Below, piece by piece: positions 1 through 64,000 of a stretch of DNA of 64,000 bases. The notes under the pieces are model-generated. The model saw only the letters and a list, made by a program, of their open reading frames with translations, did no database searches and had not been told where the DNA came from. A program made the translations under genes and the position numbers. This DNA comes from Psococerastis gibbosa (Eukaryota; Arthropoda; Insecta; Psocodea; Psocidae), in assembly GCA_963971405.1 (NCBI GenBank), contig OZ020488.1:21719089-21783088 (forward strand), read 5' to 3'. Position 1 is the stretch's first letter. Each line of letters begins with the position of its first letter.

Positions 1-401
1 AGCAATATGAATATGCATTCCTTTGTAAGCTTTGCTGCTGTAAAACCCCACTGTTTAGCACTTATAGGTGGTTTTCCCCCCCCCCCCCCGGGGGGAGACC
101 CCCGGACCCCCCCTTTGGGTTGCAATGCAATGTTATTTCTATGCAATCTAAACCGTCGTTATGATAGCATTACGATTTAATCCGCATATCCGTAAAATAT
201 TATGCCAATGTTCGCACCAAAGCTAATTCCGCCTATAAATTGATGTTTGGTGTGCCTATGCTATCATATATATACTCAGTAACACCATTACTTCAAAAGA
301 ATACACTAGATACAATTGAATTCTCATGAAAAATTTTTTACACTGGATAGGATCACAGTTGCAGCAGCCACCCCCGAAAAAAAATCTTGGCTACGGGCTT
401 G
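1..401 (-). mobile_element. hAT-like MITE, family D (TIR CAAGCCCGTAGCC), cut by window start
   Basis: The right end at 390-401 reads ctacgggcttg, the inverse of the left end of the copy at 48870-49535. The two copies match along most of their length in opposite orientation, including the stretch about an isolated region that reads like tttatcggcg-type unique sequence near 200-330. A C-run/G-run junction at 77-95 and a module containing gtaaaaccccactgtttagc at 40-60 are shared with other families. The left end lies outside the window, so no target duplication can be checked. No coding capacity is seen. The assignment to hAT is inferred from the better copy at 30215-30403. Confidence 0.75.
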
Positions 402-1863
402 TGGCCTTGTCTGCACGGCCTTGTATAATTTGCACAAATGTAGTACTATAACTGCTAAGGTTTGATCTTCAGGAAAAATTTGCCGCCCCCAAAAATTGGT
501 CGCCCTGGGCTACAGCTCATTTAGCTCATATGTAAATAGGGGCCTGATAGTATGATCTTATTCTTATGATGCATAATTTATGCCATCCCATATGTCATTT
601 AGCTTGTGTGTGGAAGAATAATGTAAACAGAGAGCAGCAGAATGCAGATATACAGTATGTAGGCTGTGTATCATGTATTTAGGTATACGTGAACCTATTA
701 ATGTCAGTAGAAGATAGCAGGGTTTACCGATTTATTGGTGACATTGGCTACGTTGTCGGCTCTGTCAATCTCCTGCTTGTTAAGTTTATGGCACCGTCGC
801 AGACGTCCGCCCGCCCGTCTCCGCTACCGGCCCCTACGTTACATGCTAACAGTCGTACACTAATTTGCTCCCATTCAGTTTGTCTCTTAAGAGGAAGCAG
901 GCCATTACATTGGTCACCCCTGGATCACCCCAAAATCATGGATGGATACAGGGGGGGGGGGCAGGGGGGTAGCTATAAACAATAAGTAGCCTGGCTGTGA
1001 CATATGCAAGCATTGACAGTTCCTCAATTCCACCTAATATACGGTACTATTTTTTGTTTTTATATAATTTAAGGAATGGATCCGATTAAGCTCATCAGTC
1101 GCCTCTGCAAGTTAGTTTGCATTGCCTTATGATAGCCTTGCAGTTCTCGTGGAGCGGCTGCCGTCAGGGAAAATTATAAAATATTTTATAATAGTCACCG
1201 GGCCAAATGCCAGCACTCTTTCATGAATGAAGGCAGCCAAAGGTGGTATCATAGCGAAACTCAGGCTTACACAACTAAGATGAATGCTCCGCTCATTTTG
1301 ACGTCCACTAATTGATCTCTGTACAAGTTTTCTCTCTCCTTGCACCTTTAAAAGAAATTTACATGTTTTCGGCACAATAGGATGGAATATTCATCAGTGT
1401 CAGTTGTCTTGATGGCTTGCTTCAGCTTCTGAACACTAGCATCCAAGCTCGCCTTGTGTGGGTTATAATTGTTCGCATACCATTCAAACTCGCTTTTATG
1501 CCCTCAAGGTTTTAAATGGTTCAGAGCAGTTGTGGGGGTAGGGGGGGACACATGGGCCACGTTACAAAAATTGAAAACTCCAACTGTTATTCAAACATCT
1601 CGTTAAATATAGCCTCATGCTCCGCATGGTCGTATCACGTCAAAAGAATAGGAAAGGACTTCGGGCTACCTCCATTGTTGTGATTTGGATTTGAGAAAGG
1701 CCGTTAGCCGTTAGCCGGTAGCAGTCCCTTTTACCAAGGGCCGTTCCCACTAACTTCCAAAGCACTTTCTGCGGGCAAACATTCAAAATGTAAACATATC
1801 AACTGCAATTGATAGGATTGAAATGAACTAAGCTAAAATTTTCAAGAAGGCCTATATACAATC
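402..1863. other. No gene seen; AT-rich intergenic DNA
   Basis: Short open frames here (for example 689-985 and 1127-1375) have no recognisable domain, biased composition or splice context. Around 935-970 a gatggatacaggggg-type piece resembles one end of MITE family A (see 4675-4844). Nothing else is supported. Confidence 0.5.
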
Positions 1864-2010
1864 CAGAGACGTAAAGTTTTAGAATGATGGCGGGGGCAAA
1901 ACTAAGTAGACCTTATGACGTCATCAGGCAGGATAAATTGAAATTATAAGAGCAAAATAGTAGGGTTTATTTTAATAGTAGTAAAGTATAGCTGTAGATT
2001 TTACAAAGCT
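1864..2010 (-). repeat. Truncated copy of MITE family G
   Basis: From cagagacgtaaagtttta onward this is the inverse of the right half of the element at 12055-12342, including gatggcgggggcaaaa and the palindrome-containing tatgacgtcatcaggcagg. The other half and its TIR are missing, so this is an old truncated insertion. Confidence 0.75.
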
Positions 2011-2387
2011 AATAATTGTATTAAAATCGATTGGAAGGCATGCATAAATTACTATCTATAAGATCAAGTGATCGCCGGTCTCTGAGGGTCACATTCGTAA
2101 CTGGAAGGATATTTTCCTGGAAGTAGGGTGGGTACGACCCTAAGTTAACGTATGGGACCCCCAAGCAGTGGCGCCAACGTGGCAATTTGTAATATTTGTG
2201 TTCTTTGTTAAACACCCTAACTTCAAGAGAAGGGGATGAGCACCCCCTAAATATTTTTTCTTGATCTTAATTTAATAAAATTCCCGACTGACTTTTTAGG
2301 TTCTCCAGAGTTTCCCCGCAGCAATAGCGTACGAAAATAAATTTTAATGATAAACGTGTGACAAATATTTTAACATAGGCCTAATGC

Positions 2388-2575
2388 CAGGGACGGAGCA
2401 GACCATTTTTGGGGAAGGGGGGTAGTTGTGGGTTAAAATCAAATAAACTTATGTAAGATAGTATCGTTTAAATTACAACTTAAAAAATTAACTTACAACA
2501 GTTACCAGACTTACTAAATTTTGGGGGGGGGGGGGAACAGCTACCCCCCTCCCCCTGCCCCTGTATCCGTCCTTG
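2388..2575 (+). mobile_element. hAT-like MITE, family A (TIR CAGGGACGG)
   Basis: The left end is cagggacggagcag and the right end ctgtatccgtccttg, which are imperfect inverted repeats. Between them lie the family A core (agttgtgggttaaaatcaaa, acttacaacagttaccagac) and a G-run followed by C-runs. Flanking 8-mers cctaatgc and cctataca agree only in the first four bases, so the target duplication is decayed. It is non-coding and needs a transposase in trans. Confidence 0.8.
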
Positions 2576-3739
2576 CCTATACAGCATCTAGCCTACACTC
2601 GTTCAAAAATTCAAAAAAAAGTTTGTCACTATCTAACAGATTATGTTAAATATTACCATCTAAAACTCATGCTCTTATGAAAAATGGTACGCTAATCAAA
2701 CCAACGTATCAGACTCTTCAAAATACGATACCGTGTTATAGGACACACTCCTAAGTAAAATAGTTTTGTTTCGAAACACCTGCGAAATTCTTCCCAAGTA
2801 AGTTCCTAGTAATGAGGAAATAAAATTGTATATAACGGATAATACTGCATTGCCTGTTCGCTGTTATACTACACAATGTTAGTATTGGGCATACATTTAG
2901 AATTTTATCAATAAATAAATAAATAAATATATATATATATATTTCTGTTAAATTATACAATAGAAGTAATTGACAAGAATGTTTAAAGAAAAATCGTCAA
3001 AATATCGCCAAAATCAGGTAGTTCTGTCATTATCATTGTGCTAGTGCCCCAGTGACAGTGTAGAATGCTTTCTCTAAGAAATTGTTTCTATGCAATTCAG
3101 GGAAGTTAGAAGCATTTCTCGCCGCTCTCAGTTCAATCGGGAGTTTTCTAAGGTAGACGAAACCTTGTAGTATAGGATCCAGTCACTCACACTTGGCTGT
3201 CCGTCGCGCTGGCCTTACAAGGTCTCCTCGTTGCCTCGTGTTGTAGGTGTGGGTGGCCCCGCTCTGTTTAAATGTCCCCCTCACCTCAGGCTTGCCATTA
3301 TAATAAAATTGATCGAAATCGAATTGGAAAGACTAAACAATGCAAATGCATGGTCGCTGTTTGATTCCGCGATGAAATTGTTTTTTTTTTTCTTTAATAT
3401 TCATAACGTTAATTGGAACATAGAAAAAAGTGGTGTTTAAATATTGCGGTCCGGAGGGAGGGGTTGGGGTCCCCCAGGTCGTCCCTCATCCCGATTTGCA
3501 TATGGTTGAGAGCGTTTGCGAAGGGGGAGGGGGAGGGTGAAATTGGAATTTTTTCCAGAGCTTGTATCTCTCACATGGTGATTGACAAGGCCCGTGAGGG
3601 ATGGCCCCATGAGTGCCAGTGACATCGACACTCATTTTTCAAATTTTTTCCGATGAAACTAATATCCCTCTCCATATGGGAAATTACAATATACGGAAAA
3701 TTGAAAATTTCTTTCCGGTAGCCCATATATTATTTAGAG
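2576..3739. other. No gene seen; AT-rich spacer with microsatellite
   Basis: Contains an AATA microsatellite at 2910-2928 running into AT dinucleotides to 2942. Open frames at 3231-3440 and 3413-3622 overlap each other and show no domain. A short G/C-rich patch at 3445-3540 has no recognised identity. Confidence 0.5.
2910..2942. repeat. AATA/AT microsatellite
   Basis: About four AATA units followed by eight AT units, read directly from the sequence. Confidence 0.9.
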
Positions 3740-4022
3740 CAGTCGTTCTCAACTAGTGACGGTCTGCGGACCACTCAGGCCGACGGTGTGTCGCTGCAGA
3801 CCTCCCCTTACATCTATTATTTCTATTTTTTTTTTTAGAATTCTAAGCCTTTCAAAGATATCACCGATAATCAGATTACAGTATGATTTTAATGTACGAC
3901 AAAGTTAATGTGAAACTTGGGCACACATGTTTTTTACAAGTTGTTGTATTCTCGACTTAATGTTCCAGTTAATAGCAACTCTTAAGTCAATTTGCCAGGG
4001 TCTCACCGATTAGGAACCACTG
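3740..4022 (+). mobile_element. hAT-like MITE with CAGTSGTTCTCAA ends
   Basis: The left end cagtcgttctcaactagtga and right end taggaaccactg are inverted repeats of the cagtggttctcaa type seen in many animal hAT elements. The flanks atttagag and atttagat match at 7 of 8 bases, the 8-bp duplication expected for hAT. The 283-bp interior is non-coding and contains ggtctgcggaccactc near the left end. Confidence 0.8.
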
Positions 4023-4067
4023 ATTTAGATGAAGATAGCCCTTATCTATATTCGAAACTACTCTAAG

Positions 4068-4447
4068 GCGCCCATTCCATTGACCGGCTAGGGCTATTTC
4101 CAAATCGGTGACGTGGTAGCAGACACTCAAGACTTAGGTAGCGTCTCCACCGACCTCGCATTGCAGATTGCAAGTGACATTGACAGAAATGTTTGTCTTT
4201 CTTTTTATAGAAATCTATTAAAATGTTTGTAATTAACATATCCCATGAAGCCATTTTTTAATTTTAGTTTGTTTGTTTGTGATTTTATTGTATGATCATT
4301 GATCAATTTTAACTATGGCATAGAGGAAAATAAACATTTCCGTCAATTCTGCAATGCGAGTTCGGTGGAAACGCCACCTAAGTCTTGAGTGTCTGCTACC
4401 ACGTCACCGTTTTGGAAATAGCCCTAGCCGGTCAATGGAATGGGCAC
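4068..4447. mobile_element. Fold-back element with about 130-bp inverted repeats
   Basis: The left arm (gcgcccattccattgaccgg onward, to about 4195) is repeated inverted in the right arm (about 4325-4447), covering the ctagggctatttcc, gtggtagcagacactcaaga and cgcattgcag stretches. The loop is about 130 bp. The 5-mer CTAAG flanks the element directly on both sides (4063-4067 and 4448-4452), suggesting a 5-bp target duplication. The 63-codon open frame on the - strand crosses an arm and is not a gene. The superfamily is not assigned. Confidence 0.85.
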
Positions 4448-4674
4448 CTAAGGAGTTTTTAAACCAAATTTGGCAGTTATGTAGATACCCCAAAATGGCA
4501 GCCCTTAAAAAATAACCAAGTGTTATTAGACATTCCGGTATAAAGTATAGTCTATGTTAGCTACTTTAGATTAGATAGGGGTGTTTCAGGTGAGTGCGGA
4601 GTGGTGGAAATTTTTAACCCTTACATTGTAATCAGTGCCAAAAATGCAGGCCTTTGTCGGACTAGGCGCAGAAT

Positions 4675-4844
4675 CAGGGACGGATCCAGCCCATTTGGGG
4701 GGGGGGGATAGTTGTGGGTCAAAATAGGAAAAACATGTGTAGTATTAAATCAAAGCGTAATCAATTAACTTACAATAGATTTAACAAATTTTGGGGGGGG
4801 GGGGGGCTACCCCTCCTGCCCCCCCTCTCCCGTATCCGTCCATG
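4675..4844 (+). mobile_element. hAT-like MITE, family A, with perfect 8-bp TSD
   Basis: TIRs are cagggacggatccag and its inverse ending in gtatccgtccatg. The octamer CGCAGAAT is present on both sides (4667-4674 and 4845-4852), a perfect 8-bp duplication, which supports membership of the hAT superfamily. The interior carries ttgtgggtcaaaatagg and a G-run/C-run pair. At 170 bp it is one of the best reference copies in the window. Confidence 0.9.
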
Positions 4845-4903
4845 CGCAGAATACGGATTTGTTGGGAACTAGCAAACGAGTTACAGGAAAATGTGTCCAG
4901 CGA

Positions 4904-5047
4904 GCCTATTATGGGGATTATTGTTAAACTTAACCTGGGATTAAAAATTTAAACAATATAATTTTACCATGGAAAGCGCTATTCAAAATTGGTTTGTTTA
5001 CATTTTTGACCCCAGAGGTAAGTTAATGCTAATCGCCATAATCGGCC
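4904..5047. mobile_element. Palindromic MITE, family E
   Basis: Nearly the whole element is an imperfect inverted repeat: acctgggattaaaaat pairs with atttttgaccccagaggt, and cctattatggggattat pairs with ataatcgccataatcgg. The core reads ggaaagcgctattcaaaatt. Related copies lie at 6081-6189, 28223-28360 and 38313-38459. It is non-coding and no clear target duplication was found. Confidence 0.75.
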
Positions 5048-5049
5048 CA

Positions 5050-6080
5050 CTGCTCAGGAACAATAGCCGACGTTTAAAGGCATATATAAAAGGAGGCAAC
5101 AGCTCTTTAGAGCTTCGGCTAGCAGTGCCGGCAACCGCCACACCGACGTAATGTTACCTAATTTTAATTCTATGGACAATGAATCAGGGAAATGTAAAAT
5201 AATGACAGTCAGAACTTTGTGCTAGCTTCCCTTTATCTGTTTAACTGAAGAAGATTAGAGTATTGCATGCCGCACACTCTGTTTTGTTCTGTCCAATGAC
5301 GACTAATGCCGAAATGCCATGTCACGGTGACTGCCTACTATTGATTCAAATCCAAGATGGCGGTGGCTGTATGAAATGTCACCCTGATGGTAGCAAGCCT
5401 GCACGCTCTACCGCCTCCGCTTGGTACACTCGAGCTCGGATTCGGAGCTTTACTAGGCATACGGTAGGCAGGCATACTATAAAAGTAACTTTCCGGCAAC
5501 CAAGTTCCATATTTGCTCGGCTCCACTGCTTTAAAAAAAAATATTATAGTTAGAAATTTTCCACTCCTCTGGAATTCAACGTGTTCCAGTGATTCATTAG
5601 CTAATTGCTAAGTTAGTAATCAATTGCTGACTGCGGATTTATAATAACTTTGATTGGTACTAAAATCCTCAACATCTACATGCAAGACTGTAATTTTGAG
5701 ATACCGTAATTTATAAATATTTAAGAAAGAAAGAAACACTTTTGCGTATAAAAACACCGTTGTAATCAATGTTACGATGGCGGATCCACCAATTAACGAC
5801 ACAAAAAATTTATTTAACTAATTAATATAACTCATGTCCCCATTATTGGGCCTACTGCCTATTTGCTTACTTATACGTTAATAACAAGGAAAACTTTGTG
5901 ATTATCAATTTTACCAATAAATAGACTATTGATTGATGAGGCAACGTCCTATAGGTCAGGACATTACATCCGAAATAGGTTATCAAGAAATACCTGAATG
6001 CTGTTATTTTGGATAGCCAATAAGATTTGGAAAGGGTGAGATTTTTGAATTGGAGATGTCAAGATTTCTGAGACACAAGA
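5050..6080. other. No gene seen; contains a YY1-like motif
   Basis: An open frame at 5263-5553 (96 codons) has no recognised domain and no family member elsewhere in the window. At 5352-5366 tccaagatggcggtgg matches the YY1-type core motif found in many animal promoters, in a GC-richer patch (5270-5500). Without transcript data this is only a hint of a promoter. Confidence 0.3.
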
Positions 6081-6189
6081 TAATTTTATAATGGAAAGTG
6101 CTATTCAACATTTGTTTGTTTACATTTTTAATACCAGGGTATTATTTAAACCCCGGTATTATAATCGCCATGATCAGCCTGCTCAGGAT
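6081..6189. repeat. Partial copy of palindromic MITE family E
   Basis: Shares the core atggaaagtgctattcaa, the tttgtttacatttttaa arm and the tataatcgccatgatc end with the copy at 4904-5047. The left arm is lost. Confidence 0.65.
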
Positions 6190-7120
6190 CCCAAACTGTG
6201 TTTTATTTTACAAAATGTCTCTCTGTCTATATTACGATTTGTGGTCATTTAGCATGTAACATGTTTTGTAAACATTATTACTCTCTGCTATTGTAAAGAA
6301 AACGTACTAGAACGCTTTCCCCTAAATTCTAATAGTTTGGTTGTGGGGGGCAAAATAAAAAAAAGGGTAAAAATGACTGATGCATCTCAACTTCAGGAAT
6401 GACTTAAGAGTTAAATAACCGAAAGAAAATTTTTGGAAAAATTATATGTATCCTTGTCAATCTTAATTTAATCTAATTGATAAATACGAAGCATATACGG
6501 GTTCACTCGTAGCAGATAATTTAATTTTTAAACCAACAACAATGAAGCACTCGACTCATCGTGAACGAAAGATGTAATTTTCAGTACTAGTTTAGTTCTT
6601 GTTTTCCGATTTCTGCTTTGCTATTAGAGTACACGCTTACAATATGGATGTAAAAACGCTTATAAATAAATTGTAACTATAGCTAGGCAGTTAAGGTCAA
6701 TTAAACAAGAAAATCACATTAATGCTATCTCCACCAATACGACTTATACGAGTACGTCTTTGCGTTGGCAAGCCTCTTAAAATGAAATGCAATCCTTAAT
6801 GTCTCGCATGACCAGAAGTTACAGTAGCGAGCTACTGTGGCTTCTGATTAAATACCTAAATCTCCAGTGATTTGTACCGTGATTTCAGCCAATGAATTTA
6901 TTGAAATCATTATCTCAGTTAATTGGCTTGAAAAATGAATTGATAAAAAAAGGACGGTAGTAGGTATGTCGGATATGATTTATAGTTTGCCAGGATACCC
7001 CACGGGAAGTTTTTCGTTACAGTACATATGTAGCCTATTTTGAAAGTTGAGAGGCTTTGTAATGCATAACATGCCATGGTTATGGTCATTGAAGATGTTT
7101 CGGCATGTAATGAAAATCTA
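6190..7120. other. No gene seen; short hairpin near 6812-6845
   Basis: AT-rich sequence without a supported gene. The segment agaagttacagtagcgagct followed by actgtggcttct folds into a short near-perfect hairpin of about 14 bp per arm. No precursor-like context was identified. Confidence 0.4.
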
Positions 7121-7121
7121 T

Positions 7122-7200
7122 GTAAAGTATCGCAGTGTAGTGGTATGGACTTGGACTTTCACCCCAAAGGTTGGCGGTTCGAGTCTCACTCAGACTGTAT
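7122..7200 (+). repeat. tRNA-derived SINE head
   Basis: The stretch gtagtggtatggacttggac resembles an A box region and ggttcgagtctc matches the B box of the RNA polymerase III promoter at a tRNA-like distance. The piece cttggactttcacccc is shared with the second copy at 48597-48670. The arms do not form a proper acceptor stem, so this is SINE-like and not a tRNA gene. Confidence 0.6.
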
Positions 7201-7711
7201 TCTTATAGTTTTTATCAAAAACAGAAACATAAGTTGCCAGAGGTACACAATGGCAACATACGGCTAGTTTATTTATATTTTGTTTGTAGTTTCAGCATAG
7301 CATTCATACGACAACTGTATACCTACCGTTTAAAAAAAAAAAAAATGGAAATAATTACTTAATGTAATTGCGCAACTAAACTGGTGATTTGCGGGTTTAC
7401 GACCGGGGTTGGGAGGGGTTAGTTTGGTATCTTGGGAGAGGTTAGTAGTGGAAGGAATAAAAATAGAAAATGTATCTTTGATATTGATCTTTGATATCTA
7501 CAGTATGTTAAATACAGTATTGTTTAAAGTTTTTGCTATAATACAAGAATATGGTAACATGACATGATGCGTTATTTGTTGTGCATCAATAAAATACTTG
7601 TAGCTTGTGATTGACCGCAGCGTCTGTATGACTTCATGTTGAAATGGTGGCTGTTTTTATGTTCCAATTATTTCAGTATACAATATTTTGTGATACTGGG
7701 TTACTGCCTAT

Positions 7712-7971
7712 CAGGCGCGGATCTACGGGCTATAGCCCCCCCCCCCCATTCGGTTCCTCAAAATGCGTAAAACCCCACTATTTCAGTCCTATTTTTCACC
7801 CCTGAGAGACCCCTGGACCCCCCTTGTGCTCGATTGTATTAATTACTTATAATATAGAACCCTTATTGCTCTGAAAATGCGTAAAACCCCCAATATTTCG
7901 GACCTACTTTTCAAAAAAATTTCGTATTTAATATTAGTCACCTCCTTGGTCTCATTCTAGATCCGCGCCTG
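7712..7971 (+). mobile_element. hAT-like MITE, family C (TIR CAGGCGCGGATCTA), perfect 8-bp TSD
   Basis: Ends caggcgcggatcta and tagatccgcgcctg are inverted repeats. CTGCCTAT flanks the element on both sides (7704-7711 and 7972-7979). The interior has a C-run at 7737-7748 and two copies of a module that begins aatgcgtaaaacccc (about 7764 and 7876), followed by pyrimidine-rich sequence and gagacccctggacccccc. A second, longer copy in opposite orientation is at 18257-18780. Confidence 0.9.
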
Positions 7972-8125
7972 CTGCCTATATTGTACAAAGATACAATTCA
8001 GCGGCATATAATCCGTATGTTGAGGTTGGCTGGTGCCATTCAAATTTTGTGTCGCATTGTATTGATGCCCTGCTGCTGTTCGTCTGATCTTCTATATGCC
8101 ATTTGTTTACAGTATACAGTAATTT

Positions 8126-8307
8126 GATGAATCAGTTGAATCCGGGATGATAGGCCGTGGTCATTCTGAAAGCGTACTTCCAAACGTTTCGTCAACATCT
8201 GCGGTTGATATCATCAGTAGAACTGTGTAGACTTCTAAGATTGCTGTATCTGGGAGGCTCAGCAGCATCTCAGAATCTTCTATCATCCCGGATTCTACTG
8301 ATTCATC
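8126..8307. mobile_element. Small fold-back element with 27-bp TIRs
   Basis: gatgaatcagttgaatccgg at the left end is answered by ccggattctactgattcatc at the right end. The interior (gcgtacttccaaacgtttc and following) recurs without the TIRs at about 46600-46740. The open frame at 8161-8379 is a translation of this repeat and not a host gene. Confidence 0.75.
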
Positions 8308-9454
8308 ACATGTGAAAGCCTTTGTAATTATATTATACAGTAATTCCTTTTCTGTAAATATTTCAAAATTTTTGCACATGTATGATATGCATAGTTTCAG
8401 TTTTTACTATTGCCATCTTAGGATTCAACTTTTACTGTCTCCGATATACGTAGAAGGTAACAAGACCAAAGATGTGGTTACATTTTTTTTAAAAGTTGCA
8501 ATATAAAATGACATGATGGGATGTTCAGAAATATAATTACGGGCGATGATACCCTTAATTAATGCCAATTAAACTGAAAATAGTGACATCGGCCTAGCGA
8601 TCGAAAAGATAGGAGTCACTAATAAGCAAAAGACAGATGAAGTGCAGCCAGAGTACTTGAAGAGGAAGAGGTTTTACGGCGGACAACCAGCAATTTGTGC
8701 CTGCACATGTCCTGTACGTTTGTATATCACGTAAACTTGAGGACACATGGACGTCCCTTTTTTCTTTAATTATACCAGTGGCCTAAAATGATTAAGTCGA
8801 AATATGTTTACGGTAGGAAGCCCAATGGGTGAGCACGTATTCTTTAAGGTACGGTATTACGGTAATGATATTTTTGCACAGGTAGTATTCATTGTACGGC
8901 GAGATGGCCGCATACCGTAAGAATTTCCTTTACAGCCACTTCAATTATTATATTGTTAAAAGCAGGCCCGTAACCAGGAATTTATTTCGGGGAGGGCTGC
9001 GACCCTATGGTAGAAAGAGTATAGTCTAAAAACTTCAGAGGGGGCTGAAGGTTCCTATTCCCTGCCTCTGGTTAAAAGTACTTTATGCGAAAATATATAT
9101 GTTCGGTAAAGCTGCCAAAATTCGAGAAGCACGGGGAGTTATAGCCGGTCGAATGGAAACTATTTCAGTGTAAATTCTAGCTACGATTTCAATAAATAAG
9201 TTAGTCAAGTTTACCACCTATCATGTAGAATGGATAAGAGGCGGGTGGCTCCACTTTTTAATAGCAACTTATAGCCTCCAACAAGAAATACAGTACAGCC
9301 AGAAAAATTCTCTCATATCGTAATATAAATCAAATGCTGCTCTTTGCTAATTTATAGGATGGCCAGAAGATCATAATTATCATACTGTATATCCTATATA
9401 TTATTATAATATATGCTATATAGACGGAACAAAAGCTTAACATCACTTAAACGA
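8308..9454. other. No gene seen; includes family D-like fragment
   Basis: Ordinary AT-rich DNA. At 8963-9076 caggcccgtaaccaggaatt, a short G-run and ccctgcctctggtt look like a small diverged member of the CCCGTAGCCAGG group. No exon signals were recognised. Confidence 0.5.
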
Positions 9455-9605
9455 AAACAATGCTGGCCTGGGGCCAATATCAACTGCGATGGCCAGGTGG
9501 TAACGTGCTTGCACTTGTGCGAGTCTTACACGCCATGCAATCGGAGACGTGTCGTACTCATCACGAGTATTAACCTACAGAGGCGACTGAAGAGGTCAAT
9601 TAAAT
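9455..9605 (+). repeat. Dispersed repeat, also near 40780-40880
   Basis: The part gtgcttgcacttgtgcgag through gcgactgaagagg is similar, with many differences, to 40790-40880 (tcgtgcttgtactgctctct, ggcggctgaagaag). A shorter similarity lies near 56600-56650. It looks like an old interspersed repeat of unknown class. Confidence 0.45.
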
Positions 9606-9619
9606 TGTTTGTATGCAAT

Positions 9620-10698
9620 TAATCTTTTTTAAAAAAAAAGAGGTATATTGAAGACAGACGTTATAGAAACCCTATACGCTCTAATTTATACATCGTATTG
9701 TATATGGCTCTATGCTATAGTCTGTAAGTACCTACTGCACAAAGCTTGAACTTCGTACACTCTGCGGTATACGGTACCTCCTATACCGTACGCCAAGTTT
9801 TGGAAGGATAACCTGTCCGTAACATTTTATCTTAAAATATGACTTTATTTTACGGTCTGCTGGTACTATTTCTTGTATTCTTATCGGAGGAACATTCATT
9901 TGGGGTAAGTCTTGGTTCCAGTGAATGAAATTGTGGGTATTTGCTAACGCGCAGGTTTTCATGAAAATTGACCGGCCTAATGGTCGGGTTTGACGGTTTA
10001 TTCCACTATTTACCTAATAAGGTATAAAACAAGCCGTCTTATTGTTAAAAAAAAATATCTCACAGTAAATTAGCATAGATAGGCGTATTATTCATGCAAA
10101 AAATATTTTTTTTTTTAAATCCAGCATTGAACTATTTTTTTTTTCTATGGTAGACCCAGTGAACTTATTACCACCTATAATTGGATATTTATTGAGTATA
10201 CAATACTTCCCGGTTCAACAAGTTTGAACTTTGTTTACTTATTTGAGATGTTTACTATACTTTCAATGTCGATAATATTTCTAACAATAAAAATGTTCAC
10301 GTACATACTATATTATTTACATGTTTGTTTTGGTAGCATCCCCAGGACACCCCTCCGAAGTCCAAAGTTTTATCACAATCAGATCAATGTATTCGGACAA
10401 ACAAACCGACATAAGTCATAACATTGGATCGATTGACCAGTTTACGAAACTTACTTTTCACTTCTTTTCATCGTATGAGTGCTCCACCATTTATTCTTAT
10501 GCCTTAATGCTATCCATATATAATTTATAACTATCATACATGAATATCTATTGTATATTGTTACTTGATATCTGTGTCTTTCAATTAACGAACGAACGAA
10601 TTTATTCAGTCCGCATTGCAAATTTTAACTCTTGTGCGGGTGTTTCCTCGGTGACTTCGGCTTGTGATGGAAACAAAACAACATTCATAAACAAAGTA

Positions 10699-10700
<2 letters not shown>
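9620..10700. other. No gene seen
   Basis: AT-rich sequence with several short overlapping open frames (9732-9962, 10224-10421, 10321-10530) that share no domain or composition typical of protein. No repeat family from elsewhere in the window was recognised. Confidence 0.45.

Positions 10701-10787
<87 letters not shown>
10701..10787. repeat. (CAT)29 trinucleotide microsatellite
   Basis: Twenty-nine uninterrupted CAT units, followed by AAC-type units at about 10800-10820. Open frames crossing it encode only poly-Ile, poly-Met or poly-Asp tracts and are artefacts of the repeat. Confidence 0.97.
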
Positions 10788-11451
10788 AAACATTAAAAAT
10801 AACAACAACAACAATAACAAAAGTTGTCCGCGTGTGATAGGTCATTCCACGTCTTATTAAGTTATTCAACACGTCCTCTGGTACTAGTCGTACTCTTCTG
10901 AGATCGATCTTAATCTAGTTTCCTTATCTCATCCTTGGGTTACCTCTTTTTCAGCTCAAAAAGCTCACATCATAATTTTGCAAGAATTACACGAGGAAAC
11001 CTGCGACTGAATTTGACTTTATCGAAAATCCCCAAGAAGTGGCAGCACTAATTCAGAAAGTAGGAGTAGAAGTTTCCATTAACACTGCCAAAATTCTGCT
11101 GATTCCAAGTAACATTCGTCTAAAAATGATATCTCACAGTTAAATCCCCAAGGAGTCGTTGCTGAACCATAGAAAATAGAGAAGAAGTTGTGGTGAGGAG
11201 TTGTCAGCAGTCGGAGCTGATGATTTACCCTTGGGTTTGGAGCCTCCCCCTTCATGTAGCTCTGTAACCGAATTCTCCGACTTACCTTTACTTCCATCTT
11301 CTACACACAAATTAAGCACCCTCGGTTTTCAGTGCCCTTTGCTCAGGGCGTGGGAACCAGTGCCGTAGCCTCTAGCCAAGAACCTATCTAATGGGATGGG
11401 TCAAACTGCAGGCTCGTATTCAAGGGAGTGCTCTAAGGGCTACAGCAATCC

Positions 11452-11712
11452 CAGTGCCGGATTAACCCCTGTGGGAGCCGTGCGCACAAGCTATGTGGGG
11501 GCCGTGGGTGAACACTGTGTCTACCAATATTGCAGCGAAAAAGTCGTTTAACTTCCCGCCAATTTCCAAACTTTGTTTGGAAGTTGTTTTCAACTTTCAT
11601 TTTTTTTTTTAAATTAAAAAAGAAAGTATCGTTTGTGGGGGCCGGAATTTTAGGTATTTTTGGGAGGGCCGTGGGTCTGTGCCCCAAGTGCCCATGGGTT
11701 AATCCGGCACTG
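11452..11712 (+). mobile_element. hAT-like MITE, family B (TIR CAGTGCCGGATTAA)
   Basis: Ends cagtgccggattaacccc and gggttaatccggcactg are inverted repeats of at least 14 bp. Flanks agcaatcc and agtaaccc match at 6 of 8 bases. The interior holds aactttgtttggaa, an A/T-rich centre and gtgccccaagtgcccat. Two more copies lie at 26049-26279 and 53245-53505, all in the same orientation. Confidence 0.88.
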
Positions 11713-12054
11713 AGTAACCCCCTTTTTGTGAAGGGTTGCAAAGTAGGTGGTCGGGTGTTCCTTTATAACTAAGTACTAACTCTGCTATGTTGACAATGGA
11801 ACAAAAATCTAGTAATTAACAATTTTATTGTGCTCCCAGTAAATGAAATTTGGCTATGAATCTGATGTAATCTTAATTTGACGGAGACACTTCTATAAAT
11901 GTTTTGAAAACAAGGTTTATTTAAAGATATTAATTAATTCCTCGCTCCCCAGCAGCAATATTATAAAAGCGGCCAGAAAAATTAATAAAAATTCAAACTA
12001 TCGCAGGTAACTCAGATTTTTCCCACCATAAAATAATATTACTACCTTACTAGT

Positions 12055-12342
12055 CAGGGGCGTAAAGGGGGGGGGGGCACGGTCCAACTTGCCCCCCCCC
12101 CCCAGCCTCGAGCATTGTAAGACGTAGTTCATACTTAATGGTCCGCTTTGCAGCAATATTAATGTTAGCATTCCTGTTTTAGCATTGTAAAATCTACAGC
12201 TATTCGTACTTTACAGCTATTAAAATGCGTAAAACCCTACTATTTTGCTCTTATATTTTCAATTTTTCCTTTAATCCTGCCTGATGACGTCATAAGGTCT
12301 AATTTTTTGCCCCCGCCATCATTCTAAAACTTTACGCCTCTG
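12055..12342 (+). mobile_element. hAT-like MITE, family G (TIR CAGGGGCGTAAAG), perfect 8-bp TSD
   Basis: Ends caggggcgtaaagg and ctttacgcctctg pair. TTACTAGT occurs directly on both sides (12047-12054 and 12343-12350). A G-run and a C-run lie just inside the left end. One aatgcgtaaaaccctactat module is present at about 12224, and gatgacgtcataagg near 12285 contains a CRE-like palindrome. A truncated copy is at 1864-2010. Confidence 0.9.
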
Positions 12343-13089
12343 TTACTAGTTACTACCTATAAGTACCTACTTCAGAAAACCCCAATTCAGTGCATTAAAC
12401 GGATTTTATAGAATAGTGATAAATCAGTAAATAGACTGCTTATTGAGGGGACTTGCATTTTTTGTATGATCACTTTCATTTCTAAGCAGCCATGGCCGTG
12501 CCCAGGGGGGTGGTCCAAGGGGTCCGAACCCCCCCCCCCCCCCCCGAAATATTTTTTTTAAAATGTAAACCTGTATTGTTTGATTAGAGCTCGGGGATAT
12601 ACTGTAGCCTAGATAAGAAGCGAGCCTGAGTAACCCTCTACCGACTACCGCTATACCTATATTAGTTTGCTTTCCTTTATACCTTGCACACATGCAAATT
12701 AGTAATTTTACGAATTCCGCTAAGTGTACCCATTAAATTACATGAAATTCACAGAAGCGGGAAATACTGAAAATTTGTTATTATATTGTATGTTACGCTA
12801 CGAATTGTAGAAACGGGCGATTTCCCGGGCAACTGGTCTGGCCTGTTCGATTGCCAAGTCATATTGTGAAACTGGGACATAGATTGTGAGCATAACCTTA
12901 CATTAATATTCCCGCATGGGGCAACTGTTCTCACTCAGCCAAGCAAAATTTGAGACAGCAACAAAGTGACTACATGACTCCATTCATTATATGCGGAAGC
13001 ATGCGATTTCGGCTATAGATACCAATAATATCATACTTAGCCTATGAGTCTATTATCAAAATATCACGTGTTGGTAATGGAGTAATATT
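12343..13089. other. No gene seen
   Basis: A G-run/C-run pair at 12505-12545 (ccatggccgtgcccaggggg) looks like a small remnant of a CCCGTAGCC-type element. The rest is ordinary AT-rich DNA. Confidence 0.4.
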
Positions 13090-13440
13090 TCACCGTTTGG
13101 GGCCACCCTTGCTGTTTTAGCTATATGCACGTGTCCACACAATTAGGCATTTACATCGAACTGCCTTTAATGGTCAATGAAATGGCTTATTAGGATAATT
13201 AATGGCGATTGGCTACTTGTTTAAGCATTTCCGATCACTAATGGATCTAAACCACAATTTGTGCCTCCAACGCCGCGCCGCGCCGGTCTTTATGCTTTTC
13301 ACTTTGAATCGGTTTACTTCGCAGCTCATGAATTATACGCGCCAATAGGCTAGCGCTAGGTACATGGACATTTCACAGATCCATTTAAATATTGCAGCCA
13401 TCTGTCGGATTTGCTTTCAAGTCAGGCTGGAATTTAGCGA
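13090..13440. promoter_or_regulatory. Candidate non-coding regulatory segment upstream of SOWAH
   Basis: This stretch is free of the repeat families seen around it and less AT-rich, with homeodomain-type cores (ggataattaatggcgattgg) and a GC-rich patch (cgccgcgccgcgccgg at about 13270). No open frame or splice context is seen. The regulatory call is inference from composition only. Confidence 0.2.
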
Positions 13441-13979
13441 GTATTCATTTTTTTTTAAACACGACAACCCAATGAGGTTCTGGACATGAGTCGATTTTTT
13501 TCACTAACAGTAGGTACCCATTGGCCATTAGGGACCCAGCCCAGTTGAAATTTTATTAGTTTTTGTCGAATCTCGAACCTCTACCCACCGTTTTATTGCC
13601 TAGTTCTCAACCAAATGGACTATTCCAGATCGAGTACTCAATAATCAAATAAAAACTGAAAAATAAAGAGCAAGAAGGAGAAGACAGGAAGGTAGGCAGG
13701 CCAAGATATGATTCACACGGTACCTGGAACCTGTTGTTTTATTGATGTTGGTACATAGTGCTAGGCAATAAATAAAGGAAAATGCAACGGGTTATGGATG
13801 CAATTAATTGAAGTGTGTGTGCATCACTGCAGCCCGGTGCATGTTTTCGCGGAGGAGACTGCATTTTATGGCCCCCCAATTTCCTGCCCCTCTCCCATTT
13901 TCAATTCCCATAACGCCACAAGCAAATTAATTCTGCTTCATAAGAAATATATAGCATACGGCACTGTATGATGTTCACC

Positions 13980-14160
13980 AGAGAAGACAAGCGGCTGAGC
14001 TCTATGCAGTCAAGGGCGGATTTTGCCTCCAATTTAGGGGGGGGGGGGTGGGGTCAGCGGGCAGAATCAGTGGATTATAACATTAAAAAACATTATTTCC
14101 CACTGTAAACCCATTTTTTTTAGCATAAGTTCATTTTATTGGGGGGGGGGGTCCCCCGTG
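13980..14160 (+). repeat. Partial G-run MITE (CAAGGGCGGATT end)
   Basis: caagggcggattttgcctcc at about 14010 resembles the TIR of the hAT-like group. It is followed by a G-run, a palindromic A/T centre and a second G-run with tcccccgtgatg at 14140-14160. The right TIR is missing. Confidence 0.5.
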
Positions 14161-17100
14161 ATGTAATAGGATGATATTAGGCCTATGTCGCTGGGTTATG
14201 AGAGGCATGGAAGTCCTCCAGTAACAGAGTTTCTTTAATAAAAGTGGTCCATCCCTACTTGATATAGTTATGTAACAACTGTGACCCAATAAGAAAGTCA
14301 CTATTAACCGAGTTTCTGTCTTACCTGTGTCTTCATAGAGACACTCACCCCTATATAAGGAAGTTGGATGCAAACGTTAAATACTATTTGTATGTCTGGT
14401 CCCAATTTAAACAGATTGGCCGTGTAGACACTGAATGAAACGATAATGTTATCAAACTCACGTCCAGTCGGACTGTAACCCAATAAAAATGGAATGAGTG
14501 CCAAATGAAGGAGACGCCCAAGACAGGGACCTCTCTTGTTCCAACCCCGAAAACAACGTCTTGAATCGGTCACATCTCATAGACTAATAGGCTAGGTTAT
14601 CGGAGTTGTCAGCTCCGACTGGAAAAAAATGGACCTAACCGCAAATGAAAAGGTTTGCTGAGGGTGTGGGCGGCAGGGAGGTGTTGATTATATTTGAAAT
14701 AATGTGAGAGCGCGCGCATCGGTGATTGGTCTAATGGGCCAGTCGTGCCAACCATACGCGCATGCGTGACGACGCGCACGAGTGTTTTTGAGCGATATGC
14801 CCAGCGCCGTTTCTAGTTGCTGTGACATTCCGGGCGAATGACAGAAAATAATACACAAAAGAGGCACACAGGAAGCTAAATACGGGATTCTTTCTACGTG
14901 TTGTTGGAATTATACGTTCTATTCTTTCCAAGACTTCGTGTCTTCGAAGGAAGGTGGTTTCTTTAAAAGCCAAGGGGGCCCGTGGGCCATAAGTTATGAT
15001 ATGGACTGATATGATTTATAATAATTAGGCTCCAGAAATTATGTAACAAATTATTGAGGAATTTAAAGTAAACTCGAAATTGAATGAATTATTATTTATA
15101 TTAATGGTTTCTGTAGCCTGTCCGTAACTATTCTCTGTATCGTACTTAATTAAAAATGAGTAATTTAGCCTGTATTAATTTTTAATAAAAATAAAAATTT
15201 ATATTATATTTATTAATAAAAATAAAAATAAATACGTATATTACAAATTTGCTTAGTTCTCTAGGTCACACCTTTCATTCTCACTGTTCATCTGTTAATG
15301 GTTACCGTATTGGTTTTGATATTTCTATAAATAATAATAAAATGTTGGTTATTACGTATTTACCTGCATTCAAATATGTTATTAATTACCGTATCGTATA
15401 TATATATATATACATACCACATTTGCTTAGCGCATTAGACTGCATAGTTAATACCGCGTAGTCACCGTAAGAAACTTTTTGCGGGGGAAGAATAATTTCC
15501 TATGAAGGGTGTATTTTTTATTTAAGGACTTTGTATGGACCCAGGCCTACTTATTATAGGGCCCATAGATCCTTTACTATCAAGAGTGTAGGCCCTAACC
15601 ATATTATTATAATATAACCAATGTTTTTCCTATTTTTCTATAGTAGGTACTTGCTTAGGTACCTATCTTGTTTCTTGTATCTGTCTTTAACTCTTATGCC
15701 TCTCGTATATGACACATTTGGGGGTTGATATCAATGCTGCACGGCCAGACTGCTAGAATACTATATTATTACACCTATACATTTGAATGAATCGAAATGG
15801 GGCCATAATTGTGTAAATATGTCCAAATTAAAGCAGAACTAAATAAACATTAAAACGGGTGCACTCGTCAAGCCTGTTCCTTTCCAGCCTATTGAAGTCC
15901 CCTTATGTTTCAAATTACATGTTGCTTTCTTCAAGCCTTGTTAATAAGTATAAGAACATACTGTAGATTAAATGGCGTCGAGCAGGTATTATAGGCCTAT
16001 TGAAATTCTTTTCTCAATTGCACTCACTTATCAACAGAAGTAGCCTACGGCCGTTTTATTAGGGAAGTTTGATGGTCACAGGAAGTCCATTTTTATTTTT
16101 TACTTAACTTCTTATGGTAGGCACAGACGGAAACAGGGGGAGGGGCAAATATTTAGTAATTTAATTAGTATTGTAAGTTAATTTATTAGGTACGGTACGT
16201 TCTTATTTAATCGATAAGCTTACAACATAATATGTTTCTTCTATTTATTCACAGTTTGAGGATTTTCGTCCCATATTTAATTAAAAAAATATTCTTGATC
16301 TTTAACGGCTTCAACTACAAGATAATACAGCGATGTTCTTCATACTTCACACGTTAGTTAGTTACTAAAGTAGCCAAGGGGATTGATGCATCCTCAGGAG
16401 GTCCAACTTCCCCCTCACCCAAATTGAATAACATTATACAAGAAAAAATCTCTATTTCAGCTGTTTAGAAGTAAAGCCAGGTACCATTGCCTTGGATCCC
16501 ATAGAAAGCTATGCTAAACTGACTACTTTTCAACTTTACTGCTGCCCCCTGCTACAAAGTGCTTTATGAAGGACTGCTAGTTCCCTGCCCTTTAACCGAT
16601 ACCCAAAGCAAAGGGGAGGTTTTTCACAATTGCCACGTTCATCAGTAATGGATGCTCATCATCCATTTTCCAATCTATACGTTTCAACGACGACCGAATG
16701 TCCTGCAGAACCAGCTTGCTTCAAAAATAACCCAGACAAGCGTATGTGTATAAACGGTTGGTATAGGAGGTACTTACATCATGTGAAGCAGATGCATAGG
16801 GGTCTTGCGAAGAAGACATGAGCAACGGGCTCACCTGATCCCAACACTCTTCATGCATTTCCATAGTGTCACTATCACAAATAACTATTTTCACAAAACT
16901 CCAAGTACCTACTACAGTACAATTCCAGGCTGGTAGCTTTTCAACCGTACATTACGAAGACGGCGGCTCTCGAGACTTGGCCACCTTCATTGCGCTCCTG
17001 AAACAATGAGAGAGAGAAAGATAACAGTAACTTTATTGCTTAATTAATATAAAGTAATTAATAACGTCATTGGCACCGACTTGGGAAAATTCTGAAGGGT

Positions 17101-17337
17101 GCCCCGCTGCACAGCTCTCATGCTTCTTTGCTTTAAAAATCTGTCGTAGGCTATATGATTTCGTATTTTCACGAGTCTCTTGAAGGTTAGTTTGATAAGC
17201 CCGCCTAGTGCGAGGATTTGCGTATTATTTGAATGTTAGATAGTGCCAAGCATTTGATATTCAAACTAAGTCTTTTTTTAATGATTTATTTCCAATCTTA
17301 TATACTAAACAATATAGAGGACAAAAAATAGTTTGGA
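14161..17337. other. No gene seen; repeat remnants only
   Basis: Open frames at 14304-14573, 14731-14973, 15249-15461 and 16630-16821 have no domain I recognise. At 16124-16190 gacggaaacagggggagggg and agtattgtaagttaattt are a diverged fragment of MITE family A. A/T-only stretches lie at 15170-15240. No exon of SOWAH-type protein was found. Confidence 0.45.
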
Positions 17338-17660
17338 CCATTGGCGTACCTACCTACCTAGGGTTTTCTACCACCCCCCCCCCATGATTTTAGATTTGGT
17401 GTCTCAGTTAAAGTAGATCAGAAACGATTAGAACTAAATTTAAAATATATAGTACATTATGTTCCACTGTAGTACTAATGTATTAGTTAGTGATATTCAT
17501 TGCTTTTTCGTTATTTTCAAATTAATGCAAGTATTTTTTATAGTCCCTGGTGACATCCTGTACACCTTTTATTATTCCACTACTTTAGATGGGGGGGGGG
17601 GCGTTCGGCTTTCCAAGCCCAGCCCCCTCCCAGAATTTTGGGTTAGCTACGCTCATGGTT
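17338..17660 (+). repeat. Diverged TIR element of the TGGCGTA type (family F-like)
   Basis: The left end ccattggcgtacctacctac and right end ttagctacgctcatgg are approximate inverted repeats. A C-run sits near the left end, and a G-run with ccccctcccagaattttggg near the right, the latter also seen at the right end of the element at 54487-55475. No matching flanks were found, so it is old. Confidence 0.5.
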
Positions 17661-18256
17661 TGGGCCCATTTTAGTGGGATATCTAAGTTAAAATAAGATT
17701 AACTAATCCATGAGAGAGTTTCTTCAGTGACTTTGTGGAAGTGATACATGACAAAAAAAAGTAAATAATTATAAATAAAATTGTACTTAATTTGAAAGAA
17801 AAAATAATAATTTGTTGTGGAATTAAGTGCAATTTTATTTATAAGATTAACCATCAATTTAAAGCAACAAAAATGTTATTGTATGTACTAGTATTAATAT
17901 GAATGAATCTATTTAAATGTATGGTATATGGTATTCCATGGAATATATGGTGTGTGTAATGTTAAAGTTGTTTTTCCCCCAAGTCAGTTATTTTCCCATA
18001 TACTAAGTATTGTGGGAAAATGTTGAAGAACCTACCGTAACAGACTATCCTGTCGTGATATGGTGCGTATGCTTTTGTTTGAATCTGCCTGTAAATTTTT
18101 TAGGGCGAGCTCGCCGCACCCTTCTCTTGAATTAAAGTATAGGGGTGCTTGAGCACCTATGCACCAAACAACTTGGCGCCACTCAGTCACCTAACAAGTA
18201 GAATAATTTGTGGAGGCACCACAATTTCCAGAAGAATACTAGCTGTGGTGTATCAT

Positions 18257-18780
18257 CAGGCGCGGATCTAGAATGAGACCAAGGAGGGGGCTAAGATTAA
18301 ATACTAATAAAAAAAAGAGTTGCAAAAAATTGCCAATATAATCAGAGGTGGTCCCAGACCACATAAAATGGGGAGGCACTCGTCAGTGGCGTAACGATAA
18401 GTTTTCGAAGGGGCGGTGTAGAATTTGGTGCCCCTCCAACCATTTTCATAAAAGTGTATAAAATGGGGAACGCCGTTCTCATGGATGTACGCAGCTTTTA
18501 AATTAATGACCTTAGTGCCCAGAGGGTTCGCAAATGTAGAGGGGGGTTCGGGGGGCACCCCCCGGTGAATTTGTTTTAAAGTAGGGCTGAAATATTGGGG
18601 TTTTACGCATTTTCAGAGCAATAAGGTTTCTATAGTGTAGGAAATTAATACAATTGAGGTCAAGGGGGGCCCGAGGGTCTCCCCCGGTAGAAAAATTGTG
18701 AAAAATAGGACTGAAATAGTGGGGTTTTACTCATTTTGAGGAACCTAATGAGGGAAGGGGGGCTATAGCCACCATAGCTC
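18257..18780 (-). mobile_element. Long family C MITE with internal insertion
   Basis: The end caggcgcggatctagaatga and the following aggagggggctaa are the inverse of the family C copy at 7712-7971. Two inverted copies of the gcgtaaaacccc module (about 18590-18620 and 18715-18740) and the terminal gggggctatagcc follow. The outer TIR at 18780 is eroded. The middle (about 18385-18560, starting cagtggcgtaacgataag) is absent from the other copy and looks like a nested element. Confidence 0.7.
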
Positions 18781-18882
18781 TCAAATCTCATAGTCTCAAA
18801 TCGCAGATAAGGTGTAACCATAGCCTGCCAATCGAAATAAGCAGACTGGCATTCCTATGCTTATACATAGGATGCAGTATTT

Positions 18883-20452
18883 CAGGGCTTTGTGATTTTT
18901 TTCATGAAATCACAGGATCGTAGTTACAAAATATTTGCGTCCCACTTTCGGATTTTGGCCACTTGGCAGCGCTTAAGTGTTTCCCGCACAAATTTAAAAA
19001 TTGGAATGTAGTAGTCAATATCAATTAAATGTGTAATTTCATATTAATAAATCTATAATGACCCAAATTTAATGAAACCAACTAGTTTTTTGTATCATTC
19101 GCACACCTAGGCCTATCTACAGTACAATGGTCAATGAATATTAAAAAAAAAAAGTGCTCGTGGTATCGTACGCAGTGTGTATTAATGTATGGAAGTATCA
19201 CATACAATACTTCAAATTATGTTCCAACATGAGTTTTGAAGGAGTACTGTACTTTACGTTACGGCAAGCATTCATTAGGTCCTTTTCGTACAGGTCACTG
19301 GGGGTTTGACATTTTAAACCAAAACCCTGTATGGGGAAAGTGCCAAAAAACATCTTTGCGTCGTGTTAGCATACTGTCACAGTAGACCATGTATTGGAAA
19401 TTTTCACAACCCCTATTTATTTAGACAGGTAGTTCCTCACTAACGCAATACGGTGACACCAACCATGTTCCCTTCCTTTTCACTGTGTAAGCCATGGGTG
19501 ACAAGTGAAAACTCAAGGCGAGTTCCATGGAAAAGGCTTTTAAAATACAGCATAATACAATAACATTAATGTAATAACAAATATACAGTAATTTACAGGG
19601 AAGAGGAAGGAACACAACTAATATTTTTGACTTTTTCATTCTGGTAGAAATTGTCATGCATTGACTTAAAGTTTCCACTCGAATTTCCTTGTTTCAACAT
19701 TTTCTCTGGCGGGACGAGACGCCTCCTCTGTTCCTGTTCCTCGAAATCTGCTGCCCTAAAAATTTCAATAATATTAGCCTACCGATACATACCAATTAAA
19801 ATAAGACAACATATTTTGTTTTAGTTAATGTATAAGCTGAAGTGGACCCATAGAGGGAAGTCACTGTCCCAAATTATTACTTCGTAAGCCCTATGCATGC
19901 AAAGGCTTAAAAATGTTTCTTGTAGGCTGTAGGCTGTAACTTAATTGTTGTCCTCAGGTGTGTTTGTGGGGGTGTGTTAAGTGACTTAATTTGGCTACAA
20001 GACGGCAACAATGCAACACATGCAACATTTTAAGAAGAATTAAAGCTATTGTGGGCTTAATATAAATTACTCACTTACCTTTTAGAAGTATTATTGTAGG
20101 CCTACTGTACTTTACATAATGTGTAGCATAGTGTGAACTCTGAAGTTTTCAATCCAACAACCGAACTTATTTTATTATAGTAAAGTAGGTATTGCTGTAG
20201 AGATTGAATCAATAAATAATTTTTATCATTTTTGTTTATCAAAAACCCACTCATGTCTACTGCGTTGTAATTGTTTTGAAAATGAATGTTGACTTCAAAA
20301 CAGGCAGCCAATAGTAGGCCAAGTTTTATAGAACGTTCGAATACACTCACAATTGTTTCTTAATAAATTAATTTGATTGGTTAAAACTGGGACGCAAATA
20401 TTTTGTGACTCGGCTCATGTGATTTTCCTATTTGGAATCACAGACGGCCCTA
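18883..20452. mobile_element. 1.57-kb TIR element, internally degenerate
   Basis: The left end (agggctttgtgatt, then caaaatatttgcgtcccac) reappears inverted at the right end (gggacgcaaatattttgtga, then aatcacagacggcccta). The arms are about 60-70 bp and imperfect. The interior has short open frames (19421-19678 and 20102-20350 on the - strand) with no transposase motif I can recognise. Flanking octamers cagtattt and taccgact do not match. It is the longest TIR-bounded unit in the window. Confidence 0.6.
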
Positions 20453-22005
20453 TACCGACTAGCATTCTATAGTAAATATTATTCTATGGGTGTAACTGTG
20501 TTTAGGGGGTTTTCCCTCGGTATATGGCAGTTCTTGCCGAAAGCGCTAATTCTGGTTATAGTTATAAAAAGTTTTGCTAAAACACCAAGTTTTTGTTTTT
20601 TGTTTATTAAAATGAAATACCACGAAGTCACGAGTAATTTAATTTTTTCTAAACATTGACTTTTGTTCTATTACTAAGCCAATTTAGTGGAGTGCTGTAG
20701 ACGCACTTTATCCTGCTCTGCGATTGATCATTTGATCATACCCTAAAAATACGACATTACAACATATTTTCTTTTTAACCGGCAATAGACAATATTGATG
20801 ATATAAAACATCGGGTCTGCCATATTCACCGTTAAGGGATTAAGTTTATATCCCCTTCAAGTCTTGCACTGGTAAACCGTCCTTTATGTTATCTTTTACA
20901 ACGCTACTTTCATTCTTTAGAGCTTTTTAATTTCCCCGCTTAACACGTTATTTATCGTTTTATGACGAGACTCTTTCCCTTGCAGATAAGATTTCCTATG
21001 TTTTTATTGAATCATCTTGTAGCTTTAAATTAAATAATGACCAATCCTTTTTGGTTATGTTTTACGACACGATCATGACTATTTTTCAAACTCTCGTTAA
21101 ATTTTCTGTGGTAGGTACCCGCGTTTGCGGTATCCGCTCGTCTTTGTAACTCATGACTTGTTTTAGTGCTTAATTAATTAGGCATTGGCATTTAATGTGT
21201 TGAATATTGCGGATTTTCGGTATGTCTTAGAGCTGCTTTATGTTATACGAGTTTTAGTACAACACAGTATCTTAAAAGGAGGAGGCTGATATTTTCAGAA
21301 AGTTTCAATTTATTATTAGACTACAGACAGTAAATATAGGAGCAGATTCAGGATTTTTTCAGTGAGAGCACTAATAGGCGGTCCATTTACAGACATAAAA
21401 GCTAACAAAAAACATATCTTTTAAACAGGAAGGTCTCCTCCGAGGGGTCAATTTTCAAAATAGATGTGCGAAGTAATAATGGGTTGAGCATTTCTACTTC
21501 GGTTATTATTTCAATAAAGAAATATTTGATTTTACAGACCAGAAACACTTTCTTTCAGCTAATAAAAAAATGTCCTCGAAACGGGTGTGCTCCATCCATA
21601 TCACCGTAAGCTATTTAGAAGAATAACGTGATTTAAAATTGTAGAAACGTTGGATTCACTGTATGTACCTGTATATACGTCACACCCAATTAATATGCTG
21701 TGCAAATTGTAATCAGTTTGTTTTTATGTAGACTACTTAGTGTCTTACTTGTCCAGATAATACTGTAACTACAAATATATAATATGCATATTTCATGTGA
21801 CATTAGACAATTTTTATGTAACTTAATGAAGACCTAAAGACAGAAAAAACCCTCATGCACTAAAAATGGCTAATAAAGGCATTTAACCTCCATTGGCGAT
21901 TTTTAGTGCCTGCTGAGGTTTTATTGCAATATTAACAAAGTTATTACATATAAATAAAATAAATAAATATATAAGAACTTTTTATTGTTTCTATTACTAA
22001 GCAAA
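20453..22005. other. No gene seen
   Basis: AT-rich DNA. The open frame at 20432-20659 starts inside the right TIR of the preceding element and has no domain. No repeat family from the list was recognised. Confidence 0.45.
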
Positions 22006-22120
22006 CCTAGCGGAGTTAGGGCTATAAAGCCCTCCCTCACACTCAACTAGGAAGGCCCTGGACCGCCTGCTTTACATGCCCTCCGAAGCATGGCCAGAAA
22101 ATGTAGCTGATGTCCTGACG
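22006..22120 (-). repeat. Truncated SINE, same family as 37195-37480
   Basis: Shares gaccgcctgctttacatgcc, ctccgaagcatggccagaaa and the ttattgtttctattactaag end with the longer copy. The tRNA-like head is missing. Orientation is taken from the B box of the longer copy. Confidence 0.75.
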
Positions 22121-24278
22121 TATGCCTATTGGCATTAACTAATAATGTAGCAGTATATGATAATAAGTTTAAAGCTTACAAATAAGCCTAAGTGTACTTG
22201 ACACTGCACCCCGAGACTAATAGGCCTAGCTATAGTACAAACTGCCAATAAAAAAATTTAAATAACGAATTTGTCCATAGATTAGACATTGACGTGGGGT
22301 TTTTTTGGCGGGGGGAGGGGCAAGTTTAAAAGAAGAACTTGTTTTGTATTATTAGTCAAAAAAGATTATTCTATCATAAAATTTTGGGACCCCTGGTCTT
22401 GACCATGAGTATTTACTTACGATTACTTTTTTTATTGTAGATTTGTGGCTCGAAAAGCATCGCACTCAGGCAATAAGTCATCATTCACTATATCGTATCA
22501 CTACAACTCTATAACCAGTTTAATATTGAAGATTCTCATCTCGAAAGCAGAAAGTTATAGCTGAAGAATAATATAGAAAAATTTGCAAATTTACAATTAG
22601 CCTAAGTTAGTGAGGTATTATAAATAAGGAGGAGATGGGAGGAAAATTATTATTTTTGTTTATTATATAAATTTACCGCATCAAAAAGACCAAAACTATT
22701 TAATAACACTAGCACCCCGTGGCAAAAACTTGGAAAAACCAGATCAAATATGGAAGCGGCTACTTACGTGTAATGCAGACGACAATCCAAAAAAGCCCGC
22801 CAAAAACAAAAAAAAAAATGAGGAAAGTAGTAGTAAGCCACTGCAGCACAACAGTGAAACAACACCAACAGTTGAGTACGATAGAGCACAGCCAGCGGTG
22901 CACTCCATGTCCCCTCTTCGTTCTCGCTCCCTCCCATAGCTTCGTCTCTCTCTGTCGTGCCTACACTTCGGTCTACCTTTACATTATTCCGTACTACCCG
23001 ACTGAATTTGCGGGCAAATGGCTGTACATTTATCCCTGTCTTCTTTCCTTCAACTATGTGTCTAACATGTGTTAGAACGGTGTACATATTACATGGTTCT
23101 GGATGTTTTCCACTATGTTTAACAATTTAGGGACCTCTAAAAAATTTGTCCCTAGTCATTAGGTTAGTGTCGAATGGGTTGATGTGTTTGATTACTCATT
23201 GTTATTTGTTCTAGTTTCTTTTATTCGTTACGGGCAATTGATTGGGGGGAGGGTTTCGGTTAATTTCTGTGAGGGCGTTGGTGTTAAGATTCAGGATGAG
23301 AGGATTGGTTTGACTATTCAATACTTTTGGCATTAATTTATGTACTACGCTAATAGACATGAAAGTTTATAGAAAAAATGTGCGCCATCAAATTCACGGC
23401 AACATGAAAATTAATAGGTACTGCAATAACGGAAGCAGTCTACGTGGTTTATTAAATTAAAAACATTTTAATTAAAAAGATTGAAAAAAAGACGTGGTTT
23501 TGTGGTTAATTTTATGGAGAGTCATCTTACCTATTGAGACGGCGACCAATGTTCGACTTCCGGAAAATGTCTTCACAACTTTTCATTTCATGACCCCCTG
23601 AGCCTAAAACCACCCTCCCTTCAAAATGTTATAAATGTATGTATACGTACGTGTATGTATTCCATGAATATCGATTTTAGGAAACTCTCTAACTTCCGTA
23701 GATATTATTCGATTTTTATGAAACTTGGTACAACATTATTGATCATAAAAATATCTTGATCAAGTTCGTTAACCAGCTGGGTGAACCATTTCGTTCCAAG
23801 GTGGCGGCCGATTGAAACCTTATTAAATTCATATCTCAGTTAATATTGGTCGCAGAGGAATGAAATAAAATCTGACTGAAAGCCCGTACCATCGGCTACG
23901 ATAATGGTTATTAGCACTTTTTACAACAAATCAACTATTTATAGATGGCGTCCATTCAAAGTGAAAATAATGTGATACTTAATTAAAAGTTCATAGTCGT
24001 CATTGTGGTTTGAAATTGGGAACATAAGAGTGTTTTGTGTGTTGATGTTGTGGTCGGGAAAAGAATGAAGTATTTTTTTATTTTTAATTACATAAGCACA
24101 TAGAGAGTATGTAGCATAGAGGAAAAGCGAGGTCTGCGATTGCATGGAATCTCCCTACAGCAGGGATTTTTATGTCTCTAGAGTCGAATTTGGAAGTTTT
24201 GATGTTGAAACACAGACTATGCTTTTTCGATGACTTTTTATACAAAACAGCAAAGAAGGCAAAATACTATAGTATATC
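22121..24278. other. No gene confirmed; one compositionally unusual patch
   Basis: At 22715-23080 three overlapping open frames (two + and one -) cross a GC-richer patch. The 69-codon frame starting 22730 is Lys/Ser-rich, but no start context, splice site or family could be attached. At 23600-23900 a stretch with gaaacttggtacaacatt and ccaaggtggcggccg may be an old interspersed repeat. Confidence 0.3.
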
Positions 24279-24546
24279 TAGGCACGTAGCCAGGGAGGGG
24301 GTTTTGGGGGCTGAAGCCCCCCGAAATGTAAAAAAATTGCATTGTTCAGTTTGATGTTTCATCTGTAATTTTTTTCTCAATTTATAACAACACACAACAC
24401 TAAAACTGTGTGTTTTGCATGTAAATTCTTAAGAATTTGGGGGGGGGGGGTGGACCCACCGTTTTACTGGGAGTATTCCATACCCCCCCCCCCCCGATCC
24501 CTTGGTGGTTAGCCCCCTCCGAAATAAAATCCTGGCTACGTGCTTG
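24279..24546. mobile_element. hAT-like MITE of the GCACGTAGCCAGG group, 8-bp TSD (7/8)
   Basis: Ends ggcacgtagccaggg and cctggctacgtgcttg are inverted repeats. The flanks agtatatc and agtatttc match at 7 of 8 bases. Two G/C-run blocks with cccccgaaat lie just inside each end. It belongs to the same broad group as family D. Confidence 0.82.
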
Positions 24547-24559
24547 AGTATTTCTTTTC

Positions 24560-24960
24560 TGTCGCTGATTTTTTCCTCATAATTAAGGACCGTGAGAGCT
24601 AAGACCCACCAGTTGAAATGCTCTGTAACGAAAATAACCGATAATCTCTAAGTTTGGTTTGATAACATGCCAACATGGGCATGGCTCTATGAAAGTATAC
24701 TAGAAGACAGCTAGCCGCACCCTCTGACCGATAATGACATCGTCTCGGGACCTACCCTCTGCACCAGCATACAGACCTCACCCAACGACCAGATTTAATC
24801 ACATATTGCAACACACTGGGTAGGTAGCTCCCTAAAACAATGTAAGTACACCCTTCCTCAGACGCGATATTATCAGTGCAATGAAGAAAATTCCGGGAAA
24901 GCGGTGCAACGGCCGAATGGATGCACACAATACGGTGGTTACGAATAATAAATTAGGACG
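24560..24960. promoter_or_regulatory. Candidate non-coding regulatory segment upstream of SOWAH
   Basis: A stretch of balanced composition without visible repeats or coding frame, lying 7.7 kb upstream of exon 1. It carries a number of short non-repetitive motifs such as gatgcacacaatacggtgg. The call rests on composition and position only. Confidence 0.2.
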
Positions 24961-25301
24961 GGAAGTGCATCCCGGGCGATTGCATCGTATGCAGTTATAT
25001 TAAAATTGCATTTAAAGCGGACGTGGGCGATGGGGTTAGGGGTTTGCGATGGCCCCCCTGATATATTGCAACCCCTCCTCCTCGACCATTCATCAAGCTG
25101 CAGTCCCACCTCTCTCTCCCAATTGATTTTTGGGGTTAGGTGCTTTTCCGGGGAGGCTACTAATTTATAGACCCCGTTCGTTTTTGTGTCAGTTTTGTTC
25201 AATTGGCTGCAATTTGGTTTTGCGGGGAAGGTATGAATGGTGTGGATTATATGATGAGTGGGATTCTCCTTGGCGGTTGCGGCTTATTTTGTGGACATGG
25301 C

Positions 25302-25345
25302 CAGGCCCGTACCCAGGATTTAATTTGGGGGGGGGGCAAGAACAA
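25302..25345 (+). repeat. Single end of a CCCGTAGCCAGG element
   Basis: caggcccgtacccaggattt followed by a G-run matches the left end of the family D group. No matching right end was found nearby. Confidence 0.5.
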
Positions 25346-26048
25346 TTTTTTTTATAAATGGTAGGTACCGGTACATCCGTAGTGATTTTAGTATAGTTTT
25401 AACTGAAACTGTTACACTATTTATTATTTTTTTGTATCAAATTTAGGGTACATGCTGGCTGCCTGAAGCAATTGATGAATAGCTTAAATATATTTGAATT
25501 AGAAACAGCAGAGCATATTTTAAGAAATTTTCACTGGGTGGCACAAATTGAAATCCTATTCTATATAGTGTAAATTTCGCTTGTATCCACCCCCCCCCCC
25601 CCCCTTCCATAGATTAGTTGACGTTAGGTCTTTTATCCTGTTTACTACTGCCACGGCTTCTTCGGTCTCGTTAAAAACAAAATTGGCGCCATAATATACG
25701 ACAGACAACGTAACTTTTGACTATTTTTTATTATCTCTAATTTCTAGTTTTTGTTAGTCTTGGAATTTGAAATTTGTGCCCAATTTGTGTGAGGCAATAT
25801 GCCAAAAAGTAGGGGGCAAAATCACCTCACTGGAGGGCGCACGCTTCCTTAAAATATGCTCTGAGATACAGTATGTTAATTTAATAAATGAAAATGTTAT
25901 TCGTATTGTATATTGATGTTGTAGCTTTTTTATGTTGATCCGGTGTTTAATATATATATAATACTGTAGTTAAATTCTCTATAATTTTTTTCCTAGGTAG
26001 CCACTGCGGTCTCAATCTTTTACCCTACGCCAATGGTTTCCAACCATC
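25346..26048. other. No gene seen
   Basis: AT-rich DNA with a 16-base C-run near 25590. At 26029 ccaatggtttccaacc could be the start of another cagtggttctcaa-type hAT element into which the following family B copy inserted, but its other end was not found. Confidence 0.35.
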
Positions 26049-26279
26049 CAGTGCCGGATTAACCCCTGTGAGGGCCGTGAGTGCAAACTCTGTCTACTAA
26101 CATTGCAGAAAAAAAACGCGTTTAATTTCCCGCTTCAAAACTTTGTTTGGAAATAGTTTTCGAACTTTTTTTTCTTTTTAATCTCGCGTTTGTGCTGGGG
26201 GCCGGAATGTTAGGTATTTTTTTTTGGGGGGGGGGCCTTGGGCCTGTGCCCCAAGTGCCCATGGGTTAGTCCGGCACTG
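26049..26279 (+). mobile_element. hAT-like MITE, family B, 8-bp TSD (7/8)
   Basis: Same TIRs and interior as 11452-11712. The flanks caaccatc and caactatc match at 7 of 8 bases, the clearest evidence that family B makes 8-bp duplications. Confidence 0.9.
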
Positions 26280-26499
26280 CAACTATCAAGCCATGTCCTT
26301 AGTCCTTCTTTCCGGCTTTTCCCTGTTTTCACCTATTGTCTATTGTAGCCAATTTTGACCAAACGTTGTGTTCTAAATTAAATTTCTCTTCAATTTCTCC
26401 TTCACTGGGAATCCTTACGTCACAAAATCTCTTTCTGCAAGTGATCAACGTATTCTGAACTACATATGTACGGGACCCCCGAAACAACCGAACCAAAAT

Positions 26500-26566
26500 T
26501 AGAAAGAAAGAAAATTGTCTTTATTATCTATATAGGCGAATTTCGAGCCTTTCGGCCCACTCTTAC
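26500..26566 (-). repeat. Dispersed repeat, inverse copy at 58640-58710
   Basis: gcgaatttcgagcctttcgg is the inverse of ccgaaagactcgaaattcgt at 58660, and both are flanked on the equivalent side by cttt/aaag-rich sequence. It looks like the 3' tail of a non-LTR or SINE-type retroelement. Confidence 0.5.
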
Positions 26567-27611
26567 AATATAAACCTATCCAAAATTATGTCTTTATAAT
26601 TCGCAAAAAAGAAGAATGTTTTTATTGCCAAGAGCAAAAGACCGAAACCTTTAAGTGAAGGTTAGCTTGTTGAAAATAAGTTTTCAATTTATTTTAATTA
26701 ATTTTCCGTAGGGGCGTTCAGTAGACCGCTTCAGGACTCGCATTGTGTATCCAAAAACCTATTATTTCGGGACAATTTTTTATGAATCAGTCCTCATCTA
26801 TAAAATCTAATTTTTTTTTTAAAAACCTTAGTAATTTGCATATCCTTATCTAGGTACACTAACGTACTTCATTTGCAATCTAAAAATTTAGACGCACCGG
26901 TTAGAGCAGCCCCATTTTCAATCCTTCATAGGGGCACCAAATTTATTGTTTGGCCACTATCACGCTTTGAATGTGCATACTCCACAGCTGTCTCAAATGC
27001 CTGAGCACATTTAGCCTACACTTGAATAAACTCATGCTGCTATGCTACAGTAGGCCTATGGCATGGGCATTGTTCAATTACGTTTTCAATTAAGTTAAGA
27101 AGGTTTTGTCAATTGATTCCACCTCCTATAATAATATCAACTAAATTGCCTACTACTACCATTTGACTTGTGACTGAGCAAGCTACCTTATGACAAAATG
27201 TCATAGGTGGTTAGGTACCAACTCAATGCAAGTGTAATTGAATGAAACTGAGAAATCCGGGCGAATAGGTCCTGGTCAATTTGAAAGTTAAGTTCCACAC
27301 TTATATACCATTATATTTAGTATGTACTGTATGCTTAATTTAGGTAAATTTATGAGTGCTAAATATTGCTTACTGCAATAGGGAGTATAGCAAATAAACA
27401 CAGTTTTGTGGGAAAATCTGAAAAGTCAGTCACATTGAAATAGAAATTAAAAATTAAAATAAAATATAAATATAATTTAGTATACCTATTATACTCCATA
27501 CATAGTTTACGCTCAATTATTTAATTTCAAACGATATGTCAGTCGAGTTCCAGTTTACCTGCCTTTTCCCACAGTTACCCCACCATCATTGAATATATAA
27601 CACTGTGTGTT
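26567..27611. other. No gene seen
   Basis: AT-rich DNA without supported exon, RNA gene or recognised repeat. Confidence 0.45.
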
Positions 27612-27720
27612 CAACCCCCCTCCCCCCCCCCGAAATAAAATGGCTTGGCACTAGATAGAATCGGAGTTTGAGAGGAAAAATAAAAACAACCATGTAGTAT
27701 CCAAGTGATATTTCTGAAAA
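27612..27720 (+). repeat. Fragment of MITE family D
   Basis: A C-run followed by cgaaataaaatggcttgg, ctagatagaatcgg and gagaggaaaaataaaa matches the cores at 29257-29413 and 30215-30403. Both TIRs are absent. Confidence 0.75.
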
Positions 27721-28222
27721 AAAAATGCGATTAACCTTTTTTTGAGGACTTGCAAAAAACCACTAACTATTGTTTATCGTACATGAAGCCTACACTATAC
27801 TACTAGTATAATATGGCCAAAATGTAGGGTAAATCTCATTGATATTCAAAGGGCGATGAGGTGAACCTAATCTTGACCAGTACCAGATCCTAGTTTTTTT
27901 TTCAATCATAACCAGTTTGGCAATATTTGGTTAAAGTGTAAAACTGCATTCGAGTATCGTAATTGCACTAATTCCACTGCTAAATTTGACATTTATTTTG
28001 CACCAAAAGCCCACATTAAGGCTAATTTTGAAAGTAGGTAATAAGTAGCCATTAGATCCTAAACGTCTTATTTAGCACCTGCACTGCGCTACACAGCGGT
28101 TTTCATCCAAATATTAGTTTGACTTACAATATACTTATCAACTGGCATCATGTAGGGTTCAAGTGGGAATATGATTCTGAATCTGCCACACTGCCAAACA
28201 GCTTCAAATTACTCTGCTCTGC
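27721..28222. other. No gene seen
   Basis: AT-rich DNA with no supported feature. Confidence 0.45.
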
Positions 28223-28360
28223 GGGCCGTTTAGTATTAACTTGTTCCTGGGATTATAAATGTAAATAAAATAATTTTGAATAGCACTTTCCATTGTACAA
28301 TTATCATGTTTACATTTTTAATCCCAGGCCATGATTACAGAAAACCGTTATAGTAGCCCC
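28223..28360. mobile_element. Palindromic MITE, family E
   Basis: ttcctgggattataaatgta pairs with tttacatttttaatcccagg. The core gaatagcactttccattg is the inverse of that in the copy at 4904-5047. It ends directly before a family A insertion. Confidence 0.75.
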
Positions 28361-28365
28361 CTGGT

Positions 28366-28552
28366 CAAGGACGGATACAGAGGGGGGGGGGTAGGGGAGG
28401 TAGCTGCCCCCCCCCCCCCGCAAAATTTGGTATATCTAGTGTAAATTAATTAATTAATTTATTACGCTCTAATTTAATCGATCCTACATATGTTTTTCCT
28501 ATTTTGACCCACAACTACCCCCCCCCCCAAATATGGGCTGGATCCGTCCCTG
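28366..28552 (-). mobile_element. hAT-like MITE, family A, 8-bp TSD (7/8)
   Basis: Begins caaggacggatacag and ends ctggatccgtccctg. The flanks cccctggt and ccactggt match at 7 of 8 bases. Internal G-run and C-runs and attttgacccacaacta identify family A in inverse orientation. Confidence 0.9.
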
Positions 28553-29256
28553 CCACTGGTCCATTCAACTTTTTCCAGATAGCTTACAAAGCTTTATTAA
28601 TTTTGCATATTTTTTGTAAAAGGGAGGCTGAGCCTGTTCATTAAGCTTCCCATCCAATAGTAGAAAACTTGTAATGTATTAAATAACCATTTTTAATGCT
28701 GACGAAAAATCTTTGTGACCATACAAACTTCTCATTTAGACGTTTCTTGAGCTAATTAGCTCAAACCAAACTCATAATGTGTCTAGTAAATCAGGACAAA
28801 TCGTTTCCAGGCGGTAATATTTGAATAAATGCTGTAGCTTTACTGTGGAGTGCGCTAAAGATATAAGACATTTTCATAATATAATATAGAATTTCTTTTA
28901 ACCGCGCATAAATAAAGTAAAAAACCTACCTACGTTATTTTTATTTTATTTTATTTTTTTACAATTGCTTATCACAGCTATTTTTTACTCCTAGATTTCT
29001 TATCTAAGTTCTCTTTAGTTCCAGCAATCACACTCCGTTAATTAATGTTATTATACAGTCGACATTTAAAATTAATTTATTAGTATATACAGATGATGTC
29101 TACAGGTGCGTTATAATTTTTATGACTCTAATCCAGTAGGTAGCAGCTTTGTTTCTGTGGGACTACCGTACCGTACATAAAAATGCATTTTGCAATGAAT
29201 TAGTTGAGACCTTTGAGCAAAATTTATTTCAGCATCGAATAAAATAATATAAAATA
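28553..29256. other. No gene seen
   Basis: AT-rich DNA. A short TTTTA-type tandem lies near 28945-28970. Confidence 0.45.
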
Positions 29257-29413
29257 CCAGGGGGGGGGGTTCATGAGGGTTCAAACTCCCCGAAATGAAA
29301 TGGCTTGATACTAGATAGAATTTTGAGAGGAAAAATAAAAACTATTATGTAATATCCAATGAAATTTCCGAATCCCCCCCCCCCCCGAAAAAAAAATCCT
29401 GGCTTCAGCCTTG
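29257..29413 (+). mobile_element. MITE family D copy with eroded left TIR
   Basis: Core cgaaatgaaatggcttgata, ctagatagaattttgaga and atgtaatatccaatgaaa is nearly identical to 30215-30403. The right end is atcctggcttcagccttg. The left TIR is reduced to accagggg. Confidence 0.8.
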
Positions 29414-30064
29414 ATTACATACAGTACTAAATGCCTGTTTAAATTCCCAAAAATTTCCCTTACAACTTAAAGGATTAATAATAATGAATAATAATAAAGG
29501 AATTAATTACTAATAATCTTGTGCAATCTCATGACAAAATTTAATATACTATGGCTTTCGGACAATTGGCAGCATAGGCATTGATGATTTTGAGTGAAAA
29601 ATACTGGAACATCCTTTAGTTAAGCCGACGGCAATGAGATTGGGTATTATCTTGATATCGGGATATCGCATCGTAAAAAAACAGTTAAGGTAACTTAATT
29701 AGATATATTATAAATACACATCCCTATCGCATCCCTTATCTGTAATTATCTAAAAAGCATCCTCTTTAATATCTTGAACAATTTACCCCAAAAGTATGTT
29801 GAAGATAAAAAGGAAAACTGTGTTTAGAATGGTTTGATAAAGCAATCAGCTTTTTATTATGAGAGCCTGATAAACAATGTTTAATAACAGCCCTCTTGAA
29901 TCTACCTACACATGAATAGGCCGCAAAACAGTATACGTGTAATGCTTATAGGCTGTACTACTACTAGTATATTATAGATATATAAATAAATAAATAATCA
30001 TTTATTTGCCAACAGACCTAAAATTCCAATAAAATGCAAATCTTGGGGGGGGGGAAGTTGGTAC
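29414..30064. other. No gene seen
   Basis: AT-rich DNA with TAAA-type low-complexity sequence at about 29975-30000. No exon recognised. Confidence 0.45.
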
Positions 30065-30573
30065 ATGAAAAAAAAAACGGTATATTGCACGATATTGGTG
30101 GATAGGATAGCCGTGTTTTCTCTACCGATGAAAATTAGGTACCCATTAGGGTTGAGAGGACAATGTTTCCTATCATGCCGGGTCTATACAATATTTGTAA
30201 AGGTTGTCAGAGACCAAGGCCGCAGCCAAGGGGGGTTTCATGGGGGTTCAACCCCCCCCCCCCCCCACCCACCCCCCAAATGAAATGGCTTGATACTAGA
30301 TAGAATCGGATTTTGAGAGGAAAAATAAAAGCCACTATGTAATATCCAATGAAATTTCTAACCCCCCCCCCCCAAAAAAAAAAAAATCCTGGCTACGGTC
30401 TTGTCAGAGACACTACGGTAGAAGTAGACCTATGTCCTGAAGGTCTATGCGTTCGATGGGGCCGTTGGCGAGACAATGTCCAATACGTCCATGGAAAGAA
30501 GTTCAATAATAAAAAAATACCCTTACAACCAAAGAAGTTCAAAGAACTACAAGCCCTTTGTTTGCCTGTTTGA
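30065..30573 (+). pseudogene. Possible protein-coding fragment split by a family D MITE
   Basis: An open frame from 30065 runs into the MITE at 30215. A second frame continues after the MITE and its target duplication (from 30412) and stops at 30571-30573. The two parts are in the same phase: taking away the MITE and one TSD leaves a continuous frame of 103 codons. The second part looks protein-like (for example CPEGLCVRWGRW, then a basic stretch ending in KELQALCLPV). I do not recognise the family. It may be a fragment of an older transposon protein or chance. The start is just the first ATG after a stop and is not supported by context. Confidence 0.3.
30215..30403 (+). mobile_element. hAT-like MITE, family D reference copy, perfect 8-bp TSD
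   Basis: Ends caaggccgcagccaag and cctggctacggtcttg are inverted repeats. TCAGAGAC is present on both sides (30207-30214 and 30404-30411). It contains two C-runs and the family D core. The perfect duplication suggests a relatively young insertion. Confidence 0.92.
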
Positions 30574-30589
30574 CTGTTGGAGAGCATAG

Positions 30590-31008
30590 GCTATCCTACC
30601 TATACGGACGTGACACCCACACTTTACCACGGAGCTGGGGGACATGCGGAAGCTTGTAGTAATTTACTTGGGTACATGTTAATTCGATTAATTCTATGCG
30701 GAGGAAGCTCTTAAGACGGTTGAGCCACCTGTGTTAAGATACCCGCTGCGACGCAGCTAAGTACCCTTTAAATGCTGCCCCTATTTCCTTAGTAGCCTAC
30801 AGGTTGTCCAGGTGGGCTAACTCCGTTACACGGGACAATAGGCAATAGGCACAATTACCGGAATTTATAGAATTTACTATGGTTTGATGATGATGTGACA
30901 TAGGGTCGTAGGTAGCCGGAATTTATTCGGGGGGGGGGGGGGGGTGTCCAACTGACGTCACCAGAGATGAGGTAACCTCAATGTATTAAAACTCCATTCT
31001 AACAAGTG
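30590..31008. other. No gene seen; G-run element fragment at its end
   Basis: At 30904-30990 ggtagccggaatttattcgg, a G-run of about 17 and tgtccaactgacgtca resemble a piece of the 0.87-kb repeat (compare 44735-44800). The rest is unremarkable. Confidence 0.4.
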
Positions 31009-31194
31009 CAGGGACGGATACAGGGGGGGGGGGAGGGGGGGGAGGGGGGGGAGCTGCTACCCCAAAATTTAGTAAATCTATTGTGAGTTAATTTATTATA
31101 CGCTCTGATTTAATCGATCCTACATGTTTTTCTTATTTTGACCCACAACTACCCCCCCCCCCCCCCAAATGTTTTTTGGCAGGATCCGTCCCTG
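31009..31194 (-). mobile_element. hAT-like MITE, family A, with very long G blocks
   Basis: Begins cagggacggatacag and ends ggatccgtccctg. The flanks aacaagtg and atcatgtg match at 6 of 8 bases. Just inside the left end four G-runs are separated by single A bases (31021-31053), the most G-dense segment of the window and a strong candidate for a G-quadruplex. Confidence 0.88.
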
Positions 31195-31939
31195 ATCATG
31201 TGTTCACAGCAAAAAAAATACTTCGGGGGGGGGGGGGGTAGCACGGGTTATGCGCGGTATTAGGCGTACCTTGGTCGGTGTTCCCAATTTAGACAATATG
31301 AACATTTTCTGAATAAATTATAGCTAATGCTTTGATATTTAATTTCTACAGTTACAGTTTTTTAAAAAGATTTTACTTTGAATAAAGAACAGGCTCCGCC
31401 ACATTGCAAAGTTCTATATTGTTGAACTAGGGGGCTGAGAATATTTGGAGGGGGTTAGTAAAAGTTGGTTAATTAGTCGGGAGGGATGTAGGATGTATTT
31501 ATCGCCGGGAGAGAAATTGGCTGCCGGGCATACCGCTACATCCTCCATTTCCGTTGAACAAGCTCAAAATTTCCATGTATTATACTTTGCTGTTTGCTTT
31601 CAAATTTTATAACTTTGTCTAGAATATTGTATATGTTGCCTTCCCCTATGCAAATTCAGAGAACTACCCTTTATGGCTTGCTCTGTAAATGAAGTTTCTA
31701 CAGTTCCTTTTCCAGGTTTCCATCGTCGACCGTTTTCCTTTTTTAATTACAACCATCCATCAATGGTCTGCGGGCCTTTGTCTATGGTATGGCTACAGAT
31801 CCATTTTATGAGGTCTAGTAGAAGCATAAGCGGATTTGCAAGTGTTATTTATTATTGGTAAAAGTTAATGGCAATGGTGTCATACATTTTTAAGTTAGGG
31901 AAAACTTGAAGTTCAAGTAGAAGTTTTAAACAAGTATAT
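31195..31939. other. No gene seen
   Basis: A G-run at 31226-31238 in isolated context; otherwise AT-rich. The open frame at 31673-31861 has no recognised domain. Confidence 0.4.
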
Positions 31940-31940
31940 T

Positions 31941-32000
31941 GTGGTCGAGTGGTTAGAGAGCTTGCATTTAAATCGGGAGAACGGTAGTTTGAATCCTCAA
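31941..32000 (+). repeat. tRNA-like fragment
   Basis: gtggtcgagtggttagagag resembles a tRNA A box/D arm and gtagtttgaatcctcaa a T arm with a B box. No closing acceptor stem and no clear anticodon loop geometry could be established, so this is more likely a SINE head or tRNA relic than a functional tRNA. Confidence 0.4.
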
Positions 32001-32529
32001 GGGGATCGGATTTACTCAATAATGTAGAGTAGAGTACAAGAGCATGAATATACAGGGAGCTATAAGGACTATTAGTCTTTTACTCAATATGCAAAATCAT
32101 AGTACCTAAATACAAAAATGTGTGTGTCATCGAGCATTTATTCTACCACCCATTTCTTAGTAGTTGTGACTTTCAGCCTTCAGGGTACCCAACTTGGTAA
32201 AATTTTAAAATGTTATTTATTTTAATAATATCATAATAATTCCTATGCACAATTGTCCCCTCGGGCGTTCATTCGTAGTAATTAGGTACAGTAAGATCAA
32301 AATACTGGGACCATTTTATTTATATATATATAATTTAAAAAAAGACTGAACCACGCAATTACAATAGTAGGCCTAATTAATTTAATAGGCAATAAATTAT
32401 TTTTTTAGGTACATACTAATTAGTCGGATTTTTAAATTTAAGGTAATTCTATAATTTAAGCAAATTTGAGTAGCCAATTGAACCAAAGGAAGGGCAAAAC
32501 TATCAAACAATAAATGCTGCAAGTGAGGA
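32001..32529. other. No gene seen; AT-rich sequence before the SOWAH promoter
   Basis: AT-rich sequence with a TATATA tract at about 32318-32330. It contains no recognised repeat family and could include distal promoter sequence. Confidence 0.4.
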
Positions 32530-32646
32530 AGGAAGAAAAAAGTAGATTGAAACTTTTCGTGAAGTTTTGGGAATTATATTGGCGTCTCCCGCCAATAATG
32601 CAGCGTCAGGTTGGTGCACTTGGCGTGACGTCACCAGTAAAATAAC
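32530..32646 (+). promoter_or_regulatory. SOWAH proximal promoter and 5' UTR
   Basis: The GC content rises sharply here relative to the AT-rich flank. Visible elements in order are tctcccgcc (E2F-like), gccaat (a CCAAT box at 32591-32596) and a perfect CRE palindrome TGACGTCA at 32626-32633, 14 bp before the start codon. There is no convincing TATA box at a fixed distance. The transcription start is not visible, and the CRE may lie in the promoter or the 5' UTR. A CCAAT plus CRE arrangement is typical of broadly expressed, TATA-less animal promoters; that is inference. Confidence 0.55.
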
Positions 32647-32773
32647 ATGGCGGGGCCAACGGAGCTCTCTTTTGATGCTGTGCGTGAATTTTTAATTAAT
32701 AACAACGGAGTAGTGAGTAATCATGACTTGGTTAAACATTTTAAGAAGTTTTTAACAAACCCTGAAACCCGAG
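32647..32773 (+). CDS. sowah: Sosondowah (SOWAH) homologue, exon 1 (residues 1-42, plus first base of codon 43)
   Basis: Encodes the first half of the N-terminal SOWAH domain, a winged-helix-like module of about 80 residues at the start of all SOWAH ankyrin proteins. Residues include FDAVREFLINNNG (9-21), SNHDLVKHFKKFL (24-36) and NPETR, the pattern expected of this family. The start is firm: an in-frame TAA lies at 32638-32640, and the next ATG (acATGGCGGGG) opens the homology. The exon ends in codon 43 (phase 1) at gag|gtaagg, a good donor. SOWAH proteins are poorly understood; vertebrates have several paralogues (SOWAHA-D) and Drosophila one, sosondowah. Family assignment is recognition of sequence pattern, not a database search. 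Confidence 0.88.
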
Positions 32774-34001
32774 GTAAGGTTTTTCCCTCTGTTGACTTTG
32801 AAATTCCTTAAATTAATCATGTAAACATCGGCCGTAATCATTGTTTATAAGCTGTTCTGTTTGTATTTTAGGCGTTTTGCGTCAAATTTTTATCAGTAGT
32901 GAGACAATGAATAATAAAGTAAGACGTTTTTATCTAAATTTGGAGCTTGGTAGTCTTTGGAACCCACTTTGATACCTAATTAACTTAGAACTTGGCTCTT
33001 GGTTGCAGTTCTCAAGTCTCAGGTGCCATGGTCAGTGAGTCATGTCGGGGTCTAGTCTGTTTTAATGTGTAGACTATATTCTTATCTATTGCTTATAGCT
33101 GACTTAAAACATAAAGATGACGTCATAAGTTCATTGATTTATTCAAATGTACAGAAGAGTTATGACCTTTTTTATGGATATTAAACTCCTAGCTGAAGAG
33201 GGACTAAGAGGCTATAATGTAGATATCAGTTTGTGCCCCAGATTTCTGATTTCTTGCCCCTGTTTACATAGTTGTGGTTGACCCAAGCAGTCATGTATAT
33301 TCTTTGGGAAACTTGAGTTGCCAAGAGGCAACACCTTGTTTTTGAATAGCTAGGCGGACTAAAATGGCTAACATACTGTAATTTACGGTATTAATATTTC
33401 AAAGCCAGTAATGTAACTCAATGCTTATTACTTCTATATTATTATCAATTCATTTAGCTCCGATTGGTAATATTACCAAGTGGGCACTCAAAAGAAATAT
33501 TTATAAAGTATTGTAGCAACCATTTTTATTAATTAGATATGATGGTTAACAAGACGAAAATAAATGAGCACAGTAGCACGTGAGCCAAGGCCAAGTTCCC
33601 TTATGACCCCTAACATCATCCGAGACTAAACAAACTGCAATCGAGTGGTTAAAATGGGCTATTGAAGCCTTGTTTATTACAATTTTATTTACGTCCCTCT
33701 AAAGGTAAAATACCCAAAAGGAGATTCTGGTAGAGCCGATTTAGCCGTAACTACACAATTATACGCCCGTACTGAACCCACTGGGCAAAACAATAATTTA
33801 CCTCACAGTTAAATTTATTCCTACCATTGGTCCTCCGATTCAATGCAGATAAGTTTGCTTTCAGGGCAAAGGCGAATTCTTCTGAATTTCCTATGGGTCC
33901 GCTCTGCGACATTATTTTAACTTTAGAAAGTGGCTTAAGCTTCCAGAGTATTTCTATACTGTATGTTAGTGTATGTACGTAAATAACAATTTTCCTTTCA
34001 G
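32774..34001 (+). other. SOWAH intron 1
   Basis: A 1.2-kb intron with donor gtaagg and acceptor tttcctttcag at 33991-34001. It has unusually few recognised mobile elements for this window. No further exon or RNA gene was recognised in it. Confidence 0.8.
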
Positions 34002-34564
34002 ATGATGCGCGTCATCGTTTTAAAGAAATAGTGAATGAAGTAGCTGTGATTAAAAAAGAAGATAATGAAAAATTCTTAGTGCTTCGGAAGCGGTTTCGCC
34101 CCCAGGATTTCAACAGTGATTTTTCGAGCCCAGGACTATCCCCATCGCCATCTGCTTCCGAAATGGGTTCACGAATGTTTTTCAACTCTTCCCTTCCTAG
34201 TTCCGGTTCTCAGAGTCCTAGACTTCCTCCTCCCTACCGGCCTCCGCCCCCAGCGGTATCTCCAACATCGCCCGTGACACCCCCAATTTCCCGTCCTGAG
34301 CTGTTGTCACTTATGCAGGATCCGGAGTCTCCCCCTGTCCCACCCCGTCGCCGGAGCAGTGCTGACCGCGTGGTAAAGCCGGAAGCAATGGAAGAACGTT
34401 TCTCGTCCCCTTCGAGACCGTCGCCTATTGTTGGTGAAGTTGCTGACGTCATTGAAGCGGAATTGGAGCAAAAGATATCAGTGAAGGAGAGGATGCAAAA
34501 GTTTAACCGAATGGCTGACGATGCTAAGATGCCATCTCAATCCCATAGACGTCGACTTGACAAA
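34002..34564 (+). CDS. sowah: SOWAH homologue, exon 2 (residues 43-230): end of SOWAH domain and Pro/Ser-rich linker
   Basis: Completes the SOWAH domain (ARHRFKEIVNEVAVIKKE and KFLVLRKRF, about residues 45-79) and then encodes a long disordered linker. Visible in it are a PPPY motif (residues 118-121, a WW-domain ligand pattern), a Pro-rich run, PPVPPRRR (residues 153-160, a class II SH3-ligand pattern) followed by SS (a basophilic kinase site pattern), and near the end SVKERMQKFNRMADDA (a conserved-looking helical segment). Codon 43 joins in phase with exon 1 to give Asp-Asp. The exon ends in phase 0 at cttgacaaa|gtaagt. Base composition is clearly less AT-rich than the introns. Function of the linker as an adaptor is inference from the motifs. 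Confidence 0.9.
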
Positions 34565-34769
34565 GTAAGTTATTTAATTTATCTTGTACTTGAGCTCGTG
34601 AGTAACCACTGTAAGCAGTATTACACAGTGCAGTAATTTGCATTGTCTTGGAGTATATTGTTCGTATTCAGCATATACGCTGTTGCTGTGTTTTTCCACT
34701 TTTAAAATAGTTAATTGACTGTTTTGGCATTAGTTTACGTACCGATGACTCGTATCTATACTGGGTGAA

Positions 34770-34945
34770 GTCATGCTGTCGCCTGATATATATATTGGGG
34801 CAATAGTAACCTTGTCTCAGCTTCTCCATTACAGCTTGTAGCCGGTGTACATTGTTGACATCGAGGACGTTTGCCAATCATTAAAAGTTCTTACGGAAAC
34901 AATATAAATGCTTTGGGCATGTAAAGCAAGCGGTCCCGGGAGTCG
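34770..34945 (-). repeat. Diverged SINE fragments
   Basis: ttctccattacagcttgtag, ttgacatcgaggacg and aagttcttacggaaa resemble 37390-37475, and gtaaagcaagcggtcccggg resembles the inverse of the body of the same SINE. It appears rearranged and old. Confidence 0.5.
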
Positions 34946-36379
34946 CGAAACAGTGATTGTTGGCTACTTTAAGTTTCTTTAGGTGAAAGGTGAGAAACCT
35001 TTCTACAATACCCAGTAAACGCTAAGCAAATCAGTTGGTCTTAGCTAGATTTGGCGACCCAACGTCAGCCGTATTTATTGTGTAGCTCTCAGCCTACCTG
35101 TAGCAGTTCAGTAGATAATAATATACCAGTAAGTAATGAGTCCCTCGTGATTGGCCTATCATCTTTTACAAATCAGTAATTACATTGACGCGTTCCATTA
35201 CAACACTTGAACAAAATCGACAGCAAGATGTGGGTAAAGATTACATAGTGTCCGATGTAAGAAACAATTAATTGATGGAGAACAACTTTGGCCCGAGATC
35301 ATATGACGTACGTGGATGTTAACTGATAGCTAGGTCTGGATTAAGTCAGGCAATTTGTGCTCGCAGCGGGGGCAAAAAATTCAATAATGTTGAAGAGGTC
35401 ACATTCCTCAAGTGGACTTCATTCAGGAACCACTTAACTTGTGTTTTGTCATTTATTTTACTCACCCTGTGGGCTTATTCACCTAGTCCAGTGGTCGTCA
35501 ACCTATGGCTCCGAGCAGCTTTGGTTCTGGCTCTACCAGAACGCCGCGGTAGAATTAAAATAGAAATTATTCTAGAAAAAATCAAAATCTAATTCATCGA
35601 AAGAAGAGCGAAGTTGCCCCATACTGCAGGGTAGAATAAATAGTTGCAATTTATTATAATTTTTAATTAATATAGTCAAGAGGATACAGTTAGCGTAAAC
35701 AATACCAATATGTCTAAAAATCAATGGGGTTATTCGGTCACTAGTGTCACTTTATCTTTAGTGTGTTATGATCGATTCTACGAGTTCTCCTATATGGCAC
35801 TGATATATGGCATATATAATATACATATATATGACATGAAAGCAAGGTACAGATGGAAATTCATAGTTTTCAGCCTTAATAATTAGAATATACGGTAGGT
35901 AGCTTCTAAATTAGGATGTAACAACTCATTAGGGGAAGCCGCGTGAAATCTACGTTCAAGATTTATAACCAAAATACCAAAACAGCAGTTTATAATACAA
36001 TAATAATACAATACAATTTCAATAACCGTGAGCATACTTAATGAGACTATATGGAAAATAAATACAATTTTCTTTCTTTCTTTCTAGATTATATCGTTGC
36101 ATAGGCCTGTATCATTTAATTTGTTTTGTAGCGTACTTAGCTCTGAGTTTAATACTTCTACTGGTTACAATGACCAAACTGTAAAAATTCCCATAAAACA
36201 GTGCTGTTATGTACTGAAGTGGCTTATTTGCTTTCTTTGCAATCATACATTTCTTTCTGGCGGGCGACATTTTTAATTTTGAGATTTCAACTGGTTTACC
36301 CGTTTTGAGGACCTAGGAACCAAAAGTCGTTTTGGTTTCGAAGAAAAAATGTTTTACTTATATTAATTTAGCCGGCCGT

Positions 36380-36605
36380 CTTACCAAGTTGAATCCAGCG
36401 GACCAGAGCAGGTTCAAAGATGCAGATAACTTGGTAGTGTGCACAGTGCCGGTAGGGAATCATGGTAGGACTTGTCCTGGTCACCTCCGAACTAATCGTG
36501 TGACTTCACTGTGTTTCCCAAGTGGTTCGGAATCCACTATAATCATGAGGTCCACTGTCCTATGGGCCCACACCGTGGCCTGGGACTGTGTCCAACCATA
36601 CTACT
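36380..36605 (-). repeat. Dispersed repeat, inverse partial copies at 40960-41110 and 52838-52880
   Basis: The end gggcccacaccgtggcctgg and gactgtgtccaacc is the inverse of cagtcccaggccacggtgtg at 40975, and the shorter cagtcccaggccacggtaat occurs at 52848. The open frame 36332-36682 overlaps this repeat and is therefore not a host gene. Repeat class is unknown. Confidence 0.55.
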
Positions 36606-37194
36606 ACAATATTAATTTATGTATTATATATATTAAGAAATCGGGGATAATCTATGTCCCAATTGAAGCAGCCGAAATTTAACCATATACAATTACATAT
36701 GTACCTTGGAACTATTCTATATTTTCTGGTACCTACACTAATAGATAAATAGGAGATTAAGTACGGGTTCCCTCGTACCGGTTCTTTCTCTCTGCAGCGG
36801 TAGATAATATTCAATTTTAATTTAATTGCCGAGACTGTCTTTCATTACATGGTTGGTATCGTTTTAATTTCATTTATCTAGTGGCAGCGTTTCATTGTGA
36901 TTATTCCATTGCCGCAATCTTACCGCTGCAATGAGTTCATTCAAGTAATTCAAAAGGTTTAGTTGGAGTGGAGAGGTACCGCCAACAGATATGGTGCAGT
37001 TGTGTAGGTTTGATTGGAAATCTTTGGTAGTAACCATACCGAACTTAATTGATCTTCTGCCATTCATTCACTTAATTAAAAGCTGTATTTATTTTTAAAT
37101 GGCCTACCATTTTAATTTTTGTGTGTTGGTCATATTGGTAAATAATTGAATTGTGCCTTGCTACCGAACTTGGGTAAGTCACGCTTAAATAAAT

Positions 37195-37480
37195 AAGGAC
37201 TTTTTATTGTTTCTATTACTAAGCCAACCGTGCGGAGTTTGGGCTATAAGCCCTCTCTTACGCTCACCTAGGAAGGCCCGGGACCGCCTGCTTTACATGC
37301 CCTCCGAAGCATGGCCAGAAAATGTAGCCAGTGTGGGACTCGAACCAACAACCACAACGCTTACGCCTGTGACATTGCGTCAATGGTAAGCTTGTCCATT
37401 ATCTCTTGTAACCAGTGTAGGTTGACGTCGAGGACGCATATCAGTTTGCCAGTGGCCAAAAATTCTTGCGGAAAATCCGA
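37195..37480 (-). mobile_element. tRNA-derived SINE
   Basis: On the - strand ttggttcgagtcccacac (B box, + strand positions about 37330-37350) sits in a tRNA-like T arm, followed by a body with ctggccatgcttcggagggc and ggcggtcccgggccttccta and an AT-rich tail. Truncated copies are at 22006-22120 and 34770-34945. It would need RNA polymerase III for transcription and a LINE partner for movement, which are family facts and not shown here. Confidence 0.65.
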
Positions 37481-37527
37481 AAAACCATGGGGTCGTTGGC
37501 AGGGCAAGGTTCAAAAAACTATATACA

Positions 37528-37549
37528 ATATATATATATATATATATAT
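37528..37549. repeat. (TA)n microsatellite
   Basis: About eleven TA units, read directly. Confidence 0.9.
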
Positions 37550-38312
37550 TTAGGCCATAAGAGTCCTTCAAATGTAATAATAATCGTCACATGATACTAT
37601 CTATGCGCTGTGGAATCATGGTACATACAGATTTGAAACATTATGGAAAGAGAAAGTAATTTCACCAAAAATTATTATTACCCAGGAACTCTGTTAACAC
37701 AGTTAACTCTGTACCTTGAAGCCCAGGTTGAAATGGAAAACATTAAAATGCAATTTCCACTTCCATTTGATATGAAGTTAGAACAATTTTTTTTTCTAAA
37801 ATTCTATTTAAACCACGTGATAAATTTTCGGAGAGGTTAAACTGTCAGTACATACCCTGAAGGTAAACGCACCGCAGTAAAATTGTGTTAATAAAAAATT
37901 TCTAGGTATCGGCTAAACAACCTTTTGTCCGTTATTTTCATTCGAAGTTAATTTAATTTTTGCTTCCTGAAGTTTAATTGATTGAACTTATCATTACTTT
38001 CGCAAGTGTGTCAAGAAAGTCCTTAACACCCCTCCACAGCACTAAGAGCAGTGCTGCTGTTGTTTTGAAAAGCACGTGCCGTACACACCACCAAATCCAT
38101 TACGGAGCGCACGCCTTTTAATTTTTCACCCTAGCGTCTTCGCCCCAGTGCTGGCTTTCAAAGTTTTTGATCTTAATTTAACCCCATTCAGTGGCCTTGC
38201 TGCTAACCAAAATGAATCATGCATGCTGCATTACAAGAAAAAAAGTAACTTATATTTGTACAAACATTGTAATATTAATTTCTGGAAATATCCTATACTA
38301 TACCATACCTGT

Positions 38313-38459
38313 GGGCCTGATATGCCGTTTAGTACTAACGTATTCCTGGGGTTAAAAATGTAAACTAAACAATTTTGAATAGCACTGTCCAGTCTAAAAT
38401 TATCTTGTTTACATTTTTAATCCCAGGTTAAGATTAAAAATAATCGCCATAGTAGGCCC
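38313..38459. mobile_element. Palindromic MITE, family E
   Basis: ttcctggggttaaaaatgta pairs with tttacatttttaatcccagg. The core gaatagcactgtccagtc and the outer arms gggcctgatatgcc and aatcgccatagtaggccc agree with the other three copies. Confidence 0.78.
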
Positions 38460-38680
38460 GATGGTATGGTGTAGTACATAAATTATCGTTTCAGCAGCTC
38501 TACTGAATCATTAGTTAGGACAGGAAACCATTTATGAATAATAGGGGTCTTCACAGTGTTCTTGTTATCGAGTTATCGAGTTAGATTTGCTATTCAAGTT
38601 AACACACAATCGTGAATGGACCTCGGGAGTGAGTTATCATGCTATATCGACAGAGTAAACAACGTGGTAGTAGTCCATTG

Positions 38681-38716
38681 AACTATATATATATATACAC
38701 ATATATATATGTATAT
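38681..38716. repeat. TA/CA microsatellite
   Basis: An alternating purine-pyrimidine tract tatatatatatacacatatatat, read directly, in intron 2. Confidence 0.85.
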
Positions 38717-40424
38717 CAATGTAGTAGTCAGACGTTCGTGGCACGGGTTTAATAAAGAATGTGGCAGAACTTTATTCTAGTGCCACATTTGTTTATATTT
38801 TTTGTTCATTTTGGTTATTATAATTTTAAGTATTTACGGTAATTGCTTGTTATAATAGATTATACAAATAAATTTAAATACTGCAAAATTTTAAACGCGT
38901 GTTTCAAATCAATCGACAAAACCAAATATGGCTCAAACCTGAGCTATAGCAAGGTAAATAACACGTTAACCAACTTGGAAGTGGGTTTAGGATAGCACGC
39001 TGGTTAGCTGGTTGTCGGGTTATCGGTGTGTTAACTTAGCTTGATATAACACACTTAACTAGGTATGACTCGATAACACGAACACTGTGAAGACCCTTAA
39101 TATGAAAATACTCAGCATTTCATTTCAATGATCGGATTTTCTATTGTACTACAGTAAAAGTATGCAAAACGAGTTTTAACTATTTTGTGTAATTCATCAC
39201 AATATCCTGGAGTTGGAATGACCTAGGCCCTATTTAGCTTTTGTGTGTAAATGACAGAGCCAGAAACTTATTTGCTTACAAATTTTCTATTTATTGTATG
39301 CTCAATTTATTGGTTCGCTTCCAAATATTTTTTAAAACAATTGTATTTCCAGTTTTTATCTTTTCTAGCTAATTTTCTTATCGAAAAACCAACGATGCTA
39401 ACGTTATTTACATCCTTTTAACAAACGCTATTGTTTGTCGGTCCCAAACTCCATTGCGCATGCTAGAACAGTTCACATGTTTGAACCATTATTTTATGTC
39501 TTATTTGCAGTAGGGTACATACCCATCCAACTTCACAATTTTTTTTTCTTGAAACGTGCCCATAATTTTTCTGATTATTATATTGAATTAAGTAGAGGAA
39601 ATGAATGGAATATAGGATGGAATTATCGAAGACCACACATTAATTTATATTTTATATGAAAATAATTAAAGTGTAAATCCGAGCATGGTTGTTCGGTTGG
39701 GGTCACTAGCTTATAAAAAGGCAATGCGTTGGTGTAAAGCTAATGTTCTGAAGAAATAATTAATTAAAATTAATTAAAGTACAACATACAGACATGGGAT
39801 ACAGTGGAAGTGCCTCGAAACTTTTCGGCGTCGCAATTTGAACATGAAATGAAAACTGTTGTAAACTTGATCCCCCCTCGTCTTCCTCCCATAAGCTTTT
39901 ACCCTCTTGAGGCTGTTTAACAATAATGGGAACACGTGTCGCGAACGGGCCACGTTCGCTCGTTGGCTGAATGAAATGAAAACAATGACGCTGTGGTCGC
40001 TGAGTAGTGCCGCGGGGCGTGGACATACTCCAAAAACCGATACATCCCATTAATTTTTGCCATGGGAAATTTTGATAAAATGTTTCGCTGTTGTAACCAT
40101 ATTATAGTCGGAGGGGAGCATTAAGATGGCTATATTTGACATTTCCTTTTAACTCTTTGCCACCCCATATGTTAGCCCCGGGCTCTTATAATAGTGTTTC
40201 GCCTTGTTTAAGAATCAGCATATTATACAATTAATTGGATTGCTGCTGCTAGTATTCGCAATATCTTACGTGGGATTCTTTCATATGATCTACGTATAAT
40301 ATTCTTGGAATATTATTTGTAATTTGAATAATATTAACAGATCGTACACGCTTATAAAAATATACTTTTACTTTTACGGCGCCTTATGGAGGGTCGGTGG
40401 CACACAGCCTTGTTCTGTGCGTCC

Positions 40425-40746
40425 TCGGTTGGGAACCCCAAACTTCTTAAAGATATATAAGTAATAAAAACAATTGGTCTATTCAAGTTGTAGAAGACTA
40501 TTTCATACATCATATTACAGGGTATTTTTTTAATTGTTTGGAGGGTATTCCCAGTAACTTTCATGGAAGAACTGCTGTACCTAAAATTAAAAGTACTTTA
40601 AAATATAACGTACGAAATTAATAGTCTCCAACAACTTGGAATTGAATAAATCTGTAATAAATTGTTTGGTAAATATAATAAAAAATAAAATTTCCATGAA
40701 AGCATCAAATTTTGGGCCGCCAAATTTCTAAGTTCCACATCCTCTT
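40425..40746 (-). repeat. Diverged fold-back element, family H
   Basis: Shares gttgtagaagactatttcat and the end ccacatcctctta with the better copy at 50920-51291. The open frame 40352-40564 lies largely within it and is not a gene. Confidence 0.45.
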
Positions 40747-40959
40747 AATATCCAATTCTTGCGGCCCCCGAAAGCGAAGCTTATGGCCGGTTGCTTGCTC
40801 GTGCTTGTACTGCTCTCTACACCATGCGATTAGAGGCCTGCCACAACTTGCTCAACACAGGTGTTATACCTATAGGCGGCTGAAGAAGTTATATTATACA
40901 TTATTATTATTTTTTTATTATATACATTTATTTATTATTATACATTCATTAGTAGTAGT

Positions 40960-41110
40960 ATGGTTGGACAGTCCCAGGCCACGGTGTGGGCCCATACACA
41001 GTGGACCTCCTGATGAAAAAAACAATTGTCAGTTGCTGATAGGTGCAAACGTTCTTTACAAACCGAGTTGCCGTTCTTTACTGAAAATGTCACAATGTAA
41101 CAGAACGTTG
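40960..41110 (+). repeat. Copy of the 36380-36605 repeat
   Basis: gtcccaggccacggtgtggg and cagtggacctcctgatga are the inverse of the end of the repeat at 36380-36605. The 143-codon frame 40712-41143 is made of this and the neighbouring 40790-40880 repeat. Confidence 0.5.
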
Positions 41111-42458
41111 GTCGGAGCTAGGTCCAAAATAAAGATTTATTAACCTAGCCCTACACTATCATAAATAGTATTTATTAGTAGTAAAGATAAGCAAACCTTT
41201 AAAGGCTCTTGTATATAGCTTACTTCAATGGTGGCGCTAGCCCCCCTCCCTTAGTGAATTTGCAGGTCCCCCCTCGGAAACTTGGTGAATATTCTATGGG
41301 ACTTGTCTCGGCAACTGTCACCCACCGTCCAAAACTTGCTTCTTCCTCACTTTACTTATCCTTATTTTCTTACTACCACTTTGTCCCCTCTTTCGGCTTG
41401 GAGGCCGAATTTTAAAGGCAAATTATTCCTTTTTTGCATCTGTTTTGTAGTCTTTGTTTACAGCAACAGCCTAGCTATTCTGCTGTTAAACTTTTTGATT
41501 GTTATCGTTGTACGAATTTTTATTTTTTATTTTTGCCTGAAGTCAAATTTCTCATGAAATACCCATCCTGGGGCGATAAATGAGGTGTCATAAAATAGAT
41601 AAAATAGATTCCTCTACGCTTTGAATTTTATGTACATCATAGCAGTCACTAACGCCGATCGGCGCAGTTATGGATCTTGATTTGTTGTTGTTAAAAATAA
41701 CGGGCACTGAGGATGTCAGGTTGAAGGAGCTCCAAAACTGTAGCTAATACTACCGTACGTATCAAAATGAAGAGGAACATTTCTTCTGCGTTATACCATC
41801 TCATTTATGAAGTTACGATTGAAATGTCATAAGAAATTTGACTTTGTGCAAAAAACGGAAAATGCGTGGGTCCATGTGGTCTTAATTGATACAAGAAGTT
41901 CTGAATAACAATAATTCTGTAGAAATGAATGTCTACCAAGTGAACAAGCTCCATTACTCTGCGGAGGAGGCAATTAGGAAAATTCATGAAGTGCCGATCT
42001 ATACTCAATTAATTGGTATTGTAGAAGTACTCATTTACCTGAGGTTAAGTGGGGAAGGTAGGAGAAAATAGAAAATGAAAAAATATTAATGAAGACATAA
42101 ACATAAAATATAATGCAGAGGACTTTTGGTTTATTTATTTACTTTTTCAATTTTGTTTTCCATTTCTCCCACTTCAACTCGGGTCAGTAAATTACTTCTT
42201 TCATAATGTTTTTGGAAAACATCATGGTGGACGAGTAAATTTAGAAAAATTATTTATGTGTCTCTTTCCACAGCTCCAATGTACTGTAAGAAGAGAAATC
42301 GTCCTACAGCTCTTATACCTACATAACTTATAAACATTATTGTTGAAAAGCTAGTTAGGGCCCCAGCCTAAGGGAATACCTGGACCTGGTAGGCTGATTG
42401 TCCTAAGATTATTCAGGTGCTACCTTAGACTGTGAGAAGAACCATTGATTTGTTACAG

Positions 42459-42590
42459 GACGATGATGACAGTTCTTCTGTGACATCTTTGGACCCAAAA
42501 ACAAGGGAGTGGCTGGTCAGCGCCGCCAGAGTGGACTACCATACGATTGCTAAGCTAGCCAGTGAATCCCCTCGCCTTGTCCGTACTAAG
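42459..42590 (+). CDS. sowah: SOWAH homologue, exon 3 (residues 231-274): pre-ankyrin segment
   Basis: Starts after the acceptor ttgttacag with an acidic-serine run (DDDDSSS) and continues with SLDPKTREWLVSAARVDYHT and IAKLASESPRLVRTK. A LDP..EW...A.....L..L....P.LV..K pattern is what lies immediately before the ankyrin repeats in SOWAH proteins; the next exon should begin with a D-[FY]-x-x-G-[YF]-T-A-L-H-W-A type ankyrin start. It joins exon 2 in phase 0 and ends in phase 0 at actaag|gtaagt. The 44 codons are fully open. It is 7.9 kb from exon 2; assignment to the same gene rests on matching family order, strand and phase. Confidence 0.87.
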
Positions 42591-44160
42591 GTAAGTTTCT
42601 ATATCCTGAAGAGAAGCTAAAAAAATCGGTATCTTGTGTTTAATAACAGTTGTAGCACGAACCAGAGTTAAAAATATGCCAAGAAAGAGTTAAATCATCG
42701 TAACTTACCTCTAATTGCAATTTATTTATTTACCGTGTTTAAAGCGGGGATAAGGAGATTAAAATGTGTCATTGAGAACACAGCGGATTGCTGTTTTAAT
42801 TCTTATGTTAAACTCAGAAAAAAACTATGCATACATCAATTTTTCATACCCATGGCCTTCGCCGGCAATGGGCAAAGGGGAGCATAGATTATTATTTGGA
42901 AAAGTAAGTTTAATATAATAATTGTATTGGTTTTCATATTTTCAGTTTAGGCAACCTTCATAGTACATACCCTATTTAGGTGCGCATGCCTATTACCAGC
43001 GGGTATTATAAAAAGTGTCTCAGGGATTATGGCCTAAGCCCTAGGCCTATACCCCCCCCCCCCTTTCCCTAGCCCGAGACATAGCCCATGCTTATGACCC
43101 ACAATCAACTCTTATCATTGGATATTAAATAAAATTCCGTTCGTATGTGCCCCTATGCGCGTCTTAATAGCATATCTTATCACTGTATTTCTGCGCGAGT
43201 CATTACGTTATCACTATTGTGTGAATAAAATGTATGACGAAACACCATTTTGTTGGCTTTTAGCTTTTCCCGTCTTTTTTGTGAATTAAAATTAGGTACC
43301 TACCATGTATACATATATTTCATAGTTCTCTCACACAGGTTTCGTGTCAAGATGTGGCATTGTTAAATTAGAAATGAAATCAATCAAGTTATAAAGATAG
43401 TTTCTACGCAGTGTAAATCATTCAACTAGATGGTAGTTCTTGCCGAAACAGCTCATTTTTTATGCTAACTACATACTAGGTTTCTAAAACAAAGTTAATT
43501 TAGGTTTTATTAACAAATTTTAATAAAACACTGATTTATTGTTTGATCACTTTCAACTGTTTCTACACCACCAGCTATTATATCTGAATCTTCGTGTAAT
43601 CGATTATGAGTTGACTATGTCAATCTAGAATTGAATATGTAACATTGCAGTTAACTACACTCAGTATCACGCACACGTCTGGCTTCAGTCGTCCGAATGT
43701 AATTTCGCTGCTCTAGAAAATTCCAAAAGGTGAACATGAACTATAACATGTTGGTCAGTTTTTGTCGAAAGTGTTAGTACATGGTTCATAAATACCACAG
43801 CATCAGCCGGGACATCACAAATCACCATTGTAATCCCTTCAACAAAGGTGATTATCATTAGAGCGCTATTCTTTATGGCTGTTATTTTCCAGTTGTTAAA
43901 GGAAAGCGATGATTTAAGATCATTTTTGATGAAATTATATGGGCTCGAAATTGCTGTAACCGATGCTGCAAATGTGGTAATAATTTATGAATCTGTACAA
44001 TTTGTTATCGGTTGATTGTTGTTTGTAATGTTTTGGCATACTTATTGTACTGTATATATAGCTTGTTTTCTTCATCTTTCCAAATTATAGTTTTCAGTAT
44101 TGCTACCATTTTATGCCCAGTCTGAATGTGTTTCACAAGAAGTTTTCTGAAAGTGCATTA

Positions 44161-44330
44161 GTTCTTCTTCCCCGGCACTGTTGTTTGGGGTGAGCACCAC
44201 CTCTCTCTCCAGACAACCCGGTCCTTGGTCTTCCTGTCCCAAAGCGCCATTGACATCTTTCGCAGGTCACTTTCCATCTCGCCTCTCCATCGGTTCCGTG
44301 GTCGTGCCTTGCCGCATTGTGCCCCCATTC
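44161..44330 (-). pseudogene. Non-LTR retrotransposon reverse transcriptase C-terminal remnant
   Basis: On the - strand a frame reads KARPRNRWRGEMESDLRKMS and then DRKTKDRVVWRERW. This is the basic G[KR].RPR.RW......DL.......A.DR..WR pattern that closes the reverse transcriptase protein of many animal non-LTR elements. Only about 50 residues survive and no catalytic domain is present, so it is a dead 5'-truncated copy inside SOWAH intron 3. Confidence 0.65.
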
Positions 44331-44632
44331 TCACTCTAGATACTTCATTACTCTATATTATTATACAATATATTAGTTCTACTACATTTCAGCCATACAA
44401 AGGAAGTGCTTTGCTGTAGTTGACAGTATTGATAAAGTTAATTGAGTTTGTAGTTTTTTAGGGTTTACAGTCAATGGCGCCTGGGGCGTGAGCATCCATT
44501 TATACCTTTCCCTTAGAAAGCCTAAAAACATCGAACTAAAAAATACGTACTGCACGAAATTGTCCTGACACGGACTTTATCAGGAATGCCTATTTTTACG
44601 CTTAGTTATGCTGACTTGTGTCACTTTATAAA

Positions 44633-45501
44633 GAACCGGTCCGAGTTCACTCGAACATGCTTTCCAATTTATCAAAATTATTAGATAGAGAAAATTAGTA
44701 ATTTTATGGCAAATATTTTTCCTATGGTTAAATTTCCGATATCTCGGGGGGGGGGGGGGGCGGTTGTCCACCTGACGTCACTGGAAGTGAGGTGAATTCT
44801 CGATAGGTCAAACAAACACATTAATTACCACACAGCAATAATGGCAGGGCATGCAATGCATTTGAGCGCGAATTTTCTATCATTTTTTTCAAAAAATAAT
44901 TTTTTGGGCAAAACCAAAATTTTTTTTGGGAAAGCAACCTATCCGGTTTCGTTACTCAATTTAACACCTAAAACATGCTTGAAGGTAGAAATCATCGATA
45001 GAAAGGTTTCGCATTTTTTAGTCATTTTTTCATTAAAATTTAGTTATTTTTATTTTTTTACCCCCAGAAGCAAACTATCAAGGGGCAAGCGACCCCCCGC
45101 ATTTTGTCAACATTAATAACGACTACAATCTACGAGAATTTAAAAGAAATCGTTGGAGCCGTTTTTGAGAAATAATTTTTTTAGACGTTTTTTTTGGAGT
45201 TTTTTGAAAATAAAACCCCCCCAAATTGAGTTAGCCCAAAAAAAAAAAAATGGTCCCGAGGTATGATTTTTGTGAACCTACATGCCAAATTTCACTCAAA
45301 TCCACTGAGTAGTTTGCCCGGAAATCGACGAACAGACAGACCGACCGACAGACCGACAGACCGACCGACAGACAGACATTTTGTGAAAACCACTTTTTTG
45401 GGTTCCTGGGACCTCAAAACGTGTAAATCCGTTGAAATCTCGGAATCGAAAATTTCGACCATCACAAAGCTTTCCTTATACTACGTATAAATTGGAAAGC
45501 A
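44633..45501 (+). repeat. 0.87-kb interspersed repeat, copy 1
   Basis: Runs from gaaccggtccgagttcactc to ctacgtataaattggaaagc and is present as a near full-length inverted copy at 57269-58123. Landmarks are a G-run followed by tccacctgacgtcactgg, runs of T with caaaaaataattttttgggc, and the CCGACAGA tandem. Terminal inverted repeats are not obvious; the ends share only a short ttggaaagc/gctttccaa similarity. Open frames inside (44841-45116, 45263-45490) are low-complexity. Element class is unknown. Confidence 0.75.
45332..45378. repeat. CCGA/CAGA short tandem repeat
   Basis: An interrupted tetranucleotide array of CCGA and CAGA units inside the 0.87-kb repeat. In copy 2 (57398-57420) the matching place is a plain GTCT array, so the array has changed between copies. 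Confidence 0.85.
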
Positions 45502-46599
45502 ACTAGTCTTTTAAAATAATTTCTGAACAGTGCTTACGTAGGCCTGGTCCCACCATCACATCGCTTGGAAAGTCTCGGTAAGGACATATATTACTTACAT
45601 GAATTGGACGATAACGGTACCGTTCAGTGTTGCTTACTGGGACGGGCCTTTAGTCTGTTTTTTCCCCCCATTTTTCACGAAATAAGTTGTTTTAGTTATT
45701 TATGCTGAGAAATGTGAAAATATTGTGGTAGATTTATTTGAATGCCTCTGGCTTGATTCATTATGTATTATGCAGTCATTCATTGTACGAAATCGTGACT
45801 TCGAGCTGAATGACATTTTAAATGATGGTATTGTTGCCGTGTTCTCTGTCCGAGAAGGTGCAAAAAAGGGTGATTATCATCTTGGGGGGCGATGATTGGC
45901 CATTTGAATTAATTATGCCACTCCGTTCTTTTATTATTTTTACCCGGTGGGCTCTAAAAACATGGAGAAGTCATCGCCCATCCACTCAGTTGCATAAATT
46001 TTCTCTACTATTTGGAGTGCTTTTTTTATTTTGCTTGTACATTATCGGTCTCAATTGTATAATTTGGAGGTTCCAATTTTTACGGCTATGCTAAACTGTA
46101 TTAATCTCTTATTTCTATTTATACCTATTTTAAACACGCTTATGAAAAGGTTACAACAGGATGTTGAATTCTTAAGAAGTTCTTCTTTTATCCAACCAAT
46201 CTAAAGGAAATGTTGCCGTTTCTATCCACATTCATTTTGAGCAATAAGGGAGAGATTTGCTTGAAGTAGGAACTGGTGGCTCTGTACGGAAGCAGTAGAA
46301 TAAATTCAGTATAGAATTCATAGAAATATGATTCAAGAGTAAAATGTAGAAGGAAACGATTAAGGGATTCATAAACCAATTTTTTTCATTGTCAAAATAC
46401 GAAATGCCTTTTTACTCCTCCTTCATAAGCATTTTACCCAAATTTTTGAAATAAAGGTTTTACTTATTTTTTTGAATTGTGTAGGTTTTAAAATTGAAAA
46501 GAAGCAAAATACTTTTCTCTATTTTTCCTATTCTTTGTGCATTTTGCTTTCTGAAAATTACGCTGGGCTGATAAAGAAGTAGAATCGGGACTAGATTTC

Positions 46600-46740
46600 G
46601 ATCTGAAAGCGTACTTCCAAACGTTTCTTCAGCATTTGCGGTCAACAACTTAACTACTTAGACTTCTAAAATTGTATCCCGGAGGTTCAACACGGTTTCT
46701 ACTGCTTCATCTTCTGACTCCGGCCGAGAAAGTCTTAGTA
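46600..46740. repeat. Diverged copy of the 8126-8307 element, TIRs lost
   Basis: gaaagcgtacttccaaacgt, agacttctaaaattgtat and cttcatcttctgactccgg parallel the interior of the fold-back element at 8126-8307. Confidence 0.6.
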
Positions 46741-46849
46741 ATTATATCACTCTGGTCTTTACCTGATTTTTACTCTTTACAGACATTTTTAAATTAAAAC
46801 GATGGATAAATCACTTCAGTAAAACTATTTTGACAGCGGCAACTACGAA

Positions 46850-47110
46850 ATAATCCTTTGCCCGTAAATACGGTGGCCAGCCAGCAGGCTATTCCCGCTA
46901 ACCCAGATTAATAAAGTTGAACACACAACGGGAGAGTTAACCTTTGAAGGGACTGTCACAAGCTATTGGGCTCGGTAATCCTGTTGTGTAGTCCATTTAG
47001 ATGAGACCGGGCTGCTACTGTCCGGTGATCAATAGGGCGCACAGTTAATTGCCGCTTCTATTGTGCCCCGTTTATTCAGCCTATGCGGGGAGGGGTGAGG
47101 TAACACTTAA
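46850..47110. promoter_or_regulatory. Candidate intronic regulatory segment 1
   Basis: A compact, repeat-free, less AT-rich segment in intron 3. It contains cagattaataaagttg (homeodomain-type), gttaacctttgaaggg (TCF-like CTTTGAA) and ggtgatcaatagggcgc. It has stop codons in every frame I tried and no splice context, so it is not an exon. Enhancer identity is an inference from composition and from the Irx-Sowah precedent. Confidence 0.3.
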
Positions 47111-47348
47111 CCACTTAACTACATTTCATCCTCTCCCCATATAGTCATGCATCTCTCATATTGGTTTGAACTTCGATCTGTTATACTAATCCACTTGAAC
47201 TGTGTTCTGTGTGTTGAATATTGTTTCATTTCTCGATGTGGAACCTCTTTTTATGAGAGGGTTTTGAAATTGTGATCCGCAACCGTGTGTGTAACAAGAA
47301 TCGGTGCACCATTCTGTTTGTCGGGAAACACTCAGTGTTGCAGTTGCT

Positions 47349-47472
47349 CGCTAGGTGTGTCTAGATGTCGGGAGGCAATTTAGTGTTAGAGCCTGGAGGG
47401 GAGAGCTTAGTGTTGGGGTTGTCCGCTAGGTGTCTCTAGTTGTTGGGGGACAACTTAGTGTTAGAGCTTCGA
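47349..47472 (+). repeat. 75-bp tandem duplication (about 1.7 copies)
   Basis: cgctaggtgtgtctagatgt at 47349 and cgctaggtgtctctagttgt at 47424 are 75 bp apart and followed in both units by tttagtgttagagc or cttagtgttagagc. A further partial ttagtgttggggt sits between. Function unknown. Confidence 0.8.
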
Positions 47473-47474
47473 GG

Positions 47475-47610
47475 CAAGGACGGATACGGGGGCAGGGGGT
47501 TGCTACCCCCCCCCCATAATTTAGTAAATATGTTGTAAGTAAATGCATTACGTTACAAATTAATCTATACTAAACACGTTTATTCTATTTTGACCCACCA
47601 CTTCTTGTGT
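47475..47610 (-). mobile_element. MITE family A, right end truncated
   Basis: Begins caaggacggatacggggg, with G-run, C-run and the inverse family A core up to ctattttgacccacc. The other TIR is missing. Confidence 0.8.
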
Positions 47611-47639
47611 AATTGACGCTGAGTAGTTAAAATGGCATA

Positions 47640-47850
47640 CTTCTGACTTTTCGACCCGTTGCATAGCAACTCAACAACCGCTCGACACTAGCAAACTCTC
47701 TTTCATTCTTCATGAGTACAGTTTTGGCAATCTCAATTTGAATGTACACGGTTATTGAGACAGCTGTTCCGGGCAGCAGCAGAGTGCACATTGTGCCTTA
47801 TGAGCTAATTGGCCGGTATTAACATTGAAAAAAGCATGGTTAGGTCCTCG
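47640..47850. promoter_or_regulatory. Candidate intronic regulatory segment 2, with RFX X-box
   Basis: Contains a perfect palindromic X-box GTTGCATAGCAAC at 47658-47670, matching the binding pattern of RFX transcription factors (two half sites with a short spacer). It is followed by atgagctaattggccgg (homeodomain core) in repeat-free sequence. No coding frame. Functional role is inferred only. Confidence 0.4.
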
Positions 47851-48596
47851 CCTTCAAAAACTGTGGCCAAACGTTATTACTGCCGGCTACAGGCAGCATT
47901 GAAATACTGAGGAGCATTTCTTCTTTTTTATGTCATCAGATATATATGGCCCTATAATCGATATGTGACTTAATTCAAGAAACGTCTTGTGGGGTGTCCG
48001 AATGTCTCATAATGTGTTTAAGTGTGTTATTGAATTCGGTAAACGATGGTGCTCATTAAAAAAGTGATAACAGACCGTTCTATGTATAAAATAAACGACT
48101 AACAATGCAGCTGATACTATATTACCCCAACGTAGCTGCAAACGCAATAATTTATCATACCACCAAATCCTTTCTGTTGACAGAACCTGTTACCGCTGCA
48201 ATTAAAATGTTTTTCTGTAATTTCAATAAATAAAAATCCACTTGGATTTCGATATTTTGATTGGATTCGTCTATTATTTGTGCAGCCAGATTATTTCTGT
48301 TTTTGTATCGCGTAGTTCTATCATCTCTATATAACATCCGGGGTGGTTTCCAATTATTTTTATTTCATATTTATTGAAATAGAAATATTGTTAATGAAAC
48401 CCAGGCTGGTAGCTCTCGTAATTATCTGTTTGTTTATGAGGTTACCAATATTTATGAGGTAGGCGGATCTAGTTAGTTTAACCTGGCCAGTGACCAGTAG
48501 CGTCGATATGTTTGTGTTTCTATCAGAAGGTTTAGTTTACTAATTTACATGTTTGATTACTTTGGTTATTTGGGCAGCTGTTATTTCATGTCGAGA

Positions 48597-48670
48597 CATG
48601 TAGCGTAGTGGTACGGGCTTTGACTTTCACCCGGAAGGTTGTTGGTTCGAGTCCCACACTTGCTATACAT
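48597..48670 (+). repeat. tRNA-derived SINE head
   Basis: tgtagcgtagtggtacggg (A box region) and ttggttcgagtcccacac (B box) with gctttgactttcacccgg between, very similar to 7122-7200. The downstream body (cgctccgctagattggc) is short. No acceptor stem pairing supports a functional tRNA. Confidence 0.65.
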
Positions 48671-48869
48671 TTAATACATGTATAGTGAGGGGTCTGGAGT
48701 ATTCCTATAGTTGAGTATTTTTCTAGCCCTCGCTCCGCTAGATTGGCCTAATAATATGACAAAATGTTAGCATTAATTTATTTCCTAGAGAAATGTCTAT
48801 TTATTTGAGTAGATTGGCATTGGAGATTATTGTCGAGCATAAGCGCAAACTAGTAAGTGTTGATACTAT

Positions 48870-49535
48870 CAAGCCCGTAGCCTGGATTTTTTTTCGGGGG
48901 TGGCTGCGGCAACTGTGATCCTATCCAGTGTAAAAAAATCAATCCTGAGAATTCAATTGTATCTAGTGTATTCTTTTGAGGTTATGGTGTTACTGAGTAT
49001 ACACGTATATGATAGCATAGGCACACCAAACGTCAATTTATAGGCGGAATTAGCTGTGGTGTGAACACTGACACATAATATTTTGCGGACATGCGGACTA
49101 AATCGTTATGTTACCATTACGACGGTTTAGATTGAATAGAAATAATATTGTATTTTAACCCAAAGGGGGGGTTTGGGGGTCTCCCCCGGGGGAAAATTTG
49201 AAAATATTAGTGCAAAATGTGGGGTTTTACGCATTTTTACAGCAGTAAAGGATAGATTGTACAGAGCTTACAAAGGAATGCTTACGGTACTCATAGAAAT
49301 AATATTGCATTTAACCCAAAGAGGAGCTCGGGGCCGTCGGGGGTCTCCCCCGGGGAAAAAAAATGAGCATATAAGTGCAAAATAGTGGGGTTTTACAGCA
49401 GCAAAGCTTACAAAGGAAGGCATATTCATATTACTGCAAACAGGGGGGCCCGGGGGTCTCCCCCAAACGATTTTTTTTTCGAAAATTTTCATTACGGGGG
49501 GGGCTGCTGACCAATAAGTCTTGCCTACGGCCTTG
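48870..49535 (+). mobile_element. hAT-like MITE, family D long form with tandem interior
   Basis: Left end caagcccgtagcctgg and right end ttgcctacggccttg pair. The left 300 bp match 1-401 in inverse. The right half holds about three repeats of a unit with ggggtctcccccgggg and a ggggttttacgc module, spaced about 155 and 130 bp. Flanking octamers gatactat and tactctct do not match. Frames 49173-49385 and 49268-49693 are translations of this repeat. Confidence 0.8.
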
Positions 49536-50919
49536 TACTCTCTACGGATTGTCCCCAGATTAGTCCAATTGATTGAAAACTGGACTGTGAAGCAGAAGGT
49601 TGTGGTTCGAGACTCGGCATAAGAGGAAAAATTAAAAGACCCAACCCTAATGGGGAAAATCATGGTTGCCGGGAATGTTGTCGACCGGAACATCCCAAAT
49701 AGAGTAGCCAGAGCATCCCCCTAGCAGTCCTCAGGTCTAGGCCCTCAACGGTTGTAGTGTTTCTATTTGTCCATCTGTAATGTTTTAATCAGTAAGGCAT
49801 CTATAGATTATCTGATTTGCATTTTTAAAGTTTCGGCAGCTGCTCTTTTATGGTCTTAAAATAATGATTGCTACTGTGGTATGGTATATTATTATTGGTC
49901 GAGTATACGGAGTATGTCCCATAAATACCTTGTTTCATGTGACGGATGACTTTGGTGGACTAGAACGTGTTATTTTCGTCTTACCTCATAACTGTTATCC
50001 AGGTAAACCTAGGTCTGTAATTTTTTGCCGTGCCTAAGTGTTTTTAATGAGGGGGGCTTAACATGTGGTTACTGCCGCGGTTTGTTTCATCACAGTTAGC
50101 GTCTAATCTAAACACCTTCCTTGAAAATCATAAAGAAATGTTCAGGTCGAATCTTTATTTAGAAGGAACTCATTCATACCTATTTATCAAAAGATTTTAG
50201 GCTGAGAAATTAGTGCTGAAGTTAAGGGGGACCTCCCCCAATGAGACTTGAAACAAGATATCTTTAATCGTACACTATTTGAACTAAAACAAATCCTGGG
50301 ATTAATCGGATCAGGTGGATCTAGATACCTGGCTGTGATAGCTTCATAGAATTTAGGTTTTGATTGCTAGAATCCGGATTTTAGTCGGGGTTTCATCTGG
50401 ACCTACAAGGCTACACTGGGTTTAATTTTTAGGCATTGGTACTTTTTTTTAAGTCAGTAACATATAAGCTTTTGTTATCTAGGATTCTAAGTCTATTGGC
50501 GGGTTTCAGCATTTTTATCATCTAATTTCGAGCGGAGTTCATAAACAGGAGTAAAACTTTATTTTACAAATAGAACAAATGATTTAGGAACATAAGGTTC
50601 TCCTTGGAAGAGTTAAAGCTGGTTCTGTTCTTATCAATTATCATACTTGTAGGTATTGGAACAAATAGGTTATAAATACCATTTGCACACCATTTGCTCA
50701 TTATATACATGTAGAACGAATAAAATTATCATGACATGCGCCCTCAAGTTTCTTAAAGCTTTTATCATTTCTTATGGGGTCTGGTGGAGTTCCGAAGCCT
50801 CACCGCCTGAACCGAGAAGGAAGAAGGACCTGGGAAGAGTGGATTGGAAAGGGTAATTTATTTTTCTTTCTAGTGTTTCGGGAGGGGAAGGAGGAAAGGG
50901 AGTGTAAGGTAGAGGGGAG

Positions 50920-51291
50920 TTAAGCCATAAATTGGCATATTTCATTACGTAGAAAATGAGCACCCCAAAATTTGTTGTTTTTATTGACTTTTTATTTTTT
51001 TATTTAATTAACAAATCAAGTCATTAAAGATTTGGCTCATGACAGTTGTAGAAGACTACTTCATGCATCATATTCTTCCATAAATACCAGAACAGACAGG
51101 ACTAACATTTCGCGTATTCTGGGATTTTTGGAAGAACTACAAAACCGAAAAGTAAAAATACCTGATTACATGATCTACAAAGTAGTCTTCTACCACTTAA
51201 ACGAGCCAAATTTTTAATAACTTGCTGAGTTAATTAAATAAAAAATGATTAATTTTGGGGTGCCAATTTTCTACGTGACATATCCTCTTAA
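50920..51291. mobile_element. Fold-back MITE with about 140-bp arms, family H
   Basis: The left arm (tacgtagaaaatgagcacccc, atttggctc, gtagaagactacttcatg) is matched inverted by the right arm (aaagtagtcttctaccactt, gagccaaat, ggggtgccaattttctacgt). The loop is about 70 bp. Diverged copies: 40425-40746 and possibly 62918-63175. Non-coding. Confidence 0.8.
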
Positions 51292-51955
51292 GTGTTCCTT
51301 CCAAAAGATAAGATCCTGGTCCTAATAAAATGATTTGAAGGAGGGACAGGAACTCAAGTCATTGGAAGGAAAACAAACATTGGAGTTGGGGAGGTGTGTC
51401 CTCCGCTCTAAATCAAACCTTACATGGCTACCGTCCGTACAAATTGATTGTTATTTTGTTATTTATTGCGGAACCTGACCTTGCCTTTACCATCAACTAT
51501 GTGGAACTATTATTCAGCCGTGGCTGCTCTTTGCGGGAGATATACTAACGATTTCAGGGGCAGAGGCGTTCCTTTAACTCATTTTGTATTTTTTGAATTC
51601 GCATTAATTTCGTTTACTAATGAGACAAACAGAAGGTGAACTGAGTCTAAAATATTTATAGTGTTATGGTGTAGCATATTGCCCAAATTAAAATATTGCA
51701 ATGCTTGTTGTAATCGACATCTACTGGCCTACCGCAAGGCGACGCCCGTGTGCAGTTTTTACATCTGGCTATTAAATACATGTATGCAGTCAATTGTCAA
51801 AAATACAAACGGGATTTTTTTTTATTGAAGCGCGGGACTTTCGATTATCACGAAAGAGCTCCACGCCTTAATCTAAAAAAAAGGATTGAAGCCATATTAA
51901 AAATGAAATGGAATTTATACGCGTTAGCTATTTGGGTTTTAATCCATGTCGTTAT

Positions 51956-52116
51956 CAGGGACGGATCCAGCCCATTTTCGGGGGGGGGGGGGGGTAGTTG
52001 TGGGTCAAAATAGGAAAACATATGTAAGATCAATTAAATCAGAGCGTAATAAATTAATTTACAATAGATTTACCAAATTTGGGGGGGGGGGGGTAGCTGC
52101 CCTTGGTCCGTCCTTG
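51956..52116 (+). mobile_element. hAT-like MITE, family A, perfect 8-bp TSD
   Basis: cagggacggatccagcccat at the left, ggtccgtccttg at the right, and GTCGTTAT on both sides (51948-51955 and 52117-52124). Two long G-runs (about 51970 and 52081). With 4675-4844 it defines the target duplication of the family. Confidence 0.92.
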
Positions 52117-53244
52117 GTCGTTATTGCTCTTTTAAAATTAGTTGTGTTCTTAATTATTTGCGTAATATTGTACGTAGGCCTATATATTTTATTATCCCTA
52201 TATGAAATCAACGCCACCCCCAAAATCATACGCTTATTATAGTATATACCCGTAGCATCTTTTAAGTAATACCATTTTAAGAACCTGCTGCATTTATTTA
52301 TTTCTTTGTCGTGCACCGTGTTTTTCTAAAATTGTTGCCAGAACTTGTAGTTACGCGTTCAAATCACTGGGGTTATTTATATGTAACATATATATAACAC
52401 GATAAAATCTTGATAAAACAGTGCCATGAATAGGCAGGTCGATGTGACATCTCACATTGGTACCTGGGAAATCAGAGCGAATGTCTTGCTGTGTTAGTAT
52501 CTACAGGGTCATCGCCGTATTGTTGTCAGATGGGATCGGGAGGGGCCCAATTTGTTGGGGGTCGGCGCCACTACCACCCGGCGCCACCTCCAACCTTTTG
52601 GCTTGGTAAACCTACCGTACCCTTACTCTTTTCTCTAAATTCCCTATTTGTGGTAGGTACATAGGTACTTGTCTAATACTTAATGAGCTAGGCTTAATTG
52701 ACAATTTGAAATATCATGATCTCAATCGAAAGTTGTAATTACGCTTTAGGTTGTTAGTTTCTGCTAGATATGTTTGTTTTTTCGTTTGGCGTTTTTATGG
52801 GTAGTTCATATTCTTGTTGACTTTTGAGTAGTAGTTATATGTTGGGCAGTCCCAGGCCACGGTAATAAGGGCCATAGGGCATACGGTTATTGAGACTACC
52901 GATTTTAATAATTGGGTGCACATCTTGTAGTTCAGGTATTTGAACCGACCCACACGCCTGCTTTTTTTAATTATTTAATTCAATTTCGTTTAGAAGAGTT
53001 GAACCGTTGTGGTTTGGCTGATTTTTATTTATTTATACTAGATACAACTTAATTATAAATTAAATTATCCTGAATTAATCTCTCCACCTTTAAACTTTTT
53101 TTTGTGATAACTTGCTGACGTTTTTTTCTATTGTGGAGGGATAGGGCTTGGTGAATGTTTGGTGCAAACCCACAGAGCCTACTTCAGAAGATTTCTATGA
53201 TCTGGCGTGTCTAGGGGAAACCGTACACTTTCGTGCGATTGGCA

Positions 53245-53505
53245 CAGTGCCGGATTAAGTATTAACCCCTGTAGGGGCGTGGGCACAAGATATGTAGCAA
53301 TGTGGGTGCAAACTCTCTGTCTACCAACTTTGAAGCATAAATAAACGTTTAATTTCCCGCCTATTTCAAAACTTTGTTTGGAAATAGTTTTTAACTTTAA
53401 TTTTTTTTTAAAATCTCGTTTGTGGGGGCCGGAATTTTAGGCATTTTTTTGGGGGGGGGGGGCTTGAGCCTGTGCCCCAAGTGCCCATCAGTTAATCCGG
53501 CACTG
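53245..53505 (+). mobile_element. hAT-like MITE, family B
   Basis: Ends cagtgccggattaag and gttaatccggcactg, with interior as in 11452-11712. The flanks gattggca and ttccgaaa do not match, so the duplication is lost. Confidence 0.88.
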
Positions 53506-54486
53506 TTCCGAAAACGTCAAGAAATCTACCAGCCTCGCGACTGCGGGAATTTTCCGTGGTTGTCTCTGTTGATATCTTTATTTACTGTATCTAATAATGC
53601 AACAGGAAAGTAACGGGCACGATAGTAGATGATTCTGAAAACATTTTCTCTGCTGCATTCATCCGCATTTAGAATTTTGTCGGAAGTTACATCTAGTATT
53701 GTTGTTATTTAAATCAAACTTAGTTATTTTTTGTTTTGCCTCAGAAATAGGGGAAACGGGATCTAATAATTTTCCCATGTACTTGCTGTACTTGATGATT
53801 CTTAGGAACTACTTATGCCACTGCCATTAAATCAAGGCTAGATGATGGCGTGAACAAATAACTTGGACATTGTTAGATTGACATTCCTTTTTACATTGAT
53901 GAGATCTACGAAGGCTATTCTCAGTACTTAATTTACATTGCAAACTTAGTGCATTTCTCAAGGAGTTAAACTGATTCCTTTGTTATCTTTTCTGTTTGCC
54001 GTTGTGCTCCTCCATGATGATAGATTCGGTCGTTTTCTTTCTCTTTATAAATCATGCGATGCGGTTCCTTTGAGATGAGTATACGTTAAGGTGCTTTAAG
54101 AGACAACCAGCCACCCCTTCCCCAGGAAAAAATTTACTGCTACCAAAAACGTAGATACCCATTTTTTCTGGCTTATTTTTTTTCCAAGCATTTTTCTCGA
54201 CGGAGAATCCCCTGTTTGCAGTTAGGCATAAAAATCTTCGTCGGTAAATTCTAAACTTTACTTCCATGAAAATATTTGTGAATTCCTCCTGACACCCCTA
54301 AGTTCGGCCCTGTCACTGCGACAGTAACTCATGCATCTCTCTATCTTTATTCAGAGCACGAAGTTGCTATATATATATATGTATAATTTTTTTTTGTTGA
54401 AAGGGCAGCGTTATATATATTTTTTATTAGTAGCCTTAATGTCAAAAACGTATTTATAATAATTTGTTTTTAAAATGGTACGAAAT

Positions 54487-55475
54487 CATTGGCGTAAATA
54501 GGGGGGTCCTGGGGGGCTTAGCCCCCCCCCCCCAGGTACACCCGTAGCCCCCCCCCCCAGGATTTCTGGTGACAAAGACGTCAAGGAGGCTAAAGGCATA
54601 GTATCCACAATAATGCAAGGGAAATTAAATCTTAGTATGCTTATTTTACATGAAAAAAAAAAAAAAATCAACATATTGACCAAGTACTTTCACAAAAAAT
54701 ATATTACTCAAAATGCTTAAACCCCCAATACTTTAAAGCCATTTTTTCCAAATTTTTCTCCGGGGGAGACCCTTCTGCTTCCAAACATTTGCGTAGATAG
54801 GGGGGTCCTGGGCTAAGCCCCCCCCCTAGAAGCACCTGTAGCCCCCCCCCCAGGATTTCTGGTGACAAAGACGTTATGAAGGCAAAAGGCATGGTATTCA
54901 CAATAACGAAAGGGAAATTTATTCTTGGTATGCTTATTTCACATGAAAGACATCATGAACAAAATCAACATATTGACCAAGTACTTTCACAAAAATATAT
55001 ATTACTCAAAATGCTTAAAACCCCAATATTGCAGACCGATTTTTTCAAAATTTTTCTTCGGCCCCTCAGTGATTCGTCGGTAAAATCTCAACTGTACTGC
55101 TTGCAAAATGCGTAAAACCTCCCTAATTTGGGCCTATTCATCCATTTTTTTTCTCCGGGGAGACCTCCGGGCCGCCCTTTCTCTAGGGTAGAATATTCGT
55201 AAAACCTCACTAATTTGGGCCAATTTATCCATTTTTTTTCTCCGGGGAGACCCCCGGGCCCCCCTTTCTCCAGTGTAGAATTTTCGTGAACCCTCCCTAA
55301 TTTGGGCCTATTCATCGATTATTTTTTCTCCGGGGAGACCCCGGGGCTCCCCTTTCTCCAAGGTATAATTTGCGTAAAACCTCACTAATTTGGGCCCATT
55401 TATCCCTTTTTTTTCTCCGGGGATCAAAGTCTTGGGGTCCCCCCCCCCCAGAAATTTTGGGAATTTACGCCAATG
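54487..55475 (+). mobile_element. Composite TIR element, family F (TIR CATTGGCGTAAAT)
   Basis: Outer ends cattggcgtaaatagg and gaatttacgccaatg are inverted repeats and CGAAAT flanks both sides (6 bp). The interior has a 293-bp unit present about twice (gatttctggtgacaaagacg at 54561 and 54854) and an 87-bp tandem array. Frames inside (for example 54486-54683 and 55088-55315) are translations of repeats. It is probably non-autonomous. Confidence 0.85.
55111..55460 (+). repeat. 87-bp tandem array, about four units
   Basis: The unit start cgtaaaacctccctaatttg recurs at 55111, 55198, 55285 and 55373 (steps of 87, 87 and 88). Each unit continues with gggcctattcatcc-like sequence, a T-run and ctccggggagacc followed by gcccctttctcc-like sequence. 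The same module occurs singly or doubly in families C, D and G. Confidence 0.9.
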
Positions 55476-55559
55476 CGAAATGTTGTGTTGGGATTTGAAA
55501 ACAACAATACTGAGGGGTCACAATGACTCCATCACTAAAGGGAACCTTAATAAGGCGCC

Positions 55560-56060
55560 CTTTAAACGTTTGATAATTAATTAGACACTTTTTGGGTATA
55601 GCCATCAAAATGGAAGAAGTGTAAACATTTGTGCGCCGAGTGTTGGACCAGATGTCCCATTAAATGGCTCGTAAATGTTTTGGTGAGATCTGGCTCAAAT
55701 TAGCAGGGTTCATTTAGAAATAGGCAAGATTACTGCCAGCGGGGGTGAAGAAATACTCCCTTATTTCGCAGACCCCCTTAAATTCCGTTAATGAGCCCAG
55801 AAGTTATGACTCGGTTGGGATGTCCGTCGTAAAAGTAGGTCTAATTTGTCCCCGTACCTTTGTCAACCCAAGTCAAATGAATGAGGGTCTTGAGAATTGT
55901 TTATAGTGGCGCCAGGGATGGTCACCAATGTTTAGCTTAGCCCGGAGGCTCTGGCAGAATTCGATCTAAAGCTAGATTTATGACTTCTTGGAATGTCTGC
56001 GCTAACGACCGTTTCCCCTGTGACTTTTTCTGCAGTTGCATTCTAGGTTTCTGTCATTAA
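55560..56060. promoter_or_regulatory. Candidate intronic regulatory segment 3
   Basis: About 500 bp of repeat-free, less AT-rich sequence with a homeodomain cluster (gataattaattagacac at about 55570), ccattaaatggctcgtaaat and ttccgttaatgagcccag. No long frame. It is the longest clean island in intron 3. Regulatory role inferred. Confidence 0.35.
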
Positions 56061-56205
56061 AAATGCGATCGTATGTATCTAATAAAATACAACGGTGACC
56101 AGTTATAATTTTGGCGTCAGGCGACTTTCTTTCGTAACCAATCCAACCGTATGCATAGACCACAATTATTATTTTGCACGCATTTTACACAGAATTGGCG
56201 ATATC

Positions 56206-56304
56206 CAAGGCCGTACGGGGGGGGGGGGGAGACATTTCATTCTAGTATTGTATCGAATATTGATTGAACCCCTCCCTCCCACTCTGAATTCCTGGCTACG
56301 GCCT
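56206..56304 (+). mobile_element. Short family D group element
   Basis: Left end caaggccgtacgggg with G-run, right end ttcctggctacggcc. Only about 100 bp, a heavily internally deleted copy. Confidence 0.7.
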
Positions 56305-57113
56305 ACCTACTACAAATATACAATATTACAAACGTTTTCACGCCTCTTATTACGACTCGTCTATAACTCGTTTGAATTGAACTATTTGGGCTCTATAATG
56401 CAATTATTTTAGCTACAATTAATTTTTATTGGCATACATACTGTTATAGTAATAGTAAAAACTGTTAATTTCACTTTCCATTCTGTGTTGGCTGCACAAT
56501 TTAGTGAAAATAGTCAAAATACTCATAGATGTGCTGAAAGTGGTCCTGACCTAAAACGTTTTGTCTGTTATCAGTGCTGTCCGCTTTTCTAACCAGGCCA
56601 AACATCAAAACAACTTGCTCAACACGTTTCTATCCACCCGTATCAGGCGCCTGCTCCTAAAACCTTAAATCCCACCATTGTCACATTCGGGGTAAATTAC
56701 CCGAGCAAATTCTCTTGTCGGCACCAAATTCGTTTTAACCTGAGCGAGTACCCTGGCGCCATACAGAGACTGAAAGCTGTAAAAAGAACTCGGTTTATGG
56801 TTCAATAACAACTGATCCTCTTTTGTTGGAGCCTTTTCGGTACTTTGCTGTTTAGCATTATACCGTGACATAATTGAGTGGTCTGCCGTCTGAATACTGA
56901 CACAAAAGGAATTTTTACAGTTATTTGAGGCATTGTGTAATTCTTCTCTGATTGGGTTCTGTTGAGTGTCTGTCATTTAGTTTTGGCTAAATTGCGGTAA
57001 ATTTGTGCGAAAGAAGTTTCTTTCCCAAAGCCCCGCCGATCTACTAGACACACCCATTCGGTTGTGATCTTTTTCACAGGTACATTATTACTGTATTTTC
57101 TTTTAAGACTTTC

Positions 57114-57235
57114 CAGCCCATTTTGGGGTAGTTGTGGATTAAAATATAACAAACATATGTAGTATTGATTAAATTAGAGCGTAATAAATAAACTTACAAC
57201 AGATTTACTAAATTTTGGTGGGGGGGGGGGGCAAC
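57114..57235 (+). repeat. MITE family A copy without TIRs
   Basis: ccagcccattttggggtagt, aaacatatgtagtattgat and acttacaacagatttacta are family A core, but both outer TIRs are missing. It abuts the 0.87-kb repeat copy 2. Confidence 0.75.
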
Positions 57236-57268
57236 TATGGGGACCCCTATTGTTACTGTGTAAACATT

Positions 57269-58123
57269 TTTGCTTTCCAATTTATACGTAGTATAAGGAA
57301 AGCTTTGTGATGGTCAAAATTTTCAATTCCGAGATTTCAACGGATTTACACGTTTTCAGGTCCCATCAGGAACCCAAAAAGTGGTTTTTACGAAATGTCT
57401 GTCTGTCTGTCTGTCTGTGCATCGATTTCCGGGCAAACTCCTCGGTCGATTTGGATGAAATTAGCATGTAGGTTTACAAAAATCATACCTCAGGAATATT
57501 TTTTTTTTTTTTTTGGGGCCAACTCAATTTGGGGGGTTTTATTCTCAAAAAACTCCAAAAAAAATCTAAAAAAATTATTTCTCAAAAACGGCTCCGACGA
57601 TTTCTTTTAAATCCTCATATATTGTAGTCGTCATTAATGTTGAAAAAATGCGGGGGGTCGCTTGCCCCTTGATAGTTTGCTTCTGGGAGTAAAAAAATAA
57701 AAATAACGAAATTTTAATGATAAATGACTAAAAAATAATTTTTCTGCGAAACCTTTCTATCGATGATTTCTACCGTCAGGCTTCTTTTAGGTGTTAAATT
57801 GAGTAACGAAACCGGATAGGTTGCTTTCCCAAAAAAATATTTGGTTTTGCACAAAAAATTATTTTTTGAAAAAATGATAGAAAATTCGCGCTTAAATGCA
57901 TTGCGTACCCTGCCATTATAGCTTTGTGGTAATTAATGTGTTTGTCTGACCTATCTAGAATTTATCTCACTTTCAGTGACGTCAGTTGGACAACCCCCCC
58001 CCCCCTCCCCGAGATATCGGAAATTTAACCACTGGAAAATTATTTACCATGAAATTACTCATTTTCTCTATCTACTAATGTTGATAAATTAGAAAGCATG
58101 TTCGAGTAAACTCGGACCGGTTC
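57269..58123 (-). repeat. 0.87-kb interspersed repeat, copy 2 (inverted)
   Basis: Runs from gctttccaatttatacgtag to gagtaaactcggaccggttc, the inverse of 44633-45501. Differences include a GTCT array for the CCGA/CAGA array and a C-run in place of the G-run. The two copies are 11.8 kb apart in inverted orientation within intron 3. Confidence 0.78.
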
Positions 58124-58189
58124 TTTTTTTTAATTAGAACAGTTAACACTCGCTAGGGGTCTGTAGTAAATATAAAGCCCTTTGTTTTT

Positions 58190-58450
58190 GATTTACCAGA
58201 GGATGGTAGAAGTGACCCCTGGCGTATGATGCCAGAATAACTTCATCATGGCAGACTGACTGCAACACTTGCTAGACCTCGTTCGTAGTGCATTCCATGC
58301 GAGCATTGCCAGCCGGATTAAAGTGTCTTGTGATCCCTTGGCAGTGGGTCTGGGGATTATTTTGTCACCCGGGGCTCTGTTTACATCAAGGCCCTTGTTA
58401 TCCGTGGGAAATTAACAAATATACCAACTACTTACATCGAACTTTTATCT
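58190..58450. promoter_or_regulatory. Candidate intronic regulatory segment 4
   Basis: Repeat-free, balanced composition, with gaagtgacccctggcg, ggattaaagtgtcttgtg and ttgtcacccggggctctg. No continuous frame or splice sites were identified. Inference from composition. Confidence 0.3.
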
Positions 58451-58639
58451 TCCGAGTGAAATAGTATGCACTGAGGAAAATGCTCAGCGGAAAATTGGAA
58501 TTATCAAAAAGTTTATTAAATACATCCCAGAGTGTTACTGCTCGTGAAACATAAAGGAGTGAAGGATGATTCTTCGCGACTACCGCCTTCTCACTGGGGA
58601 TATATTTTTCCTTGGCTTGTGAGTTGTGACTGGGATCTC

Positions 58640-58710
58640 TCTAGACTTTGGTCTCCGGGCCGAAAGACTCGAAATTCGTCAAAATAGAAAATAAAGACAC
58701 TTTTTTTCTT
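58640..58710 (+). repeat. Retroelement-tail-like repeat (inverse of 26500-26566)
   Basis: gggccgaaagactcgaaatt and aaaataaagacac followed by a pyrimidine tract. Similarity to 26500-26566 in opposite orientation defines it as a repeat. Confidence 0.5.
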
Positions 58711-58939
58711 TCTTCATTCTGTGAAACCAGGCTTTCCTCGCCAATTTCCCTCTTGGTGTTTGTTCTAAAGTCTGTTACTTTTGCATTTTGATTCAGCTGC
58801 GATCGTGATGACCTCTGTTGTTGACTTATTATATCGCTTGTGCATACTGTACATGGTATTGTTATATGTCAATTCATCACTAGAATTTAATTTTTTTTCA
58901 CTCATTAAGCCTGTACGGAAATGCAATGGGATCATTATT

Positions 58940-59100
58940 ATTATTTTTTGCGAGGGCGCCGACGTGAAGTGTCAGACTGACCAGTTTGATTAATTGTCGA
59001 GTCTCATTAGCAGCAACCCCCAAATGTGCGCCCATCTGCTCTGTTTGTGGCTAAGTCCAGCCCAAACGCTTACAGTTGATGCACGATTAGCTATACTACT
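58940..59100. promoter_or_regulatory. Candidate intronic regulatory segment 5
   Basis: Contains tttgattaattgtcgagtct and cattagcag (homeodomain-type cores) and gaccagtttg in a repeat-free segment with higher GC (cgagggcgccgacgtgaag). No coding evidence. Confidence 0.28.
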
Positions 59101-59387
59101 GCTATTAAGCCATTGGCATAGCTTGGTGGAAACATAGTTCTTCTTATTGGAATCTCTGACTTGTCAGTCTGAACAATCTGAACACTGTGCGTCGTTCTGC
59201 TACTATCTTCGATGGTCTGAATGACCGTGTGTCACATGATAGGGGCTACCCCTGCCAGAATGTGCAAGCACTAGTATGTGTGATTGGCATTAAATTTTTC
59301 TGATTATATAATATAACCCCGGTAAGGACTACTGGAGAGATCATGTCCCTGCCGAGATTGTGTCCCTAATGCTGAGTTCCCGAGGCG

Positions 59388-59636
59388 AATGGATACAGAA
59401 GCCGAGTTGCTGCTGACGGTGAAGAAACGGAAACTAACATACTTTGGCCATGTGATGAACGAAAAGTATCGTCTTCTGCATGTAATAATCTAAGGGAAGA
59501 TCGATGGGCTCCCGGTAGAAGAAGAACATCCTGGTTGAAAACCCTGAGGCAGTGGTTTGGCAAGAGCACGACTTCCCTTTTCAGAGCAACCGTCTCCAAG
59601 GTCCAAATTGCTATGATTTTCGCCAATCTTCGATAG
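59388..59636 (+). pseudogene. Non-LTR retrotransposon reverse transcriptase C-terminal remnant
   Basis: Translation gives KKRKLTYFGHVMNEKYRLLH in one frame, then after an in-frame stop and a frameshift PGRRRTSWLKTLRQWF and SLFRATVSKVQIAMIFANLR followed by TAG at 59634. The order R-K-L-x-Y-F-G-H-[VI]-M, G-R-R-R-x-S-W-L-K-x-L-R, LFR..V.K..IA...AN.R is the usual C-terminus of one large group of animal non-LTR reverse transcriptases. Polymerase and endonuclease domains are absent. It is a 5'-truncated, mutated copy; the reading frame is broken near 59490-59505. Confidence 0.85.
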
Positions 59637-62116
59637 CAGAGGCACTTGAAAAGAACGACTACTGCACGGCACCGCTAGATATTGATTGATGGCGTATTCC
59701 TTACCGATACTTCTCAAGCAATGGTGGGTCCGGCCGGGCCGCAGGATCTCTTTCTTCTACCATAAATAATAAAAGAGGGAGAGGACATTAATTAATTTAA
59801 ATGATCAATTCTTTTGGATATTTTATTTATTTCAAAATGTGGAATCAGACCGGCCCTTAAAAGTAGTCTGAGTTACTGGTGTAGTTGAAATAGAAGACAG
59901 CTCTATTTGAAACTTGGAGGTGTCATTAGATTAACTTGGACGGGGAACCAAATGAAGTGGTGTTAAAAATAACAAGGAAGTGAAAAATCATTGGAACAGG
60001 GGTGTTAAACTAATTCAGGGGTGTCAGACCCAAGCTAATGTTGTCAAACGGATCCTCTCATTACTGCAACCCTGATCCCGGCCCCTCTCCCCTCCCCCCT
60101 CATTTTTTGTGACTTCTCATATTCTGACTGCTGCTGTCGATGAGTAATTGCCCTCTTTCTCTGTTACAAGAAATTAGGGAAGGGTTTTTGGCTGCTGTTA
60201 ATTTTTTGAGTCGTGTAGCAGCGTGTAACAGTACCGCCTCCTTCCTCCTGCACTACACCATGTATATTTTTTCTACTGTGTCTTTTATTTGATCTGTGTT
60301 TAAATCTTGTTCACTGCATTGTGACCCCAATTTTGAGCCAAATTTTTGTCTGACATCATCTTATTCGTTGTATACTGTATGCATGAAAAAAATTATTTTG
60401 GCCCTATGCGGGAAAATCTTCTGTTATGGGCCCCGAGTCAGGCATGTTTCTTAAGACCACTAGCTAATTTATTGCTATTATGGTAGTCTAGGCTGCTCCG
60501 TGGTAAGCAGTTGTGCGATGGAGAATTTAAACCTTTCCCATACTTTGCGATATGGAATTTTGACATTTCCCCTAATAGTATGGGTACTTAGGAGTTGGGA
60601 TTCAGTATAGTACAATAATTAAGGCCATGTAAGTAGTTAGCAATTATAACTTATCGTACTGTATGTTGTGATTGTGAGTTGTGCTTTAAGGCGGACTATC
60701 TGTCAAAAATTGAACTTGAACTTTGTACCAATAAGTCACGTAATTATACCGAAATTTTGTTTGGTATTCTATGTTGCCATAATCGCAGTTCCGGATTATA
60801 TTTCCATCTACATTTTGTAGGAGTGATAGCTTGTATGATTGTACATGCGTTTTTGCTGGGCTCCATTGTTAGCTTACGTTTTGGAGTATACAGTTGCTCT
60901 TAAGAGCCTACCTGTCTCTGGCTTTTGAATTAGGTGAACAGATATCTGCATTAAAAAGAAACGTGTGTGTGTTTGTAAATAAATAAATATATGAATAGTG
61001 ACTTTGTGTTCAAATTACTTATTAATTAATAAATAATTTTCTTATAGACAGCAAAGATTATCCCGGCACGCTGAGTCACTTTTATGAATCCCCCTAGCGG
61101 CCAGCCACACATGCTGGTGTATGCGTGAACGGTGTTCTGCCACCCGTAAATAAATTTGTAAATTAAATGTAAATATGTGAATATGTAAATAAAATTGTAA
61201 ATAAATACAATTGGCCAGTTCCTAAGAGAAGGCGCGTCCGAAAATGGGAGCAGTTTGAATTTAGTTATTTAGTGATGCTTACTGAGTACTCCATCATTTG
61301 ACCTCAGGACATAATTTCTGTTAGCAGTTTTTTGGTCCCTGACGTATGGGTATAACTTTCATCAAGCCCACTGTGGGAAATTTACGAAAGTAGGAATCGT
61401 GAAAAGAATTGTTGCTGTCAATTGTTCCGTCATAGTTGTCACATATTATGTGTCTATATTCATCATGAACGGTACTCTGCATTGCTGGTGATAGCTACAT
61501 GTTAAAATTTTCGAATGAGAGCACATGATATGCCATGAAGATGGAATTTTTATTAAGAATGACATGAGTAATTTGACGGTTTGTTGACGGCCGCCATGTT
61601 TTTATGATACATCATCTGCCATTCCAGCAAATGGTTTCCCGGTTTTTGTTTTTGTGACTGTATTGATACGCCTGTCTGTCATGTGGAATGGGAAAATGAC
61701 CGCGTGACTCTGTGTATCTGTCAAAACAGCTATATGGTTTCGATGCGAATCAAGGAAATAAAAAGACAGTAGGCCTAATCGTTGATTGTTAGTGTTTCAG
61801 TTTAGAATTTCGTTGTTCTGTGTTTTTGACGTATGGGGGATGATAACTTCTTGAAGAATTTGAATTAAAATTTGTGTATGCCTCGCTGATTAAGCTGACA
61901 TTTTGCGTAATGTTTTGTATGTGTGCACAGCACGTCCTTGTTGCCTTTTTGCATTGTATTTGAGGATTCGATTTTTGTTTTTAAGTTCTAACCTACCTTA
62001 CTATTCTGCCCTGACACTCGACCCACCAACGAGAATAACAGCTTCGTGGAGACAACTCGCTTAATATACTCGCGCCCTTAAATTAATTTAAAAAAAAAAA
62101 AATACTGGTAGGCGCA

Positions 62117-62434
62117 TCACCAAATGGCTAACCTGCGTTGGCTTGTAAAAGATTTTTTGCTTCTGCAAGTAAGAACATTATACGTCCCAGACTTTGTTTT
62201 ACATGAATATGGTACGTACAAGAAAACTGTGCGAATGGATTCCTCGCCAAATGAGTGGCATGGGCTTAAAATGTATAAACTTCGTTGACAAATGAGGGGT
62301 GAACTATGATTTTTGTTAGCGAGTGGAGTGTATGTTTCTGCTGAAGAAAGGTTGTTTAATAATAATGTAGTGCATGAGAAAAGAGGAGAAGAGCTTTCAA
62401 CACGAGGGCGTCGATTAGGGCTCGGTGGTGACAT
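62117..62434 (-). other. Open reading frame of unknown status
   Basis: The longest non-repeat frame in this stretch (105 codons) on the - strand. I recognise no domain, and composition is not clearly coding. On the + strand atggctaacctgcgttggct opens a short frame followed by caagtaaga (donor-like), equally unsupported. Either could be chance. Confidence 0.12.
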
Positions 62435-62917
62435 ATGGGTTCTTCTTGATATTTAGCGTGTCATGTTTTCCTAATAAATTTGTTTTTATTTTGTAGAACA
62501 ACGTTTGAATGTGAAAACTTAGCGGTAGCAATTGATTTACGAGCCCCTAGGGTCCCCGACCTGGCTCTAGAATCATTCCTCAACATATTTTAGCCCCATT
62601 CATTTAGTATAGTTTCTTAGAATGCATTGCCCCAGTTTTTGGCAAGTTTTGGACTGAATGGTGAGTAAATTTTTTCATATTTTGGACAAATGTTGAAGAT
62701 ATGTCCCCTTTTTTATAATAATAGCCTAATCCTATAACATTTACATTATATAGTATCCACTAACGAATGGAATGTTGGTGCTGTGCAGTTACTTTGTAAG
62801 ACAGGATAACAAGTAACCTAGCAATTAACTATTAACATGATTTCAAATCCATTTGATTGTTATGTTCCATCCATGCACTATTATCATAAAAATATTTCTA
62901 TACCAAATTACAAACAC

Positions 62918-63175
62918 CGACGACTTAAAAGTCGAAGACTATTTCATGCGTTATATCATAAGGAAATTTTAATTTTTGTTGTAATTGTTGCATGGAAAGT
63001 ACTGGGGACTAGTGTCACACTCTGTAAAATTCAAGAAAAAGTCACAGCAAAAATTTAAAATACCCTACGATATTAGTCTATGCATGAAAATAGTCCTATA
63101 GACAAAATCTTTAACAATATGCGTAGGAATTTAAAAAAAAAAAAAATAGAAACTGACTGATTTTGGGGAGATCCA
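62918..63175. repeat. Possible third copy of fold-back family H
   Basis: gtcgaagactatttcatgcg is answered inverted by atgcatgaaaatagtcctat at 63080-63100, and gattttggggagatcc lies near the right limit. Similarity to 50920-51291 is weak. Confidence 0.35.
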
Positions 63176-63891
63176 GCCAGGGCTGGCCAATATCCTACAG
63201 TATTAAATTAAACAAGTCGTTATTTGTATTAGATGCAAACAACACGTACAATAAGTAATAGAAAGATTGTCTGTCATAACAAGAGAAAATGCTATTACAG
63301 AAGGAAGCTAACACTCGAATTGATTTATGAGTTTTGCTTTCAGCAATTAGAACACTGATGAGCGTAATGAGAACATCATTGTCATCAGTCATGCCCGGGG
63401 ATATATGACAAATTACATGAGTTGCGTTTTTTGGCGCGACATCCTCGCATGTTTTCCCTGTTTTTATTATGTTGTCTCAAGACATTACTGTGCTTTCATA
63501 CGCTGATATGTTTTTAAGGGGGCTTTTTCTCGGAATCGGACCTATTTGTGGCTTTTTAGCTTCTAAATGTCAGCGATAATTGTTTAGCGAGAATAATGTC
63601 TCTGGTTAAAATAACATTTTTGAATTCACATTGCTGTATTGTCAGCATGTCGCTGATTTTATTATTCTGTTTGGCGGTTTTTATTTTCTGTTATGTACTT
63701 AATTATCCATCAAAAAAATTAAAATCTCGCCAGACAGGGATTAGAGAAACGGCAGGTAGGTAGCGTCGTTATAACAATTAACAGCATCTTATCTGGTGAT
63801 GAATATCACTTGTGTACCATGAGTCTCTTGATTGTCCTTACAGTATATTGTCATATGATTCCAGGGTGAGTCTAAGATACCATACTATACG

Positions 63892-64000
63892 CAGGGACGG
63901 ATCCAGCCTGTTGGGGGGGGGGGGGTTAGTTGTGAAACATACATATGTATTGTAGTATCGATTAAATTAACTTACAACAGATTTACTAAAAATTTTTTTT
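63892..64000 (+). mobile_element. MITE family A, cut by window end
   Basis: cagggacggatccagcct, G-run, tagttgtgaaacatacatat and acttacaacagatttacta. The right TIR lies beyond the window. Confidence 0.85.

Follow-up and report, generated by a model that had tools for sequence, protein, structure and literature searches.

An intron-bearing Sowah gene with a very long third intron and its possible membership of an Irx-Sowah regulatory block

Does the Sowah gene found in the 64-kb window analyzed here (the whole stretch of DNA, bases 1 to 64,000) act as a bystander whose introns carry regulatory DNA for a neighboring Iroquois homeobox (Irx) gene? We take CG10632 to be sowah. According to one survey, Irx is associated with CG10632 in most bilaterians, vertebrates excepted, and CG10632 is positioned either 5' of the Irx cluster or inside it (Kerner 2009, PMC2674049). 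In Drosophila, a second study localizes the wing regulatory DNA of ara and caup inside sowah, by deficiency and insertion mapping and by the tilt lesion, and the deficiencies suggest to us that sowah and ara face each other with their 5' ends (PMC12311624). Two further reports describe the block as conserved apart from tetrapods (PMC5803294, PMC5585340), in which the parental Sowah was lost from the Iroquois locus and a retrogene was kept elsewhere (PMC5803294). The general linkage on which the preliminary description of this DNA was built is already published (PMC2674049, PMC12311624, PMC5803294, PMC5585340). The concept of an Irx-Sowah block is established, and the present locus would be one more member.

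The window contains the promoter end and the first three coding exons of Sowah, probably from a bilaterian invertebrate, corresponding to the N-terminal part of the protein up to the ankyrin repeats (Table 1). These exons are collinear and phase-consistent on the + strand, together encode 274 codons (274 aa), and open with an ATG lying in the context AACATGGCGG. Our reference for Sowah identity was an approximate human SOWAHC fragment, not a database record. When the whole window was searched with this fragment by tblastn, the best three matches were exons 2, 1, and 3 (E values of 0.002, 0.094, and 0.67, respectively), on the same strand and in collinear order. The best E value obtained with 30 shuffled SOWAHC queries was 0.071, which exon 2 alone surpasses individually; exons 1 and 3 are individually non-significant, and the case for Sowah consequently rests on the order of the exons and the phase in which they join. 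In pair comparisons, the 274-aa product matches the SOWAHC fragment over the N-terminal SOWAH domain (33 of 83 residues identical, E value of 1e-12), and exon 3 aligns with the conserved pre-ankyrin segment at an E value of 0.003, with 13 of 36 residues identical. The presence of Sowah, as first described, is thus borne out by three phase-consistent exons that are also the top three tblastn matches. Pfam assigned no family to the 274-aa product, which is uninformative since the SOWAHC fragment itself retrieved no SOWAH-type family from Pfam, its matches being to models of ankyrin repeats and, weakly, to two other models. A PDB search with the N-terminal part of Sowah returned a single match, a calcium-binding protein with an E value of 1.1, which we dismissed as chance. 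The end of exon 3 coincides with the start of the ankyrin repeats in the SOWAHC fragment, so these repeats should follow after base 64000. A six-frame Pfam scan revealed no ankyrin exon in intron 3, nor did tblastn searches with generic ankyrin sequences, whose best E value of 0.43 is unconvincing.

Table 1. Positions of the Sowah gene parts and flanking features in the 64-kb window.
Feature	Position	Strand	Description
Upstream DNA without recognised protein domain or Irx homeobox	1-32577		Pfam, tblastn; repeat cover 13.1%
Putative Sowah promoter-proximal stretch	32578-32646	+	CCAAT-type boxes at 32578, 32592; TGACGTCA site at 32626
Sowah coding exon 1	32647-32773	+	127 nt; ATG at 32647; in-frame join; matches SOWAHC fragment
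Intron 1 of Sowah	32774-34001	+	1,228 bases; GT/AG borders; repeat cover 0%
Sowah coding exon 2	34002-34564	+	563 nt; open frame; in-frame join; matches SOWAHC fragment
Intron 2 of Sowah	34565-42458	+	7,894 bases; GT/AG borders; repeat cover 9.9%
Sowah coding exon 3	42459-42590	+	132 nt; in-frame join; stops where ankyrin repeats should start
Intron 3 of Sowah	42591-64000	+	at least 21,410 bases, past window end; donor GTAAGT; repeat cover 20.7%
Longest stretch free of within-window repeats	58714-63890		5,176 bases, in intron 3

With two complete introns and a third that is still open at the end of the window, this is an intron-bearing copy and therefore of the parental kind, not a relocated retrogene. 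Vertebrate SOWAHA-D, by comparison, have a single-exon structure. As judged from the SOWAHC fragment, these vertebrate proteins share with the gene described here the same N-terminal domain and pre-ankyrin segment; in contrast, the tetrapod retrogene lies away from the Irx locus (PMC5803294), and the present gene has at least three introns.

Upstream of the start codon, the CCAAT-type boxes and the TGACGTCA site are suggestive of Sowah promoter signals, and suggestive at most because both recur across the window (163 CCAAT-type boxes and 8 TGACGTCA sites). Elsewhere, the kilobase starting at 14501 has the highest CpG observed/expected ratio of the window (1.30), and a GCGCATGCG (NRF1-like) site at 14758, the sole one in the window, lies in the interval 14640-14840 together with one of the 163 CCAAT-type boxes, at 14725. 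This interval is possibly an unannotated promoter, located approximately 18 kb upstream of Sowah.

The window was scanned with Pfam over its whole length in six frames, with stops written as X, in 30 segments (11, 10, and 9, with E value limits of 0.05, 1, and 1, respectively), a scan that had no positive control. No family was matched in the window at an E value of 0.05 or below, and the homeobox family was absent from all 30 segments. The sole match in the 30 segments, a DM domain (0.086) that arose in the scan of 10 segments at E values up to 1, is at chance level for 30 segments and was rejected. An approximate Irx homeodomain, used as a tblastn query against the window including the 32.6 kb upstream and the 21.4 kb of intron 3, gave a best E value of 1.5, while a planted control homeodomain, with 15 of its 61 positions randomly redrawn and split over two exons, was detected at 4e-12. 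Two statements made earlier, that no Irx gene lies in the window and that a gene desert precedes Sowah, hence agree with these searches, the desert being 32.6 kb in which Pfam recognized no other gene. Rfam and tRNA scans of the window yielded 0 matches.

On balance, we consider it probable that Sowah is here the bystander of an Irx-Sowah genomic regulatory block, with Irx situated to the left of base 1 and contacted by intronic and intergenic enhancers. Going by the fly arrangement, Irx is predicted to lie on the - strand in divergent orientation to Sowah, and some of the enhancers in the Sowah introns and in the intervening DNA would contact the Irx promoter. Enhancers reaching Irx from within Sowah would cause any splitting of the gene pair to be selected against. 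The Irx linkage, the side and strand of Irx, and any enhancer function are in this case inferred from other animals. Linkage itself is likely, given the published linkage in bilaterians and the intron-bearing, parental nature of this Sowah, which would be the kind of copy expected still to lie beside Irx, judging from PMC5803294. The locus resembles known Irx-Sowah blocks in its intron-bearing Sowah, its very long intron ahead of the ankyrin repeats, and its domain-free upstream DNA, and differs from them in that the window has no Irx gene and that the locus is known from sequence alone. Similarly, large introns are common to this gene and to Drosophila sowah, which neighbors the Iroquois Complex (ara, caup; tilt), whereas regulatory DNA inside sowah was mapped genetically in the fly (PMC12311624) and would here be a prediction. 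The regulatory-block reading is a sensible prior drawn from the literature and does not derive from the sequence of the 64-kb window. We count four observations against it: the window holds no Irx, only one of 11 motif classes is clearly above background, intron 3 tolerates repeats, and the repeat-free islands are near chance length.

The last two observations come from an analysis of repeats occurring at least twice within the window, a method to which single-copy transposons are invisible. Such repeats occupy 9,519 bases in 52 blocks (43 once blocks within 150 bases of each other are merged), and their cover is highest in intron 3, followed by the upstream DNA, intron 2, and intron 1 (Table 1). 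Counted as blocks per kb, intron 3 has 0.56 vs. 0.74 upstream. Six repeat-free gaps exceed 3 kb, two of which hold Sowah exons, while one is wholly inside intron 3. When blocks were placed at random, the longest gap was unexceptional (P values of 0.29 for unmerged blocks, 0.48 for merged blocks, and 0.15 for intron 3 alone), and the number of gaps longer than 3 kb was borderline high (0.012 unmerged, 0.075 merged). We therefore rejected the islands as evidence of constraint, since random placement simulations give the same greatest length and since single-copy transposons are undetectable from within-window repeats. The layout that the preliminary description had taken as a sign of long-range regulatory DNA divides into parts that fare differently. 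The very long third intron, open at the window end, stands, and repeat-free islands do exist, but their lengths are near chance; intron 3 shows no depletion of repeats, and the layout as a whole does not discriminate between readings. Taken alone, a long intron and a desert are nothing unusual in an animal genome rich in repeats.

Alternatively, Sowah may be unlinked to Irx in this lineage, the intron and the desert having been made by transposon-driven growth and the noncoding DNA having no special role. Repeats dispersed throughout, with their densest cover in intron 3, islands that fit random placement, and the failure to find Irx in the 64-kb window all agree with this explanation, and unlinked Sowah genes do exist, since vertebrates, Nematostella, and Trichoplax are reported to lack the linkage (Kerner 2009, PMC2674049). 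We nevertheless hold it to be rather unlikely, because linkage is the published rule in most non-vertebrate bilaterians and because the introns indicate that this copy is not a relocated retrogene.

Motifs of 11 transcription-factor classes were counted over the whole window and compared with 40 order-1 simulations, which is a weak test. The sole clear excess among the 11 classes is that of the Fox-type motif (52 vs. 36.4 expected, SD 5.2), to which a dispersed repeat with such a site probably contributes, and the TCF-type motif is low (21 vs. 30.0, SD 5.5). E-box density is highest in the island 47603-48601, with 3 per kb, in a comparison of 10 islands made by eye. These counts provide no clear support for special constraint in the window. 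Neither motif clustering nor repeat depletion singles out intron 3, as would be expected if Irx were linked and its regulatory DNA lay elsewhere, either in later introns or in the intergenic DNA to the left of base 1, so that any elements in intron 3 would serve Sowah itself. This version appears improbable to us, as the regulatory DNA mapped in Drosophila sits inside sowah (PMC12311624). More ambitious than the regulatory-block reading that we prefer is the idea that the Irx-Sowah block is expanded, its Irx enhancers being spread across intron 3 and the upstream desert and persisting despite heavy repeat turnover, a proposal that we can advance only tentatively.

What is at stake differs with the outcome. 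If Irx is linked, this would be another species where a developmental gene has remained next to a bystander unrelated to it, and the locus would help to find ancient intronic elements. Should the expanded block prove true, comparison with relatives would show which ancient regulatory pieces resist repeat turnover. An unlinked Irx would mean that the block was lost independently, and this would be the more informative of the two outcomes.

The repeats themselves have several features of their own. One intron 3 element is present in two inverted copies (44630-45502 and 57270-58126; 857-873 bases) that are 88% identical; it matched nothing in Pfam when this part of the window was read in six frames and is thus probably non-autonomous. 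A short dispersed repeat occurs in eight places (2385-2575, 4673-4845, 28366-28555, 31008-31196, 47474-47602, 51954-52101, 57112-57237, and 63891-63969), and four of its copies contain an exact TAGTTGTGGGTCAAAATARGAAAA. Searches for exact patterns of two repeat families gave 0 matches among viral contigs and 0 among genome contigs, and none of the 19 pattern stretches that the Sowah protein gave in the viral contigs was confirmed. Two further stretches, 4063-4452 (74%) and 38296-38476 (72%), match their own reverse complement over the full length, as foldback elements do. Runs of at least eight G or C number 49 in the window, vs. a mean of 1.55 (maximum 3) in 20 order-1 simulations, examples being those at 4697, 12529, 30929, 44746, 51980, and 63913. 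Since several of these runs lie in dispersed repeats, poly-G/C is seemingly part of some repeat families. A perfect TCA microsatellite of 29.3 copies is found at 10700-10787. Finally, an intron 3 island harbors the only RFX-like inverted repeat of the window, GTTGCATAGCAAC at 47658-47670, which may be there by chance (one vs. 0.5 expected).
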